Source of the DNA: Siphonodentalium dalli
Taxonomy: Eukaryota > Mollusca > Scaphopoda > Gadilida > Siphonodentaliidae
Reading direction: 5' to 3'
Length of the DNA stretch: 64,000 bases
Assembly: GCA_032622095.1 (NCBI GenBank)
Contig: CP136066.1
Coordinates: 189,896,816-189,960,815 of the forward strand
The position numbers and the translations under genes are program-made. Below are positions 1 through 64,000 of this stretch, piece by piece (the first letter of the stretch is position 1; every line of letters begins with the position of its first letter). The notes beneath the pieces were generated by a model. The model was not told the origin of the DNA and searched no databases. It worked only from the letters and a program-made list of their open reading frames with translations.

Positions 1-24
1 CGGGTAGGGAGAGAGGTAACACAC

Positions 25-485
25 TCAACCAAGATCACTTTTATTGGTTTTCCGCATTGATCCATCTGCATGAAAGATAGAAGCCGGCACTGGTCCAACA
101 GGATGGGACATGACCGTTGAGAGGGATAAGTCACTACGTGACCTCGTTAATGACAAAGCTCTCCGGAATATTATTTCTGGATTCATTGCAGCTTTGACAG
201 TTTTGTCGCTGCCCAGTTGCAACTTTGACTTCTTCATCATGTCAGTAAAAGTATTCAACCCTGATTTTTCAATTGGAGCATAGAGAGTATTCTGGTCATT
301 GTCCTGTTTAGTCAGTGAGCGTTTTATGAATTTGGTCAATTGTTTCTCTCCTGTTTACATGCAGAAAGGAGAGAACACTGTACTTCGACGGACTCTTGAA
401 ATCCAGATCAAATGTTCACAAGACTTTCAGCCTCAGGATGAGCTGATAGTTCAAATGGATTCACAATGGTATTCTTCACGTGGCT
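25..485 (-). pseudogene. Decayed gene, C-terminal part (continuation across inserted element E)
   Basis: The minus strand from 485 reads NTIVNPFELSAHPEAESLVNI, then a stop and a frameshift, then an open segment (339-25) with LYAPIEKSGLNTFTDMMKK, HPVGPVPASIFHADGSM and KTNKS. The PxGPxPxSxxxxDG...KTNKS signature is the usual C-terminal end of the same family as the segment at 3650-4512, so the two halves are one gene split by the 3.2-kb repeat between them. Assignment to the family is from memory; function unknown. Confidence 0.6.
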
Positions 486-1210
486 CATTTCGGCCAATTT
501 GGCCGTTTTCTTCATGGCTGCTTTTCATCTGACGTGTGTGTCGGGATAATTGATGTGGAGGATTTATGTAAATGTTAGCCCAAACTACATTTCCAAGTAA
601 CGATGGTTTTGTTGTTTATTTAGAGGAATAATACCGCGTCAGATGAATTCAGCCCAAATATGTTAACAGTTGTCGTGTAAAACATTCGGCAGTAGGTTAG
701 CGTTATTTAGTATTTGTGGATGTCCTTTAACGTGGGGAAAATAGACTACTGCTCTTGAACGAGCACGTGAATTTGTCGTGTTTAATGTATAGCAACTTGA
801 TAATCAATAACAGAGGCATTCTCTGTCAAATATGGTCGCTCTATTTACGGTATTAATTGCGGAACTTTCTAAAGTAAACTACGCGTAAACGGATACATAC
901 GGTAAATTATAGAAGGTGCCCTAATCGGCCTAATCGCCCTAATCGCCCCAGAGCCAACACGCCCCAGTCAACGTGTGTCAATTCGGTACCTACTATAACA
1001 TGTACCCGAGGCTGAGTCCGATGTATACGGGTGTTATATAGCGTTTGGTCCGTTGTTTCTCAATGAATATTATTGAAATTTGGTGTATATGTCCGGGCTG
1101 GGACATGGAATACAACAACGTTTGAATTGTTTTTAAATTTACAAATTTGTTGATTTTATTCATTTTTTTTTTCGTTCTGAAAACACACTATAAAGTGTAT
1201 ATAATATAAT

Positions 1211-1510
1211 AACGAACACGAGACATACATAATTTATAAACTGTTAACAAAAGATATCAAATTCAATACATGACAAAGATGACTCAGTGGAGTTTATAAA
1301 GTGAACATAAAAACATTGAGGTAAGAATCTTTTTAAGGAATGCAACTTTATTTAATGATAATAAACACATAAATTAAAATAACAAACATGAGACATACAT
1401 GATTCATAAACTGTTAACAAAAGATATCAAACTCAATACATGACAAAGATGACTCAGTGAAGTTTATAAAGTGAACATAAATATATTAAGGTAAGAATCT
1501 TTTTAAGCAT
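1211..1510. repeat. 170-bp tandem duplication inside element E
   Basis: Two units starting at 1211 and 1381 share the gagacatacat, gatatcaaa and gacaaagatgactcagtg blocks. The inverted counterpart is at about 54900-55200. Confidence 0.75.
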
Positions 1511-2774
1511 CACTAAACCGTTTAGCACAGTCCACTTCACTCATCCGATCATCACCAAACTTCATATTTATCGTGATATTGATCTATCAGATGAGAGCTA
1601 TCAAATATTTTTTTAATTTCATAGGATAAAATGGTCGCCAGCGGCCATATTGCATTTACGTTATATGTTATCGCGTCATGTCGATATCTAGTATATATTA
1701 GATATGCTTGAGAAACCACCACTCTTTAATTCACACCAAGTTCTCAGCTGTCATGTTCGGATATTAGAACCCATAGCCATGATATATGGTTTATTTTGTG
1801 TATACTAGTAATATAGTTATTTTCAGTACCTTTATATACCAGTACTGTGTATAACAATGCATATAAATCAATCCATGTATACATGTATATTGATTGAACG
1901 GATTCAGTGGTTTTGTCCATCAGTCTATCAAATTTGCGGGGAAAACATGGCCACAAGCAGTACACCCTGCTAAATTTCGAATTTGAATCAATTGGCGCAC
2001 CCTGCAGCCAGCTTTTATTGGAGAACTTTTTCTCATGTGGATATTTTGGGTCACCGCTAGATGTGAGCCATATTTTGTTCTCAAACTGCCCTTGTGAAGA
2101 CATCACTGCCAGCGGTGATCTTCAATTTTACTATTTTTATGGCTACATAATTTGTGTTGATCCCACAGACGACACCCCTTGTCCGATCGTCACCAGATTC
2201 CACAATGATCTTCTGGATAACCAGGGTGAGAGTAATCTAATTTTCCCGAATTTCGTTAAAAAACATTACCACAGGCAGCAATTTGGTATCTTACTCTTTG
2301 ATCCTCTTTTACATGACTGAATTGTTTAGCAACTGTACAGACATATCCCTCATCTGATAGTCACCAAACTTCATATTGATCTTCGGGCTGACAACTAGAT
2401 GGGAGCTATCGAATGCTTTGAATTTTTTTGGAAAACATTGTCGCCAGCAGTCATCTTCTATTTTGGTTTTTATATACATCTATATCCCTTCATGCGGATA
2501 GCCAGTATTACGTAGGTATACTTCAACTTTCCGCATTCCTGTCATCATTTGAAATATAAAACTTTACCTGATACATGCACCCTTCAAAATTTGTTTCGTC
2601 GTATCTATTTAAATGACCCGTATGGTAATATTGATACAGATATATTTGTCAAACATTTCTTTGTGCAATATACAGGTATTTAGTTTGTAACTAAATCTAG
2701 AAATATATAATAGCAGCTGGTGGACCCGACTTCGTCCGGGATGTTCCCCTCTGATTTTCGGAGAATTGCGAGAT

Positions 2775-3165
2775 TTAACCTTGAATAGACTATTTAAAGG
2801 TGAAGGTCGTGTCGGGGTCACGATTTGACCCGTCCAAAACACTCCCCGGACAAAAGTCACGACAAAAGTACCCGTCGAAATCCGCCCGGCTTTAACCGAT
2901 TTGACCTTGAATTGACAATTTTGAATGTCAAGATCAGGTCAGGGTCATGATTTGACCCACCGAAACACTCCTGGGACAAAAGTAACAGTTGGTATCAAAT
3001 TTCGTTGAAATACTTCCGTTTTACCAGATTTGACCTTGAATTGATCTTTTTGAATGTCAAAGTCAGGTCGGGATCAAGATTTGACCCGTCCAAAATACTC
3101 CCTGGAAATAATTTCCCCTAGGTATCAAATTTCGTCAAATCTGTCCGGCAGTTTTCCCGGCCATA
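2775..3165. repeat. Three ~130-bp tandem units inside element E
   Basis: Each unit carries a ttgaccttgaattga block, a gatttgacccgtcc block and a caaatttcgt block. The same array appears inverted at about 51590-51960 in the other E copy. Confidence 0.7.
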
Positions 3166-3649
3166 GCTAACAGACAAACAGACAGACAAATGTTCAAAAT
3201 ATATATTAAACTAGCTGATGTACTCGACTTCGTTCGGGCTAGTTAGGGATTTTTTTGTGATCGCCTCCATCTGGACAGTACCCAGTATATACAGCGTCTG
3301 GCCAAACTATTGTTCAATTGGTCCAGAAACATGCCTATATCAGCACGTTCGAGAACATGGTCCCACGTGAAATTGGACCCGTCCATATTGCTCCCGGGAT
3401 CGAAGTAGTCCTACACACACATTTTTAGTCGGATCGGTCAAGGTCCAGAAACATGCCTATGAGCGAGGTCAAGTTGACACGTTAAATACCAAATTCGAGC
3501 AGTGTTAGAGTCTATAACACATACACACATGCATTCATGCATACACACATACATACAGACAGGTGTTCCAAAATGTATAATCGATAGTTACAACAATTCT
3601 ATGGCAGATAGTTCACTGCCGACCTGATGCATGCATCTTAGTTTTCTTG

Positions 3650-4512
3650 TAATATTGCCATAACGTCGGCCTCTTCCCGCTCAAGCGATGCGGGTTTCAA
3701 CTGTCGGTGGACTAACTCGTCACTGCCTGTATAGTGAGACCAATCGTGACGAGTAGGTACCCATAATTTGCCGCGCGAGAATCCATCTGACGAGGGCTGG
3801 CTTCTTTGTTGTCAAACACAAAACACCACTCTTAATACTTTTGGAGTCCTGTAACTGTTTTTTTCTGTGCCCATATCGCTCCACACACCAGTGAATGAAG
3901 CGAACGATTGACATACGGCGAATTCCCCTTTATCAAATGCGTCGCGAACATATGCCGGCAAATGCAACATTTCTAAGCGATAAACTGGTGCCCATCTCGA
4001 ATAATTTGGCGTATTACAAATGAAAAAATATGGCAACATGGCGCGAACTGAAATTGTATGAAAGCTCCACTCCTTCGCGCTCTGCTCGTATATTCACCAG
4101 GAGAAATCCGAGTGCCTGTATCAATATGTTTCAGAATATGAAAGTGTTTGACTTCTCACTTGCCAATGTTTGGAATCTTTGCAAAAGTGGCACCAAATCA
4201 CGAACGATTACATTGGTGAAAGCCCGTGTCAGGCTTCTAGCAGAAGCGATACCAGCATGTCGAAAAGCTGTGATAGCATCTCCGAGGCTTTCAAGCACGG
4301 TGTCCGGAATTTGTCTCGTTGAGGGTTCATCCTCACACCATTTCACAAATGCCTCCAGCATCAAGGATAAAAGTGCTTCATACACTAATGTCAAGCCGCA
4401 CACCGCGCGGTTGAACTATTTGCCCAATAGCATTTGCTCAGCTGTACCAGAAGCATAGACATCGGAATCGACTAACATATCGCGCAAACCAGCATCACCA
4501 CATAGTTTATGT
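3650..4512 (-). pseudogene. Decayed gene, N-terminal part (uncharacterised invertebrate repeat-associated family)
   Basis: Reading minus from about 4512, a coding-like segment runs through GLRDMLVDSDVYASGTAEQ, a stop (TAG), FNRAVCGLTLVYEALLS, EAFVKWCEDEP, then a TGA where Trp would fit (FIF*NILIQALGFL). A frameshift leads into MLPYFFICNTPNYSRWAPVY and FTGVWSDMGTE, and another shift into LTTKKPALVRW and finally EREEADVMAILQEN. I recognise this from memory as an uncharacterised protein family common in invertebrate genomes (aromatic NYxRWxPVY core), but I cannot name a function. At least two stops and two frameshifts show that it is dead. The sequence halts at 3650, where element E begins, and resumes at 485. 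Confidence 0.6.
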
Positions 4513-5331
4513 TAAATAGTTAAACCGCTGCGGTGTGGAATCCACCCATCCTTATAATATGGTGCTCGAACTGGTCATATGATTACCACTTGACTTGTTG
4601 TGCGATCGCATAGAGTTGTTGGTCCATCGTTTGGATGGAATATGTTTGACCCAGAGACATGCACATATCTCTGCAACGTTTCATTGTAGTGGGACTAGTA
4701 GCGTCAAGCAGTTGGGAAGAGATTGACCATCTTTAAATAATTTAGATGAAAATATCCAAACTCTGCATTGCATTATGGTCGTCATAATTACTAAGCCATA
4801 GTTATCCATGTCGCTCGTGACACTTTGTCTTGGTGGAGATTTGCTATCAAGATAAGTGTTATCCCTGTTGCTATGCTCCAAAAGTTTCTGAAATAGCACA
4901 TAGATTTGTCCCGAAAGGCTATATGTATTATACCAGAAAACAACAAATATAATCAATTAATTGCGCTTCCGGACAGAAGTCATCCATTCATATTTATACC
5001 CCAGAAACTATATAAACTTGTTGGGAAGAGAATCAAGAGATATGCCATCTTTAAAGGATTACCCCGCAAATCCACTGAGCACGTTGCCGAAAAGTTTAAT
5101 ATATCCAAAGTCTGCATTGTGTGGCGTTTAATTCCAGATTTTCAAATAGAACATATGACACAAGTTGTTAAAATAGTGTTTATTTTTCTATACTGTTCAA
5201 TAAATTAGGAGTAAAAAAAGAGAATGCTGCAGAACGTAGTGCGCATCGGAGCATCCCTCATGACTCGTGTCGGTGACTTGCGTCTTGTCTGGTCGTCGTC
5301 GGTAGTCTGGCTTCACGGTACCGGCTTGTTC
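4513..5331. other. 3' flank and 3' UTR of ELC copy A
   Basis: From about 4690 the sequence is homologous to the 3' flanks of copies B (34.7-35.4 kb) and C (58.6-59.3 kb), with small rearrangements: a block at 4690-4760 corresponds to one that lies further downstream in B. No separate gene seen. Confidence 0.6.
5179..5184 (-). terminator. Poly(A) signal, ELC copy A
   Basis: AATAAA on the minus strand about 150 nt after the stop codon. The same signal in the same setting occurs 3' of copies B (35293-35298) and C (59191-59196), implying a 3' UTR of roughly 170 nt. Confidence 0.6.
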
Positions 5332-5375
5332 TTACTTGTCCCCGAATGGTCCTGCCATCACTTTCTTGATGAATT
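5332..5375 (-). CDS. ELC copy A exon 6 (terminal, with stop)
   Basis: 44-nt coding part of the last exon, encoding [14 protein letters not shown] and TAA after acceptor tttttcag. It is separated from exon 5 by a 3.7-kb intron. Confidence 0.92.
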
Positions 5376-8300
5376 CTGAAAAATAAACGGAAGGACGACT
5401 GTTAAAGCGGCCACAAATATATGATGTCTTAACTATGTTACACATTCGCAGGAGTGACTCCAAAAACGAATTATTAACGATATCATATATCATCAGAGGC
5501 CAATTATTAATTTTCGTCTGCTTCGACCGAGCTAAGCCTTTGTTATGGTATTTACATCCCTCGTGTTGGTTCGGTTGAAACGGATAAAAATTATTAATTG
5601 GCCTCCAAGATCGTTGTCGGTTGCATAAACACAAGCCAATTTACGACTCAAACCACAGTACTCCAACTATTGTGTAGTTTGATGTCACATGACCTACATT
5701 GATAACGTGTGTGAACGATGACGTGTGTTAATCGATACGTTCAAAACATGGATCGATATTTTGCTAAGCACAAATATTCAATGTTTTTAGGCCAAATAAA
5801 ATGGAAGCATGTTTCTATTTAACACAACCGCCCCAAAGTCAAACGCTGCATCCAATATTATTTTTCTAATTTTTTTCCTTTTGGTCACGAAAGACTTTAT
5901 TCTCGTTCATCATCGCCGATACTCTTGGTTGTAAAGTTTTTCTTTTCAATGTATAATCTCCTGTCCTCTGTCTTATATGTGTGCATATTATTTAAAAGGA
6001 TTTATTCTTGAATTTTCTTATTATTTTTTTTACCAATTTCTCATTTCATATGGGTTCATTGCCGGACCGCCCCAATTTATTTTGGACCAGTTACAAGATA
6101 CACGGATCCGATTTATTTTGGACCCTTTTCCAGGTACATGGATCCAATTTATATTGTCATTATTACTTCCTAATTCCTAAGGGACTTGGAATATGCATGA
6201 TCATTGGAATCAGGACATTGGGAAGTGGGCTTATAAAGCCCAACTCAATCGCTTTCTGAAGCCTTAATTTTTCGGACTATAAATTTTACACTTTATTCGG
6301 AATTACTAGGAATAGTCTTAGACTTGAACACGCACCAACAAGGTCATGAAGTTGTCGATTCGAAGTTCTACATGTGTGCTTCTGTTGTCATATATTTCGG
6401 AAGTCGCACAGATCAAACCATATAGTGTACTCGCCAACAGTTACTTTCTACTGCATCAGAGAAGAACAAAAACAAGATAACAGTATAAGTAAGATATCCA
6501 CATTGCTCCGGAGATAGCTAGATAATTAGATAGATAATTTATTGACAATTTACACCCACTAGGGGCAGATGCCATACATAGACAGAACACAACGCGCAAC
6601 TTAATCGAGAATCTTTTATCGAATGAGTTGCGGATGGCGCAAGGATATATTTCGCGAGAGCGTAGCTCGAACGAAATATAACTTGCGCCGTCCGCAACGA
6701 GTTCTATAAATTATCTATCTAATTATCTATCTATCTCCGGAGCAATGTGGATATCTTACTTAGGGTGCATTTACATTGCTATAGAAATGTACATAGATCT
6801 ACACGCAGACTAGTGTAAACGGGTTGAGATAGAAATGCACACAGAAAGAAAACGGTATTAGTTCGTGTGAGCAAAAATCGTGTCCGCTATACGTCACGGT
6901 CAACGCCGAAGCATTGCGACAGGCAAATCAGTTTTGATTAATTGTTACTCGGGCTTGGCGAATGTTTTCGTTGTCATTTCAACCCGTGTATTTCGAATAT
7001 TGAACACGGATAGGGACGTGGCAACTTGTTCAACGGTTGGACATTTCATACCTGACACAACATTAGTTGTAATTTCCAAACCAACAATAGATTGAAAATG
7101 ATCTTGTAGTTTGATTTTCAAACATTTTATTTGGGGGGGGGGGGGTATTGTTTTCGAACCAATATTTGCATAATTTCCTACTTTTTATCAAAATTTTGGG
7201 CTGGAATGGCCATCAGCTGGAAATTTTCCAACCTTATCATAGGGGCGGGTGTAATGTTGGAAATGTCCAACACTTGGAAAGATTGTGACCTGGTCCCTCC
7301 CCGTGGCCAGTCATTATCATCATATTTATTGTCTAACAACTATATATATAAAAACTGCATGTAATTTAAGAAAACAATATTGTCCTACACTGGTCAACAT
7401 TGTCATTGGAAATGTTATCAGTTGAAAATTTTACTACATTTGGTCAAATAAAGGGTGTTGTAGGGTAACTGCATGATTTTCATTCTTTCTTCGAACCATT
7501 ATCAAGAGGTATAAGGATACACTTTAAATACCTGCGGCACATACCAAATCGCTGTTATCTGTTGATAGTTGATACATGTTTATGTCTGGCCTAAACTGAC
7601 ACGACTCGCAGTGAATTGTCAATTACCAGAGTACTGATGAGCGCGCGTTCACTATTAGTAATCATGTTGTGATCACAGTAATGCGCGACACGTGACTTCA
7701 TACAGATCTGTATACATTTCTATAGCAATGTAAATGCACCCTTATACTGTTATCTTGTTGTGTTCTGTATTTATTCTACACCGTTCAGTCAGATAAGTTC
7801 AATCCACGAATGTCACCTTCATTGTTACTATAGCTACCTTTATTGTGATTTAAGTCTGACAAATAACCAGTAATTATGGGGGATCACCGGAAGCGGATGA
7901 TCGACGTAATGTACGTCATCTTTCTTGGCGACAACGTCAACAAGAATAGTTCCGGCTTTTATTACACGCTTGTTCCTAGAAGTACAGTGTTATTGCCGTT
8001 CCATATTCACAAATCCGTATGCAACGTACGTTCCATGCGCATCTCGTTGACGTAAAATGACGTACATGACATTCGCCTCAACCACGAAACTGGAACTATT
8101 TAAATAAAAGAATCATCACACATGACAAACACGCCCTGTATGAGCCTAAATAAACCTTCTAATCCTGTATTTTTAATGCACGGATTCTAGGACGCGAAGT
8201 GTGTAATAAACACAGAACGACACGATGTGTAAATGGGTTTGTCGATACGACACTCGTGCTGTCTTGACAAATCCACTTACACATCGTGTCGTTCTGTGTA

Positions 8301-11300
8301 TGTATTCCACTAGAGGTATACACTAATATGTATTCAATGACTGGGATTCCGTTGAATTCACGTCAATGGGTGTGGAATAAATAATAACATGAAATATGCA
8401 AGCAACACCATTGCATATCAATTATATATGAAATAGCTAAGACGTATAATGAAAATTACAAGTAATTGAGTTATTGCATATACATGTGTGTATAGTGTTA
8501 TATATAATAGTTTATTTCAGGCAATGTTGCCCATATGTATGTGTACAATATAATATATAACAACAATCAATCACAAATTTTAGCAATAACGTATTTTGAT
8601 TTGCATTATGTGTATAATATATAATTCCAATTTAAAAATAGTTTTGATCTATACTTAATATCTGAAGAATGTATACTAGAAATTATTGTATTCGAACATT
8701 GACATACTCTCTCTCTCTGAAGTTATACACAAACTTGCGCAGTAACATAGGAAATGATAACATACAATCAGTAACATACATAGCGCTACCACTACAATAT
8801 TTAAAATATCGCATCAACATCCAATATGAATTATTATAACAGATAGACAATTTGCTGTACGTTTTCTTATACGTGGTTCGATGTGCTTCGCACATTATGG
8901 TTTGCAACGACCAGAATATAGAACCCATACCTTGTATATAATATAGTTACAATAATAATACTATAATGGGGCTAATATGTATCTATATATATTTTCATAT
9001 TCTTTTGGAAATTATTTCGTTATTTCTCAATATTCAATTTAATTATAAATATAAAGCATCATCGCCGCTTTAAGATAAGATACAAGTATGTGATTCTCAT
9101 ACTGACCTTCGTATTTCATGTTTCCGTCGAGATCCTCCCTGGTTTCTGTGAATTTCATAACGTGATCCATATCCGCATCAGTCAGTTTCTCGCCTGAAGA
9201 ATTTCATAAATTCGCATTAATTTGATGTACCAAATTAACAATAAAAAAAATAACCAGACTTAATTTGAAAAGTTACACTCTGAAATGTCATGCACTTCAG
9301 GCAGCACATGCATTTAGGTCTTTAAGGACATTGCTTAAGTGAAATACAGAGGTCTACATAGTGTTGTGGTCCTCATAAGAGTGAAAACTTCATCCGTGAA
9401 AACTTTTTAACAATGCATCTCTGTTATAATAGCTGATGTTTTCATTATCCTTAGTATATCGTGAGGCAGCACGAGAGGGAGGGGGAAACCCACGCGCAAC
9501 CGGCTCTGTCAGTTTCTTTTCTTTTTTAAGTTAACCCGTTTTATACTAAAGCAAAAGTTCAGATAATAAGTTCAACAAACGAACATATGTTGAACTTATT
9601 ATCGGAACATTTCCATCAATAAATAGTGCTCCTCCTGCACTTTTATTATCTGTCATCTGCTTTTATTACATGTACACCCATCCAGATCAATAATAGACCG
9701 TTCCGATGTATACTTTTATAACATAATCGTCAGAATGGGAGAATCCATTTAAGTGTTAAAGGTACTGAATCCGATCAAACTCATCTCAATTACTATTTCA
9801 ATGGCTTCGGGGGTCAAAAATATTTGATTCGAGTCGAGGAAGTCACCCATCAAATCTCAGATTTGTTAGATATCGATTTTAGAAATCTATTATTTTTCAT
9901 TATCGGGAATTCTTTCTGGCCCAGTACGTAGTCAAAATTGCGTTATTATTACCACTTGATTTTAGAGTTATCCATCATTGTCAGTTTGAATAGAGTTTTG
10001 GTGTACTCGTCTCGAGCAGGTTTCAAAATTGACGGCAATTATTAGTAGGCTACTCATCTCGAGAAATTAACAAATTTCAAAAATCAATATCTAATAACTC
10101 TGAGCTTTGTTTGATGGGTTCCTCGACTTGAATCAAATATTTTTTACCCCCAAAGCCAAAGAAATAGTAATATAGGACCCTCTGATCGGATTGTTGTTGT
10201 TGGAATCTGTTGAGATGGGGACCCTCTGTTCGGATTGAGTACCTTTAAGCATGTAGGTTATCGAAAATGTAGCTCAGGAAAGCCAGACTTTGTGGCGGGT
10301 ACTTGACGCGGTATACTTGTTAGTTTTAAAGGACCACTTAATTTTTCGAACACCGATATCACATGATGTAAAATATGCCATATTATATAACATTTGAAAG
10401 AGGAAGCTCCAAAAAATTGTAATTTCAACTTATTCGATGTAATAAACTGTGAACATGTTGTTTTATTGAGATATCGACGTCTGTTCTGTGCTGAAGTTTC
10501 TACACAAAGTCGATTATTTTCAATGGAAGCGGAATAACTCTTTATATTTAGATATAGAGTTATTCCCCTTCCACTGAATATAAACTAAAGTTTGAATTGC
10601 ATTCTGGGAGCCATAATGGGGGGAATTATTTTATTATTTCAGCTATTTTCTATTACTCTGTGGGCATCTTCTGAGACACAGACGTTCCAAATGGTGATGA
10701 ATTATAGTATTTTAATCATAGTTTATGGCATAGATTGTTACTAAAACCGTATATCAAGGCAATATAACAAATAATCTGTGATTCGAAAATTAAGTGGGCC
10801 TTTAATTCAAATCTTGTATGTTGGTATATACTAACCGAGACACGTGAGCACATGACGCATCTCGGCGGCTGAGATGAAACCTTGACCTTCTCTGTCGAAT
10901 GTCTTAAACGCCTCCATGAAATCCGCAAACGTTCCAGTCTCCTTCTCGTCCATGGCCTTCTTGTAAATTGTGAGGAACTCGTCAAGTTTATATGATTTTT
11001 CTCCTGAAAAGAATTGTCAGTCGTATCATGAGACAAGTTGATCTTCCGATTCTCCTATATTGGTTTAACAATACCCAGTAACTACAAATTGAAATACAAA
11101 TTTTCACGAGAAATTGCCTTTCCCTCTGAAATTTGGCCTTTAAAGTGTTATGAAACACTCATCTGATGTGTTCCGAACGGTATATAACAAATAATGATGC
11201 CAAAAATAAGTTATGTTTTAGTTTAAACATATTTATTTGTCTAATTTATGTAACATATTATATTATATATGACACAAACATTGTATATACAGACAATGGG

Positions 11301-14300
11301 ATTGGAGGACAAGTGCTGACTCACTTATGGGTACCCCCTCTCCCTCTTAAGTTATGTTCATACATTTGATATCCAAATAGTCAGAAAACCGCGTATTTTT
11401 TTATAAACAAATTGCACGCAGTTACGATCATTGCCATAATGTGTATGCACATGAATGCGTCCTGAATAAATAAACATTTGTCGAAGTTCAACCATTGCGT
11501 CCTCTGAAATGTCGACATTCGGTGTAGTTATAATTTTTTACAACATTAGTTCAATATTGTTACATTCTTCCAAGTTCCAATGGGGACGGTGTTTCGATAC
11601 TAACTGATTGGTTTTATGGTTTACCCTATAAACACGCCAACGACCTATCTCCGTTTCCCATCTCCCCTACCTTCGTATCTGTTTCGTATGAACCAGTTTA
11701 TCGAACGCATAGTCTCGTCAAACAAATACGTGATAACAGCATGGGATTATTTGGCATTGAATAGATTTAACAGGGAATAAATATCCAAAACCCAAAATAC
11801 GCTTTGGTTATATATATATTATTTTTTTTCAATCATAGATGATATAGCTCTCCAACGTGGTTGCGGATAGCGACAGTCATCTTGGACGCCACGATGAATT
11901 GTGAATGCCCCAGAAAAAAAACATTTTAGTGTATTTAAGATATTACTTCCCCAATTGCATATATGGTTATAATATACAAAGATTCATGCAACTATACAAA
12001 AATGGTCCACATCGACCAGGCTACAAGTCTATACAACTGTTTCCAGTCGAACATATGTAGCTGTAGCTTTTGATTAAGAGTACATTTCACTGCTATTGGT
12101 TGAGTCTGTGATACAAGTTATGACAGTAACAAGAAGAGGTTCTAAGTGCAATACTTGTCCTCTCAGTATTGGCCTTTGTGTGCGATAAGTAAATAAATGA
12201 TAAACTTATTGAGATAGAATAGTACAGACTGCATGCATGAGACTGAATGCATGGTATACGGCCCCTGTTCAGTACTGACATTCATGTTTCAAGTTTAGGA
12301 TGTCACTCCCATTAACTGGTTAGCGGGATTCGCCCTTTCTTCGCCAAATTCAGTTATAAAAGTATAATAATCGATAATCGATGTCTTGTACTCCGTATTT
12401 TCTCACTGATTGGGTTTCATCCCTATCCGCATGTTAACTGGGAGGGTAACAGCTGACGATTACTTTCTGTGTGGAATTCATTCCGAGACAATTTATTATA
12501 ACTCACCCATTTTGTCGGTACCACCGAGCTGACTGATTACTTTCTGTGTGGGGTTCATTCCCAGACTCCTCAGTACGTCGCCGACCTTAAACGCGTCCAC
12601 CTCACCGTCACGGCCATCCCAGAAATCGAAGAGTTCAAACACCTCAGTGACTTCTGTGAAAAAAACAAAAGAGTGAATGACTAAATTAGGAACTGTGTAT
12701 ACACACTACGCTATATAGGTATGACCTGGCTATAGTGACCGTATTTGTATTGATTGTCACACAACGAACAAGACAATTCACGCCCACCGTTGGTCTTAAT
12801 CCTGAAATTTTCCCAAATGATGGAGCTCAGCTCCGCTGTAAACCAATGAGAAAGCACGTGACAAAACTATAGGATTACGACCAATCGTGGGTAGCAAAAG
12901 CAATTTACAACTATCGGGGGCAGTCTGTTATCAGCAAAAACTGAACGCCGTGGATCTTATTTAACTCATGAACATACAATCGGTCGCTTAGGTTAATTTA
13001 ATAATAATGGTCATTTTTTTAATTGTTTTCGTTTCCCAAAAGCAGTGGATAGAAAATAAAGAGTGTTCTTAACCATGATCGTCTGCGCTCGTTTTCAACG
13101 TACCGGTAACTTGTGGACGCTTTTGTAAAATTTCGCGATACATGTGGACATGTACCATACAAATATAACGGTGATTGCAAATTTCTTTTGCCTTCTAAGC
13201 TAAAAATTACCGAAGGAAAGTTTTGACTGATTTGGAATCAAATCTGACAGTGGATATTTAAAGTGTTCAATGCGTCATTGTGTCGTTAAATAAATATAAA
13301 ATAAATGTATACTATACATTATTATCACATGATTAGCACTATTTTCCGATGTAATATTCGAGCGTAATAGACACGTGTAATATCGTCGCGTGCAATGACG
13401 TCACGCTGCTCTTTGGGACAATGATCTCTGGCTGCAGTTAATTGTTGTTTTCGATAAAAATTTAGCGATTATATGATCATGTGATAAAAAGTATCTCAAA
13501 CTCGTTCTATTTTATACGTAATTTATCAACCTCGTCCGCTAAATTCTATTTGAGCCTAGGTAAACCTCGGCTCAAATCGAATTTAGTGAACTCTGTTGAT
13601 AAATTCCGTATAAAATAGTAACTCGTTTGAGATCCTCTATTTATTCCATTCATCAAACCCATTCTATAATAATAATATATAACGGTCGTTGTATAACAGG
13701 AAATTGTGCCAGGTGTACCTATTACTATCCAACTGTATTATTGTTGCGTAAACGTGACCTTTGAATTCCGGCTTGTCGTCTGTTTATATTCCATATGCTA
13801 CGTACGTTAAATCGATGTTTGGGACTATTTTTGAAACATTTCATTAAATTTACGCCATTAATTACGTCAAAGAGTCTTATTTATCTGGAACTATTTCTTT
13901 ACGCGGGCAAACAACGCATAGTTACGTGAAACATCACCGCATGCATTATAGAAGCCACTGTTAGTCTGACGTCGCATTTATTGATTTAAGTATGTCTTAT
14001 TGGGTTTTGTGTCTGGTAAGGAATAGTTCATCCCCAGTTTACAGCCCAATTTACCAAAAAAATCGTCCAGTAAATTAGGTCTGGACCTCGCCTAGCCTAA
14101 TTTACTGGACTCGTTTTGTAACTTTCGCTGGGGACTGGGGACTCGTTGTAGATCCTCTATATAAAATGCATTCGCTAAATGAATTACAACATGCATATAA
14201 TATATGTGAGATATGCGCTTATTGATAGAATATTTTAATCAATATGTAATTGAAGTCATTAAACTTACCTTCGATGTCGGTTTTTGATAATCCAGAAGAC

Positions 14301-15132
14301 TGCAAAATAGATAGGAAAATATAATTTGAGGAATGACAACAGGATAGACAGTAAGATGTAGCCACGACTAAGTTTAGACCTCGTTTGGGGTATAGTCAGA
14401 GAATCTGTGCTCAAGTGGTATCCACATTGAGAGTGTCCAAGTTTGAATATAGACAGATTTTCGTTTTTGTGAAAAATCTTTACTGTACTATGTTTTACGA
14501 AACGAACTTAAATTGAAGTTGTTTAAAGACCCACTTAATTTTCGAACCCCCATTTCACATATATAAAATATATGCCATATTATATACCATTTGAAAGAGG
14601 GAGTTCCAAAACAATGTATTGTCAACTTATCAGGTGTAATGAACTGTGAGCATGTTGTTTTCGTTGAGTTACCGACGTGTTTTTGCGCTTAAGTTTCGTC
14701 TGTTTTGTAGTGCAAAGTGTATTATTTTCAAACATTTCAGTTTGAATTGTTTTTGCATTCTGGGAGCCATAACGGGGGAAGCTTTTTATGATTTCAGCTG
14801 TTTTCTATTTCTCAATGGGCATCTTCTGAAACACAGACGTTTCAAATGGTGATGAATTATAGCATTTTAATCATATTTTATGGTATAGATTGTTATTAAA
14901 ACCGTATATCAAGGCACTATCACAAAATTAATCGGTGACTCGAAAATTAAGTGAGCCTCCAAAAGAACCAGAGCAACGGAACCGAAAACATTGCTTGACT
15001 AGCTTAATGTTCTCGGATTGGCCTGTAACAGTTAAGTTTTGACCACTCGATGTTTTGCCCCTTGCACAACACATCACAGCATTTTCAGTAACAAAAAGTC
15101 AACAACGAGAACGAAGAGTTGGTACTAACCAT
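5332..15132 (-). CDS. Myosin essential light chain, copy A (complete, 6 coding exons)
   Basis: Encodes a 159-residue EF-hand protein, the essential light chain that wraps the lever arm of muscle myosin II. Coding exons on the minus strand are 15130-15132, 14269-14299, 12507-12653, 10836-11003, 9107-9193 and 5332-5375; every intron is GT-AG and the joined frame is open from ATG to TAA. The first EF-hand reads FDFWDGRDG (residues 20-28), keeping the acidic ligand positions D21, D24 and D27 of the regulatory calcium site known from scallop ELC. Later landmarks are [11 protein letters not shown] and the C-terminal [15 protein letters not shown]. The length fits the family (about 150-160 aa). It is the first of three tandem copies in the same orientation. 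Relative to B it has Ala in DADMD (B and C have Gly). Identification is very secure; expression is not shown by sequence. Confidence 0.93.
6763..7741. mobile_element. Harbinger-like non-autonomous element (979 bp, TTA target duplication)
   Basis: Terminal inverted repeats GGGTGCATTTACATTGC... and ...GCAATGTAAATGCACCC are flanked by TTA at 6760-6762 and 7742-7744. GGG-type ends with a 3-bp TWA target duplication are the PIF/Harbinger hallmark. It sits inside the right arm of a hairpin: removing it restores tatcttactta-tactgttatc, matching the left arm at 6468-6490. A truncated relative is at 32196-32350. No transposase. Confidence 0.75.
7958..8210. mobile_element. Short TIR element (~250 bp) in copy A intron 5
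   Basis: Inverted ends TTTATTACACGCTTG and its near complement at 8186-8210. Copy C (60920) lacks it: there the left flank ccggctt runs directly into gtattccac. Confidence 0.55.
8209..8300. repeat. 92-bp hairpin
   Basis: Arms 8209-8243 and 8266-8300 are nearly perfect complements (acagaacgacacgatgtgta and its reverse). It is adjacent to the element at 7958-8210 and likewise absent from copy C. Confidence 0.75.
9107..9193 (-). CDS. ELC copy A exon 5
   Basis: 87-nt exon encoding [15 protein letters not shown] through LDGNMKYE, with acceptor cttcag and donor gtcagtat, phase 1 at both ends. Confidence 0.92.
9760..10244. mobile_element. TTAA-flanked MITE, family 1 (AGGTACTCAATCCGA ends)
   Basis: Inverted ends AGGTACTGAATCCGAT and CGGATTGAGTACCT are flanked by TTAA at 9756-9759 and 10245-10248. 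Related copies are at 28268-28708 and 45014-45418. TTAA target duplications fit piggyBac- or Kolobok-driven elements. No coding capacity. Confidence 0.75.
10330..10801. mobile_element. TTAA-flanked MITE, family 2 (AGGCCCACTTAATTTTCGA ends)
   Basis: Inverted ends AGGACCACTTAATTTTTCGA and TCGAAAATTAAGTGGGCCT with TTAA on both sides (10326-10329, 10802-10805). Its right end lies 34 bp from the exon 4 donor. Copies B and C keep the same right end 35 bp from exon 4, so insertion preceded the gene triplication. Confidence 0.75.
10836..11003 (-). CDS. ELC copy A exon 4
   Basis: 168-nt exon encoding [16 protein letters not shown] through MRHVLTCL, with acceptor ttttcag and donor gttagtat. It holds the central linker and the [10 protein letters not shown]-hand. 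A TTAA-type MITE begins only 34 bp past its donor. Confidence 0.93.
11004..12506 (-). other. ELC copy A intron 3
   Basis: About 1.5 kb homologous to the matching intron of copies B and C, without further elements I can define except the degenerate exon-3 fragment near 12450-12500. No gene seen. Confidence 0.6.
12507..12653 (-). CDS. ELC copy A exon 3 (first EF-hand)
   Basis: 147-nt exon encoding [17 protein letters not shown] through SQLGGTDKM, phase 1 at both ends, with acceptor ttcacag and donor gtgagtta. It carries the calcium-site EF-hand. One degenerate extra copy of its 3' end lies just downstream in the intron (about 12450-12500). Confidence 0.93.
13493..13632. repeat. Palindrome with direct CTCGT bubbles (copy A intron 2)
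   Basis: Stems such as TATTTTATACGTAATTTATC pair with their complement on the right arm (one mismatch), but the blocks between stems read ACTCGTT / AACTCGT and CCTCGTC / AACTCTG, i.e. the same orientation on both arms. It ends GATCCTC. ELC copy B lacks it. Confidence 0.8.
14025..14152. repeat. Palindrome with direct CTCGT bubbles (copy A intron 2, second)
   Basis: Stem CAGTAAATTA pairs with TAATTTACTG and an outer stem is partly eroded. The inter-stem blocks are ATCGTC on the left and ACTCGTT on the right, in direct orientation. It is followed by GATCCTC. It is orthologous to 44229-44366. Confidence 0.8.
14269..14299 (-). CDS. ELC copy A exon 2
   Basis: 31-nt exon encoding [10 protein letters not shown] plus one base, between acceptor ttttgcag and donor gtaagttt. 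It ends in phase 1 and joins exon 3 to make a Glu codon. Confidence 0.9.
14527..14958. mobile_element. TTAA MITE family 2, copy in intron 1 of ELC A
   Basis: Left end TTAA-AGACCCACTTAATTTTCGA; right end CGAAAATTAAGTGAGCCT. The right-hand TTAA is lost. Confidence 0.7.
15130..15132 (-). CDS. ELC copy A exon 1 (start codon only)
   Basis: The plus strand shows taacCAT; on the minus strand this is ATG followed at once by the donor gttagt. Exon 2 opens in phase 0 directly after, giving M-S-S-G-L-S. Copy B has the same ATG|gttagt arrangement, which decides the start. Confidence 0.8.
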
Positions 15133-15221
15133 TTTTATTCTATTCTGCGGAGGAAGACTGCTTCTTCTCGTGGTGGAATGAATGGACTGTGGAAATGTAC
15201 TGACCCATGTAAACCTTTGAG

Positions 15222-15229
15222 TTTATATA
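15222..15229 (-). promoter_or_regulatory. TATA box, ELC copy A
   Basis: TATATAAA on the minus strand, 90 bp upstream of the ATG. The interval to the ATG is conserved with copy B (for example the block ggaaatgtactgacccatg), as expected for a core promoter and a 5' UTR of about 60 nt. Confidence 0.6.
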
Positions 15230-15230
15230 T

Positions 15231-16554
15231 ACGCTTTCGTGAACGGGACCGGGGGCGATCATGGCAATACCATATCCAGATACGCACACTACATATGCAC
15301 CATGCGGCGACCAGGGCTTTACGCCATCTCCACAATTTCATGGCCCAGCACGATTGGCATAATTATTGTCAAGACTTACGCAAATCTCCATAACGTCTAC
15401 GCGGGCAGAGTTTACACAATCATGGCAGACGTTTCTTAAAGCATGTTCATGCATAATGATTATGTTGCATGGTATGCAACTGAGATTATTTCAACGGAAC
15501 CCATAACCAGATACCAAGCATGCTGGTGGCACTCGTTCACGATTTCGATATTTCAGCATGAGGAGTAAACATCATAATATAATATGTGTGTTGCACGGAA
15601 ACTTCAAGTGATTCAAAACCCTCAGGTTGCAGATCTAATCTAGCAATTTATCGCTTTTGCCACGTTGCGATTATCAAAATAAAGCTCGATATATAAATAC
15701 AAAATTGTATGCATGAACTAATTAACTATATTCGAGCTATATGACTCAGAAACTCTCATCGGTGTCATATAAAGCGAAGGGTGTCATTCTGGTCTTCGGC
15801 GTAAAACATTAAAGAACGCCACACCTTTTAGTTGTATATACATGGTGAAATAAAGAGCGTTTGTATCAGGTGATGAATTTCTAAGACATTCGTAATTAAG
15901 CATTTTCAAGGTAAACAAAGCCTTAAATTATATATCGTGTATATGTATAGACGTATATTTATCTCCGGAACATGAACAAAAGTGAGAAATTACTATTACA
16001 GATATTAATCTTGAAAATTAATATCGCTTTATAGAGACAAGTGGTGGATTAGATCCATCTTTATTCATGATATTAACTTGACAAGAATGTACACACTTCA
16101 CCCATAAGCGAATTGGCTAAGAGCGTGCAATACAAGCTCTATGCAGAGTTCAGTCCCCTACGCAGGACTTACCACTGTATTCACCTATACTCGTAATGTG
16201 AAGAAATGTCACATTTAATTATTTGAGACTTGTGTAGGTTACAATTCGTTCTGCATTATTCTGAGAAACTGAACTGTCCATATGCATTTGAAAATTGTCC
16301 AGATCAAACCAGAATGAATTGTAACTGAAAAAACACTTCAATAAAAATTGATAGATTTAATTAAGAAAATATACATGCCGGCAGCGTTCAGACATAGTAT
16401 ATATAGCAAGGGGACTGAACTCTGTTTTGTAGCTTGCGTGCACTATATAGAAGTGGTGGGAATTAATCACCTCCGTTGATTACACTGATCTGGGGTCCGA
16501 TTTGACTACATTTTAGGCAAACTATCCTTTAGAAATGTTCAGCCTACCAGATAG
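15231..16554. other. Upstream flank of ELC copy A
   Basis: Homologous to 45965-46810 upstream of copy B, so part of the duplicated unit. A short inverted pair lies at about 16117-16160 and 16412-16446. No gene seen. Confidence 0.6.
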
Positions 16555-17060
16555 AAGAATATAAGATCTACAACTCGTCTACAGCTCAGTCCAGACCTAA
16601 TCTACAACTCGTCTACAGCCTTTTGTCGAGGTCCAGGCCTAATTAACTGGACAAGTTTTGTAAATTTGGCTATAAACTGTGGTCGAGTTGTAAATTCTAT
16701 GTATGATCCAAAACCTCCATAAAAATACATAAATCAATCAGTGCGACGTGAAACTAACAACGGCTTCTATATAAACCGTGCGATAACGTTTCGCTTAACT
16801 ATGCGTTGTTTACCCGCGTAAAGAAATAATACGTATTGACTAATTAATTGCTTAAATTTAATTAATTATTTGTTAAAACGAAATCAAGAATAGTCACAAA
16901 CATCGACTTGGCATACGCAGTGGTGTAAACAGACGACAAACCGGAAGTCAACGTCACGTTTGCGCAACAATAATACATTTAGGTGCACATGCATGGCACT
17001 ATTTCCTATGATACAATTACCGTTGTATATGGTTAGTATAGATGGCTTTAATGAATGGAA
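16555..17060. repeat. Inverted copy of intron-2 sequence 13640-14160
   Basis: Reverse complement of 13640-14160, including the blocks ttacccgcgtaaagaaat and ccggaagtcaacgtcacg. It carries a decayed version of the CTCGT palindrome (16561-16690). Confidence 0.7.
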
Positions 17061-17704
17061 TAAGAGTTGGATCATGTAATAAAAAAGAAAATACTTTCAA
17101 TCGCCATCATTTGTATGGCACATTCGTCGCACAAATCCACACACAAAAAACCCCACATGTACGTCGTAATTGAAAACGCTCTTTATTACATGTTGTTTTT
17201 ATATGTAAAGCATGAACGCTCTTTATCAGAGTCGCTCAGAGACTTCCTCAAAAGTCGATATCAGACACCAGAATAGCTTATATATACTATTAATATGACA
17301 TTAGCACATAAAACACAAACAAACATACACGTTTTCACCCTTGCACATGCACCCCACCCGAAAGATGATCCAAGTGCCGGCCTGTATACATATATTTTTC
17401 TATTGATACACGCATCATCCACCATCTATGACTGGTAATTATGTTTCAAAAAGTGTCTACTATTTATGATAAAATCGGAAATGTTTCGGAATTATCTATT
17501 AAATTTATCGGGGTGAGAGCAAGCTATGGTCGCTATCCCATTGAGGGAACATTCTGCTTTGCGTAATTATGTTTTGAATAGTGTATATCACCATTTAACT
17601 GGGAGATATATAGCCTCATCTGAGGGAAGATATGTTCATTTATCAAAACCGCAATTCTCGGGGTTGGTGATACACTCGGGTTTGGCGATACCACGTACAC
17701 GGGG
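17061..17704. other. Intergenic, no gene seen
   Basis: AT-rich DNA with the paired aacgctctttat motifs at 17175-17186 and 17215-17226, and short open frames without recognisable content. Confidence 0.5.
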
Positions 17705-18230
17705 GTGATTACGTGATTTCTGAGAGCCACAGCGACAGCTCATAGACAGGTGTTACAAATGATATAAAGTCCCTGTGAGAAAACTGCAGTATATTTTTTC
17801 AACTCGTCTTAGTGTAGCGATAAATTATGTTACAAAATGTTACGAAGCATTACGTTACATGATTTCTGAGATCCACAGAGACCGCTCGTTGATTGGTGTT
17901 ACAAATGATATAACGTCCCTGTGAGAAAACCGCAGGATATTTCTTCTACTCGTCTCAGTGTAGCGATATGTATAGATGTGTTTAACAGTGTTACGAAGGT
18001 TTACGTGATTTGTGAGATTCCACAGATCGATGTACCGATCATAGACGGGTGTTCAACTTATTGTTTCATACAAATGATGAGAAAACACAAGAATTATTTT
18101 CTTCACCACCATCGCAGCGTAGCAACATATTTATTGTTAGACTTCAAACAAATGAATTATTAATTAACGCGTTACGAAGCATTTTGTTATTTCTGAGATT
18201 CCACAGAAACTGTTCGCAGTCATATTCATG
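17705..18230. repeat. ~150-160-bp tandem array, about 3.3 units
   Basis: Diverged units share a gtgatttctgag block, a ccacag block, a gtgttacaaatgatata block and a ctcgtctcagtgtagcgat block. No coding content. Confidence 0.7.
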
Positions 18231-18526
18231 TCTGCATTATCTGGACACAATTTAGTGTTTTAATAATCACTTTAAATTTGACCAAATATATTAGTTTAAA
18301 AAAAATAAATCATCTTAAAATTCCTTAAATGCCATGATGGTTTAATTCTTCTGAAAACTTGTTTCTCTGTAAAATCACAATGACACAAAATGACAAATGA
18401 CTGTGCGAAAAATCGAAATTGAAAAGTACTTGGCTCAATGTCGATTGATAGGAGAATTCCTGTAAGAAAATGTTCACTAAACTTATTGATTATCGCCTGT
18501 TCATGATTCCCAGTTGACATGGATTA
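18231..18526. other. Intergenic, nothing recognised
   Basis: AT-rich sequence without repeat, element end or gene that I can define. Confidence 0.4.
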
Positions 18527-19037
18527 GTCCAGGAGATATTGGTCGACCTCTGCACCCCCCCAGGACTCAACTTCACCCCACTAATTTTCTTACTTAAGGT
18601 CTCCTCTATTTTTTTTCACTTGTTAACAAGAAAAAAAAGTGGCCGCAGATACTCCAGACAAGATGGCGTCCATCATGACGGCCATTTTTTGTTAATGCAC
18701 CAGGTCCCTTTGATCGCCGTTATAGTAAAGATGATATCACATGCGGTATTGTTTTCCGCTCGATTCGTTATGCTAATATAAGACCCTTACAAATTAGCCA
18801 AAAATCCGACACCAGAATCCAATATGGCGGCCAAGATGGCCGCCGAAATGTGAAAATATGCAATTTTTCTGACATGTTACCACTTTTCGTTTGTCTCTGT
18901 GGGAAAATGTTGGTATGTTATACATGTTATACATTTATCATATAGAGGAGTCATTGGCGACCACGTGGGGACCATAATATACATTCATTGCGGGATATTG
19001 TTGTCCGATATCAAGTTTTTCCAAATGCCGGTATAAT

Positions 19038-19843
19038 CAGGGGGGGGGGCGGGAAAAAACTGCGCGACACAACTTACCGAGGGGTGGGGGGGGGTTTACA
19101 GGTAAAATTTTTCCTTATTCATTTAGGGGGGGGGGTTGTCGGAAAAAATTTGCATGTAATTTTTTTCCAAATATGTATTTTCAGACTCACAACTTCAATT
19201 TTCTCTCATTTTATAGAATATGGATTAACATTAATATCCAAATCATATATACATGAGTAGTACAATCCACCTAAAACAATTTTGGATAACCACTGTCTTG
19301 GTTTACATGTGATATTGACCCCATTAACCCTCTTAATAATGCCGACTATGTCAGTGTCTACCAGTCGAATGCAGAATTCTACCCTGCGATCGCTTATCTG
19401 GCAAATTTTTACTGCAGAACTATCCCATGTATTAAACAATTTCTCCTCCAATGGTATCAGAAAACAGTTATATGCTGCTATCTCACTCATCTCATTTGCA
19501 TCTTTTTCAAAGTCGAGGTAATGACTAGTTGTCATTTTTTAAAGTGCATACAAAGCGTTGCGATCACCAATATACATGTTTGTACATGTCATGACATCAC
19601 GAGGTACAAATCTGCACTCTACTGGTAGACAATGACCATATTAGTCATAATAATCTAAACTAAGTTACCAAGCACCTTCTCGTGAATTGTATGCTCCGGT
19701 GTTTTTTTCGGTTTCCGGTCAAACCGTGTTGTTGTCCGGCTGGGGTAGATTTGATTTTTTTTTCTGGGGGGGGGGGGGGGTACCCAAACCGAAGAAAACA
19801 GTTTTTTCCACCCTGTGTCTGCAGTTTTTTTCCGCCCCCCCCC
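19038..19843. mobile_element. hAT-like non-autonomous element nested in the foldback
   Basis: Begins CAGGGGGGGGGCGGGAAAAA and ends with the near complement ...CAGTTTTTTTCCGCCCCCCC. GTATAAT flanks both sides (19031-19037, 19844-19850). The mirrored arm at about 23780 keeps the empty site ccggtataataggtc. CAGGG ends with a 7-8-bp target duplication suit hAT. Open frames inside (19206-19535 minus, 19282-19521 plus) are unrecognised. Confidence 0.65.
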
Positions 19844-19959
19844 GTATAATAGGTCAAAGCCGAATCTACGTTAATAACGCGATGTAATGTTATTGCTATT
19901 ATAACAACACCCATGCATATATATGTGCAGGAGATACTCGAGCTAGGATTCCTCTTATA

Positions 19960-20560
19960 CATGAGTTGAGGAATATTTACCCAAATCCAAGATGGCGGCC
20001 AAAATTGCCTCCAAAAATAGATATCGCTGATTTTAACATCAGTGAGCATTATTGTCATGAAAACTCCACATCTGCTTACTATTGTGAGTTGGGGACACTT
20101 AGGCGAAGAACTTTTCTTGTACCACATCCAAATAAAAGTCCCCCAAATCCAAAATGGCGCCCACAATGGCGGACAGATTTTGAAAAATCACCGAAATTCC
20201 CTCATATTCACATCATTTGGGCATTATTGTCGAGAGAACTCCACCTATGCCTACAGTTGAGTTGGAAATACTGAGGTGAAGTAATTACATTACATCTCAT
20301 GCAAGAAATTGTTTTCCAAATCGAAGATGGCAGCCAAAATGGCGACCGAAATTTGCAAACAAGTCTACATTCCTTTACTTTCTTACGATGGGCGTTATTG
20401 TTTCGCGATTTCTATCCACCATTACATGTTGATATGGAATAGTGACATGAAGTATTCATTAGGGTTTGGCAATTGATACTCACAGCCAAGATCGCTACTA
20501 AATTGGCGGCTAGAAATTGAAACTTTTTGTCATAATATCGGTATGTATGGACAAAACTGT
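19960..20560. repeat. ~165-bp subterminal units with aagatggcggc cores
   Basis: Successive units start near 19981, 20143, 20315 and 20483, each with a ccaaat(c)caagatggcggcc-like box followed by a cattattgtc block. They are mirrored at about 23080-23640. Confidence 0.7.
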
Positions 20561-23500
20561 ACATAAACCATCTACTAGTTCAACTTAAAGGTATCAAAAC
20601 GCATAACATAGCTCGTATCCTTCTGGAAAGATGAAAAACCACAATTAATATCGCGATGTGGCATTTCGAAATCCATTCTCCACTTAGCGCCGATAATGGC
20701 CGTAAGCGTAGGTGCGCCTAATAGTTATATCAGAACAATTACCTGATAACAGATTCTGATTTGCCACTTCACGTCCATAATTATCTGGACCAGCTTCCAT
20801 TTCTTTGTCTAATAAATCTAGGTCGCTCACACCGACAAAGTATTCACCACTTCCTGTGAGTAGGGTCCCTCTAAGCATAACGTTTCAAACAATTCGTTTT
20901 CGGGTGTCTAGCTTGCGATTTTAAATATTTGCTAAATATGATATGTGTGCGTCATCTTGAACTAGGAAGGCATATGACCGATAAGTATACAAGCTTACAG
21001 AAGATCATCTCTATGTATGTGTCTCATACCCCATGGGGATAACGACATGTACACCTGGCGAACCAGTTAGCTAGTCACTTCTCAATAGATGGTTCGTCAA
21101 CTCACAAACTCAGCGAACGCATTGGCATATGTGGACAACTTCGACAGTGTTTCGAAAGTTGCTAGCTGTCTCATTCCCTTGGACAGATGTCTATCTGCTT
21201 AGGAGAAGACCATAGTGTACAGACTACCCACACTTCTTGACCATGATCCGAAGCAAACTGTGTGACGCCCCGCAGTTGTCTCGTCGAATATCTCCCAGCA
21301 GAGAAGAACAATGCTCGCGGTGCTAGTTTGTGGACATGCGCCATGATAGTGGGAATGAAATGGCCACGGTAAACACCACCACATACACCTGGTGCATGGC
21401 ATGCGTGTCGGGTTTTTGTTTTGGTGTGGTAAGATTGTATTTCCATCCGTTTCCAAGCCTTTCTGATTCAACTACGTACATTTTTGTCTGGATAATACTA
21501 TGCTAGCTTCCCTCAAACAGTCGGATAGACTAAAGGATAATGTCTTTATAGCATGAATGTATGCGTTTTTTTGTATCCTCTATCAGGGTTCGTGTCAGTA
21601 TGTGGGCGGTATTATTCAAGAAAATGTCATGAACTGTGGTGCATTTATTTCACTATGTATTTAAAGAACAATTTACAGTCTCGATGGCAATGGCTGCGGA
21701 CGTTGGGGAACGCGACCTTTATGATCATATAGCTTTATATATATAACTTTAGAATATAGTAGTTAATGTCTCATGCAGGAAAATGGTCGCAATGGTGATG
21801 TTACCAAGAAATCACTTGGTGTACCAACGTTTGTTGAACTGAATGCAAGAGCTCATCAACGTAACATTCCTCTGGATGTTCTTCGAGTTGAACATTTCAC
21901 CCTTTTGTTGATGGCATTTGTAGTTTCTTGAACCATACCACACAGCGTGAGTATGACATATCAACCAACTATCAAAGGTATCGCCTTTAAGACTACACCC
22001 AGTATTGGTGGGGCTTATACAGCAGTAGCCAATGACACACGACTGGTCCAGTTGTTTAAGAACGGCTTCCAAACGGATGGGAACATACAATCTTAGCATA
22101 CAAGGAAAGCAAAGCCACACATGAAATCCTGTCTGAATCTAAAACATAACAAAATAAGGGGCGGTGCAGTCATGGTCCAATTTCATTTCCACTATCATGA
22201 CACATACCCACAAACTAGCACCGTGTGTATTGTTATCATCTGCTTCGATCTGTTCGGTGAGACGATTGCTAGACGCCAACAAGCTTGTTCTTATGATCAT
22301 GTTCAAGGAGTTTGGGTATATTATGCATTATAGTCTTCTACGCCTTAGCAGAAATGCATCCATCAAATGTCGGGCTTTCAACATTCGAAGCCATATGCAG
22401 AAGTTGTCCGGGTACGTCAGTGCATTAGATGAGTATGTGAATTGATGAACCATATATTGAGAAGTGGCTGTTTGGGAAGATCACCAGGTGTACACGTTCT
22501 TATCCCCATTAGGTCACCAAAGCTGACAATACGCAGATAGATAGGTCCTTCTGAAAGCTAGTATACGCATCGACCGAATACCTTTCTAGTGTATCGCACA
22601 AGATGACGCCTATACCCCATATGTAGCATCTGAATTATACCATAAGGTATACCACGAATGAAGCTCGCTAAGAATTCCAAGCTTTCGAAACAAACACGTG
22701 AGCTGGACATATATGTATAGTTTGAAACATTCCGATTAGTGGGACCCTTCTACAAAGAAGTGTAGTAAACTGTTGTTGTGAGCGAGATAGATTAATCTGA
22801 CGAAGAGTCGGAAACGGGTCTAGATAATTCTGAATATGGCAATTCAGAATAAGTTCTGGTACTGTTGTTTTGATTTCTGGAAGTCATAATATAACTATTC
22901 GGCGCACCTATATACGGTTACGGCCAGTATGAGCCCTTAGCGGATAATGGATTTTGAAATGCCACATCGCGATTGTGGGTTTTCATCCTTCCAACATGCT
23001 TATATTATGCACCGGTTCGTCTATACAAATCGATATTATGACAAAAAGTTGAAATTAGTATGTGATAATATCGGCTTCTTTTCAATTTATGGCCGCCAGT
23101 TTGGGCGCCATATTGACTGTGAGTATCACTTGCCAAACCCTAATGAATAATTCATTCATATCAACATGTAATGGTGGGTAGAAATCGCGAAACAGTAACG
23201 CCCATCCTAAGAAAGTAGAGGAATGTAGGCGTGTTTTCACATTTCGGTCGCCATTTTGGCCGCCATCTTCGATTTGGAAAACCATTTCTTGCATGAGATG
23301 TAAGGTAATTACTTCACCTCAGTATTTCCAACTCAACTGTAAGGATGGTGGAGTTGTCTCGACAATAATGCCCAATGATGTAAATATGAGTGAATTTCGG
23401 TTATTTTTCAAAATCTGTCAACCATTGTGGGCGCCATTTTGGATTTGGGGGACTTTTATTTGGATATAGTACAAGGAAGGTTCTTCGCCTAAATGTTCAC

Positions 23501-24267
23501 AACTTACAATAGTAAGCAGGTGTGGAGTTGTCATGACAATAATGCTCACTGATGTTAAAATCAGCGATTTTCGGCGATTTTCCTATTTCTGGTGGCCATT
23601 TTGGCCGTCATCTTGAATTTGGGTAAATATTCCTCAACTCATGTATAAGAGGAATCCTAGCTCGAGTATCTCCTGCACATATATATGCATGGGTGTTGTT
23701 ATAATAGCAATAACATTCATTGATTCGAAACATTACATCGCGTTATTAACGTAGATTCGGCTTTGACCTATTATACCGGCATTTGGGAAAACGTGATATC
23801 GGACAAAACTATCCCGCAATGAATGTATATTATGGTCCCCATGTGTTCGCCAATGACTCCTCTATACGATAAATGTATAATATGACGCAAAGATTCCAAA
23901 ATTTTCCCACAGAGACAAACGAAATGTGGTAACATGTCATAAAATAGCATATTTTCACGTTTCGGCGGCCATCTTGGATTCTGGTGTCGGATGTTTGGCT
24001 AATTTGTAAGGGTTGTATATTGGCATAACGAATCGAGCGGAAAACAAGACCGCATGTGCTATCATCTTTACTATAATGGCGATCAAAGAGACCTGGTGCA
24101 TATAAAACAAATGGCCGCCATGATGGACGCCATCTTGTCTGGAGACTCTGCGGCCACTTTTTTTCTTGTTAACAAGTGAAAAAAAATAGAGGAGACCTTA
24201 AGAAAGAAAATTAGTGAGGTGAAGTTGAGTGCTGTGGGGTGCAGAGGTCGACCAATATATCCTGGAC

Positions 24268-26040
24268 AAGAGACTAACTATATGTTTTCCTCTTCCAAAA
24301 TTCTGCTACTAATGTTTAATTTTCATCAAAAGTTTATAATTTTGGTCCTTGACATACGCTTCGGGGAAACCCCGCTTGATCTACAGATGATATCGATATT
24401 ATTCGGACGGGAATAGGGGCGAGTTGTCTTCGGCTCATGTCGTCACATATCCTTTTCGGACAGTGAGTCTCTTTCTGTCCGTTATTTGAGAACATATAGT
24501 TCCTTGTTTCAATCGTATTTTAACGGCGAATATGTTTTTAAAATCAATAATTAACAATCAATGGCATAATTATAAGGGATAATCTCGGTTGCCTTTAGAC
24601 TGTGTAATTACATTAGGAAACCGAGATTATTCCTTAATAATCACTGGAAATTTTGCTAACCTGAAACAAAATTCAAAACGTGTTGAAACTTCGATACCTG
24701 GCCATGCATCAGAACCTCCTATATTAAAATGTTTAATGGCTCATTGAAATATAAAACATACCAATGTTTTTAACTGTGCCAAATCGGAGCGTGGATATTT
24801 AAATATTCATGAATAATAATGTAATATCCCCAGGAATTAAAAGCAATTTTTAGTAAACAAATGTAAATTTTGAAGGTTTGTACCTATGCGCCATTTGATA
24901 GCATGCTATATTTCTTCAACAAGTATGTGTTCAAAGCATTACAAAGGTCAAGCTGGGTACACACAACACCTTTTCTTAAATATAGGTACCCAGCACACCA
25001 AATATGGCGACAATAACCTCTTCAGTGTTAGGATGCCAGAACAGAATTATATCCAGTCCATTGGGCCCATTAATATGAGGTTTTGTTGACCAGATATTGA
25101 CTTTCAAAAGAGATTTTTTTTCACCACGTTTTGAATTTCTGTAAATCTAGCAAAGATTCCAACGATCTTATCATATAAAGAGCGTTCATGCTTCCGTGAA
25201 CAAACAGCGGTCGACAATAAAGAGCGTTCTCAATTATGAGCTTTCTGTGGTAGCGTACGAGGTGTTACTTGTGGATGATGTCATAGATTTTCGCGATGCA
25301 TGTATGATACGCATGTTGGCCATTGAAAGTACTTTTCATTTTCTTTTTGTCTGGTAAACTTAAAACTGGCTCATGTAATTTTGCATTATTTGGTGTCAAA
25401 TCCGACTCATATCGGACCTTGGGTCTTTAACAGATTTGAAAATCACATGGTCAACATGTGGTATCAAGTTGAAATAAAAATGGCGGATTTAACAAATATA
25501 CAGGGGAAATAATAAGGTAATGTACGTCTTATAAAGGCTCATGCCATAATAATATTACAGTAATGACCACGAGCATCTAACCAAAGTCATCAACATTTCC
25601 GTCAGAATATAAATATATATCGTTATGGTGCACTCATAGCACCAATGGTTTATTATATTGTCATAATGTTATTGCCCTCTTAGCGCTTTACCATGACGTA
25701 GTTTGTTTGTGTTGTTCGTCATCCTTGTGCGCTCTTTTAACGGAAAAGCCTGGTCAAGTTATAGCTCTCGGAGGGTGCCTCGAGTCAAGTGTCTAACCAC
25801 CTGCTTCGTTGTGGTTTGGGTCATAACAAACTGGTGTGGAATAATACGCACAGCAGTTTGAATGTTCTGAGTGGCGTATAGGAAGCAGATGCGATAATTA
25901 TTCTCACGAGGCGCTATCTCTTCCCGACAGCACAACAACAACAACAACAACACACATAATTATCAACATGTTATTCCGGAGCATCTTGATATTCCATGGG
26001 AGTAATATAAGCTATTTTAATCCCAAATATATACCATTTG
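24268..26040. other. Intergenic region, no gene seen
   Basis: Contains a hairpin (about 24569-24640, ggataatctcggtt and its complement) and a pair of ataaagagcgtt motifs at 25175-25186 and 25217-25228. Open frames are short and unrecognised. Confidence 0.5.
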
Positions 26041-27965
26041 TGTCAGCATGCATGGTAGTTTACTGTGTCAGCATGCATGGCAGTTTACTGTGTTAGCATG
26101 CATGGTAGTTTACTGTGTCAGCATGCATGCTAGTTTACTGTGTCAGCATGCATGGTAGTTTATTGTGTCAGCATGTATGGTAGTTTACTGTGTCAGCATG
26201 CATGGTAGTTTACTGTGTCAGCATGCATGGTAGTTTACTGTGTCAGCATGTATGGTAGTTTACTGTGTCAGCATGCATGGCAGTTTACTGTGTTAGCATG
26301 CATGGTAGTTTACTGTGTCAGCATGCATGCTAGTTTACTGTGTCAGCATGCATGGTAGTTTATTGTGTCAGCATGTATGGTAGTTTACTGTGTCAGCATG
26401 CATGGTAGTTTACTGTGTCAGCATGCATGCTAGTTTACTGTGTCAGCATGTATGGTAGTTTACTGTGTCAGCATGCATGGTAGTTTACTGTGTCAGCATG
26501 CATGGTAGTTTACTGTGTCGGCATGCATGGTAGTTTATTGTGTCAGCATGTATGGTAGTTTACTGTGTCAGCATGCATGGTAGTTTACTGTGTCAGCATG
26601 CATGGTAGTTTACTGTGTCAGCGTGTATGGTAGTTTACTGTGTCAGCATGCATGGTAGTTTACTGTGTCAGCATGCATGGTAGTTTACTCTGTCAGCATG
26701 CATGGTAGTTTACTGTGTCATCATGCATGGTAGTTTACTGTGTCAGCATGCATGGTAGTTTACTGTGTCATCATGTATGGTAGTTTACTGTGTCGGCATG
26801 CATGGTAGTTTACTGTGTCAGCATGCATGGTAGTATACTGTGTCAGCATCCATGGTAGTTTACTCTGTCAGCATGCATGGTAGTTTACTGTGTCGACATG
26901 CATGGTAGTTTACTGTGTCAGCATGCATGGTAGTTTACTGTGTAAGCATGCATGGTAGTTTACTGTGTCAGCATGCATGGTAGTTTATTGTGTCAGCATG
27001 CATGGTAGTTTACTGTGTCGACATGCATGGTAGTTTACTGTGTCAGCATGCATGGTAGTTTACTGTGTCAACATGCATGGTAGTTTACTGTGTCAGCATG
27101 CATGGTAGTTTACTGTGTCGACATGCATGGTAGTATACTGTGTCAGCATGCATGGTATTTTACTGTGTAAGCATGCATGGTAGTTTACTGTGTAAGCATG
27201 CATGGTAGTTTACTGGGTCAGCATGCATGGTAGTTTATTGTGTCAGCATGCATGGTAGTTTACTGTGCCAGCATGCATGGTAGTTTAATGTGTCAGCATG
27301 CATGGTAGTTTACTGTGTCGGCATGCATGGTAGTTTACTCTGTCAGCATGCATGGTAGTTTACTGTGCCAGAATGCATGGTAGTTTACTGTGTCAAAATG
27401 CATGGTAGTTTACTGTGTCAGCATGCATGGTAGTTTACTGTGTCAACATGCATGGTAGTTTACTTTGTCAGCATGCATGGTAGTTTACTGTGTCAACATG
27501 CATGGTAGTTTACTGTGTCAGCATGCATGGTAGTTTACTGTGTCAGCATGCATGGTAGTTTACTGTGTCAACATGCATGGTAGTTTACTGTGTCAGCATG
27601 CATGCTAGTTTACTGTGCCAACATGCATGGTAGTTTACTTTGTCAACATGCATGGTGGTTTACTGTGTCAACATGCATGGTAGTTTACTGTGTCAACATG
27701 CATGCTAGTTTACTGTGTCAGCATGCATGCTAGTTTACTGTGTCAACATGCATGGTAGTTTACTATGTCAGCATGCATGGTAGTTTACTATGTCAGCATG
27801 CATGGTAGTTTACTGTGTCAACATGCATGGTAGTTTACTATGTCAGCATGCATGGCAGTTTACTATGTCAGCTTGCATGGTAGTTTACTGTGTCAACATG
27901 CATTGTAGTTTACTGTGTCAGCATGCATGGTAGTTTACTGTGTCAGCATGCATGCTAGTTTACTT
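26041..27965. repeat. 25-bp minisatellite, 77 units
   Basis: Unit TGTCAGCATGCATGGTAGTT + TACTG, total 1925 bp. Each unit holds the palindromes GCATGC and ATGCAT. In the first ~400 bp the variant pattern (catggcag, gttagcat, catgctag) repeats after 200 bp, i.e. an eight-unit higher-order repeat. The right half is enriched in cgacatg and caacatg variants. Confidence 0.95.
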
Positions 27966-28263
27966 TCTCTGACTTTCTTAAAATGCCATGTCCGAGTTGA
28001 CACCGCATGTGACAAAAATTATTGAGCCAATTTCACCTCACCATGCATAATAAAAATGAAAAATAATGAACATTATTCGCATGGCACCGGCATCGCAAAA
28101 CTACACGAAATCATCGACAAGTAATATATCGAAAACGATCACAAAAGCTAAGATTGAGCAACGTTCTTTATTGTCAGCTGTGTTTTGGAAAAAATGCAAC
28201 ACGAACGCTCTTTATAAGACACAATCATTGGAATATTTGCTGGGCTGACAATAATTCAAAACG
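27966..28263. other. Spacer, no gene
   Basis: Contains a third pair of the aacgctctttat-type motif (28160-28171, 28204-28215). Confidence 0.4.
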
Positions 28264-28267
28264 TTAA

Positions 28268-28708
28268 AGATACTCAATCCGATTCGATGGTCTCCATATC
28301 ATCAGATTCCAACAACAACTATTTTTTTTAAATGCCGCTTCAGAATCGATTAATTGCCCAAAAATAATGCTAACCACAGTCAACTATGGTGTGAAATTGC
28401 ACAAAACCTGTTATTTATCAACATTTTGTTCAACGAAATTTTCCCGGTTTGTCAAATATCTGTCAAAAAAGCCACTTGATTTTAGAGTTATCCATCTTCA
28501 TCCGCAATTTGGACAGTGTTCTCATCGACTTTTACTGGGCCACTAAATATTCCAGGTGGTGATAAATAATAGATTTTAAAAAATCGAATTCTGATCACTC
28601 TGAGCTTTGATGGGTGGGTACATACGTTCCTCGACTCGAATCAAATATTTTTTACACCGGAAGCCAAATAAATAGTAATTGAGGGGCGCTTAATCGGATT
28701 GAGTACCT
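28268..28708. mobile_element. TTAA MITE family 1, copy 2
   Basis: Ends AGATACTCAATCCGATTCGA and CGGATTGAGTACCT with TTAA on both sides (28264-28267, 28709-28712). Confidence 0.75.
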
Positions 28709-28772
28709 TTAAAACTTCTGATTTTGAGAGTCGATATCTCATCATATATGGCCACCAAAAACCTCATATTAA

Positions 28773-29177
28773 AGGCCCATTAAAGGCATTTCGAATGCAC
28801 AGATCACATTATATGCATAATATTCCATATTATATACCATTTGGAAAAGGAACCAAAATAAATATATATATATTGCACCAGAATACGGAACAGCTGTGGC
28901 CAAGGAGTGTTCGCCAAGTGACAGAGTTTCTCAGATTCACACCAAGACTTCCCACATTATTTACGCCAGAATACATCGTTATTCACAACTAATAGATAGA
29001 GTTATTCCCCTTACATTAATAATAAACTGGCATTGCTCACCAGATCGAAATTAAGTACAGAACACACGTCAGTACCTTGTCAAAACAGCATGTTCACAAT
29101 GTTTTGTTTCCTCTTTCGAATGGTATGGAATATGTTGCATATAATTCGATGTGATGATTCTAAAATTAAATGTGCCT
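28773..29177. mobile_element. TTAA MITE family 2, diverged copy
   Basis: Left end TTAA-AGGCCCATTAAAGG, internal blocks (catattatataccatttg) shared with the copies at 10330 and 14527, and a degraded right end. Confidence 0.55.
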
Positions 29178-29802
29178 CTGATTGGCTCGTGTGTTCAATC
29201 TAATTATCTTCTGGTATGTTCAAACGCAAATAACCCCGATTCAAAAACCAATATGAAATGGATCAAAATCAAAATGATTGGCTCAAAATCAATTGGTATT
29301 GATCAAAACCAGAATAATTGTCTCAAAATCAATGGATTTTGATCAAATTCAATTGGTTTTGATCAAAATCAGTTAAGAATTAAAAAAAAATGTATGCGTG
29401 TGTGCTGATGTGTGTCACCACTGACGATGGGCCATGCGTCTGTGCGCTGTGTGTATGTCTGCGCGCTGTATATATCCGTGATTTACATCCAAGTGTATGT
29501 TTTATGCGTGTATGAATATCTGTCTGTGTGCGAGTATGGGTATATATGTGTTCATGCGTTTGCATGTATTAGTGTGGGAGTTGCATGTATGAGGGCGTGC
29601 GAGTATATTCGATGGGTGTCTCTACGTATCAATATATGCATGGATGTATGCGTGTGTGCGTATGATTGCTGAGCTCTTGGCGACTATTCTTTGTTGTTAT
29701 GTCCACTGTATATATGTTTACTGTTCTTGTATTATATATGAATTCATTTTGTCAATTTATTATTCATAACTCTCCGTGAATGGAGGAAATAAGTTATATA
29801 TA
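29178..29802. repeat. Low-complexity spacer
   Basis: 29255-29372 repeats gatcaaaatcaattggtttt-like units. 29380-29680 is TG/TATG-rich. The open frames here (29380-29672) are microsatellite translations. Confidence 0.6.
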
Positions 29803-29973
29803 ATGTAGGTCTAACTCACATTGAAACAAACTACATAAAGTCGTTATTCCTCGAACATGTTGAGCCACATGGTGACACGTATATAACATGGATAATACAA
29901 AGCATCGAGCAATTATCCAAGACAATTTGCCACGATTCACGGTCTCTCATTTAATTTTACCAACCAAATTCAA

Positions 29974-30983
29974 TTTATCTCAAACCATTTTAATTTTAAT
30001 GTGATTTACATCCAAGTGACTCATATGTCATTTGAGCAGAAATCACTCAATTTATCTTAAATGCACATGTCATGAAAGTAAATTAATACATGTAACGAGT
30101 TCAACATTAATCTAGACCATTTTAAATTATCAAATTATGGCAAATTAAATTCTTCAGATTGGAGTTAAGCCATGAAATTGAACTATTCAGACTGGAGTTA
30201 ATCCGTGAAATTGAATTCTTCGGTAACAGCCTAACGAATTGAAGATCTTGTTTATCACATAAAAAGGCTTTCTGCCTTTTTGGCAAATCAAAATCCTTAA
30301 AAGAAGCTGCAAAATCCATACATTTACAGCGTTGGCTGAGACGCTTCACAACCGTATACGACAGTATTGGGTTTCTGGGAAAATATAGTCCCCCAATGTG
30401 CCTCCTTGTTTGTGTGTCTATTTTCGTTAGTGTAACGAAGTTGGACAAGAATTTAACTTTATTGAACAAAACAATCAGTTTATCTCAAACCATTTTAATT
30501 TTAATGTGATTTACATCCAAGTGACTCATATGTCATTTGAGCAGAAATCACTCAATTTATCTTAAATGCACATGTCATGAAAGTAAATTAATACATGTAA
30601 CGAGTTCAACATTAATCTAGACCATTTTAAATTATCAAATTATGGCAAATTAAATTCTTCAGATTGGAGTTAAGCCATGAAATTGAACTATTCAGACTGG
30701 AGTTAATCCGTGAAATTGAATTCTTCGGTAACAGCCTAACGAATTGAAGATCTTGTTTATCACATAAAAAGGCTTTCTGCCTTTTTGGCAAATCAAAATC
30801 CTTAAAAGAAGCTGCAAAATCCATACATTTACAGCGTTGGCTGAGACGCTTCACAACCGTATACGACAGTATTGGGTTTCTGGGAAAATATAGTCCCCCA
30901 ATGTGCCTCTTTGTTTGTGTGTCTATTTTCGTTAGTGTAACGAAGTTGGACAAGAATTTAACTTTATTGAACAAAACAATCAG
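29974..30983. repeat. 505-bp near-identical tandem duplication
   Basis: 29974-30478 and 30479-30983 agree base for base except for one difference that I see (cctccttg versus cctctttg). Copy R2 has one unit only. Confidence 0.9.
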
Positions 30984-31307
30984 TTTGCATCGTCTGGCGT
31001 TGGTGTCATGCGCGGCCTTTCGAAATAGTATTAATCCGCATGAATCAATGTGAAGACGCGGCGCGATCGCTTTGTGACACGATGCCATGTGATATGTAGC
31101 GCGCTATATACTGGCTTTTTTAATGATATGATAGAAGTTTCGTGTGACTTAAAGATATATTAATAACCTAGCTGATTCAATAGCTATGTTGCATGTCTTT
31201 TCTATGTAATTAGATAGACTCTTCACATCTCACTCGCATGACTTATCGCATCTACTGTGATTTACACCTGGCTATGCCGATATTACGGCAGCATAAACCC
31301 GCCTCAG

Positions 31308-31706
31308 CACTTTATTTACTATCTTGATTAATCAACTTACTATCTTGATTAATAAATTTAGCTATTTTCATTAATCAACTGAGCTATCTTGATTAATCAA
31401 CTGAGCTATCTTGATTAATCAACTTAGCTCTTTTATTTATCAGCTAGAATGATTAATCAACTTATTATATTGATTAATCAACTTAGCTATCTTGATTAAT
31501 CAACTTAGCTATCTTGATTAAACAACTTAACTATCTTGATTAATCAACTTAGCTAGATTGATTAAACAACTAGCTATCTTGATTAATCAACTTAGCTATC
31601 TTGATTAGTCAACTTAGATATCTTGATTAAACAACTTAGCTATTTTGATTAATCAACTTAGCTAACTTAATTAATCTATTTAGCTATCTTGATTAATCAA
31701 CTTAGT
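31308..31706. repeat. 22-bp ttgattaatcaa array in R1
   Basis: About 17 units of cttgattaatcaacttagctat; each unit centres on the 12-bp palindrome TTGATTAATCAA. Confidence 0.85.
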
Positions 31707-31790
31707 ATATTCGTGGAGTATATAAAGAGATTGGTTTTCACTGAGGAAATTTCTCGAACAGGCTGATGAAAACCAGTATAGTTCCACTTT

Positions 31791-32142
31791 TCATGTTGAC
31801 AAATTTTTTCAACCACCCTTATCACCCATGTTTATCTCACAGTGAATACTAAATAACCAAACACAAATCGAATATCATAATTGTATTCTAATTAACATAA
31901 TAATGAATCGACATTCGCTAAGCCTTACGTCACTGTGCGTGCAGATAATACATGTGTGTCTTTCTATAACATGTGAGGCCTGGTTTAAGGGTTAATTATG
32001 TGTTCAATCTAATTATCTTCTGTACGATTTAGAGCACTTAGAGAGTGTTATGGTGTCAAATCGGACAGGCGGGGGGGGGGTCCTTAAGTTTCCAATCGAA
32101 GGATTTCAATTCATCAAGACAGATGCTCAAAGTTGGCGAATA
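31791..32142. other. Spacer between R copies, no gene
   Basis: AT-rich with a short G run near 32070; nothing else recognised. Confidence 0.4.
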
Positions 32143-32195
32143 AGACTAGGTCTAACTCACTTTGAAAATAACAACATAAAGTCATTATTATAATA

Positions 32196-32350
32196 GGGTG
32201 CGTTTATATTGGTGTAGATCTGTGTAAAGAACTATGTGAAGTCCTGTGTCACGGATTACTGTGATCACAACATGATACTGGTAGCGAACGCCCGATCATC
32301 AGCAATCTGGTAATGGATAACTCACTACGAGTTATCCTCAGTTTAGGTCA
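32196..32350. mobile_element. Truncated copy of the Harbinger-like element
   Basis: Begins AGGGTGCGTTTATATTG and matches the inverted right end of 6763-7741 (blocks gtgatcacaacatga, tttaggtcaggc). Confidence 0.6.
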
Positions 32351-34002
32351 GGCAAAAAAGCGATTTGATCTATGCCACACAGGGACGTGCCTATAAGATC
32401 TCCCTGAACCAGATCAATCCCACGAGCTTGCATTGTTCCATTTGCACCCCTCCCCTTAAGTTTTGATTTGTCAAATGAAAATCGCAAAATCCTAGGATCC
32501 AGATTGGCTTCCAGCTTTCCAAATTTTGGAACCATGTCGACACGTAAATAACATGTTTGAGTCGCATGTTGACACATATAGAACATGAATAATGCACGAT
32601 TCGCGGTCTCCTGTTTAATTTAGCCAACCAAACTCAATTTCTCTAAAACCATTTTAAGTTTAATGCGATTTACTTCTAAGTGACTTATCTGCCATATGAG
32701 CAGAAATCACTGAATTTATCTCAAATTCACATTAAAGTGAATTCGTACTTGTAACGAGTCCAAAATTAATTTAGATCAATTACTGACACTGGCAAATTAA
32801 ATTCTTCAGACTGGGGTTAAGCCGAGAAATTGAATTCTTCAGACTGGAGTTAAGCCGTGAAATTGAATTCTTCGGGAACAGCCTGCATGGCAGCACAACA
32901 CCAATGAAACTGATAACCTGAACAGTGGGGTGCAAAGGAAGTTTTCCAGAGTTTTAATGCCAATCTTCAAAAATTGTCCAAAGGGCTTCGGGTGTATTCC
33001 TCCAAATGTTGTCATGTTTGTCAAAAAACAGTTGGACACAACCACAGTTGGAAATATTGAACGGAAAATAGGTTATTGAGTACGTTTTAATGTTTGTAAT
33101 TTTCCAATCATCACTTAGTGTTAGTCGGATCATTAAAACCAGAAAAGTTCATTCTACGTGTGGTACTATTTGAGAAGGTTTTGAGAATTGTTTCTATATA
33201 TTGTCCAAAATGCTTATCCAAAATGGCCGCTGTGAAATCGTTATTAAAATGTGAATTTATGGTAAATGGCAATATAATTTGAGTCTTAGTGACTATTAAT
33301 ATGAACTAGCTCTGGTGCCGAACGCTGCGAAACAGGTATAACATATAGATAAAGATATTGAGGATCTCTAACTCGTTATGATGGGATATAAGAAGAAAAA
33401 AAATATTTAATTTAAAATAATAATAAAAATAGAGCTTTATGCATTTTTAACAAATCAAAATCATTAAAAGAAACTGCAAAATTCATACATTTACAGCGTT
33501 GGCTGAGACGTGTCAGAACCGTATACGGGCTGGCGACTGAAAATATAGTCCCCCAATGTGCCTATTTGTTTTTGTATCTATTTGTGTTAGATCAACGAAG
33601 TTGGACAAGAATTTAACTTTAATGAACAAAGCAATCATTTTTGCATTGACTGATGTTGGTGTCATGCGCGACTTTTCGAAATGGTATCAATCCTCCTGAT
33701 AAAGACGCGTCGCGATTATTTGTTAGCGCGATGCCAAGTCATATGTAGCACAGGCATATTCATCACCAGTGAGAGATGTAATGTAAATAATGTAATGAAA
33801 TATGTAATGGCTTTTTAATGATATAATAGGGGCTTCGTGTGATATCCAGATATATTTATATCCTAGCTGATTCAAGAACAATGTTGCATGCAATTAGATA
33901 GACTGTTCACATCTCATACTCATGACCTCTCGCATCAAGTGTGAATTACACCTGGTAATATATATGCCGATATTACGGCAGCGTAGAACCACCTCACCAC
34001 TT

Positions 34003-34362
34003 TATTTACTATCTTGATTAATCAACTTACTAGCTTGATTAATCAACTTAGCTATCTTGATTTATCAACATACTATCTTGAATAATCAACATACTATCTT
34101 GTCGATTAATCAACTTAGCTATCTTGATTAATCAACATAGCTATCTTGATTAAACAACTTATCTATCTTGATTAATCAACTTACTATCTTGATTAATCAA
34201 CTTAACTATCTTGATTAATCAACTTAGCTATCTTGATTAGTCAACTTAGCTATCTTGATTAATCAACTTGGCTATCTTGATTAAACAACACAACTATTTT
34301 GATTAATCAACTTAGCTATCTTGATTAATCAATTTAGCTATCTTGATTAATCAACTTAGTTT
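34003..34362. repeat. 22-bp ttgattaatcaa array in R2
   Basis: About 16 units of the same palindromic repeat as in R1. Confidence 0.85.
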
Positions 34363-34440
34363 ATACGTGGAGTGTATAAAGAGATTGGTTCTCTCTGGGG
34401 AAATTTCACGAGCAGGCTGATGAAAACCAGTATTTAACAT

Positions 34441-35438
34441 GACCAAATCCCGACATATACACATGTGGGAACTTAGCAATTTAATATCGATCTTAGCAAT
34501 TGAATATCGAACTTCGAACTAACTTCACACACAGGGACTTAGCAATGTTTTGTATGTTGACTCAAATTATTGTTGTGGTCATCTTGTATCGCCATTTTGA
34601 GCCAAAATGATCCATTATCAATCTTGCCAAGTGGATGCGGACACACGTACTACGGTAGCGATTGCATACTAGGTGTAAATCTTATTACGGTGGAGTTTGG
34701 TGACATTTGGTCGTCATAATTACTATGCCATAGTTAGCCATGTCGCTCGTGACACTTTGCCTTGAATGGGATTGCTATCAAGATAAGAGTTCTCTAATGT
34801 TGCTGCGCTCCAAATTCTCCAAAAGTTTCTGTCATGAAAATAGCACATAGTTTGTCCCGAATGGCTATATGTATTATACCAGAAAATAACAAATAAAATC
34901 AATTAATAGCGCTTCCGGACAGAAGTCTTCCATTCATATTTATACCCCAGAAACTATATAAACTTGTTGGGAAGAGAATCAAGATATATACAATCTTTAA
35001 AGGATTACCGCGCAAATCCACTGAGCACGTTGCCGAAAAGTATTTTGTGATAGGTATCCCGTAACTGAAGTTATACAGATTCATGCGATTGAATATTCCA
35101 CTATGGATTATGCAGTCTGAATCGTTAATCTTCCCTCATGTGGCGTCACATGAGGGACTAGTAGCGACACGCAGTTGGGAAGAAATTGACTATCTTTAAA
35201 TAATTTAGATGAAAATATCCAAAGTATGCATTGTGTGAGGTTCAATTCCAGATTTTCAAATAGAACATATGACACAAGTTGCGAAAATAATGTTTATTTT
35301 TCTATACTGTTCAATAAATTAGGAGTAAAAAAAACATAGAGAGAATACTGCAGAACGTAGTGCGCAACGGAGCATCCCTCATGACTCGTGTCGGTGACTT
35401 GCGTCTTGTCTGGTCGTCTTCACTGGTCCGGCTTGTTC
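34441..35438. other. 3' flank and 3' UTR of ELC copy B
   Basis: Homologous to the 3' flanks of A and C. No separate gene; the open frame at 34899-35084 is not conserved as protein. Confidence 0.6.
35293..35298 (-). terminator. Poly(A) signal, ELC copy B
   Basis: AATAAA on the minus strand about 140 nt past the stop, in the position conserved with copies A and C. Confidence 0.6.
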
Positions 35439-35482
35439 TTACTTGTCCCCGAATGGTCCTGCCATCACTTTATTGATGAATT
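35439..35482 (-). CDS. ELC copy B exon 6 (terminal)
   Basis: 44-nt coding end encoding [14 protein letters not shown] and TAA; it carries a Lys to Asn change relative to A and C. Confidence 0.9.
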
Positions 35483-38400
35483 CTGAAAAATAAACGGAAG
35501 GACGACTATCAAAGCGGCCACAAATATATATGTCTTAACTATGTTACACATGCACAGGAGTGACTCCAAAAACGAATTATTAACGATATCATATATTATT
35601 ATAGGCCAATTATTAATTTTCGTCTGGTTCGACCGAGCTAAGCCTTTTTATGGTATTTACATCCCTCGTGCATGCTGGTTCGGTTGAAACGGATGAAAAT
35701 TATTAATTGGCCTCCAAGATCGTTGTCGGTTGCATCAACACAAGCCAATTTATGACTCAAACCACAGTACTCCAACTATGTGTAGTTTGATGTCACATGA
35801 CCTACATTGATAATTGTGTAAAGCACAAATATTCAATGTTTTTAGGCCAAATAAAATGGAAGCACGTTTCTAGTAACCCAACCGCCCCAAAGTCAAACGC
35901 TGCACCCAATATTATTTTTCTCGATTTTTGCCTTTTGGTCACGAATTTTTTTATTTTCGTTCATCATCGCCGATACTCTCGGTGGGAAAGTATTTCTTTT
36001 CAACGTACTCCTGTCCCCTGTCTAATATGTGTGCATATTATTTAAAAGGAGTTATTCTTGAATTCTCCTATTTATTATTTTTACCAATTTCTCATTTCAT
36101 ATGGGTTAATAGGTGGACCGCCCCAATTTATTTTGGACCAGTTACCAGGTACACGGATCCAATTTATTTTGGCGTTATTTATTCCTAATTTATCTTCAAC
36201 TATGATCGTCAGGGATCATGATCATTGGAATCAGAAACTTGGGAAGTGGGCTTATAAAGCCCCACTCGTTCGCTTTCTGGAGCCTTTATTTTTCGGATGA
36301 TATATTTTACACTTTATTCGGAATTACAAGGAATAGTCTTAGACTTGAACACGCATCAACAAGGTCATGAAGTTGTCGATTCGAAGTTCTACATGTGTGC
36401 TTCTGTTGTCATATATTTCGGAGGTCGCACATATCAAACCATATAGTGTATTCGCCAACATATCAAACCATATAGTGTATTCGCCAACATATCAAACCAT
36501 ATAGTGTATTCGCCAACATATCAAACCATATAGTGTATTCGCCAACATATCAAACCATATAGTGTATTCGCCAACATATCAAATCATATAGTGTATTCGC
36601 CAACATATCAAACCATATAGTGTATTCGCCAACATATCAAATCATATAGTGTACTCGCCAACATATCAAACCATATAGTGTATTCGCCAACATGTCAAAC
36701 CATATAGTGTATTCGCCAACATATCAAATCATATAGTGTATTCGCCAACATATCAAACCATATAGTGTATTCGCCAACATATCAAACCATATAGTGAATT
36801 CGCCAACATATCAAACCATATAGTGTATTCGCCAACATATCAAACCATATAGTGTATTCGCCAACATATCAAATCATATAGTGTATTCGCCAACATATCA
36901 ACCCATATAGTGTATTCGCCAACATATCAAATCATATAGTGTATTCGCCAACATATCAAACCATATAGTGTATTCGCCAACATATCAAACCATATAGTGT
37001 ATTCGCCAACAGATCATACCATATAGTGTATTCGCCAACATATCAAACCATATAGTGTATTCGCCAACATATCAAACCATATAGTGTTTTCGCCAACATA
37101 TCAAACCATATAGTGTATTCGCCAACATATCAAATCATATAGTGTTTTCGCCAACATATCAAACCATATAGTGTTTTCGCCAACATATCAAACCATATAG
37201 TGTACTCGACAACAGTTACTTTCTACTGTAGGTGAGAACACAAACAACATAACAGTATAAGTAAGATATCCACATTACACCGGAGATAGATAGATAGATA
37301 ATTATATAGATAATTTACTGACAATTTATACCCACTAGGGGCAGATGCCATACATAATAGCATGAAATATGCAAAAAATACCGTTGTATATCAAATTATA
37401 TATGATATTGCTAAGACATATAATGAAAATTACAAGTAATTGTGTTATGCAAAGAATTTCCGGACCATGTTACAGACTGTTATACAAACATATTTGTATA
37501 TAATATGCATCCGGCGCAATGGGTTAATATGTATCTATATATTTATATTCATATTCTATTGGAAATTATTTCGTTATTTCACAATATTCAATTTAATTAT
37601 CAATATAAAGCATCATCGCCGCTTTAAGATAAGATACATGTATGTGATTATCATACTGACCTTCGTATTTCATGTTTCCGTCGAGATCCTCCCTGGTTTC
37701 AGTGAATTTCATAACGTGATCCATATCCCCATCAGTCAGTTTCTCGCCTGAAAAATTTAAATTCGCATGAATTAGATGTACCAAATTAACAATAAAAAAC
37801 TTAATTTGAAATATACATTCTGAAATGGCATGCACTTTAGGCAGAACATGCATTTAGGTCTTAAAGGACATTGCTTCAGTGTGTTAACAATATAGTTCAA
37901 GATAAGATCGAAGTTTAATTCATTAATTTTTGTCATAATAAAATTTTGGTTTTAAAAAGCCAACGCCCACAGTAATAAGGAAATACAGAGATCTACAGAA
38001 TTTTGTGGTCGTTATAAGAGTGAAAAATCCATCCGTGACAACTTTTTAACAATACATCTCTGTTATAATAGCTGATGTTTTTATTGAGATATCGACGTCT
38101 GTTCTGTGCTAAAGTTTCTACACAAAGTCGATTATTTTCAATGGAAGTGGAATAACTCTATATATTTAGATATAGAGTTATTCCCCTTCCATTGAAAATT
38201 AACTACCGTTTGAATTGCATTCTGGGAGCCATAATTGGGGAAATGGTTTTATTATTTCAGCTATTTTCTATTACTCTGTGTGCACCTTCTGAGACACAGA
38301 CGTTCCAAATGGTGAATTATAGTATTTAAATCATATTTTATGGCATAGATTTTTATTAAGACCTTATATCAAGGCACTATACACAAAAATAATCGGCGAT

Positions 38401-41400
38401 TCGAAAATTAAGTTTGCCTTTAATTCAAGACTTGTATGTTGGTATATACTAACCAAGACACGTGAGCACATGCCGCATCTCGGCGGCTGAGATGAAACCT
38501 TGACCTTCTCTGTCGAATGTCTTAAACGCCTCCATGAAATCCGCAAAAGTTCCAGTCTCCTTCTCTTCCATGGCCTTCTTGTAAATTGTAAGGAACTCAT
38601 CGAGTTTGTATGATTTTTCTCCTGAAAAGAATTGTCAGTCGTATCATGGGACAAGTTGATCTTCTGATTCCCCTATATTGCAATTGGTTTAACCCTTTCT
38701 ATACTAAATACAAATTGAAATACAAATTTCACGAGAAATTTTTCCGTTCCCTCAGAAATTTCGCCTTTAAAGTGTTATGAAACACCCATCTGATGTGTTC
38801 CAAATGGTGTATAACAAATAATGATTCCAAAATAAGTTATTTTCATACATTTGATATCCAAATAGTCAGAAACCCGCGTATTTTTTATAAACTAAGTGTA
38901 CGCAGTAACGATTGTTGACGTAATCCTTGTCGTAACGTGAAATTCCCATGAATACGCCCTGAATAATTGAACATTTGTTCGAAGTTCAACCATTGTGTTA
39001 TGTGAATGGTCGACAGTCGATGTAGTTGGAATTTTTGACAGTAATTCATTGTTACATTCTTACAAGTTCCAACGGGGACAGTGTTTGGATACTAACTGAT
39101 TGGTTTTATGGTTTACCCTATAAACACGATCTATCTCCGTTTCCCATCTCCCGTAACTTCGTATGTGTTTTGTATGAACAATTTCGTCGAACGCATTGTC
39201 TCGTCAAAGAAATGCGTGGTTAAAGCGTGGGATAATTTGGCATTGGATAGATTTTAAGGAAATAATAGACCAAAAACCCAAAATACGCTATGTTTATATA
39301 AGGATTAACTGTCATGTGGACTGTTTTTATGGAGATGTAACCGTGAGGTAAGTGGACATAACTTGTGTAAAACCCGAAGGGTTTTATATACAAGTTATGA
39401 CCACTTACCTCACGGTTACATCTCCATTAAAATAGTCCACATGACAGTTAATCCTTATATTTATATACATTTAGCGAAAAAGCCACTTTTGTAAATGTAT
39501 TTAATTCGAAAAGTGTATCGTGACAAAAACAGCCCAAAATACCCAATAGCACCCTTGGCAAAAGTTAATAGGAACAATTTCTCTTCATATTGAAACCCGA
39601 TGATGTATTAAGTCAATCCTGCGCGAGTCCAAATGCGCCCAAAACATTACGCGTTCGTCTTTCTAAACCCAATGACGTATCGATGGTGTTATGAGTTTGG
39701 TGTTATGAGCCGTTGCGCATTCACCGATAAATAACTGCAACTAGCCACGTGGGCGCCGACCAATCAGAATGCTGGATTTAGTTATGACAACACTTAGTAT
39801 GTAAATATATATTGTTTTCAATCCCAGATGATATAGCTGTCCAATGTGTTTGCGGATAACGAGCCATATATTGGACGCCACGATGAATTGTAAATGCCCC
39901 AGCACAATAGCATTTTAGTGTATTTAAGATATGACTTCCCCAACTACATATATGGTTACAGCATGACATAAGAATCTATGCATCTATAAAACAAAATAGT
40001 CTACATCGACCAGGCTACAACTGTTTCTGTCGAACACATGTAGCTTTTGATTAAGAGTACATTTCGCTGCTTTCGTTTGAGTCTGGTCTGTGATAAAAGT
40101 TATGACAGCAACAAGAAGAGGTTCTAAGTGGCAATACTTGTCCTCTCATGATTTGGCCTTTGTGTGCGTTTAACTAAATATAGGATAAATTTATTGAGAT
40201 CCAAGTACAGACTGCATACATGTATGGTATATGGCCCCTGTTCAGTACAGACATGCATGTTTCAATCTTAGGATGTCACTCCAATTAACTGGAACGCGGA
40301 ATTCACCCTTGCTTAACCAAATTCAGTTATAAAAGTATATTTACATACTAAGTGTTGTCATCACTAAATCCAGCATTCCGATTGGTCGGCGCCCACGTAG
40401 CTAGTTGCAGTTATTTCTCGGTGAATGCGCAACGCCTCATCACACCAAGCCCATAACACCATCGATACGTCATTGGGTTGGAAAGACGAATGCGTAATGT
40501 TTTGGGCGCATTTGGACTCGCGCAGGATTGACTTAATACATCATCGGGTTTCAATATGAAGAGAAATTGTTCCTATTAACTTTTGCCAAGGGTGCTATTG
40601 GGTATTTTGAGCTGTTTTTGTCCCGATACACTTTTCGATTTAAATACATTTACAAAAGTGGCTTTTTCGCTAAATGTATATAAATATAAGGATTAACTGT
40701 CATGTGGACTATTTTTATGGAGATGTAACCGTGAGGTAAGTGGTCATAACTTGTATGTAAAACGGGTTTTACACAAGTTATGTCCACTTACCTCACGGTT
40801 ACATCTCCATAAAAACAGTCCACATGACAGTTAATCCTTATATACAATCGATAATCGAGGTCTTTTACTCTTGTATTAATTAAGATATATATTTTGTCGC
40901 TTCCATCGAGCTGACTGATTACTTTCTGTGTGGGGTTCATTCCCAGATAATTTATTAGAACTCACCCATTTTGTCCGTTCCACCTAGCTGACTGATTACT
41001 TTCTGTGTGGGGTTCATTCCCAGATAATTTATTAGAACTCACCCATTTTGTCGGTTCCACCGAGCTGACTGATTACTTTCTGTGTGGGGTTCATTCCCAG
41101 ATAATTTATTATAACTCACCCATTTTGTCGGTTCCACCGAGCTGACTGATTACTTTCTGTGTGGGGTTCATTCCCAGATAATTTATTATAACTCACCCAT
41201 TTTGTCGGTTCCACCGAGCTGACTGATTACTTTCTGTGTGGGGTTCATTCCCAGATAATTTATTAGAACTCACCCATTTTGTCGGTTCAATCGAGCTGAC
41301 TGATTACTTTCTGTGTGGGGTTCATTCCCAGATAATTTATTAGAACTCACCCATTTTGTCGGTTCCACCGAGCTGACTGATTACTTTCTGTGTGTGGTTC

Positions 41401-44400
41401 ATTCCCAGATAATTTATTAGAACTCACCCATTTTGTCGGTTCCACCGAGCTGACTGATTACTTTCTGTGTGGGGTTCATTCCCAGACTCCTCAGCACGTC
41501 GCCGACCTTAAACGAGTCCACCTCACCGTCACGGCCATCCCAGAAATCGAAGAGTTCAAACACCTCAGTCACCTCTGAAAAAGTTAGAGTGAATGTTACT
41601 AAATTAGGCACTGCTATACACACTACGCTAGGTAAGCCCCGGCTAGTGACCGTATTTGTTTTGATTGTCACACAACGAACGAGACGATTCACGCCCACTG
41701 TTGGTCTTAATCCTGTATTTTTCCGACATGATTTTCGAGTATATATCAGCTCCACTAGTACTGTGGACCAATGAGAAAGCACGTGTAACATTATAGGATT
41801 TCGATCAATCGTGAACGTAAATTGTCCTACTCACTGTGTGACAAAAAAGACGCCGATATATCCAACCAAAATACGGCCTCCAATCGGGGCAGAGCGTAAC
41901 GTGTGTAACCAGTGACTACCACGTACTGGACGAAAAGTGAGGTTCACAAATATGGCGATATCACGTATTGTCCATGTATCGAATATACGTGGCATTTAAT
42001 TCACGTTTATTTTAAATTCTAATGCACTTATGTGAATATACCCCCCTGAAACATCACATATTTGCGGGGGGTTTAATTATCTATAAACTAAAAAAGTATA
42101 GTCCGGTTCACCGCTTCAATGTTAGATACGTGCCAATATTGACGTTCTAATCTCGTTCATGGCCAATCCAGCTCCACTCACTGTTCCGTGTCTATCCATG
42201 ACGTCACCCTTACGCAGTGCAGCTGAAGGGGTCATTCTCACCAAAAAAAGTACTGAAGGGTAGACAGGTTTTGAAAATGTGCTGACGGGTCCCCATGGTT
42301 TGCGATCGGGACTAATGGAGTTACATTAACTGTGTTCCCGAAAGTCTGGCGCCCACCAGTTTTCGTTTTCAGTTCATTTTAGTTTTCCTTGGAACATATA
42401 CAATTATCTCTAACAGAAATTATGGCAGACATGAAAACTAAAAGTCATTTAGAATGGGATTTCAAGTTTTGTGTACCCTTCAGCACATTTTTAAAATCTG
42501 TGTACCCTTCAGCACTTTTGTTGGTGAGCGTTACCCTTCAGCCGCAGCACATGCCGACGACGTTACGGAGTAGATGTATAGAGTTGGCGTCCGGTCCACT
42601 GACTTCCGTTACTAACTCGATGTTATATAAACAAACCAGCGGCGTCGCTTTTTCGAAATTTGACTGTCAGTACATTCGCCCATGTACTTTCAGAAATCAC
42701 AAAACACCACACCGTTATATCCCATCATTGTCTCGATATCATTTAACCAAATTTCTTGACATGAAACCGTGACAGGTATACGGCGTGAAATACATTTCAA
42801 TGAGTAAACAATTTTCCATTGTTTCAATTCAACTTCAAGTTCGCGGCATCCAGCGCATTGAATTTAATACAAAAAGTCGTGAGTTGAGTTGCACATTTCA
42901 TCGATAATTACAAGGCACACGTGTGTGTCGAGATAACGTTTTAAGTTCGAAGAGATTTAAAATGTGGATAACAGTCTGGCAATGATAGTGTTATCATTAT
43001 TGGAGAATTGAGAATACTCACAAAACACCACACTGTTATCCACATTTTAAATCTCTTCGAACTTAAAACGTTATCTCGACACACACGTGTGCCTTGTAAT
43101 TATCGATGAAATGTGCAGACATAGAAAACATTCAGCCAACTCACGACTTTTTGTATTAAATTCAATGCGCTGGATGAAATATAGTCCCTTAATTAGCATC
43201 GCTCTTATCGTTAAACATACTGATAAAAACGAAAAATTGCCACCTCGAATAGAAATAAATATGCACAACAGTTAGTTTTTGCATGTACCTAATGTCTTCT
43301 TCAGATGTTTACGACTTACAAATTTCGGTTTTGATTTTACCGCGAACTTGAAGTTGAATTGAAACAATGGAAAATTGTTTACTCATTGAAAAAAATACCA
43401 CACTGTTATTCCCTAAACATACAGAATCATTAAACGTGATGTTTGATTCCGCGTATACATGGCAGGTAAAGTCTACATCTGGTATCCAGATAGCGAGAGA
43501 GAGGACTGACTGCCGCGGATGTTACTTAACTCATGACCCCATAATCGGTCGCTTGGGTTAATTTAATAACAATGATATACTTGCAGACGTGGAAGTTTTA
43601 AGTCGTTTTTTAAATTATTTTCGTTTGGACGCTTTTGTAAATTTTCGCGATGCACGTGGACAAATATAACGGTGATTGCAAATTTTATTTTTACTATGTC
43701 TGCTTAGCTTAAAATTACCGAAGGAAAGTTTTGACTAATTTGGATTCAAATTTGACAGTGGATATTTAAAGTGTCCCATGTTCAATATGCGCCATTGTGT
43801 CGTTAAATAAATATAAAATATATTCACTAAAAAAAATTGTATACATGTACATGATCCTACTATTATTTCATTCATTAACCCCATTCTATAATAATGATAT
43901 AATAAGGCTAATAGTGTCAGGTCTATACCCAAATGTATTATTGTTGCGTAATCGTGACCTTTGACTTCCGGCTTGTCGTCTGTTTACATTCCGTACGCTA
44001 AATCTATGTTTGTGACTATTGTTGATTTAGTTTGAATAAATATTTCATTAAATTTAAACCATTAATTACGTCAAAGAGTCTTATTTGTCTGGGACTATTT
44101 CTTTACGCGGGCAAACAACGCATAGTTACGTGAAACATCATCGCATGCCTTATAGAAGCCGCTGTTAATCTCACGTCGCATTTATTGATTGAAGTATGTC
44201 TTATTGGGATTTTTATTAAGTAAGAAATAGAATCTACAACTCGTCCCCAGTTTATAGCGAAATTTACAAAACTCGTCCAGTAAATTAAGTCTGGACCTCG
44301 CCTAGCATAATTTACTGCACTCGTTTTGTAAATTTCGCTATAAACTGGGGATTCGTTCTAGATCCTCTTAAAAAATACATTCGCTAAATTAATATAGCAT

Positions 44401-45862
44401 ACATATCATTTAGGCATTTATGCGCTTATATATAGCAGATTTTAATCAATATGTAATGTAAAACTTACCTTCGATGTCGGTTTTTGATAATCCGGAAGAC
44501 TGCAAAATAGAGAGGAAATCATATAACAGGATAGACGGTAAGATGTAGTCACAGCTAATTTTGGACCTCGTTTTGGGGTAGAGTCGGAGAATCTGCGTTC
44601 AAGGGGAATCCATATGGATAGGATTCAAGTTTGAATGCACAATTACACCACCCCCCCCCCCCCTTCCGACCAGATTAAATTCTCTGTCGTTGTAAATTCC
44701 ATTTACACTACAGTACCTTGGGAAATATACAATTATCAAACTTGTACCATATTTGTTTCTGTACCGTAAATGGGATGATTAGAGACAGATTTTCGATTCT
44801 TTGAGAAAATCTCTACTGAAGTTTCTCTTTCATAGTCATTTCTAATTTTCATGTTGTGTCTATGTGAATAACGGCTACATGAGTTTACAATTCCTTTTCA
44901 ATTATCTGTCTTCAGAATTTATTAATGGCCATCACGTTTCGTCCCCTATACTAATGGGTAAATATCATCATATCTATCCAAGGAACGAGTCACTGACTCT
45001 TGGTTCCCGTTAAAGGTACTCAATCCGATTCGACGGTCCCCATGTCATCAGATTCCAACAACAACAACAACAATTGTTTTAAATGCCGCTTCAGTTATCA
45101 GAATCGATTAACTGCACCAAAATAGTGCTAACCACAGTCAAGTATAGTTCAACGAAATTTGGCCGGTTTGTCAAATATCTGACACAAAAAAGCCACTGGA
45201 TTTTAGAGTTATCGATCTCCATCCCCAATTGGTCAGATAAGTTCTTCTTGTCGACTGTTTACTGGGCCATTTAAAATTAAAATAACATATTTCAAACATC
45301 GATATCTGATCACTCCTAGCTTTGATGGGTGGGTTCCTCGACTCGAATCAAATATTTTTTACCCCCATGCAAAGCCAAAGAAATGGTAATTTAGGAGCAT
45401 CTAATCGGATTGAGTACCATTATATTAAGCCCGATGTCTCTCTGGTATACGCTGCGTTAGGGATTCTACAGGGACAATTTCTATGTTTTACGAAACGAAT
45501 TTAAAAGATCCAGAACAATGGAACCCGAAAACATTGCTTGACTATCTTAATGTTCTCCGATTGGCCTGTAACAATGAAGTTTTGACCATTCGATTTTTTT
45601 TGTCTGAAAGCATCTGTCAGCCATACAGTGAGAATGTAAACACGTATACATAGTATGGGGTGGTTATCATATATGGTTGGGGCAAGGGTGGAACTAAATT
45701 AGTAAAACCGACAGATAGTCGTACTGCTGACTGTCGTGAAGAATTGATTGATTAATCATAATCTGAGAAAATAGCCCATTCTCACATCACAGTGACTTTA
45801 TAGACACAGTATTTACGTTAACATAACGTGAACGACAAAAACAAAGAGTTGGTACTAACCAT
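35439..45862 (-). CDS. Myosin essential light chain, copy B (complete, 6 coding exons)
   Basis: Second tandem ELC gene. Coding exons on the minus strand are 45860-45862, 44469-44499, 41428-41574, 38454-38621, 37661-37747 and 35439-35482, with the same lengths and phases as copy A. The frame is open throughout and encodes 159 residues. Differences from A that I can read: Ala to Ser in VDxFK, Asp to Glu in AMxEKE, Ala to Gly in TDxDM, and Lys to Asn in EFIxKVM. The FDFWDGRDG calcium loop is unchanged. Its introns are the most altered of the three: seven extra exon-3 3' fragments, a 29-bp minisatellite in intron 5, an inverted pair of 510-bp elements in intron 3, and a 1.7-kb insertion in intron 2. 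It is likely functional, possibly with aberrant splicing at exon 3. Confidence 0.92.
35483..37660 (-). other. ELC copy B intron 5
   Basis: Shares 35490-36428 with A and C, then holds the 29-bp minisatellite. It lacks about 1.7 kb present in A, with a junction at the gatgccatacata block near 37350. Confidence 0.6.
36429..37211. repeat. 29-bp minisatellite, ~27 units, only in ELC copy B
   Basis: Unit ACATATCAAACCATATAGTG + TATTCGCCA. Copies A (near 6412) and C (near 60420) each contain a single unit at the homologous position, so the expansion occurred in B after duplication. Confidence 0.95.
37661..37747 (-). CDS. ELC copy B exon 5
   Basis: 87-nt exon encoding [15 protein letters not shown] through GNMKYE, with donor gtcagtatg. 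Confidence 0.92.
38090..38419. mobile_element. TTAA MITE family 2, right half in intron 4 of ELC B
   Basis: Matches the right two thirds of 10330-10801 and ends GCCT-TTAA (38420-38423). The left end was lost with neighbouring intron sequence. Confidence 0.65.
38454..38621 (-). CDS. ELC copy B exon 4
   Basis: 168-nt exon, same boundaries and phase as copy A. It reads AMEEKE where A reads AMDEKE. Confidence 0.92.
39297..39806 (+). mobile_element. 510-bp hairpin-ended element, left copy (ELC B intron 3)
   Basis: Starts TATAAGGATTAACTGTCATG, has a long hairpin at that end (39298-39461) and ends ...CTTAGTATGTAAATATA. The reverse complement is at 40335-40844. Copies A and C lack both. Confidence 0.75.
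40335..40844 (-). mobile_element. 510-bp hairpin-ended element, right copy, inverted
   Basis: Reverse complement of 39297-39806; together they bracket 528 bp of ordinary intron sequence that is continuous with its flanks in copy A (about 11820-12370). Confidence 0.75.
40895..41427 (-). repeat. 77-bp array of exon-3 3' fragments with donors (ELC B)
   Basis: Seven units downstream of the true exon 3. Each carries the exon tail (coding [20 protein letters not shown]-like) plus gtgagtt and about 20 bp of intron. Period 77 bp (unit landmarks at 40911, 40988, 41065 and on). Confidence 0.9.
41428..41574 (-). CDS. ELC copy B exon 3
   Basis: 147-nt exon with the first EF-hand, acceptor ttttcag and donor gtgagttc. 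Immediately downstream in the intron its 3' end with donor is repeated seven times at a 77-bp period. Confidence 0.92.
41820..43490. other. 1.7-kb insertion in ELC B intron 2
   Basis: Absent from copy A, where the flanks are nearly contiguous (about 12890-12960). It contains a foldback (42797-43390) and an unrecognised 127-residue plus-strand open frame (42389-42772) with no family I know. Confidence 0.6.
42797..43390. repeat. Foldback with two nested inverted arms
   Basis: Outer arms ttcaatgagtaaacaattt... and ...aaattgtttactcattgaa. The inner arms around 42880-42975 and 43030-43120 (gagataacgttttaagttcg) are near perfect. The right arm has about 165 bp of extra sequence. Confidence 0.8.
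44229..44366. repeat. Palindrome with direct CTCGT bubbles (copy B intron 2)
   Basis: Best preserved example. A 24-bp stem (from CCCAGTTTATAGCG) and a 10-bp stem (CAGTAAATTA) are perfectly complementary between arms. The spacers read ACTCGTC and AACTCGTC on the left and CACTCGTT and GATTCGTT on the right, all on the same strand. It ends GATCCTC. Confidence 0.85.
44469..44499 (-). CDS. ELC copy B exon 2
   Basis: 31-nt exon encoding [10 protein letters not shown], with acceptor ttttgcag and donor gtaagttt; identical protein to copy A. Confidence 0.9.
45014..45418. mobile_element. TTAA MITE family 1, copy 3 (right end degraded)
   Basis: Left end TTAA-AGGTACTCAATCCGATT; the right end reads CGGATTGAGTACC but the flanking TTAA is no longer adjacent. 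It lies in intron 1 of ELC copy B. Confidence 0.65.
45860..45862 (-). CDS. ELC copy B exon 1 (start codon only)
   Basis: ATG followed by donor gttagtacc on the minus strand, identical in layout to copy A. Confidence 0.8.
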
Positions 45863-45956
45863 TTTTATTCTGTTCTGTAAAGGAAAACTGTTTCTTATCG
45901 TGATGGAGCGGATAGACTGTGGAAATGTACTGACCCATGCATGTAAATCTTTGCAG

Positions 45957-45964
45957 CTTATATA
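45957..45964 (-). promoter_or_regulatory. TATA box, ELC copy B
   Basis: TATATAAG on the minus strand about 95 bp upstream of the ATG, aligned with the copy A TATA box by flanking homology. Confidence 0.55.
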
Positions 45965-46866
45965 CGCTTTTGTGAACGGGACCACATGGGTGTGGGGCGA
46001 TCATGGCAATACCCGATCCAGATGCGTGTATTATGCAAATCGCGTGCACTATGCGGCGACCGGGGTGTGTACATCATCTCCATCGTCACATGGTCCAGCA
46101 TGCACGATGGGCACATGGTCAAGACTTATACGTCTGTGCGTGTATAGTTTACACATGGTATATGTTTTGTAAGGCTTGCAAAGCATGCGCATGTCTGGTG
46201 GTGATTATGTTGCATGGGAATCATGGGATGCAACTGAGATTATTCCAACGGAATCCATAACCAGACCATGCATTAGAACCGCCAAACATGCTGGGTGGCA
46301 CCGTGCTGGCACGCGTTCACAGTTTCGATATTTCAGCATGAGGAACGAGCATCATATCTACTATATATGTTGCACGGAAACTTCAAGCGACTCAAAATCC
46401 TCAGGTTGCATATCTAACCTAGCAATTTATCGTTTTTACCCCGTTGCAATTATCAAAATAGCTCGATAACTGCATGAAATAATTACCATATATATAAAAC
46501 ATTAAAAAGCGTCATATTTTAGTGGTGTGGTAAAATAAAGTGCGTTTGTATCACTTAACAGCTGATGAATTTCTATCTAATACAGTCGTAAGCCTTGTCG
46601 TGGTATATTGTATTATATTATTATATAGTGTATATTCATAGATCGTTTGTTATCTCCGGAACAGATGCAAAATTACTATTTCAAATTTGAAGCCTTAACA
46701 TTATGAATCGCTTCAGACACGCGGTGGATTCGATCCATCTTTATTCATGATAAGCGATATAAGCGAATTGGCTTAGAACAGGTAGTGGAAGAGGTGGGAA
46801 TTAATCACGTACATAGATTACACTGCATGATCCATAGACAATGCCATGAATCTCTACCCTGGCTAA
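45965..46866. other. Upstream flank of ELC copy B
   Basis: Homologous to 15231-16490 upstream of copy A. The homology stops near 46810, just before the TAGTCCAGG composite. Open frames at 45828-46469 are not conserved as protein. Confidence 0.6.
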
Positions 46867-47397
46867 TAGTCCAGGCACATTTGGGTTCACTAGGGAAAAA
46901 ATTCGGGGAAAGCTTATTTCTTCAGGAATTAATAAGAACATATTTATGAACAACATGGCAAAAGTCCCCTAAAATCCGAGTTGAGCTTTTTGAGATATCA
47001 TGATTTTTCGGAATGGTTCAAATTCTGACGAAATTCCACCAGACCATATGCGATTGCAGTCATAAGTAGAATAATTTACGGACATTTGTGCATACATATC
47101 CATCTATCGTGGAGCAGGTGCCGCTAGATATATGAAATTGATGCTAGAGCATACTACAAGTCGATATTCCGTAATTGGGATGACATTACCGAAGAGAGCA
47201 TAGAAACCGCGTGATGATTCAACATTTTTCCCATAAAAGAGTGCGAGTAAAGATATTCAGAAGACAATGAGCTGAAATATGAACCACTATACTAGAACAG
47301 AGGTTAATTCAGAAGATGAACGTGAACAGATATATGGGAACATCACCACCATTAAGATGTTATGGCCGAAAACTTAACACTACCCCCTAAAACGTAA
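46867..47397 (+). repeat. Left terminal inverted repeat of the composite
   Basis: Pairs with 57100-57641 in inverted orientation; the outer ~20 bp and two internal blocks are well conserved, the middle is diverged. A second TAGTCCAGGC occurs at 47440-47449. Confidence 0.65.
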
Positions 47398-47922
47398 ATC
47401 ATGGCTTCGGGTGTATGAAAGGCAAAAACGCCCACACAATAGTCCAGGCGTTTGGTATAATAATTGTGCAATGGGTGGTAAAACCATACACTTGGAACCT
47501 ATGTTCCTCATACACCATACATATATATCTATTTATTATATGACTACCACTAATACCTTACAAATATCACTATTGTTTGGCGGTGAATTCCGAGCAGTCG
47601 GAAAACGCATGTCTGGTCAGAAGTCGTATCGGTATCCTGTGAATTCCGTATCAGTATAGTTTTAATTCCGTATCAGTGTCCTGTGAAATTAGGTCACCGG
47701 AAGTTGGGAACTATTTATCAGGTATGTTCGTTTGAAGCGTAAACGGGTCTGTTCTATTGTCGCGCGTATATCCTGACCAACTGCGCGTGCGCATTATCGT
47801 ATAAACTGACAACCGGAAATAACTTTTTGTGTGCCGGACACTGTGCCGGACAGTGTGCGGAACCGTTCGGCGTACGTCAAATATTCGTCTGCTTTAACTA
47901 ATTATAAATTACACTACAAGTA
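47398..47922. other. Upstream region of the recombinase gene
   Basis: No gene recognised. It includes two gtatcagt / gtgaattccg repeats (47630-47690) and a gtgccggaca doublet (47831-47853) before the ATG. Confidence 0.4.
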
Positions 47923-49645
47923 ATGGAACCCGACGAATTTATTGATGATTTAAGCTCCCAGGCAATAGAAAAAATGCTGCTGGGTGTTATTGATTTACAT
48001 GGGGATTTTGTAGTAGAAGAAACTCTCACTCTACCAAATGAAACAGACGTATTAGCTGATTTAGGGCCATTGGCATTGCCTTCAAATGAAAATATTGGAA
48101 GGACTTGTGAATATGACTTTGCTATTCCCATGAGACTGACAGCAGATGCGGTTAGTAGTTCCATTCCATCTATTGATAGCATGCTGACACCATCTGAATG
48201 TATTAATATACCTATTAATATACCTACAATCAGTGGAATCGCACCAAGTTCTAGTCTTTCAAGAGCACCACCACCGGCATCAGTCAGCAAGAACGCCCCA
48301 ACGTTTCTAAATATGACAAACCAGGTGAGTGAATTTTCCGAGAAGACGAAGAACAGGAACACAGAGAGGAAGACATAGTCAGTCGCAAGATTGTTCAGTC
48401 AATGGTTGATTAGTAAAAATGAAATGCGTGCTGTGACAGTACTTCCTCCCAATGTACTTGATAACCAAATATCTGCCTTCATTCTCAGTTTAAGGAAAGC
48501 GGACGGATCGGAATATGAGCCCGACACCCTCACGAGTTATCACCGTGCCATTGCTCGCCAACTATCCGATAATTCTTATCCATACGACATTGTTACAGAC
48601 CTTCAGTTCCGGGCATCGCGATGTGTACTTGCTTCAAAACGCAAGGAACTTAAGCAAAAAGGTTTTGGCGGACGACCAAATGCTGCAGATACATTGACTG
48701 TACGGGAAGAAGAGATCTTGAAAAACAAAGGATGTATCGGCAATTTAAGTCCAGTAAGACTGCAAAATAAAATGTGGCTACAGAATACCAAAATGTTTGG
48801 TTTGCGGGGCGGTCAAGAAAATCGGAGTCTGCGATGAGGTGATGTCCAGCTTAAAAAAGATGAGCACGGAGCAGAATACCTAGAATATTCTGAAAGAGAT
48901 ACCAAGACACGAACAGGAGCAACCAGCGATAGCAGGAAATTTCGGCCAAAGCAGTTTGCAACGCCCAATGATCCTGAGAACTGTCCTGTTATCGCGTACC
49001 GAGCATTTATGGAACATAGGCCCGAAAAGATGAAAACACAAGAGAGTCCGTTTTACCTGGCCATAAATTACAAGAGGCGCCCTGGATCAATTGCGTGGTA
49101 TAAGGATCAGCCCCTTGGGGATAATACTTTAAGAAAATTAATGAAAATGATGGCGGAGAAAGCGGAGTTACCGGGAAAAAAGACAAACCACAGTGCCCGT
49201 AAAGCTACGTGTACAAGACTTTTACATGCCGGAGTTGCGCCTACCACCATTCAGCAGCTAAGCGGCCACAAAAATGTACAATCTATCAACAATTATGCAG
49301 CGGCATCAAATGACATGCAACATACCATGAGTGACATTCTGTCGATTGGAAACACATCAGTTCCATATCCATCATCACCGAGACCCACTGTGAATGTGAC
49401 TGAAATTCCTTCGAATAACCCTGTTGCCACACCAGCATCTCCTTTAGTACCGGTACATCAGGGAGTGAATATCAACAGGATCAATTCCCAAGCGCAAATG
49501 ACACAGGCAAAACAGCTGAAAAGTGGTTCCTTCGAAGTTAACACGATGACAAGATGTGAGATCCATATTCATCATCACTACGGCGGAGAAAGCAAACCAC
49601 CAAAACGCTGTCATCGAGAGCGATTCTGACACCGAATCGGATTAA
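47923..49645 (+). pseudogene. Crypton-type tyrosine recombinase, disabled
   Basis: One long plus-strand frame from ATG 47923 that reads as a tyrosine recombinase of the Crypton / DUF3504 type (the domain also found in KIAA1958, QRICH1 and ZMYM proteins). Visible parts, with stops counted as residues: an acidic N-terminus, an N-terminal core-binding domain (GSEYEPDTLTSYHRAIARQL, about 190-215), then the catalytic domain with Arg295 (GLRGG), His423-x-x-Arg426 (NHSARK), His449 (SGHK) and Tyr458 (INNY), in the expected order. The frame is broken by TAG at 48376-48378 (codon 152) and TGA at 48835-48837 (codon 305, where relatives have Trp). A one-base shift near 49600 moves the expected acidic tail (IESDSDTESD) into another frame, ending at 49645. 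All catalytic residues survive, so the decay is recent. An AATAAA lies at 49905-49910. It sits inside the 46.9-57.6 kb inverted-ended composite. Confidence 0.85.
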
Positions 49646-49916
49646 ATTTGTCATTCACATGTTTTTGTTCGAAAATTAAACTGTTCAGACTTATTACGAA
49701 AGATTTGTTTTTATTATTACGCGTTTGTGCGAATCACCCCCAAATTCAATACAAATAGTTCCTCGACCTTGGCCTAAAAATGGGAGTTTCGGGTGATGAC
49801 TGGGAATGTCCAATGGAGTACATTTGCCCGGGTGATGACATGGGATGGTGTAACGAAGTAGTTTTGCCCTTTGTGACATGGGATGGACCAAACATGCGTC
49901 ATATAATAAACGCTTT

Positions 49917-50075
49917 ATCGGTACAGTGAAGTGATATGGGCTGCAGTATCATGTCTCGTTGACGATGTCAGATCGCCGCACCAAACTCGCTGCCTGCGGC
50001 AGCTCGTTTGATACGGCGATCTGACATCGTCAACTCGACGTGATACTGCAGCCCATATCACTTCACTGTACCGAT
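49917..50075. repeat. 159-bp near-perfect palindrome 3' of the recombinase gene
   Basis: Stems of 35 bp (from ATCGGTACAGTGAAGTGATA), 19 bp (TGACGATGTCAGATCGCCG) and a 5-bp inner hairpin (CTGCC/GGCAG) are perfectly complementary. They are separated by unpaired CTCG-containing blocks in the same orientation on both arms. It starts 7 bp after an AATAAA. Confidence 0.9.
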
Positions 50076-50104
50076 AATGTGTATATATTGATCATTTTCA
50101 GATG

Positions 50105-50490
50105 TGTAGACATCCCGGCATGTCCTTCCTTAGCAATGGTTGATAGGCAACTATCCGACATCGAAGAAATACAAATATGACTGATATTATCGCAGGTTTA
50201 ACATACTAAACTATATACGTCATGTTGCATTTTATGGCGAAAATAACAATATCAGTTGTTGTTATTGTGGATCTGACTGAAATATTACCATAGTTCTTAC
50301 TTACATGGGTGGTAATGGTTGGACATAACCGAAATAAAAAAATGCACATCTGACTGATATTATGGTAGTTTTAACAAACTAATATTGACTACGTCATTGT
50401 TGTTCTATTGTGAAACAATTGTAATATTTGTTGTTAGTGTGGAATCGACTGAAAAATTACTATATATTTCTTAGTTACAGGAGTGGTAAC
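50105..50490 (+). repeat. Left subterminal array of the composite
   Basis: Two ~170-bp units (tgactgatatta... gttgttattgtgg blocks). The reverse complement matches 56400-56985 (tcttcgatgtcgg, agttgcctagcaacc). Confidence 0.7.
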
Positions 50491-50495
50491 GTATA

Positions 50496-51046
50496 ATGGG
50501 GTGGGTCAATATCCTACATATAGACACCTGTTCATGCCCGTCATACCTATATATCAGCCTGGGTCCATGGTCGACATATATGGGCATGTGTTCATGGCCA
50601 ACATACAGTGACATGTGTACCTGGACTATTTATAGGGGACTTCGTGACCTTCATATATATGGCATTGGTCCAATATCTATGTATAGGTGGGTTTGTCACA
50701 TAACTGCTCCATGTGATCATACCATACACAGGGATCTAAATCCATGGTGTACTAATGTACTATACAAGAGACTTGGTATATGGTATCTGAGTCCATTGGC
50801 TACCTATGTGTACTTGGGTATTTGCACCATGTAACAGTGGCATGGTCCCTAACCATGCAGCTTACATATCACAGAACATGTATACTGGGCTGGGTCCATC
50901 GCCATAGAGTAAACTATTGTATTTCTATAATATGTCATCGCTCTATTGCGGCATCTGCTCATGGTGACCAGATATAACCCGTTTGACATCGTGGTTAAAT
51001 GGTGTATGGCTTGTCTATAGGTCTCTGGATCCAAGACCAATATATA
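50496..51046. other. Degenerate spacer with repeated gggtcca/catgtgt words
   Basis: Loose repeats of phrases such as gggtccatgg and catgtgttc; similar texture appears at 55940-56330. The open frames here are unrecognised and probably non-coding. Confidence 0.45.
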
Positions 51047-54000
51047 CAAGAAAACTAAGATGCATGCATCAGGTCGGCCGTGAACTATCTAACATAGAAT
51101 TGTTGTAGCTATCGATTATACATTTTGGAACACCTGTCTGTATGTATGTGTGTATGCATGAATGCATATGTGTATGTGTTATAGCCTCTAACACTGCTCG
51201 ACTGATCCGACTCGGATTTGGTATTTAACGTGTCAACTTGACCTCGCTCATAGGCATGTTTCTGGACCTTGACCGATCCGACTAAAAAATTTGTGTGTAG
51301 GACTACTTCGATCCCGGGAGCAATATGGACGGGTCCAATTTCACGTGGGACCATGTTCTCGAACGTGTTGATATAGGCATGTTTCTGGACCAATTGAACA
51401 ATAGTTTGGCCAGACGCTATATATACTGGGTACTGTCCAGATGGAGGCGATCACAAAAAAATCCCTAAATAGTCCGAACGAAGTCGAGTACATCAGCTAG
51501 TTTAATATATATTTTGGACATTTGTCTGTCTGTTTGTCTGTTAGCTATGGCCGGGAAATTTGACAGATTTGACGAAATTTGATACCTAGGGGAAATTATT
51601 TCCAGGGAGTATTTTGGTCGGGTCAAATCTTGATCCCGACCTGACTTTGACATTCAAAAAGATCAATTCAAGGTCAAATCTGGTAAAACGGAAGTATTTC
51701 AACGAAATTTAATACCTATAGTTACTTTTGTCCCAGGAGTGTTTCGGGTGGGTCAAATCATGACCCTGACCTGATCTTGACATTCAAAATTGTCAATTCA
51801 AGGTCAAATCGGGTAAAGCCGGGCGGATTTCGACGGGTACTTTTGTCGTGACTTTTGTCCGGGGAGTGTTTTGGACGGGTCAAATCGTGACCCGACATGA
51901 CGTTCACCTTTAAAATGGTCAATTCAAGGTTAAATCGCGCAATTCTCCGAAAATCAGAGGGGATCATCCCGGACGAAGTCGGGTCCACCAGCTACTATTA
52001 TATATTTCTAGATTTAGTTACAAACTAAATACCTGTATATTGTACAAAGATATGTTTGACAAATATATCTGTATCAATATTACCATACGGGTCATTAAAA
52101 TAGATACGACGAAACAAATTTTGAAGGGTGCATGTATCAGGTAAATTTTTATATTTCAAATGATGACAGGAATGCGAAAAGTTGAAGTACCTACGTAATA
52201 CTGGCTATCCGAATGAAGAGATATACATGTATATAAAAACCAAAATAGAAGATGACTGCTGGCGACAATGTTTTCCAAAAATATTCAAAGCATTCGATAG
52301 CTCCCATCTAGTTGTCAGCCCGAATATCAATATGAAGTTTGGTGACTATCAGATGAGGGATATCTCTGTACGGTTGCTAAACAATTCAGTCATGCAAAAG
52401 AGGATCAAACAGTAAGATACCAAATTGCTGCCTGTGGTAATGTTTTTTAATGAAATTCGGAAAAATTAGATTACTCTCACCCTGGTTATCCAGAAGATCA
52501 TTGTGGAATCTGGTGACGATCGGACAAGGGGTGTCGTCTGTAGGATCAACCAAATTATTTAGCCATAAAAATAGTAAAATTCAAGATCACCGCTGGCAGT
52601 GATGTCTTCATAAGGACAGTTTGAGAACAAAATATGGCTCACATCTAGCGGTGACCCAAAATATCCACATGAGAAAAAGTTCTCCAATAAAAGCTGACTG
52701 CAGGGTGCGCCAATTGATTCAAATTCGAAATTTAGCAGGGTGTACTGCTTGTGGCCATGTTTTCCCCGCAAATTTGATAGACTGATGACAAAACCACTGA
52801 ATCCGTTGAATCAATATACATGTATACATGGATTAATTTATATGCATTGTTATACACAGTACTGGTATATAAAGGTACTGAAAATAACAATATTACTAGT
52901 ATACACAAAATAAACCATATATCATGTAATGGCTATGGGTTCTAATATCCGAATATGACAGCTGAGAACTTGGTGTGAATTGAAGAGTGGTGGTGTCCCA
53001 AGTATATCTAACCCTCCACGTTAGGAAAAACATGCCATTAAATGTCATAAGTATAATCTAGCTTGAGGACAGAAGTTATCCATAAAACCCCCCTTAATTC
53101 AACCAGGTCCTCGCGCGATGTATCGTCGATCACATGATGATCTAGGGGGGTTAGAATTGTTGTATAAAAACAGCACTGCATGTAAATATAAAATAAAATT
53201 GTGCTACATCTTATTACAGATTATTGCCATATATAATCAGTGACTATACAGACAGTCTGACAAAATAAAGTTTCAGTGACACTCTATCCGAAGAGGGGAA
53301 TAATTCCATCTGTTACAGTCAATGTAGTCCAGGTCTTCTCGTACTAAAGCCGGCTAAGATATTGGGATGGAGGTGCCGGTCTTTAGTCCGAGTTCGTCCA
53401 GTATAGTCTCTTATGACACGACTTACGCCCACGATCTGTGGCGGGAATCTGTGTTGTATTTTACTCGATTTACCTAATAAATCAATACATGATGCTATAT
53501 ACATCGGAAAGAGAGACATCTTATGGTCATAATGGTGTATAATAATCTAACTTTCATGTTACATTACGCATAGAATATTCCGGTTGATTGTCACCAACAT
53601 CGCTGTTTTTATATTTTGTTTACTTAACTGAAAGCCGAAGTCAGGTTCCGAAGAATTCCGGCATTGTCCGCTGGGTATTCTAGTTTCCGTTTCTATATAT
53701 AGCGCGGGGGTTTTCCGAACAAAATGGCGAAAACCGATCGCCCCAAAGTCCAGTTTCCTATGTGCTTTGAGAACAATTCCCGCACTAAAAACTTAATGAC
53801 ATAATGGAGGATCAGAACGGTAGTTTTGTTGACAATTTTCGCAAGCAACTTGTCAAAATTGGAGCAAATTAGAACTCTTATGTCTGACTTGCCATGCGTG
53901 TGGTGTGCATTTTGATTTGTGTGTTGATAAAATAATCGGAGAACCGAATCACACAGTTTCGAAATATAGTTCTTCCGTTTCAGTGGGACTTTTCAAACTT

Positions 54001-55925
54001 AAGGTTCAAAATGTATACAAATTTTGTTTGATTTTTTGTGTGCATAACAAAAGCAATATATTACCCTGTTCGCTTAGTATATATCTTAATTTCGCGGAAG
54101 TCCACCAAATGTGGGTGAAATGTAGCACCATATAAGGCATATTATTTATTCTAATGCTCGTTGTGTTTACACTGTTTTAAACTTTGAGAGGGTTATAATT
54201 CCCGTAATTTATTTAATGTATTACATTTATATCTCCAATGTTTAATTAATCTATTTATTTTTTATTTATTGACACACATAATTACGATTACAATGGAGAA
54301 TTCATCGTAATTTGCGTTGTTAGTCCAAAATCTACGGAATTTTTTCAACGGAAAATGCCGAACACAGTTCGCGAGGTCAACTGAGTTCGCATACTTTAAA
54401 AAAATTGTAAACATTGCGATAAATGTCTCTTTTCGCATTAAATTACCGCTTTCAATTCACAACTGATGTGGGTTTCAGATCAAATAGCATGTCTTCTGTT
54501 GAAAATATCCGTTTATTGTCGCAATTGTGATATTTTATTTCATATAATTGTGGTTTTATTTGAGCGGGTCACTAACGCTTAAGTCGTGTCATAGGAATGC
54601 ATGGGCCTGGAACTCGGACTAAAGACCGGCACCTCCATCCCAATATCTTAGCCGGCTTTAGTACGAGAAGACTTGGACTACAGTCAATGGAGCAATTATG
54701 AATCTGGAAAGGTGAAATTTCTAAGTAATACTAGATATCGACATGACGCGATAACATATAACGTAAATGCAATATGGTCGCTGGCGACCATTTTTTCCTA
54801 TATAATTAAAAAAATATTTTATAGCTCTCATCTGATAGATCAATATCAAGATAAATATGAAGTTTGGTGATGATCGGATGAGTGAAGTGGACTGTTTAGT
54901 AATGCTTAAAAAGATTCTTACCTTAATATTTTTATGTTCACTTTATAAACTTCACTGAGTCATCTTTGTCATGTATTGAGTTTGATATCTTTTGTTAACA
55001 GTTTATAAATCATGTATGTCTCATGTTTGTTATTTTAATTTATGTGTTTATTATCATTAAATAAAGTTGCATTCCTTAAAAAGATTCTTACCTCAATGTT
55101 TTTATGTTCACTTTATAAACTCCACTGAGTCATCTTTGTCATGTATTGAATTTGATATCTTTTGTTAACAGTTTATAAATTATGTATGTCTCGTGTACGT
55201 TATTATATTATATACACTTTATAGTGTGTTTTAGCTGGTTTCAAAACGAAAAAAAAATGAATAAAATCAACAAATTTGTAAATTTAATAACAATTCAAAC
55301 GTTGTTGTATTCCATGTCCCAGCCCGGACATATACACCAAATTTCAATAATATTCATTGAGAAACAACGGACCAAACGTCATATAGCACCCCGTATACAT
55401 CTTTTATTCCGAGCTGGCCTTTTATTCCGAGTTGGCACACGTCGATTGGGGCGAGTTAGCCCTGGGGCGAGTACGCCGATTCCGACACCTTCTCTATTTG
55501 CAGCAGGTATGCGTTTACGCTGATTTACGCGTAATTTAATTTACAAAGTTCCCCAATTGGTATCGTAAATAGAGCGACCTTATTTGACAGAGAATGCCTC
55601 TGTTATTGATTATCAAGTTGCTATACATTAAAAACGACAAATTCACATGCTCGTTCAAGCGCAGTAGTCTATTTTTCCCATATTAAAGGACATCCACAAA
55701 TACTAAATAACACTAACCTACTACCGAATGTTTTACACGACAACTGTTAACATATTTGGGCTGAATTCATCTGACGCGGTATTATTCCTCAAAATAAACA
55801 ACAAACCCATCGTTACTTGGAAATGTAGTTTGGGCTAACATTTACATAAATCCTCCACATCATTTATTCGACACACACGTCAGATGAAAAACAGACATGA
55901 AGTAACCGGCCAAATTGGCCGAAAT
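51047..55925 (+). mobile_element. Element E, copy 2
   Basis: Reverse-complement counterpart of 486-3649. It is interrupted by about 1.7 kb (roughly 53011-54726) absent from copy 1, which itself contains the TIR element at 53325-54680. No intact protein is visible. It lies inside the 46867-57641 composite. Confidence 0.7.
53325..54680. mobile_element. 1356-bp TIR element with 9-bp target duplication (Mutator-like)
   Basis: TIRs of about 71 bp begin TAGTCCAGGTCTTCTCGTAC on the left and TAGTCCAAGTCTTCTCGTAC on the inverted right end, with very few differences. CAGTCAATG flanks both sides (53316-53324, 54681-54689). Long TIRs plus a 9-bp duplication fit Mutator-like elements. A tatatata box and a short ATG frame near 53724 are inside; no transposase is seen. 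Confidence 0.8.
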
Positions 55926-56399
55926 AAGGGCCCGATATTATGGCTTATATGTAGCGGCCTGATTCTTGGCCTATACATATCCTACCTCCATATCACATGT
56001 GTATGGACGTGTGTCCTATGACTACGCATATGTGCCTGGATCCTTACCTAACTATTGTGGGCTATGGAATACATATTGGGGGCTGGCCCCATGTTCTTCA
56101 TATATATAGATGAGCGGGTCCGTGACTTATACATCTATCTGTGTGGATTAATAGCATATATGGACTAGACACTGGATCTATGGCGCTCTGATGCTCTGCT
56201 CTGTTCGCCGTCATGACGGTGTGCATAGTGTAACCACGTAGCCTCATAGAGCCAGCGGCTAGTCCATAGCTTATATATAGCTATTGTGGTCATGCCTCAT
56301 ATTAAATATAAGCAACAACTGTTCAACACTCACGTTGAATTCCCGCTTGGTCGATTAGTGCAAAACTCCTCAATTATGGTCTCCGTTCTGAGTGTCGAA
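55926..56399. other. Spacer right of element E
   Basis: Texture like 50496-51046; no gene or clear repeat boundary. Confidence 0.4.
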
Positions 56400-56985
56400 A
56401 CTGGCAATGTAGCATAACAGATAATTGTACCCATAATAAAACCAAATGTGTGCCACATTCTGGTTAGACTCACATTAACAATATTATAATTGTTTTCACC
56501 ATAAAAATCCTACATGACGTAGTTTCGTTTGTTAAAACTACCATAATTTAAGTCATATGTGCATGTTTGTATTTCGTTTACCCTAGCAACAGTTACCAAT
56601 ATTGTAAGAAAGAAATATATGGCATGTTTCCTATCAGATCCACACTAACAATAACTATTAGTATTGTTGTTTGCATCATAAACATGCAACTTGGTGTAGT
56701 TTAGTTTGTTAAATCTACAATAATATCAGTCATATGAACATTTTTAGATTGCGGGCGTCTCCCTAGCAACCGTCACCCCCTTTAAGTAAGAAAATGGTAA
56801 TTTGTCACTCAGGTCAACAATAACAACAACTTGTAATTGTTTTCATCATAAAAATGCTACACGACGTAGTTTAGTTTGTTAAAACTCACATAATATCAGT
56901 CATAATTGCATTTCTTCGATGTCGGGTAGTTGCCTAGCAACCGTTGCTAAGTAAGGACCTGCCGCGAATATCGCTATATACGAAT
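56400..56985 (-). repeat. Right subterminal array of the composite
   Basis: Three to four units inverted relative to 50105-50490, containing ccctagcaaccgt boxes and aacaataacaacaac blocks. Confidence 0.7.
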
Positions 56986-57099
56986 ATGAGCAGTAGCGTA
57001 TAAAGGACTTATGTACCAAGTTTCATGCGTTCGTCGCATTTTTCACAATTGTGGTGGTTTTCTACAACAAGCGCTTTGACTAGTAGATCAATGAAAAAA

Positions 57100-57641
57100 T
57101 GTTTAGGGGGTAGTGTTATGTTCTTACAAGTGTTGACCACTTACCATAGCAATAGTCGCTAATACTGCATATTATAGTGAAGGAGTGATGTTTGTGCAGT
57201 TTTTAAAACAAATTGCTCGCGTTTCTGTTTTGAGAAGCCCGAGAAATCCAACATCGAGTCCGATAGTTTGCATGAGAAAAAATCGCAATTTTTTGGGGTC
57301 ATTATGTTATTTCATATCCATATCTGCGAAATTCATTCGAAGCCGCCCTTTAAATTGGTATCGCTGTTTCGAGAATTGTGTACTGAACAATATTGAGTGC
57401 CTTTTGCATATGTTTCGGCTGAAAAATTGTTACAGCATCCAATTATTTCCATGATTGTGAAAAATAAAACAGTTTGTTTGTTTTTATGTGGGAAAAAAGG
57501 TGTAACTCAGAAAGCTCAACTCGGAATTTAGGGGACTTTTCGTGACGTGTCCGCGATGTTATAGCCTAGATAAGATGAAAATCAGCTTTTCCATATTTAT
57601 TTCCTTACTTTTCCCGTTTCACGACTAATGTGCCTGGACTA
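57100..57641 (-). repeat. Right terminal inverted repeat of the composite
   Basis: Inverted partner of 46867-47397, ending GTGCCTGGACTA. The open frame at 57185-57454 lies within it and is not mirrored in the left arm. Confidence 0.65.
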
Positions 57642-58440
57642 CAAGTGTATCGATCCTGGCTATGCCGACATTACGGCAGCGTAGAACCACCTCACCACTT
57701 TTTATCTTGATTAATCAACAACTTACTATCTTGATTAATCAACATACTGTCTTGAATGATCAACAAACTGTCTTGATTAATCAACATACTGTCTTGATTA
57801 ATCAACATACTGTCTTGGTTGATCAACATACTGTCTTGATTAATAAACATACTTCTTGGTTTATCAACATACTGTCTTGATTAATCAACATACAGTCATG
57901 GTTGATCAACATACTGTCTTGATTAATCAACATACTGTCTTGGTTGATCAACATACTGTCTTGATTAATCAACATACTGTCTTAGCTGATCAACATACTG
58001 TCTTGATTAATCAACATACTGTGTTGGTTGATCAACATACTGTCTTGATTAATCAACATACAGTCTTGGTTGATCAACATACTGTCTTGATTAATCAACA
58101 TACTGTCTTGATTAATCAACATACTATCTTGATTGATCAACATACTGTCTTGATTAATAAACATGCTGTCTTGATTGATCAGCATACTGTCTTGATTAAT
58201 CAACATACAATCTTGATTAATCAAATTAGCTATCTTGATTAATCAACTTAACTATCTTGATTAATCAATTTTCGGCTATCTTGATTAAACAACTTAGCTA
58301 TTTTGATTAATCAACTTAGCTGTCTTGATTAATCAGCTTAGTTTATACTTGGAGTATATTAATAGATTGGTTCTCACTGGGGAAATTTCACGAGCAGGCT
58401 GATGAAAACCAGTATTTAACATGACCAAACACCGACATAT
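57642..58440. repeat. Repeat family R, copy 3 (left-truncated)
   Basis: Begins at the composite's right edge and carries the ccgacattacggcagc block, an array and the gcaggctgatgaaaaccagtat end of family R. It lies 3' of ELC copy C as R2 lies 3' of copy B. Confidence 0.7.
57704..58352. repeat. 21-22-bp ttgattaatcaa array in R3
   Basis: About 30 units alternating ttgattaatcaacatactgtc and ttggttgatcaacatactgtc. The period of 21 bp keeps frames open on both strands, producing repetitive 7-residue reading frames that I do not regard as genes. Confidence 0.9.
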
Positions 58441-59349
58441 ACACATGTGGGAACTTAGAAATTTAATATCGAACTTAGCAATTGAATATCGAACTTCGAA
58501 CTAACTGTGGTCATCTTGTATCGCCATTTTGAGCCAAAATGATCCATTATCAATCTTGCCAAATTGATGCGGACACACGTACTACAGTATCGATGGCATT
58601 TAGTATGTGTGACATCTAAGCCACAGTTAGCCATGTCGCTCGTGACACTTTGGCCTGGCGGAGAGTGCTATCAAGATAAGAGTTCTCCCTGTTGCTATGC
58701 CCCAAATGCTCCAAAAGTTTCTGTTCTGAAAATAGCATGCAGATTTGTCCCGAAAGGCTATATGTATTATACCAAAAAATAACAATTACAACCAATTGAT
58801 TGCGCTTCCGGACATAAGTCTTCGATTCATGTTTATACCCCAGAAACTATATAAACTTGTTGGGAAGAGAATTAAGAGACAGACCATCTTCTCAGTCATT
58901 ATCGATGCCGGCTAATCCACTGAGCACGTTGCCGAAAAGATTTTTTGATAGGCAGCCCGTAACTGAAGTTGTACCGATTCATGCGATTGAATATTCCACT
59001 ATTGATTATGCAGTCTGAATCGTTCATCTTCCCCCATGTGACGTCACATGAGGGGCTACTAGCGACACGCAGTTAGGACAAGATAGACCATCTTTAAATA
59101 ATTTAGATGAAAATATCAAAAGTCTGCATTGTGTGGGGTTCAATTCCAGATTTTCAAATAGAACATATGACACAAGTTGTGAAAATAATGTTTATTTTTC
59201 TATACTGTTCAATACATTAGGAGTAAAAAAACATATAGAGAATGCTGCAGAACGTATTGCTCGACAGAACATCCCTCATGACTCGTGTCGGTGACTTGCG
59301 TCTTGTCTGGTCGTCGTCGGTAGTCCGGCTTCACGATACCGGCTTGTTC
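58441..59349. other. 3' flank and 3' UTR of ELC copy C
   Basis: Homologous to 34441-35438 and, from about 58620, to 4770-5331. No gene seen. Confidence 0.6.
59191..59196 (-). terminator. Poly(A) signal, ELC copy C
   Basis: AATAAA on the minus strand in the same position as in copies A and B. Confidence 0.6.
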
Positions 59350-59393
59350 TTACTTGTCCCCGAATGGTCCAGCCATCACTTTCTTGATGAATT
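59350..59393 (-). CDS. ELC copy C exon 6 (terminal)
   Basis: 44-nt coding end encoding [14 protein letters not shown] and TAA, same protein as copy A. Confidence 0.9.
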
Positions 59394-62300
59394 CTGAAAA
59401 ATAAACGGAAGGACGACTGTCAAAGCGGCCACAAATATATGATATCTACACTATGTTACACATTCACAGGAGTGACTCCAAAAACGAATTGTTAACTATA
59501 TCATATATCATTAGAGGCCAATTATTAATTTTCGTCTGCCTCGACCGAGCCAATCCTTTCTATGGCATTTACATTCCTCGTGCTGGTTCGTTTGAAACGG
59601 ATGAAAATTATTAATTGGCCTCCAAGATCGTTGTCGGTGCATAAACACAAGCCAATTTACGACTCAAACCACAGTACTCCAACTATTGTGTAGTTTGATG
59701 TCACATGACCTACATTGATAACGTGTGTGAACGATGACGTGTGTTAATCGATACGTTCACATGGATCGATATTTTGCTAAGCACAAATATTCCATGTTTT
59801 TAGGCCAAATAAAATGGAAGCATGTTTCTATTAACACAACCGCCCCAAAGTCAAACGCTGCACCCAATATTATTTTTCTAGATTTTTTTCTTTTGGTCAC
59901 GAAATACTTTATTCTCGTTCATCATCGCCGATACTTTTGGTGGTAACGTTTCTCTTTTCAATCTATAATCTCCTGTCCCCTGTCTTATATGTGTGCATAT
60001 TATTTAAAAGGGTTTGTTCTTGAATTTTTTTTCATTTTTTTTCACCAATTTCTCATTTCATATGGGTCCATTGCCGGACCGCCCCCAATTTATTTTGGAC
60101 CAGTTACCAGATACACGGATCCAATTTATTTTGGACCTTTTCCAGGTACACGGATCCAATTTATATTGGCCTTATTTCTTCCTAATTCCTAAGGGACTTG
60201 GAATATGCATGATCATTGGAATCAGGAAATTGGGAAGTGGGCTTATAAAGCCCCACTCAGTCGGTTTCTGAAGCCTTAATTTTTCGGACTATAAATTTTA
60301 CATTTTATTCGGAATTACTAGGAATGGTCTTAAACTTGAACACGCATCAACAAGGTCATGAAGTTGTCGATTCGAAGTTCTACATGTGTGCTTCTGTTGT
60401 CATATATTTCGGAAGTCTCACATATCAAACCATATAGTGTATTCGCCAACAGTTACTTTCTACTGCAGGGAAGAACAGAAACAAGATAACAGTATAAGTA
60501 AGATATCCACATTACACCGGAGATAGATAGATACTTAAATAGATAATTTATTGACAATTTACACCCACCAGGGCCAGATGCCATAGATAGACAGAACACA
60601 ACGCGCATCTTAATCGATAATCTTTTATCGAATGAGTTGAAGGTGGCGCAAGGATATATTTCAATGTATATAACTTTGCGCCGTCCGCAACGAGTTCTAT
60701 AACAGATTCGAGACGAGTTGTGTTCTGTATTTATTCTACACCGTTCAGTCAGATAAGTTCAATCCATGAATGTCACCTTCATTGTTCCTACAGCTACCTT
60801 TATTGTGATTTATGTCTGACAAATTATGACAGTAATTATGGGTGGATCACCGGAAGCGGATGGTCGACGTAATGTACGTCATCTTTCTTGGCGACAACGT
60901 CAACAAGAATAGTTCCGGCTTGTATTCCACTAGAGGTATACACTAATATGTATTAATTGGCTCGGATTCCGTTAAATACATGTGACTCACGTCAATGGGT
61001 GTGGAATAAATAATAACATGAACTATGCAAGCAATACCATTGCATATCAATTATATATGAAATTTCTAAGACGTATAATGAAAATTACAAGTAATTGAGT
61101 GATGCAATGAATTTCCGGACCATGTTACAGACTGTAGTACAAACATATTTGTATATAATATGCATTTGGCGCAATGGATTAATATGTATCTATATATGTC
61201 TTCATATTATTTTGGAAATTATTTCGTTATTTCTCAATATTCAATTTAATTATCAATATAAAGCACCATCGCCGCTTTAAGATAAGATACATGTATGTGA
61301 TTCTCACACTGAGCATCATCGCCGCTTTAAGATAAGATACATGTATGTTATTATCATACTGACCTTCGTATTTCATGTTTCCGTCGAGATCCTCCCTGGT
61401 TTCAGTGAATTTCATAACGTGATCCATATCCCCATCAGTCAGTTTCTCGCCTGAAAAAATTAAATTCGCATTAATTACATGTACCAAATTAACAATAAAA
61501 AAATCCCAGTCTAAATTTGAAATTATACACTCTGAAATGGCATGGACTTTAGGCAGAACATGCATTTAGGTCTTAAAGGACATGGCTTAAGTGTGTTAAC
61601 AATATAGTTCAAGATAAGATCTAAGTTTATTCCATTTATGTTTGTCATAATTAAATTTAGGTTCAAAAAGCCAATGCCCACCGTTATAAGGAACTGCATA
61701 GGTCTACAGCTGTTATAAGCGCTGGTGTTTTCATTATCCTTAGTATATCGTGAGAGGGAGGGTGTAAAACCCACGTGCAACCGGCTCTGTCTGTTTCTTT
61801 TCTTTTATTTTTTAAGTTAAGTTAAACCCGTTCTATACTAAAGCAAAAGTTCAGATAATAAGTTAATAATGATAATGAACTTATTATCTGAACATTTCCA
61901 TCAATAGATAGGGTTCCTTCTGCAGTTTTATTATCTGTCATCTGCTTATATTACATGTACATCAATCCAAATTCTGTACAAAGTCTTCTGTTTGTTCAAT
62001 GGACTGGGAATAACTCTATATATTTAAATATTGAGTTATCCAAATTCTGTACAAAGTCTCTTTTTTTTCAATGGACTGGGAATAACTCTATATATTTAGA
62101 TATTGAGTTATTCGTCTTCCATTGAAAATAAACTATAATTTGAATCATGTTGCATTCTGGGAGCCATAACGGGGGAAATGATTTTATGATTTCAGCTATT
62201 TTCTATTACTCTATGGGCACCTTCTGAGACACAGACGTTCCAAATGGTGATGAATTATAGTATTTTAATCATATTTTATGGCATAGCTTGTTATTAAAAC

Positions 62301-63977
62301 CGTATATCAGGGCACTATAACAAATAATCGGTGATCCGAAAATTAAGTGGGCCTTTAATTCAAGACTTGTATGTTGGTATATACTAACCAAGACACGTGA
62401 GCACATGCCGCATCTCGGCGGCTGAGATGAAACCTTGACCTTCTCTGTCAAATGTCTTGAACGCCTCCATGAAATCCGCAAACGTTCCGGTCTCCTTCTC
62501 GTCCATGGCCTTCTTGTAAATTTTGAGGAATTCGTCGAGTTTGTATGATTTTTCTCCTGAAAAGAATTGTCAGTCGTTTCATGGGTCAAGTTGATCTTCT
62601 GATTCTCCTATATTGCAATTGGTTTAACCCTTTCTATATTAAATACAAATTGAAATACAAATTTCACGAGAAACTATTCCGTTCCCTCAGAAATTTCGCC
62701 TTTAAAGTGTTATGAAACACTCATCTGATGTGTTACGAACGATATATAACAAATAATGATTCCAAAATAAGTTATTTTCATACTTTTTATATCAAAATAG
62801 TACAAAAATGGCGTCATTTTTTATAAGCGAATTGCACCCAATGACGATTATTGGCGTAATCGTTGCCGTGATGTGTATGCTCACGAATGTGTCCTGAATA
62901 AATAAATATTTGTTCGAAGTTCAACCATTGATTTCTCTGAAATGGTCGACAGACGATTTAGTTCGAATTTTTGACAACCTTAGTTCATTGTTACATTCTT
63001 CCAAGTTCCAATGCTCCTCTCTCCTACCTTCGTATGTGTCTGTCAAACAAATACGTGATAATAGCATGGGATAATTTGGCATTGAATAGATTTAACAGGG
63101 AATAAATATCCAAAAACCAAAATACGCTTTGGTTATATATATATTTTTTCAATCCCAGATGCTATAGCTCTCCAATGTGGTTGCGGATAGCGACATTCAT
63201 CTTGGACGCCACGATGAATTGTGAATGCCACAGAACAAAAGCATTTTAAGTTTATTTAAGATATTACTTCCCCAATTGCATATATGGTTATCATATACAA
63301 GAATCCATGCAACTAAAAAAAAAATGGTCCCCATCGACCAGGTTGCAATTGTTTCCTGTCGAACACATGTATCTGTAGCTTTTGATTAAGAGTGCATTTC
63401 ACTGCTCTTGTTTGAGTCTGGTCTGTGCAGTTATGTGACAGTAACAAGAAGAGGTTCTAATTGGCAATACTTGTCCTCTCATCATTGGCCTTTGTGTGCG
63501 TTAAGTAAATAAATGATAAACTTATTGAGATCGAATAGTACAGACTGCATGCATGATATTGCATGCATGGTATACATATATACGGCCCCTGTTCAGTACT
63601 GGCATGCATGTTTCAATTTTAGGATGTCACACAAATTAACTGGTTAGCGGGATTCGCCCTTTCTTCGCCAAATTCAGTTATAAAAGTATAATAATCGATA
63701 ATCGATGTCTTGTACTCCGTATTTTCTCACTGATTGGGTTCCATCCCTATCTGCATGTTAACTGGGAGGGTAACAGCTGACGATTACTTTATGTGTGGAA
63801 TTCATTCCGAGACAATTTATTATAACTCACCCATTTTGTCGGTTCCACCGAGCTCACTGATTACTTTCTGTGTGGGGTTCATTCCCAGACTCCTCAGCAC
63901 GTCGCCGACCTTAAACGCGTCCACCTCTCCATCGCGGCCATCCCAGAAATCGAAGAGTTCAAACACCTCAGTGACCT
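59350..63977 (-). CDS. Myosin essential light chain, copy C (3' four exons; 5' end beyond window)
   Basis: Third tandem ELC gene. Exons 63831-63977, 62389-62556, 61364-61450 and 59350-59393 (minus strand) match exons 3-6 of copies A and B in length and phase, all open and with GT-AG borders. Exons 1 and 2 must lie to the right of the window. Changes relative to A: Gln to Glu in ISxLGG, Thr to Lys in EFLxIYK, and Gly in TDGDM (as in B). Intron 5 (61451 to 59394 direction) is shorter than in A because A carries extra elements there. A short near-exact duplication of exon-5 flanking DNA lies at about 61263-61363. It is likely functional. Confidence 0.9.
59394..61363 (-). other. ELC copy C intron 5
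   Basis: The most compact version of this intron: a single 29-bp unit near 60420, a short CTCGT-type hairpin remnant at about 60630-60700, and no Harbinger-like insertion. A 54-bp block next to exon 5 is duplicated (61263-61363). Confidence 0.6.
61364..61450 (-). CDS. ELC copy C exon 5
   Basis: 87-nt exon encoding the same protein segment as copy B; donor gtcagtat. Confidence 0.9.
62020..62354. mobile_element. TTAA MITE family 2, right half in intron 4 of ELC C
   Basis: Same right end as in A and B (GTGGGCCT-TTAA at 62355-62358). A short local duplication near 61975-62110 repeats the caaattctgtacaaagtct block. Confidence 0.65.
62389..62556 (-). CDS. ELC copy C exon 4
   Basis: 168-nt exon. 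It reads EFLKIYKK where A and B read [13 protein letters not shown] right end lies 35 bp past its donor. Confidence 0.9.
62557..63830 (-). other. ELC copy C intron 3
   Basis: Collinear with copy A intron 3 (11004-12506). Lacks the inverted 510-bp elements of copy B. No gene seen. Confidence 0.6.
63831..63977 (-). CDS. ELC copy C exon 3
   Basis: 147-nt exon with FDFWDGRDG intact and SELGGTDKM at its end; acceptor ttcacag lies at the window edge. A single degenerate extra exon-3 fragment follows, as in copy A. Confidence 0.9.
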
Positions 63978-64000
63978 CTGTGAAAAAAAACAAAAGAATG

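Follow-up and report, generated by a model that had tools for sequence, protein, structure and literature searches.

Bacterial integrons carry arrays of cassettes with characteristic ends, and a hairpin at the 3' end is a feature of Helitrons, another kind of element that we considered. The attC sites of integron cassettes, as treated in the portions of PMC2727003 and PMC4792948 that concern their structure, are poorly conserved in sequence and consist of R and L boxes with an unpaired central spacer; unpaired features within the stem choose the strand, the bottom strand alone is exchanged, and the product is resolved by replication. For Cryptons, passages on element ends in Kojima and Jurka (2011; PMC3212892) state that boundaries are difficult to characterize and that terminal repeats were not found in the animal members, and the word hairpin is absent from that paper. 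Strand-biased exchange is reported for the bacterial SE elements in the relevant part of PMC9345347. Our search of the literature, which was chiefly open-access and was made mostly by titles and the beginnings of abstracts, found no published hairpin or attC-like site in Cryptons.

The window, the whole 64,000-nt stretch of the genome of the scaphopod Siphonodentalium dalli that we analyzed, contains palindromes whose two arms carry the same short word on the same strand. These palindromes are the 3' ends of Crypton-type tyrosine-recombinase (YR) transposons and of their short non-autonomous relatives; this anatomy is firm, and that the hairpin is part of the recombination end is almost certain. 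Our main reading, to which we assign a probability of about 0.6, is that the elements recombine through a folded, single-stranded, attC-like end.

Palindromes of the window and the transposons that they terminate

Palindromes are present at 13493–13632, 14025–14152, 44229–44366, and 49917–50075, where a first-pass annotation had placed them. The same annotation had the word (A)CTCGT on the same strand in both arms of all four; in three of them both arms do carry (A)CTCG(T) on one strand, whereas the hairpin at 14025–14152 is more decayed, with the first left word missing and the second reading ATCG. In the hairpin copy at 13.5 kb, four of six words are intact. The regularly placed bulges described earlier are real as unpaired sites but smaller than proposed: on folding, ACTCGT facing ACTCGT is self-complementary at four of its six positions, the outer letters pair, and the bubble is only the middle TC/TC, a 2 × 2 loop that on the opposite strand has GA facing GA. 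Two cases formerly taken as weaker (6620–6710 and 60630–60700) have the same design on the minus strand and hence show GA/GA on the plus strand, and the case called a decayed version (16561–16690) looks, by eye, like a degraded member of the 44.2-kb family. The terminus GATCCTC attributed to three of the palindromes is found at 13631, 14151, and 44361.

We searched both strands for four CTCG words arranged symmetrically between flanks that pair. This pattern occurs once in the window (in the 49.9-kb hairpin) and not at all in eight random 8-kb stretches, by a test so strict that it misses the three GATCCTC copies. In a small check of inverted repeats covering the window and a random 64 kb, 32 hairpins contained 18 2 × 2 loops, of which 11 sit in two tandem-repeat hairpins and three were direct TC/TC pairs, a sample too small to weigh in the argument.

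Table 1. Elements, hairpins, and recombinase segments in the window
Feature	Position	Strand	Details and basis
Hairpin of the same design, GA/GA on plus strand	6600..6730	-	Fold; candidate member
Non-autonomous element A	13322..13640	+	5' end TTATCACATGATT; R'' 13475-13488; hairpin 13493-13632; 3' end GATCCTCTAT
Non-autonomous element B (C type; 5' end damaged, hairpin decayed)	13641..14160	+	Abuts A
Decayed hairpin resembling C type	16561..16690	+	By eye
Non-autonomous element C (both ends damaged)	43848..44368	+	Relatives L027, L030, L032
Crypton element D	47533..50084	+	Boundaries from five related copies (L001-L005); empty sites of relatives
R' half of D, 5' end TTATTATATGACT	47533..47545	+	Complementary to R'' box
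YR fragment of D, DUF3504 and QRICH1-like N-terminal part	48391..48837	+	PF12012 6.2e-05, PF25561 5.5e-04, both under curated cut-off
YR catalytic part of D (HxxR, GH, NNY)	49009..49629	+	PF00589 4e-12, PF12012 2.7e-07, both over cut-off; alignment
R'' box of D, GTCATATAATAAA	49898..49910	+	Reverse complement of D's 5' end
3'-terminal hairpin of D	49906..50086	+	Four same-strand CTCG words at 49955, 49986, 50003, 50034; fold, covariation
Second copy of the 6.6-kb hairpin type	60610..60720	-	Fold; candidate member

The window also contains hairpins and repeats of other kinds. A very long near-perfect palindrome at 42880–43130 (90-bp arms, 99%) is without paired CTCG loops and represents a different hairpin family, and another near-perfect hairpin element occurs twice, at 39280–39475 and 40675–40850, its arms measuring 84 and 71 bp. 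From 25916 to about 28100 there is a long array of a 25-bp tandem repeat, mostly about 94% identical to the reference copy, with GC and AT skew. An exon on the minus strand within 41417–41791 has its nearest matches, on the evidence of 53 residues, in the myosin light chains of squid mantle muscle (3i5f) and of scallop adductor, which points to a mollusk or a near relative as the probable host.

A Crypton-type YR transposon, element D (table 1), terminates in the 49.9-kb hairpin on its 3' side. Its crossover T|TTAT is at 47532/47533 and its 3' end ..GTGTAT|ATAT at 50084/50085; the reading frame of the window copy is broken. A search for YR genes in the genome (2.23 Gb in nine contigs) gave 150 scored relatives among 1,228 first-look candidates, and copies of the hairpin were found about 300 bp downstream of three of these relatives, besides the window's own. 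When copies are aligned within lineages, they start at TTTATTATATG or a variant of it and stop just outside the hairpin. In each element the analysis covered the longest open frame. A domain scan of six translated open frames of relatives matched PF00589 and PF12012 over the curated cut-off in all six, and listed PF25561 (QRICH1) in five of the six, in every case under its cut-off. The catalytic residues are present as HxxR in five of six frames (NRVR in P0004), as GH in all six, and as NNY in five (NNH in P0006), and the window fragment has all three; because P0004 lacks HxxR and P0006 lacks NNY, not every copy encodes an active enzyme. Against PDB sequences, a profile built from the YR alignment matched QRICH1 (1.2e-15), Int (6emz/6en0/6emy, about 2e-07), XerA (1.6e-04), and IntI4 (2a3v, 0.037). 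None of 41 pattern matches in viral contigs proved to be a relative.

Conservation of the hairpin and the match between the element ends

We surveyed 41 YR loci, comprising 20 hand-picked from the list of relatives, 20 further hand-picked downstream regions, and the window, with extra downstream sequence fetched for two loci and more for four. The hairpin is present in 34 of the 41, including five in which one of the words is not intact (L003, L041, L049, L058, and L091). Among the other seven, L048 and L055 are truncated, L050 and L059 have the right half only, L013 diverges before the 3' end, L014 has lost part of the hairpin, and the 3' end of L008 was not fetched. L050 and L059 are related 590-type copies that share about 1.7 kb at 96%, having undergone a deletion at the palindrome followed by duplication. 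The loci fall into eight lineages (D, 644, 606, 589, 659, 646, 548, and 590, all but D named by approximate ORF length), each of which includes copies with four CTCG words on the sense strand, and every sampled family has a long 3' hairpin in which same-strand CTCG words make up at least two pairs. The spacing between the inner words is 17 nt in most cases, 13 nt in 590, and 19 or 23 nt in copies of 548, and the outer steps are 26–33 in the eight lineages.

The stems themselves differ. A fairly permissive aligner scored left arms from less related lineages at 0.69–0.82, as against 0.74 for shuffled sequences, and the two arms of each lineage's own hairpin at 0.87–0.95. Among the four lineages that can be aligned, both sides have changed with pairing kept in 24 of 74 pairs; shuffled controls had a mean of 8.5, with none of 500 reaching 24, and slid controls gave at most 4. 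The words, on the other hand, read CTCG in 337 of 356 cases aligned across ten families (the eight autonomous lineages plus A and C), a count that includes the fifth, normally paired CTCG of the 590 stem. On the stem covariation, the rarity of the CTCG quadruple, and this conservation, we rejected chance bubbles. The first-pass annotation proposed that the orientation of the word appears to be under selection or to be fixed by the way the palindromes arose, and this is supported: same-strand words are kept in eight Crypton lineages with differing stems. We go beyond it in concluding that the hairpins are 3' recombination ends of YR transposons.

Despite the general upkeep of the same-strand orientation, conversion to complementary words does occur. 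The 19 departures include six CGAG and one TGAG, each an exact double change to the complement; the third-word conversion of L032 lies in the apical part, where C copies vary in length, and is not clean, leaving six clean cases. Any double change was seen in 14 of 12,126 other dinucleotides in the same copies. Seven complementary double changes indicate that the arms evidently pair in vivo, and the likeliest cause of the conversions is repair or copying between paired arms. The context of the right outer word of the A family has 288 occurrences. Among the first 100 or so places listed, four differ from TC (TT, TA, CC, and GC); GA is not one of them, and conversion is thus uncommon in that family. 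Two further hairpins were seen near Cryptons of the 646-aa family. At L010:854–947 another ACTCGT hairpin has its end directly abutting the 5' end of such an element, an insertion beside another element's end; and a second, weaker internal hairpin (ATAAAAAGAATGATG...) follows the ORF in all four copies (L009, L010, L011, and L052), about 700–1,300 bp upstream of the terminal hairpin.

The two ends of an element also match each other. In all ten families compared, a box immediately preceding the hairpin is close to the reverse complement of the first 13 or so bases, as in 659 (TTTATTTCACGCCG with CGGCGTGAAATAAA), D (TTTATTATATGAC with GTCATATAATAAA), and A (TTTATCACATGAT with ATCATGTGATAAA). 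Where the 5' end was usable (24 comparisons), the best match in the stretch searched was 12–14 of 14 bases; window copy C, with its damaged 5' end, reached 9 of 14, and for this type the complementarity is shown by L027, L030, and L032. At positions 6–13, beyond the common TTTAT, 5' ends pair with their own boxes at a mean of 7.8 of 8 as against 4.3 (maximum 7) for the boxes of other groups, although the test has low power for C against D or A boxes and for 646 against 548, which reach 6–7. Because the 5' end is complementary to R'', joining the two ends in an excised circle would give R''-hairpin-R', which is how an integron attC site is laid out. When folded, this putative junction has an R stem of about 12–15 bp, a few unpaired bases at the crossover in most families, and then a long stem with 2 × 2 loops.

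Target sites, non-autonomous elements, and alternative explanations

Insertion is precise, in the form T|TTAT...T|NTAT, and without target duplication. A 5' anchor, taken from +7 onward, was readable in 53 of 77 copies, and 50 of the 53 show their family's own six bases at +1 to +6; the exceptions are L035 and WC, both altered copies, and L032, in which one base differs. The left junction reads N|TTAT in 51 of 53, with N being T in 42 of the 51, and in 67 right junctions of the form T|NTAT the N is T (33), A (25), G (8), or C (1). If it were left to chance on which side of the overlap the exchange ended, about one quarter of left junctions would be without T at +1 (the target has T in half), and only two of 53, both altered copies, are. 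For 44 insertions the two flanks were joined and set against the fetched sequences; 20 match across the junction, 9 of them gap-free within 12 bases (two being tandem neighbors) and 11 gapped within 12 bases; the weak empty-site matches of L061 and L065 have a gap at or beside the junction. Empty sites are informative where their core differs from TTAT, as in L001 (ATAT), L003 (ATAT), L019 (GTAT), and L021 (TTCT, with a gap 11 bases away), and in all four the left junction has the element's TTAT and the right junction the core of the target. Because of this arrangement, we conclude that insertion duplicates no target bases and crosses over at a single fixed point, as in one-strand exchange.

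Targets prefer A at −8 (43/51), T at −9 (33/51), T at +2 (61/67), A at +3 (56/67), and T at +4 (56/67). These preferred bases form a loose inverted pair whose center places a 6-bp overlap at −6 to −1 with the crossover at its right edge; against this, TAT at +2 to +4 is exact in 47 of 67 targets and ATA at −10 to −8 in 20 of 51. Such a target, with loosely inverted ATA/TAT arms around 6 bp, is like a normal YR site, and a single fixed crossover by itself needs no single-stranded DNA. The hairpin and the R'' box might then be a double-stranded recombination site that never folds, providing extra binding sites for the recombinase and used by strand-biased, SE-like exchange or by ordinary integration of a circle. 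The constant choice of left and right core could also be explained by strand-biased exchange on double-stranded DNA, and targets do resemble the element's first six bases at +1 to +6 (3.8 of 6; control, 1.9). We nevertheless consider this account unlikely, since it leaves unexplained both the compensated changes along the 74 pairs and the family-specific match of each R'' box to its own 5' end. The match of target and element at −6 to −1 is also poor (2.7 of 6, or only 1.9 of 5 when T is left out and −6 to −2 are scored; control, 1.4 of 6), which would hinder a second exchange.

Many elements with the hairpin are short. Non-autonomous copies of about 320–550 bp without a long gene retain it, and element copies are dispersed over all nine contigs; element A was delimited with 26 further fetched copies, and the pattern of its 3' end matches 288 places genome-wide. 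No autonomous partner of the A and C families was met among the loci surveyed. This bears on the idea that the hairpin acts in RNA, whether by signaling the 3' end of the transcript, its export, or its silencing or as a source of small RNAs. Its position downstream of the ORF on the sense strand would suit such a role, which we nonetheless regard as improbable because the gene-less elements keep the hairpin, which ends at the insertion point and is tied by R''/R' pairing to the 5' terminus, an arrangement that fits a circle rather than an mRNA. Nested insertions, in which inner palindromes landed in ACTCGT sites and duplicated them, would on reasoning alone yield same-strand blocks by construction; we rejected this very improbable origin on account of the actual target, T|NTAT rather than CTCGT, and of a two-level layout with near-constant spacing (13–23 inner, 26–33 outer) and covarying stems in eight lineages. 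That the elements are ordinary foldback elements or MITEs of a DDE transposase with bubbles by chance is scarcely credible, short, palindromic, and numerous as they are, since YR genes carry the same ends and both terminal inverted repeats and target duplication are absent.

The elements also form arrays. A and B abut at 13640/13641 as a two-element array in which B is without about 20 bases of its 5' end, and genome-wide there are 353 exact junctions of A and C types in which a 3' end runs straight into the next 5' end, the two sharing a single TTTAT, as against none with a reversed-pattern control. The C8 array (L093, C8:11830000–11836000) has ten C-type 3' ends spaced 508–552 bp apart, and its 552-bp units are 99.8–100% alike in the comparisons listed. 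Mixed A|C junctions are found at L062 and L075, and A|A|other at L066. Arrays of one family may also grow by unequal exchange, which is a harder explanation for the mixed ones. The near-identical tandem array on C8 is a possible case of a cassette array becoming a satellite; in one unit of it, the apical word pair is fully complementary.

A possible route of recombination and comparison with known systems

From the sequence of this one genome we infer a circle, a single folded strand, and its recombination as follows. The element would be excised as a circle in which its 3' and 5' ends are joined as R''-hairpin-R', a D-type junction being predicted to read ..GTGTAT|TTATTATATGAC.. One strand of the junction would fold, and the R''/R' duplex together with the base of the hairpin would form a recombinase site with an unpaired spacer. 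The YR would then exchange one strand between this folded site and a duplex target (ATA..6 bp..TAT), and replication would complete the joining, as with integron integrase and the folded bottom strand of attC. The usual polarity of YR cutting points to the bottom strand at such a crossover, and this would be the strand cut here if the 6-bp overlap lies at −6 to −1. Bottom-strand junctions fold more stably in nine of ten families, by just 0.2–8.5 kcal/mol, and the opposite result for 548 counts against a bottom-strand preference.

On the bottom strand, the words read 5'-CGAG-3' against 5'-CGAG-3' and would form a tandem G-A mismatch, which is possible with same-strand words only. Tandem G-A pairs in the context 5'-PyGAPu-3' are stable and well structured. 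Such a motif might mark the strand to be used, keep the palindrome imperfect, or both, and thereby produce the orientation rule, an explanation that we hold tentatively, at slightly under even odds. With DNA energy parameters a toy stem had equal energy with CTCG/CTCG and CGAG/CGAG, showing no advantage; G.T and A.C mismatches (4 vs. 2) do not tell the strand; and the bubbles lie tens of bases from the crossover, which counts against the explanation. A search by title and abstract found no paper on tandem sheared G-A with CGAG. Whether the whole amounts to an animal integron-like system, in which Cryptons and hundreds to thousands of gene-less "cassettes" would use one folded strand, single-strand exchange, arrays, and pairs of tandem G-A mismatches (CGAG/CGAG) as a structural code for the recombinase to read, we judge to be evenly balanced.

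Whatever the route, Cryptons and their non-autonomous copies can be delimited directly, in any genome, by means of the 3' hairpin, the R''/R' pair, and the target rule. Should the folded-strand route prove true, single-strand site-specific recombination, known from bacterial integrons, would also exist in animals with another recombinase family, and domesticated relatives named in the Crypton survey (QRICH1, ZMYM2-4, and KCTD1, in the portion of PMC3212892 that treats them) would become candidates for binding structured DNA.

Compared with the Cryptons described in the relevant portions of PMC3212892, the elements resemble CryptonA in having a YR gene related to DUF3504/QRICH1, no terminal inverted repeats (TIR), and non-autonomous copies, and resemble other Crypton groups in their short direct repeats at the ends, here TTTAT on the left and TNTAT on the right. 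Unlike the animal Cryptons characterized there, each lineage sampled here inserts at a defined target and carries, besides a complex 3' hairpin, an R''/R' pair. They share with SE elements, as far as the integration data in PMC9345347 go, the use of a YR and a core (6 bp in SE elements) that tends to one fixed side after integration; SE-6945, however, is bacterial and uses several proteins, and its authors detected no attC/attI-like inverted repeat in attB, attL, or attR.

The likeness to integron cassettes, judged against the structural accounts in PMC2727003 and PMC4792948, is closest in architecture. Both have a 3' imperfect palindrome with little sequence conservation and a variable stem; in both the 5' end completes R' and pairs with a box, R'', at the start of the hairpin, with an unpaired spacer between the R stem and the hairpin; and both have a single crossover point before a T-rich core and are found in head-to-tail arrays. 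The differences are equally definite. The recombinase is of the DUF3504/Crypton family and is encoded inside the element rather than being of the IntI family (profile match to IntI4, 0.037); no fixed attI platform lies beside its gene, and copies are instead dispersed at T|NTAT targets; the core is T|TTAT as against G|TT, without the GTT/AAC crossover triplet; 2 × 2 CTCG loops far from the crossover take the place of single extrahelical bases in the attC L stem; and the hairpin is about 160–190 nt long as against 57–142 nt for the attC sites covered. By its recombinase and its short direct repeats the system is a Crypton. It does not belong to the integrons, since its enzyme is unlike IntI in sequence and it has neither an attI platform nor a GTT triplet, although it would appear to work like one.
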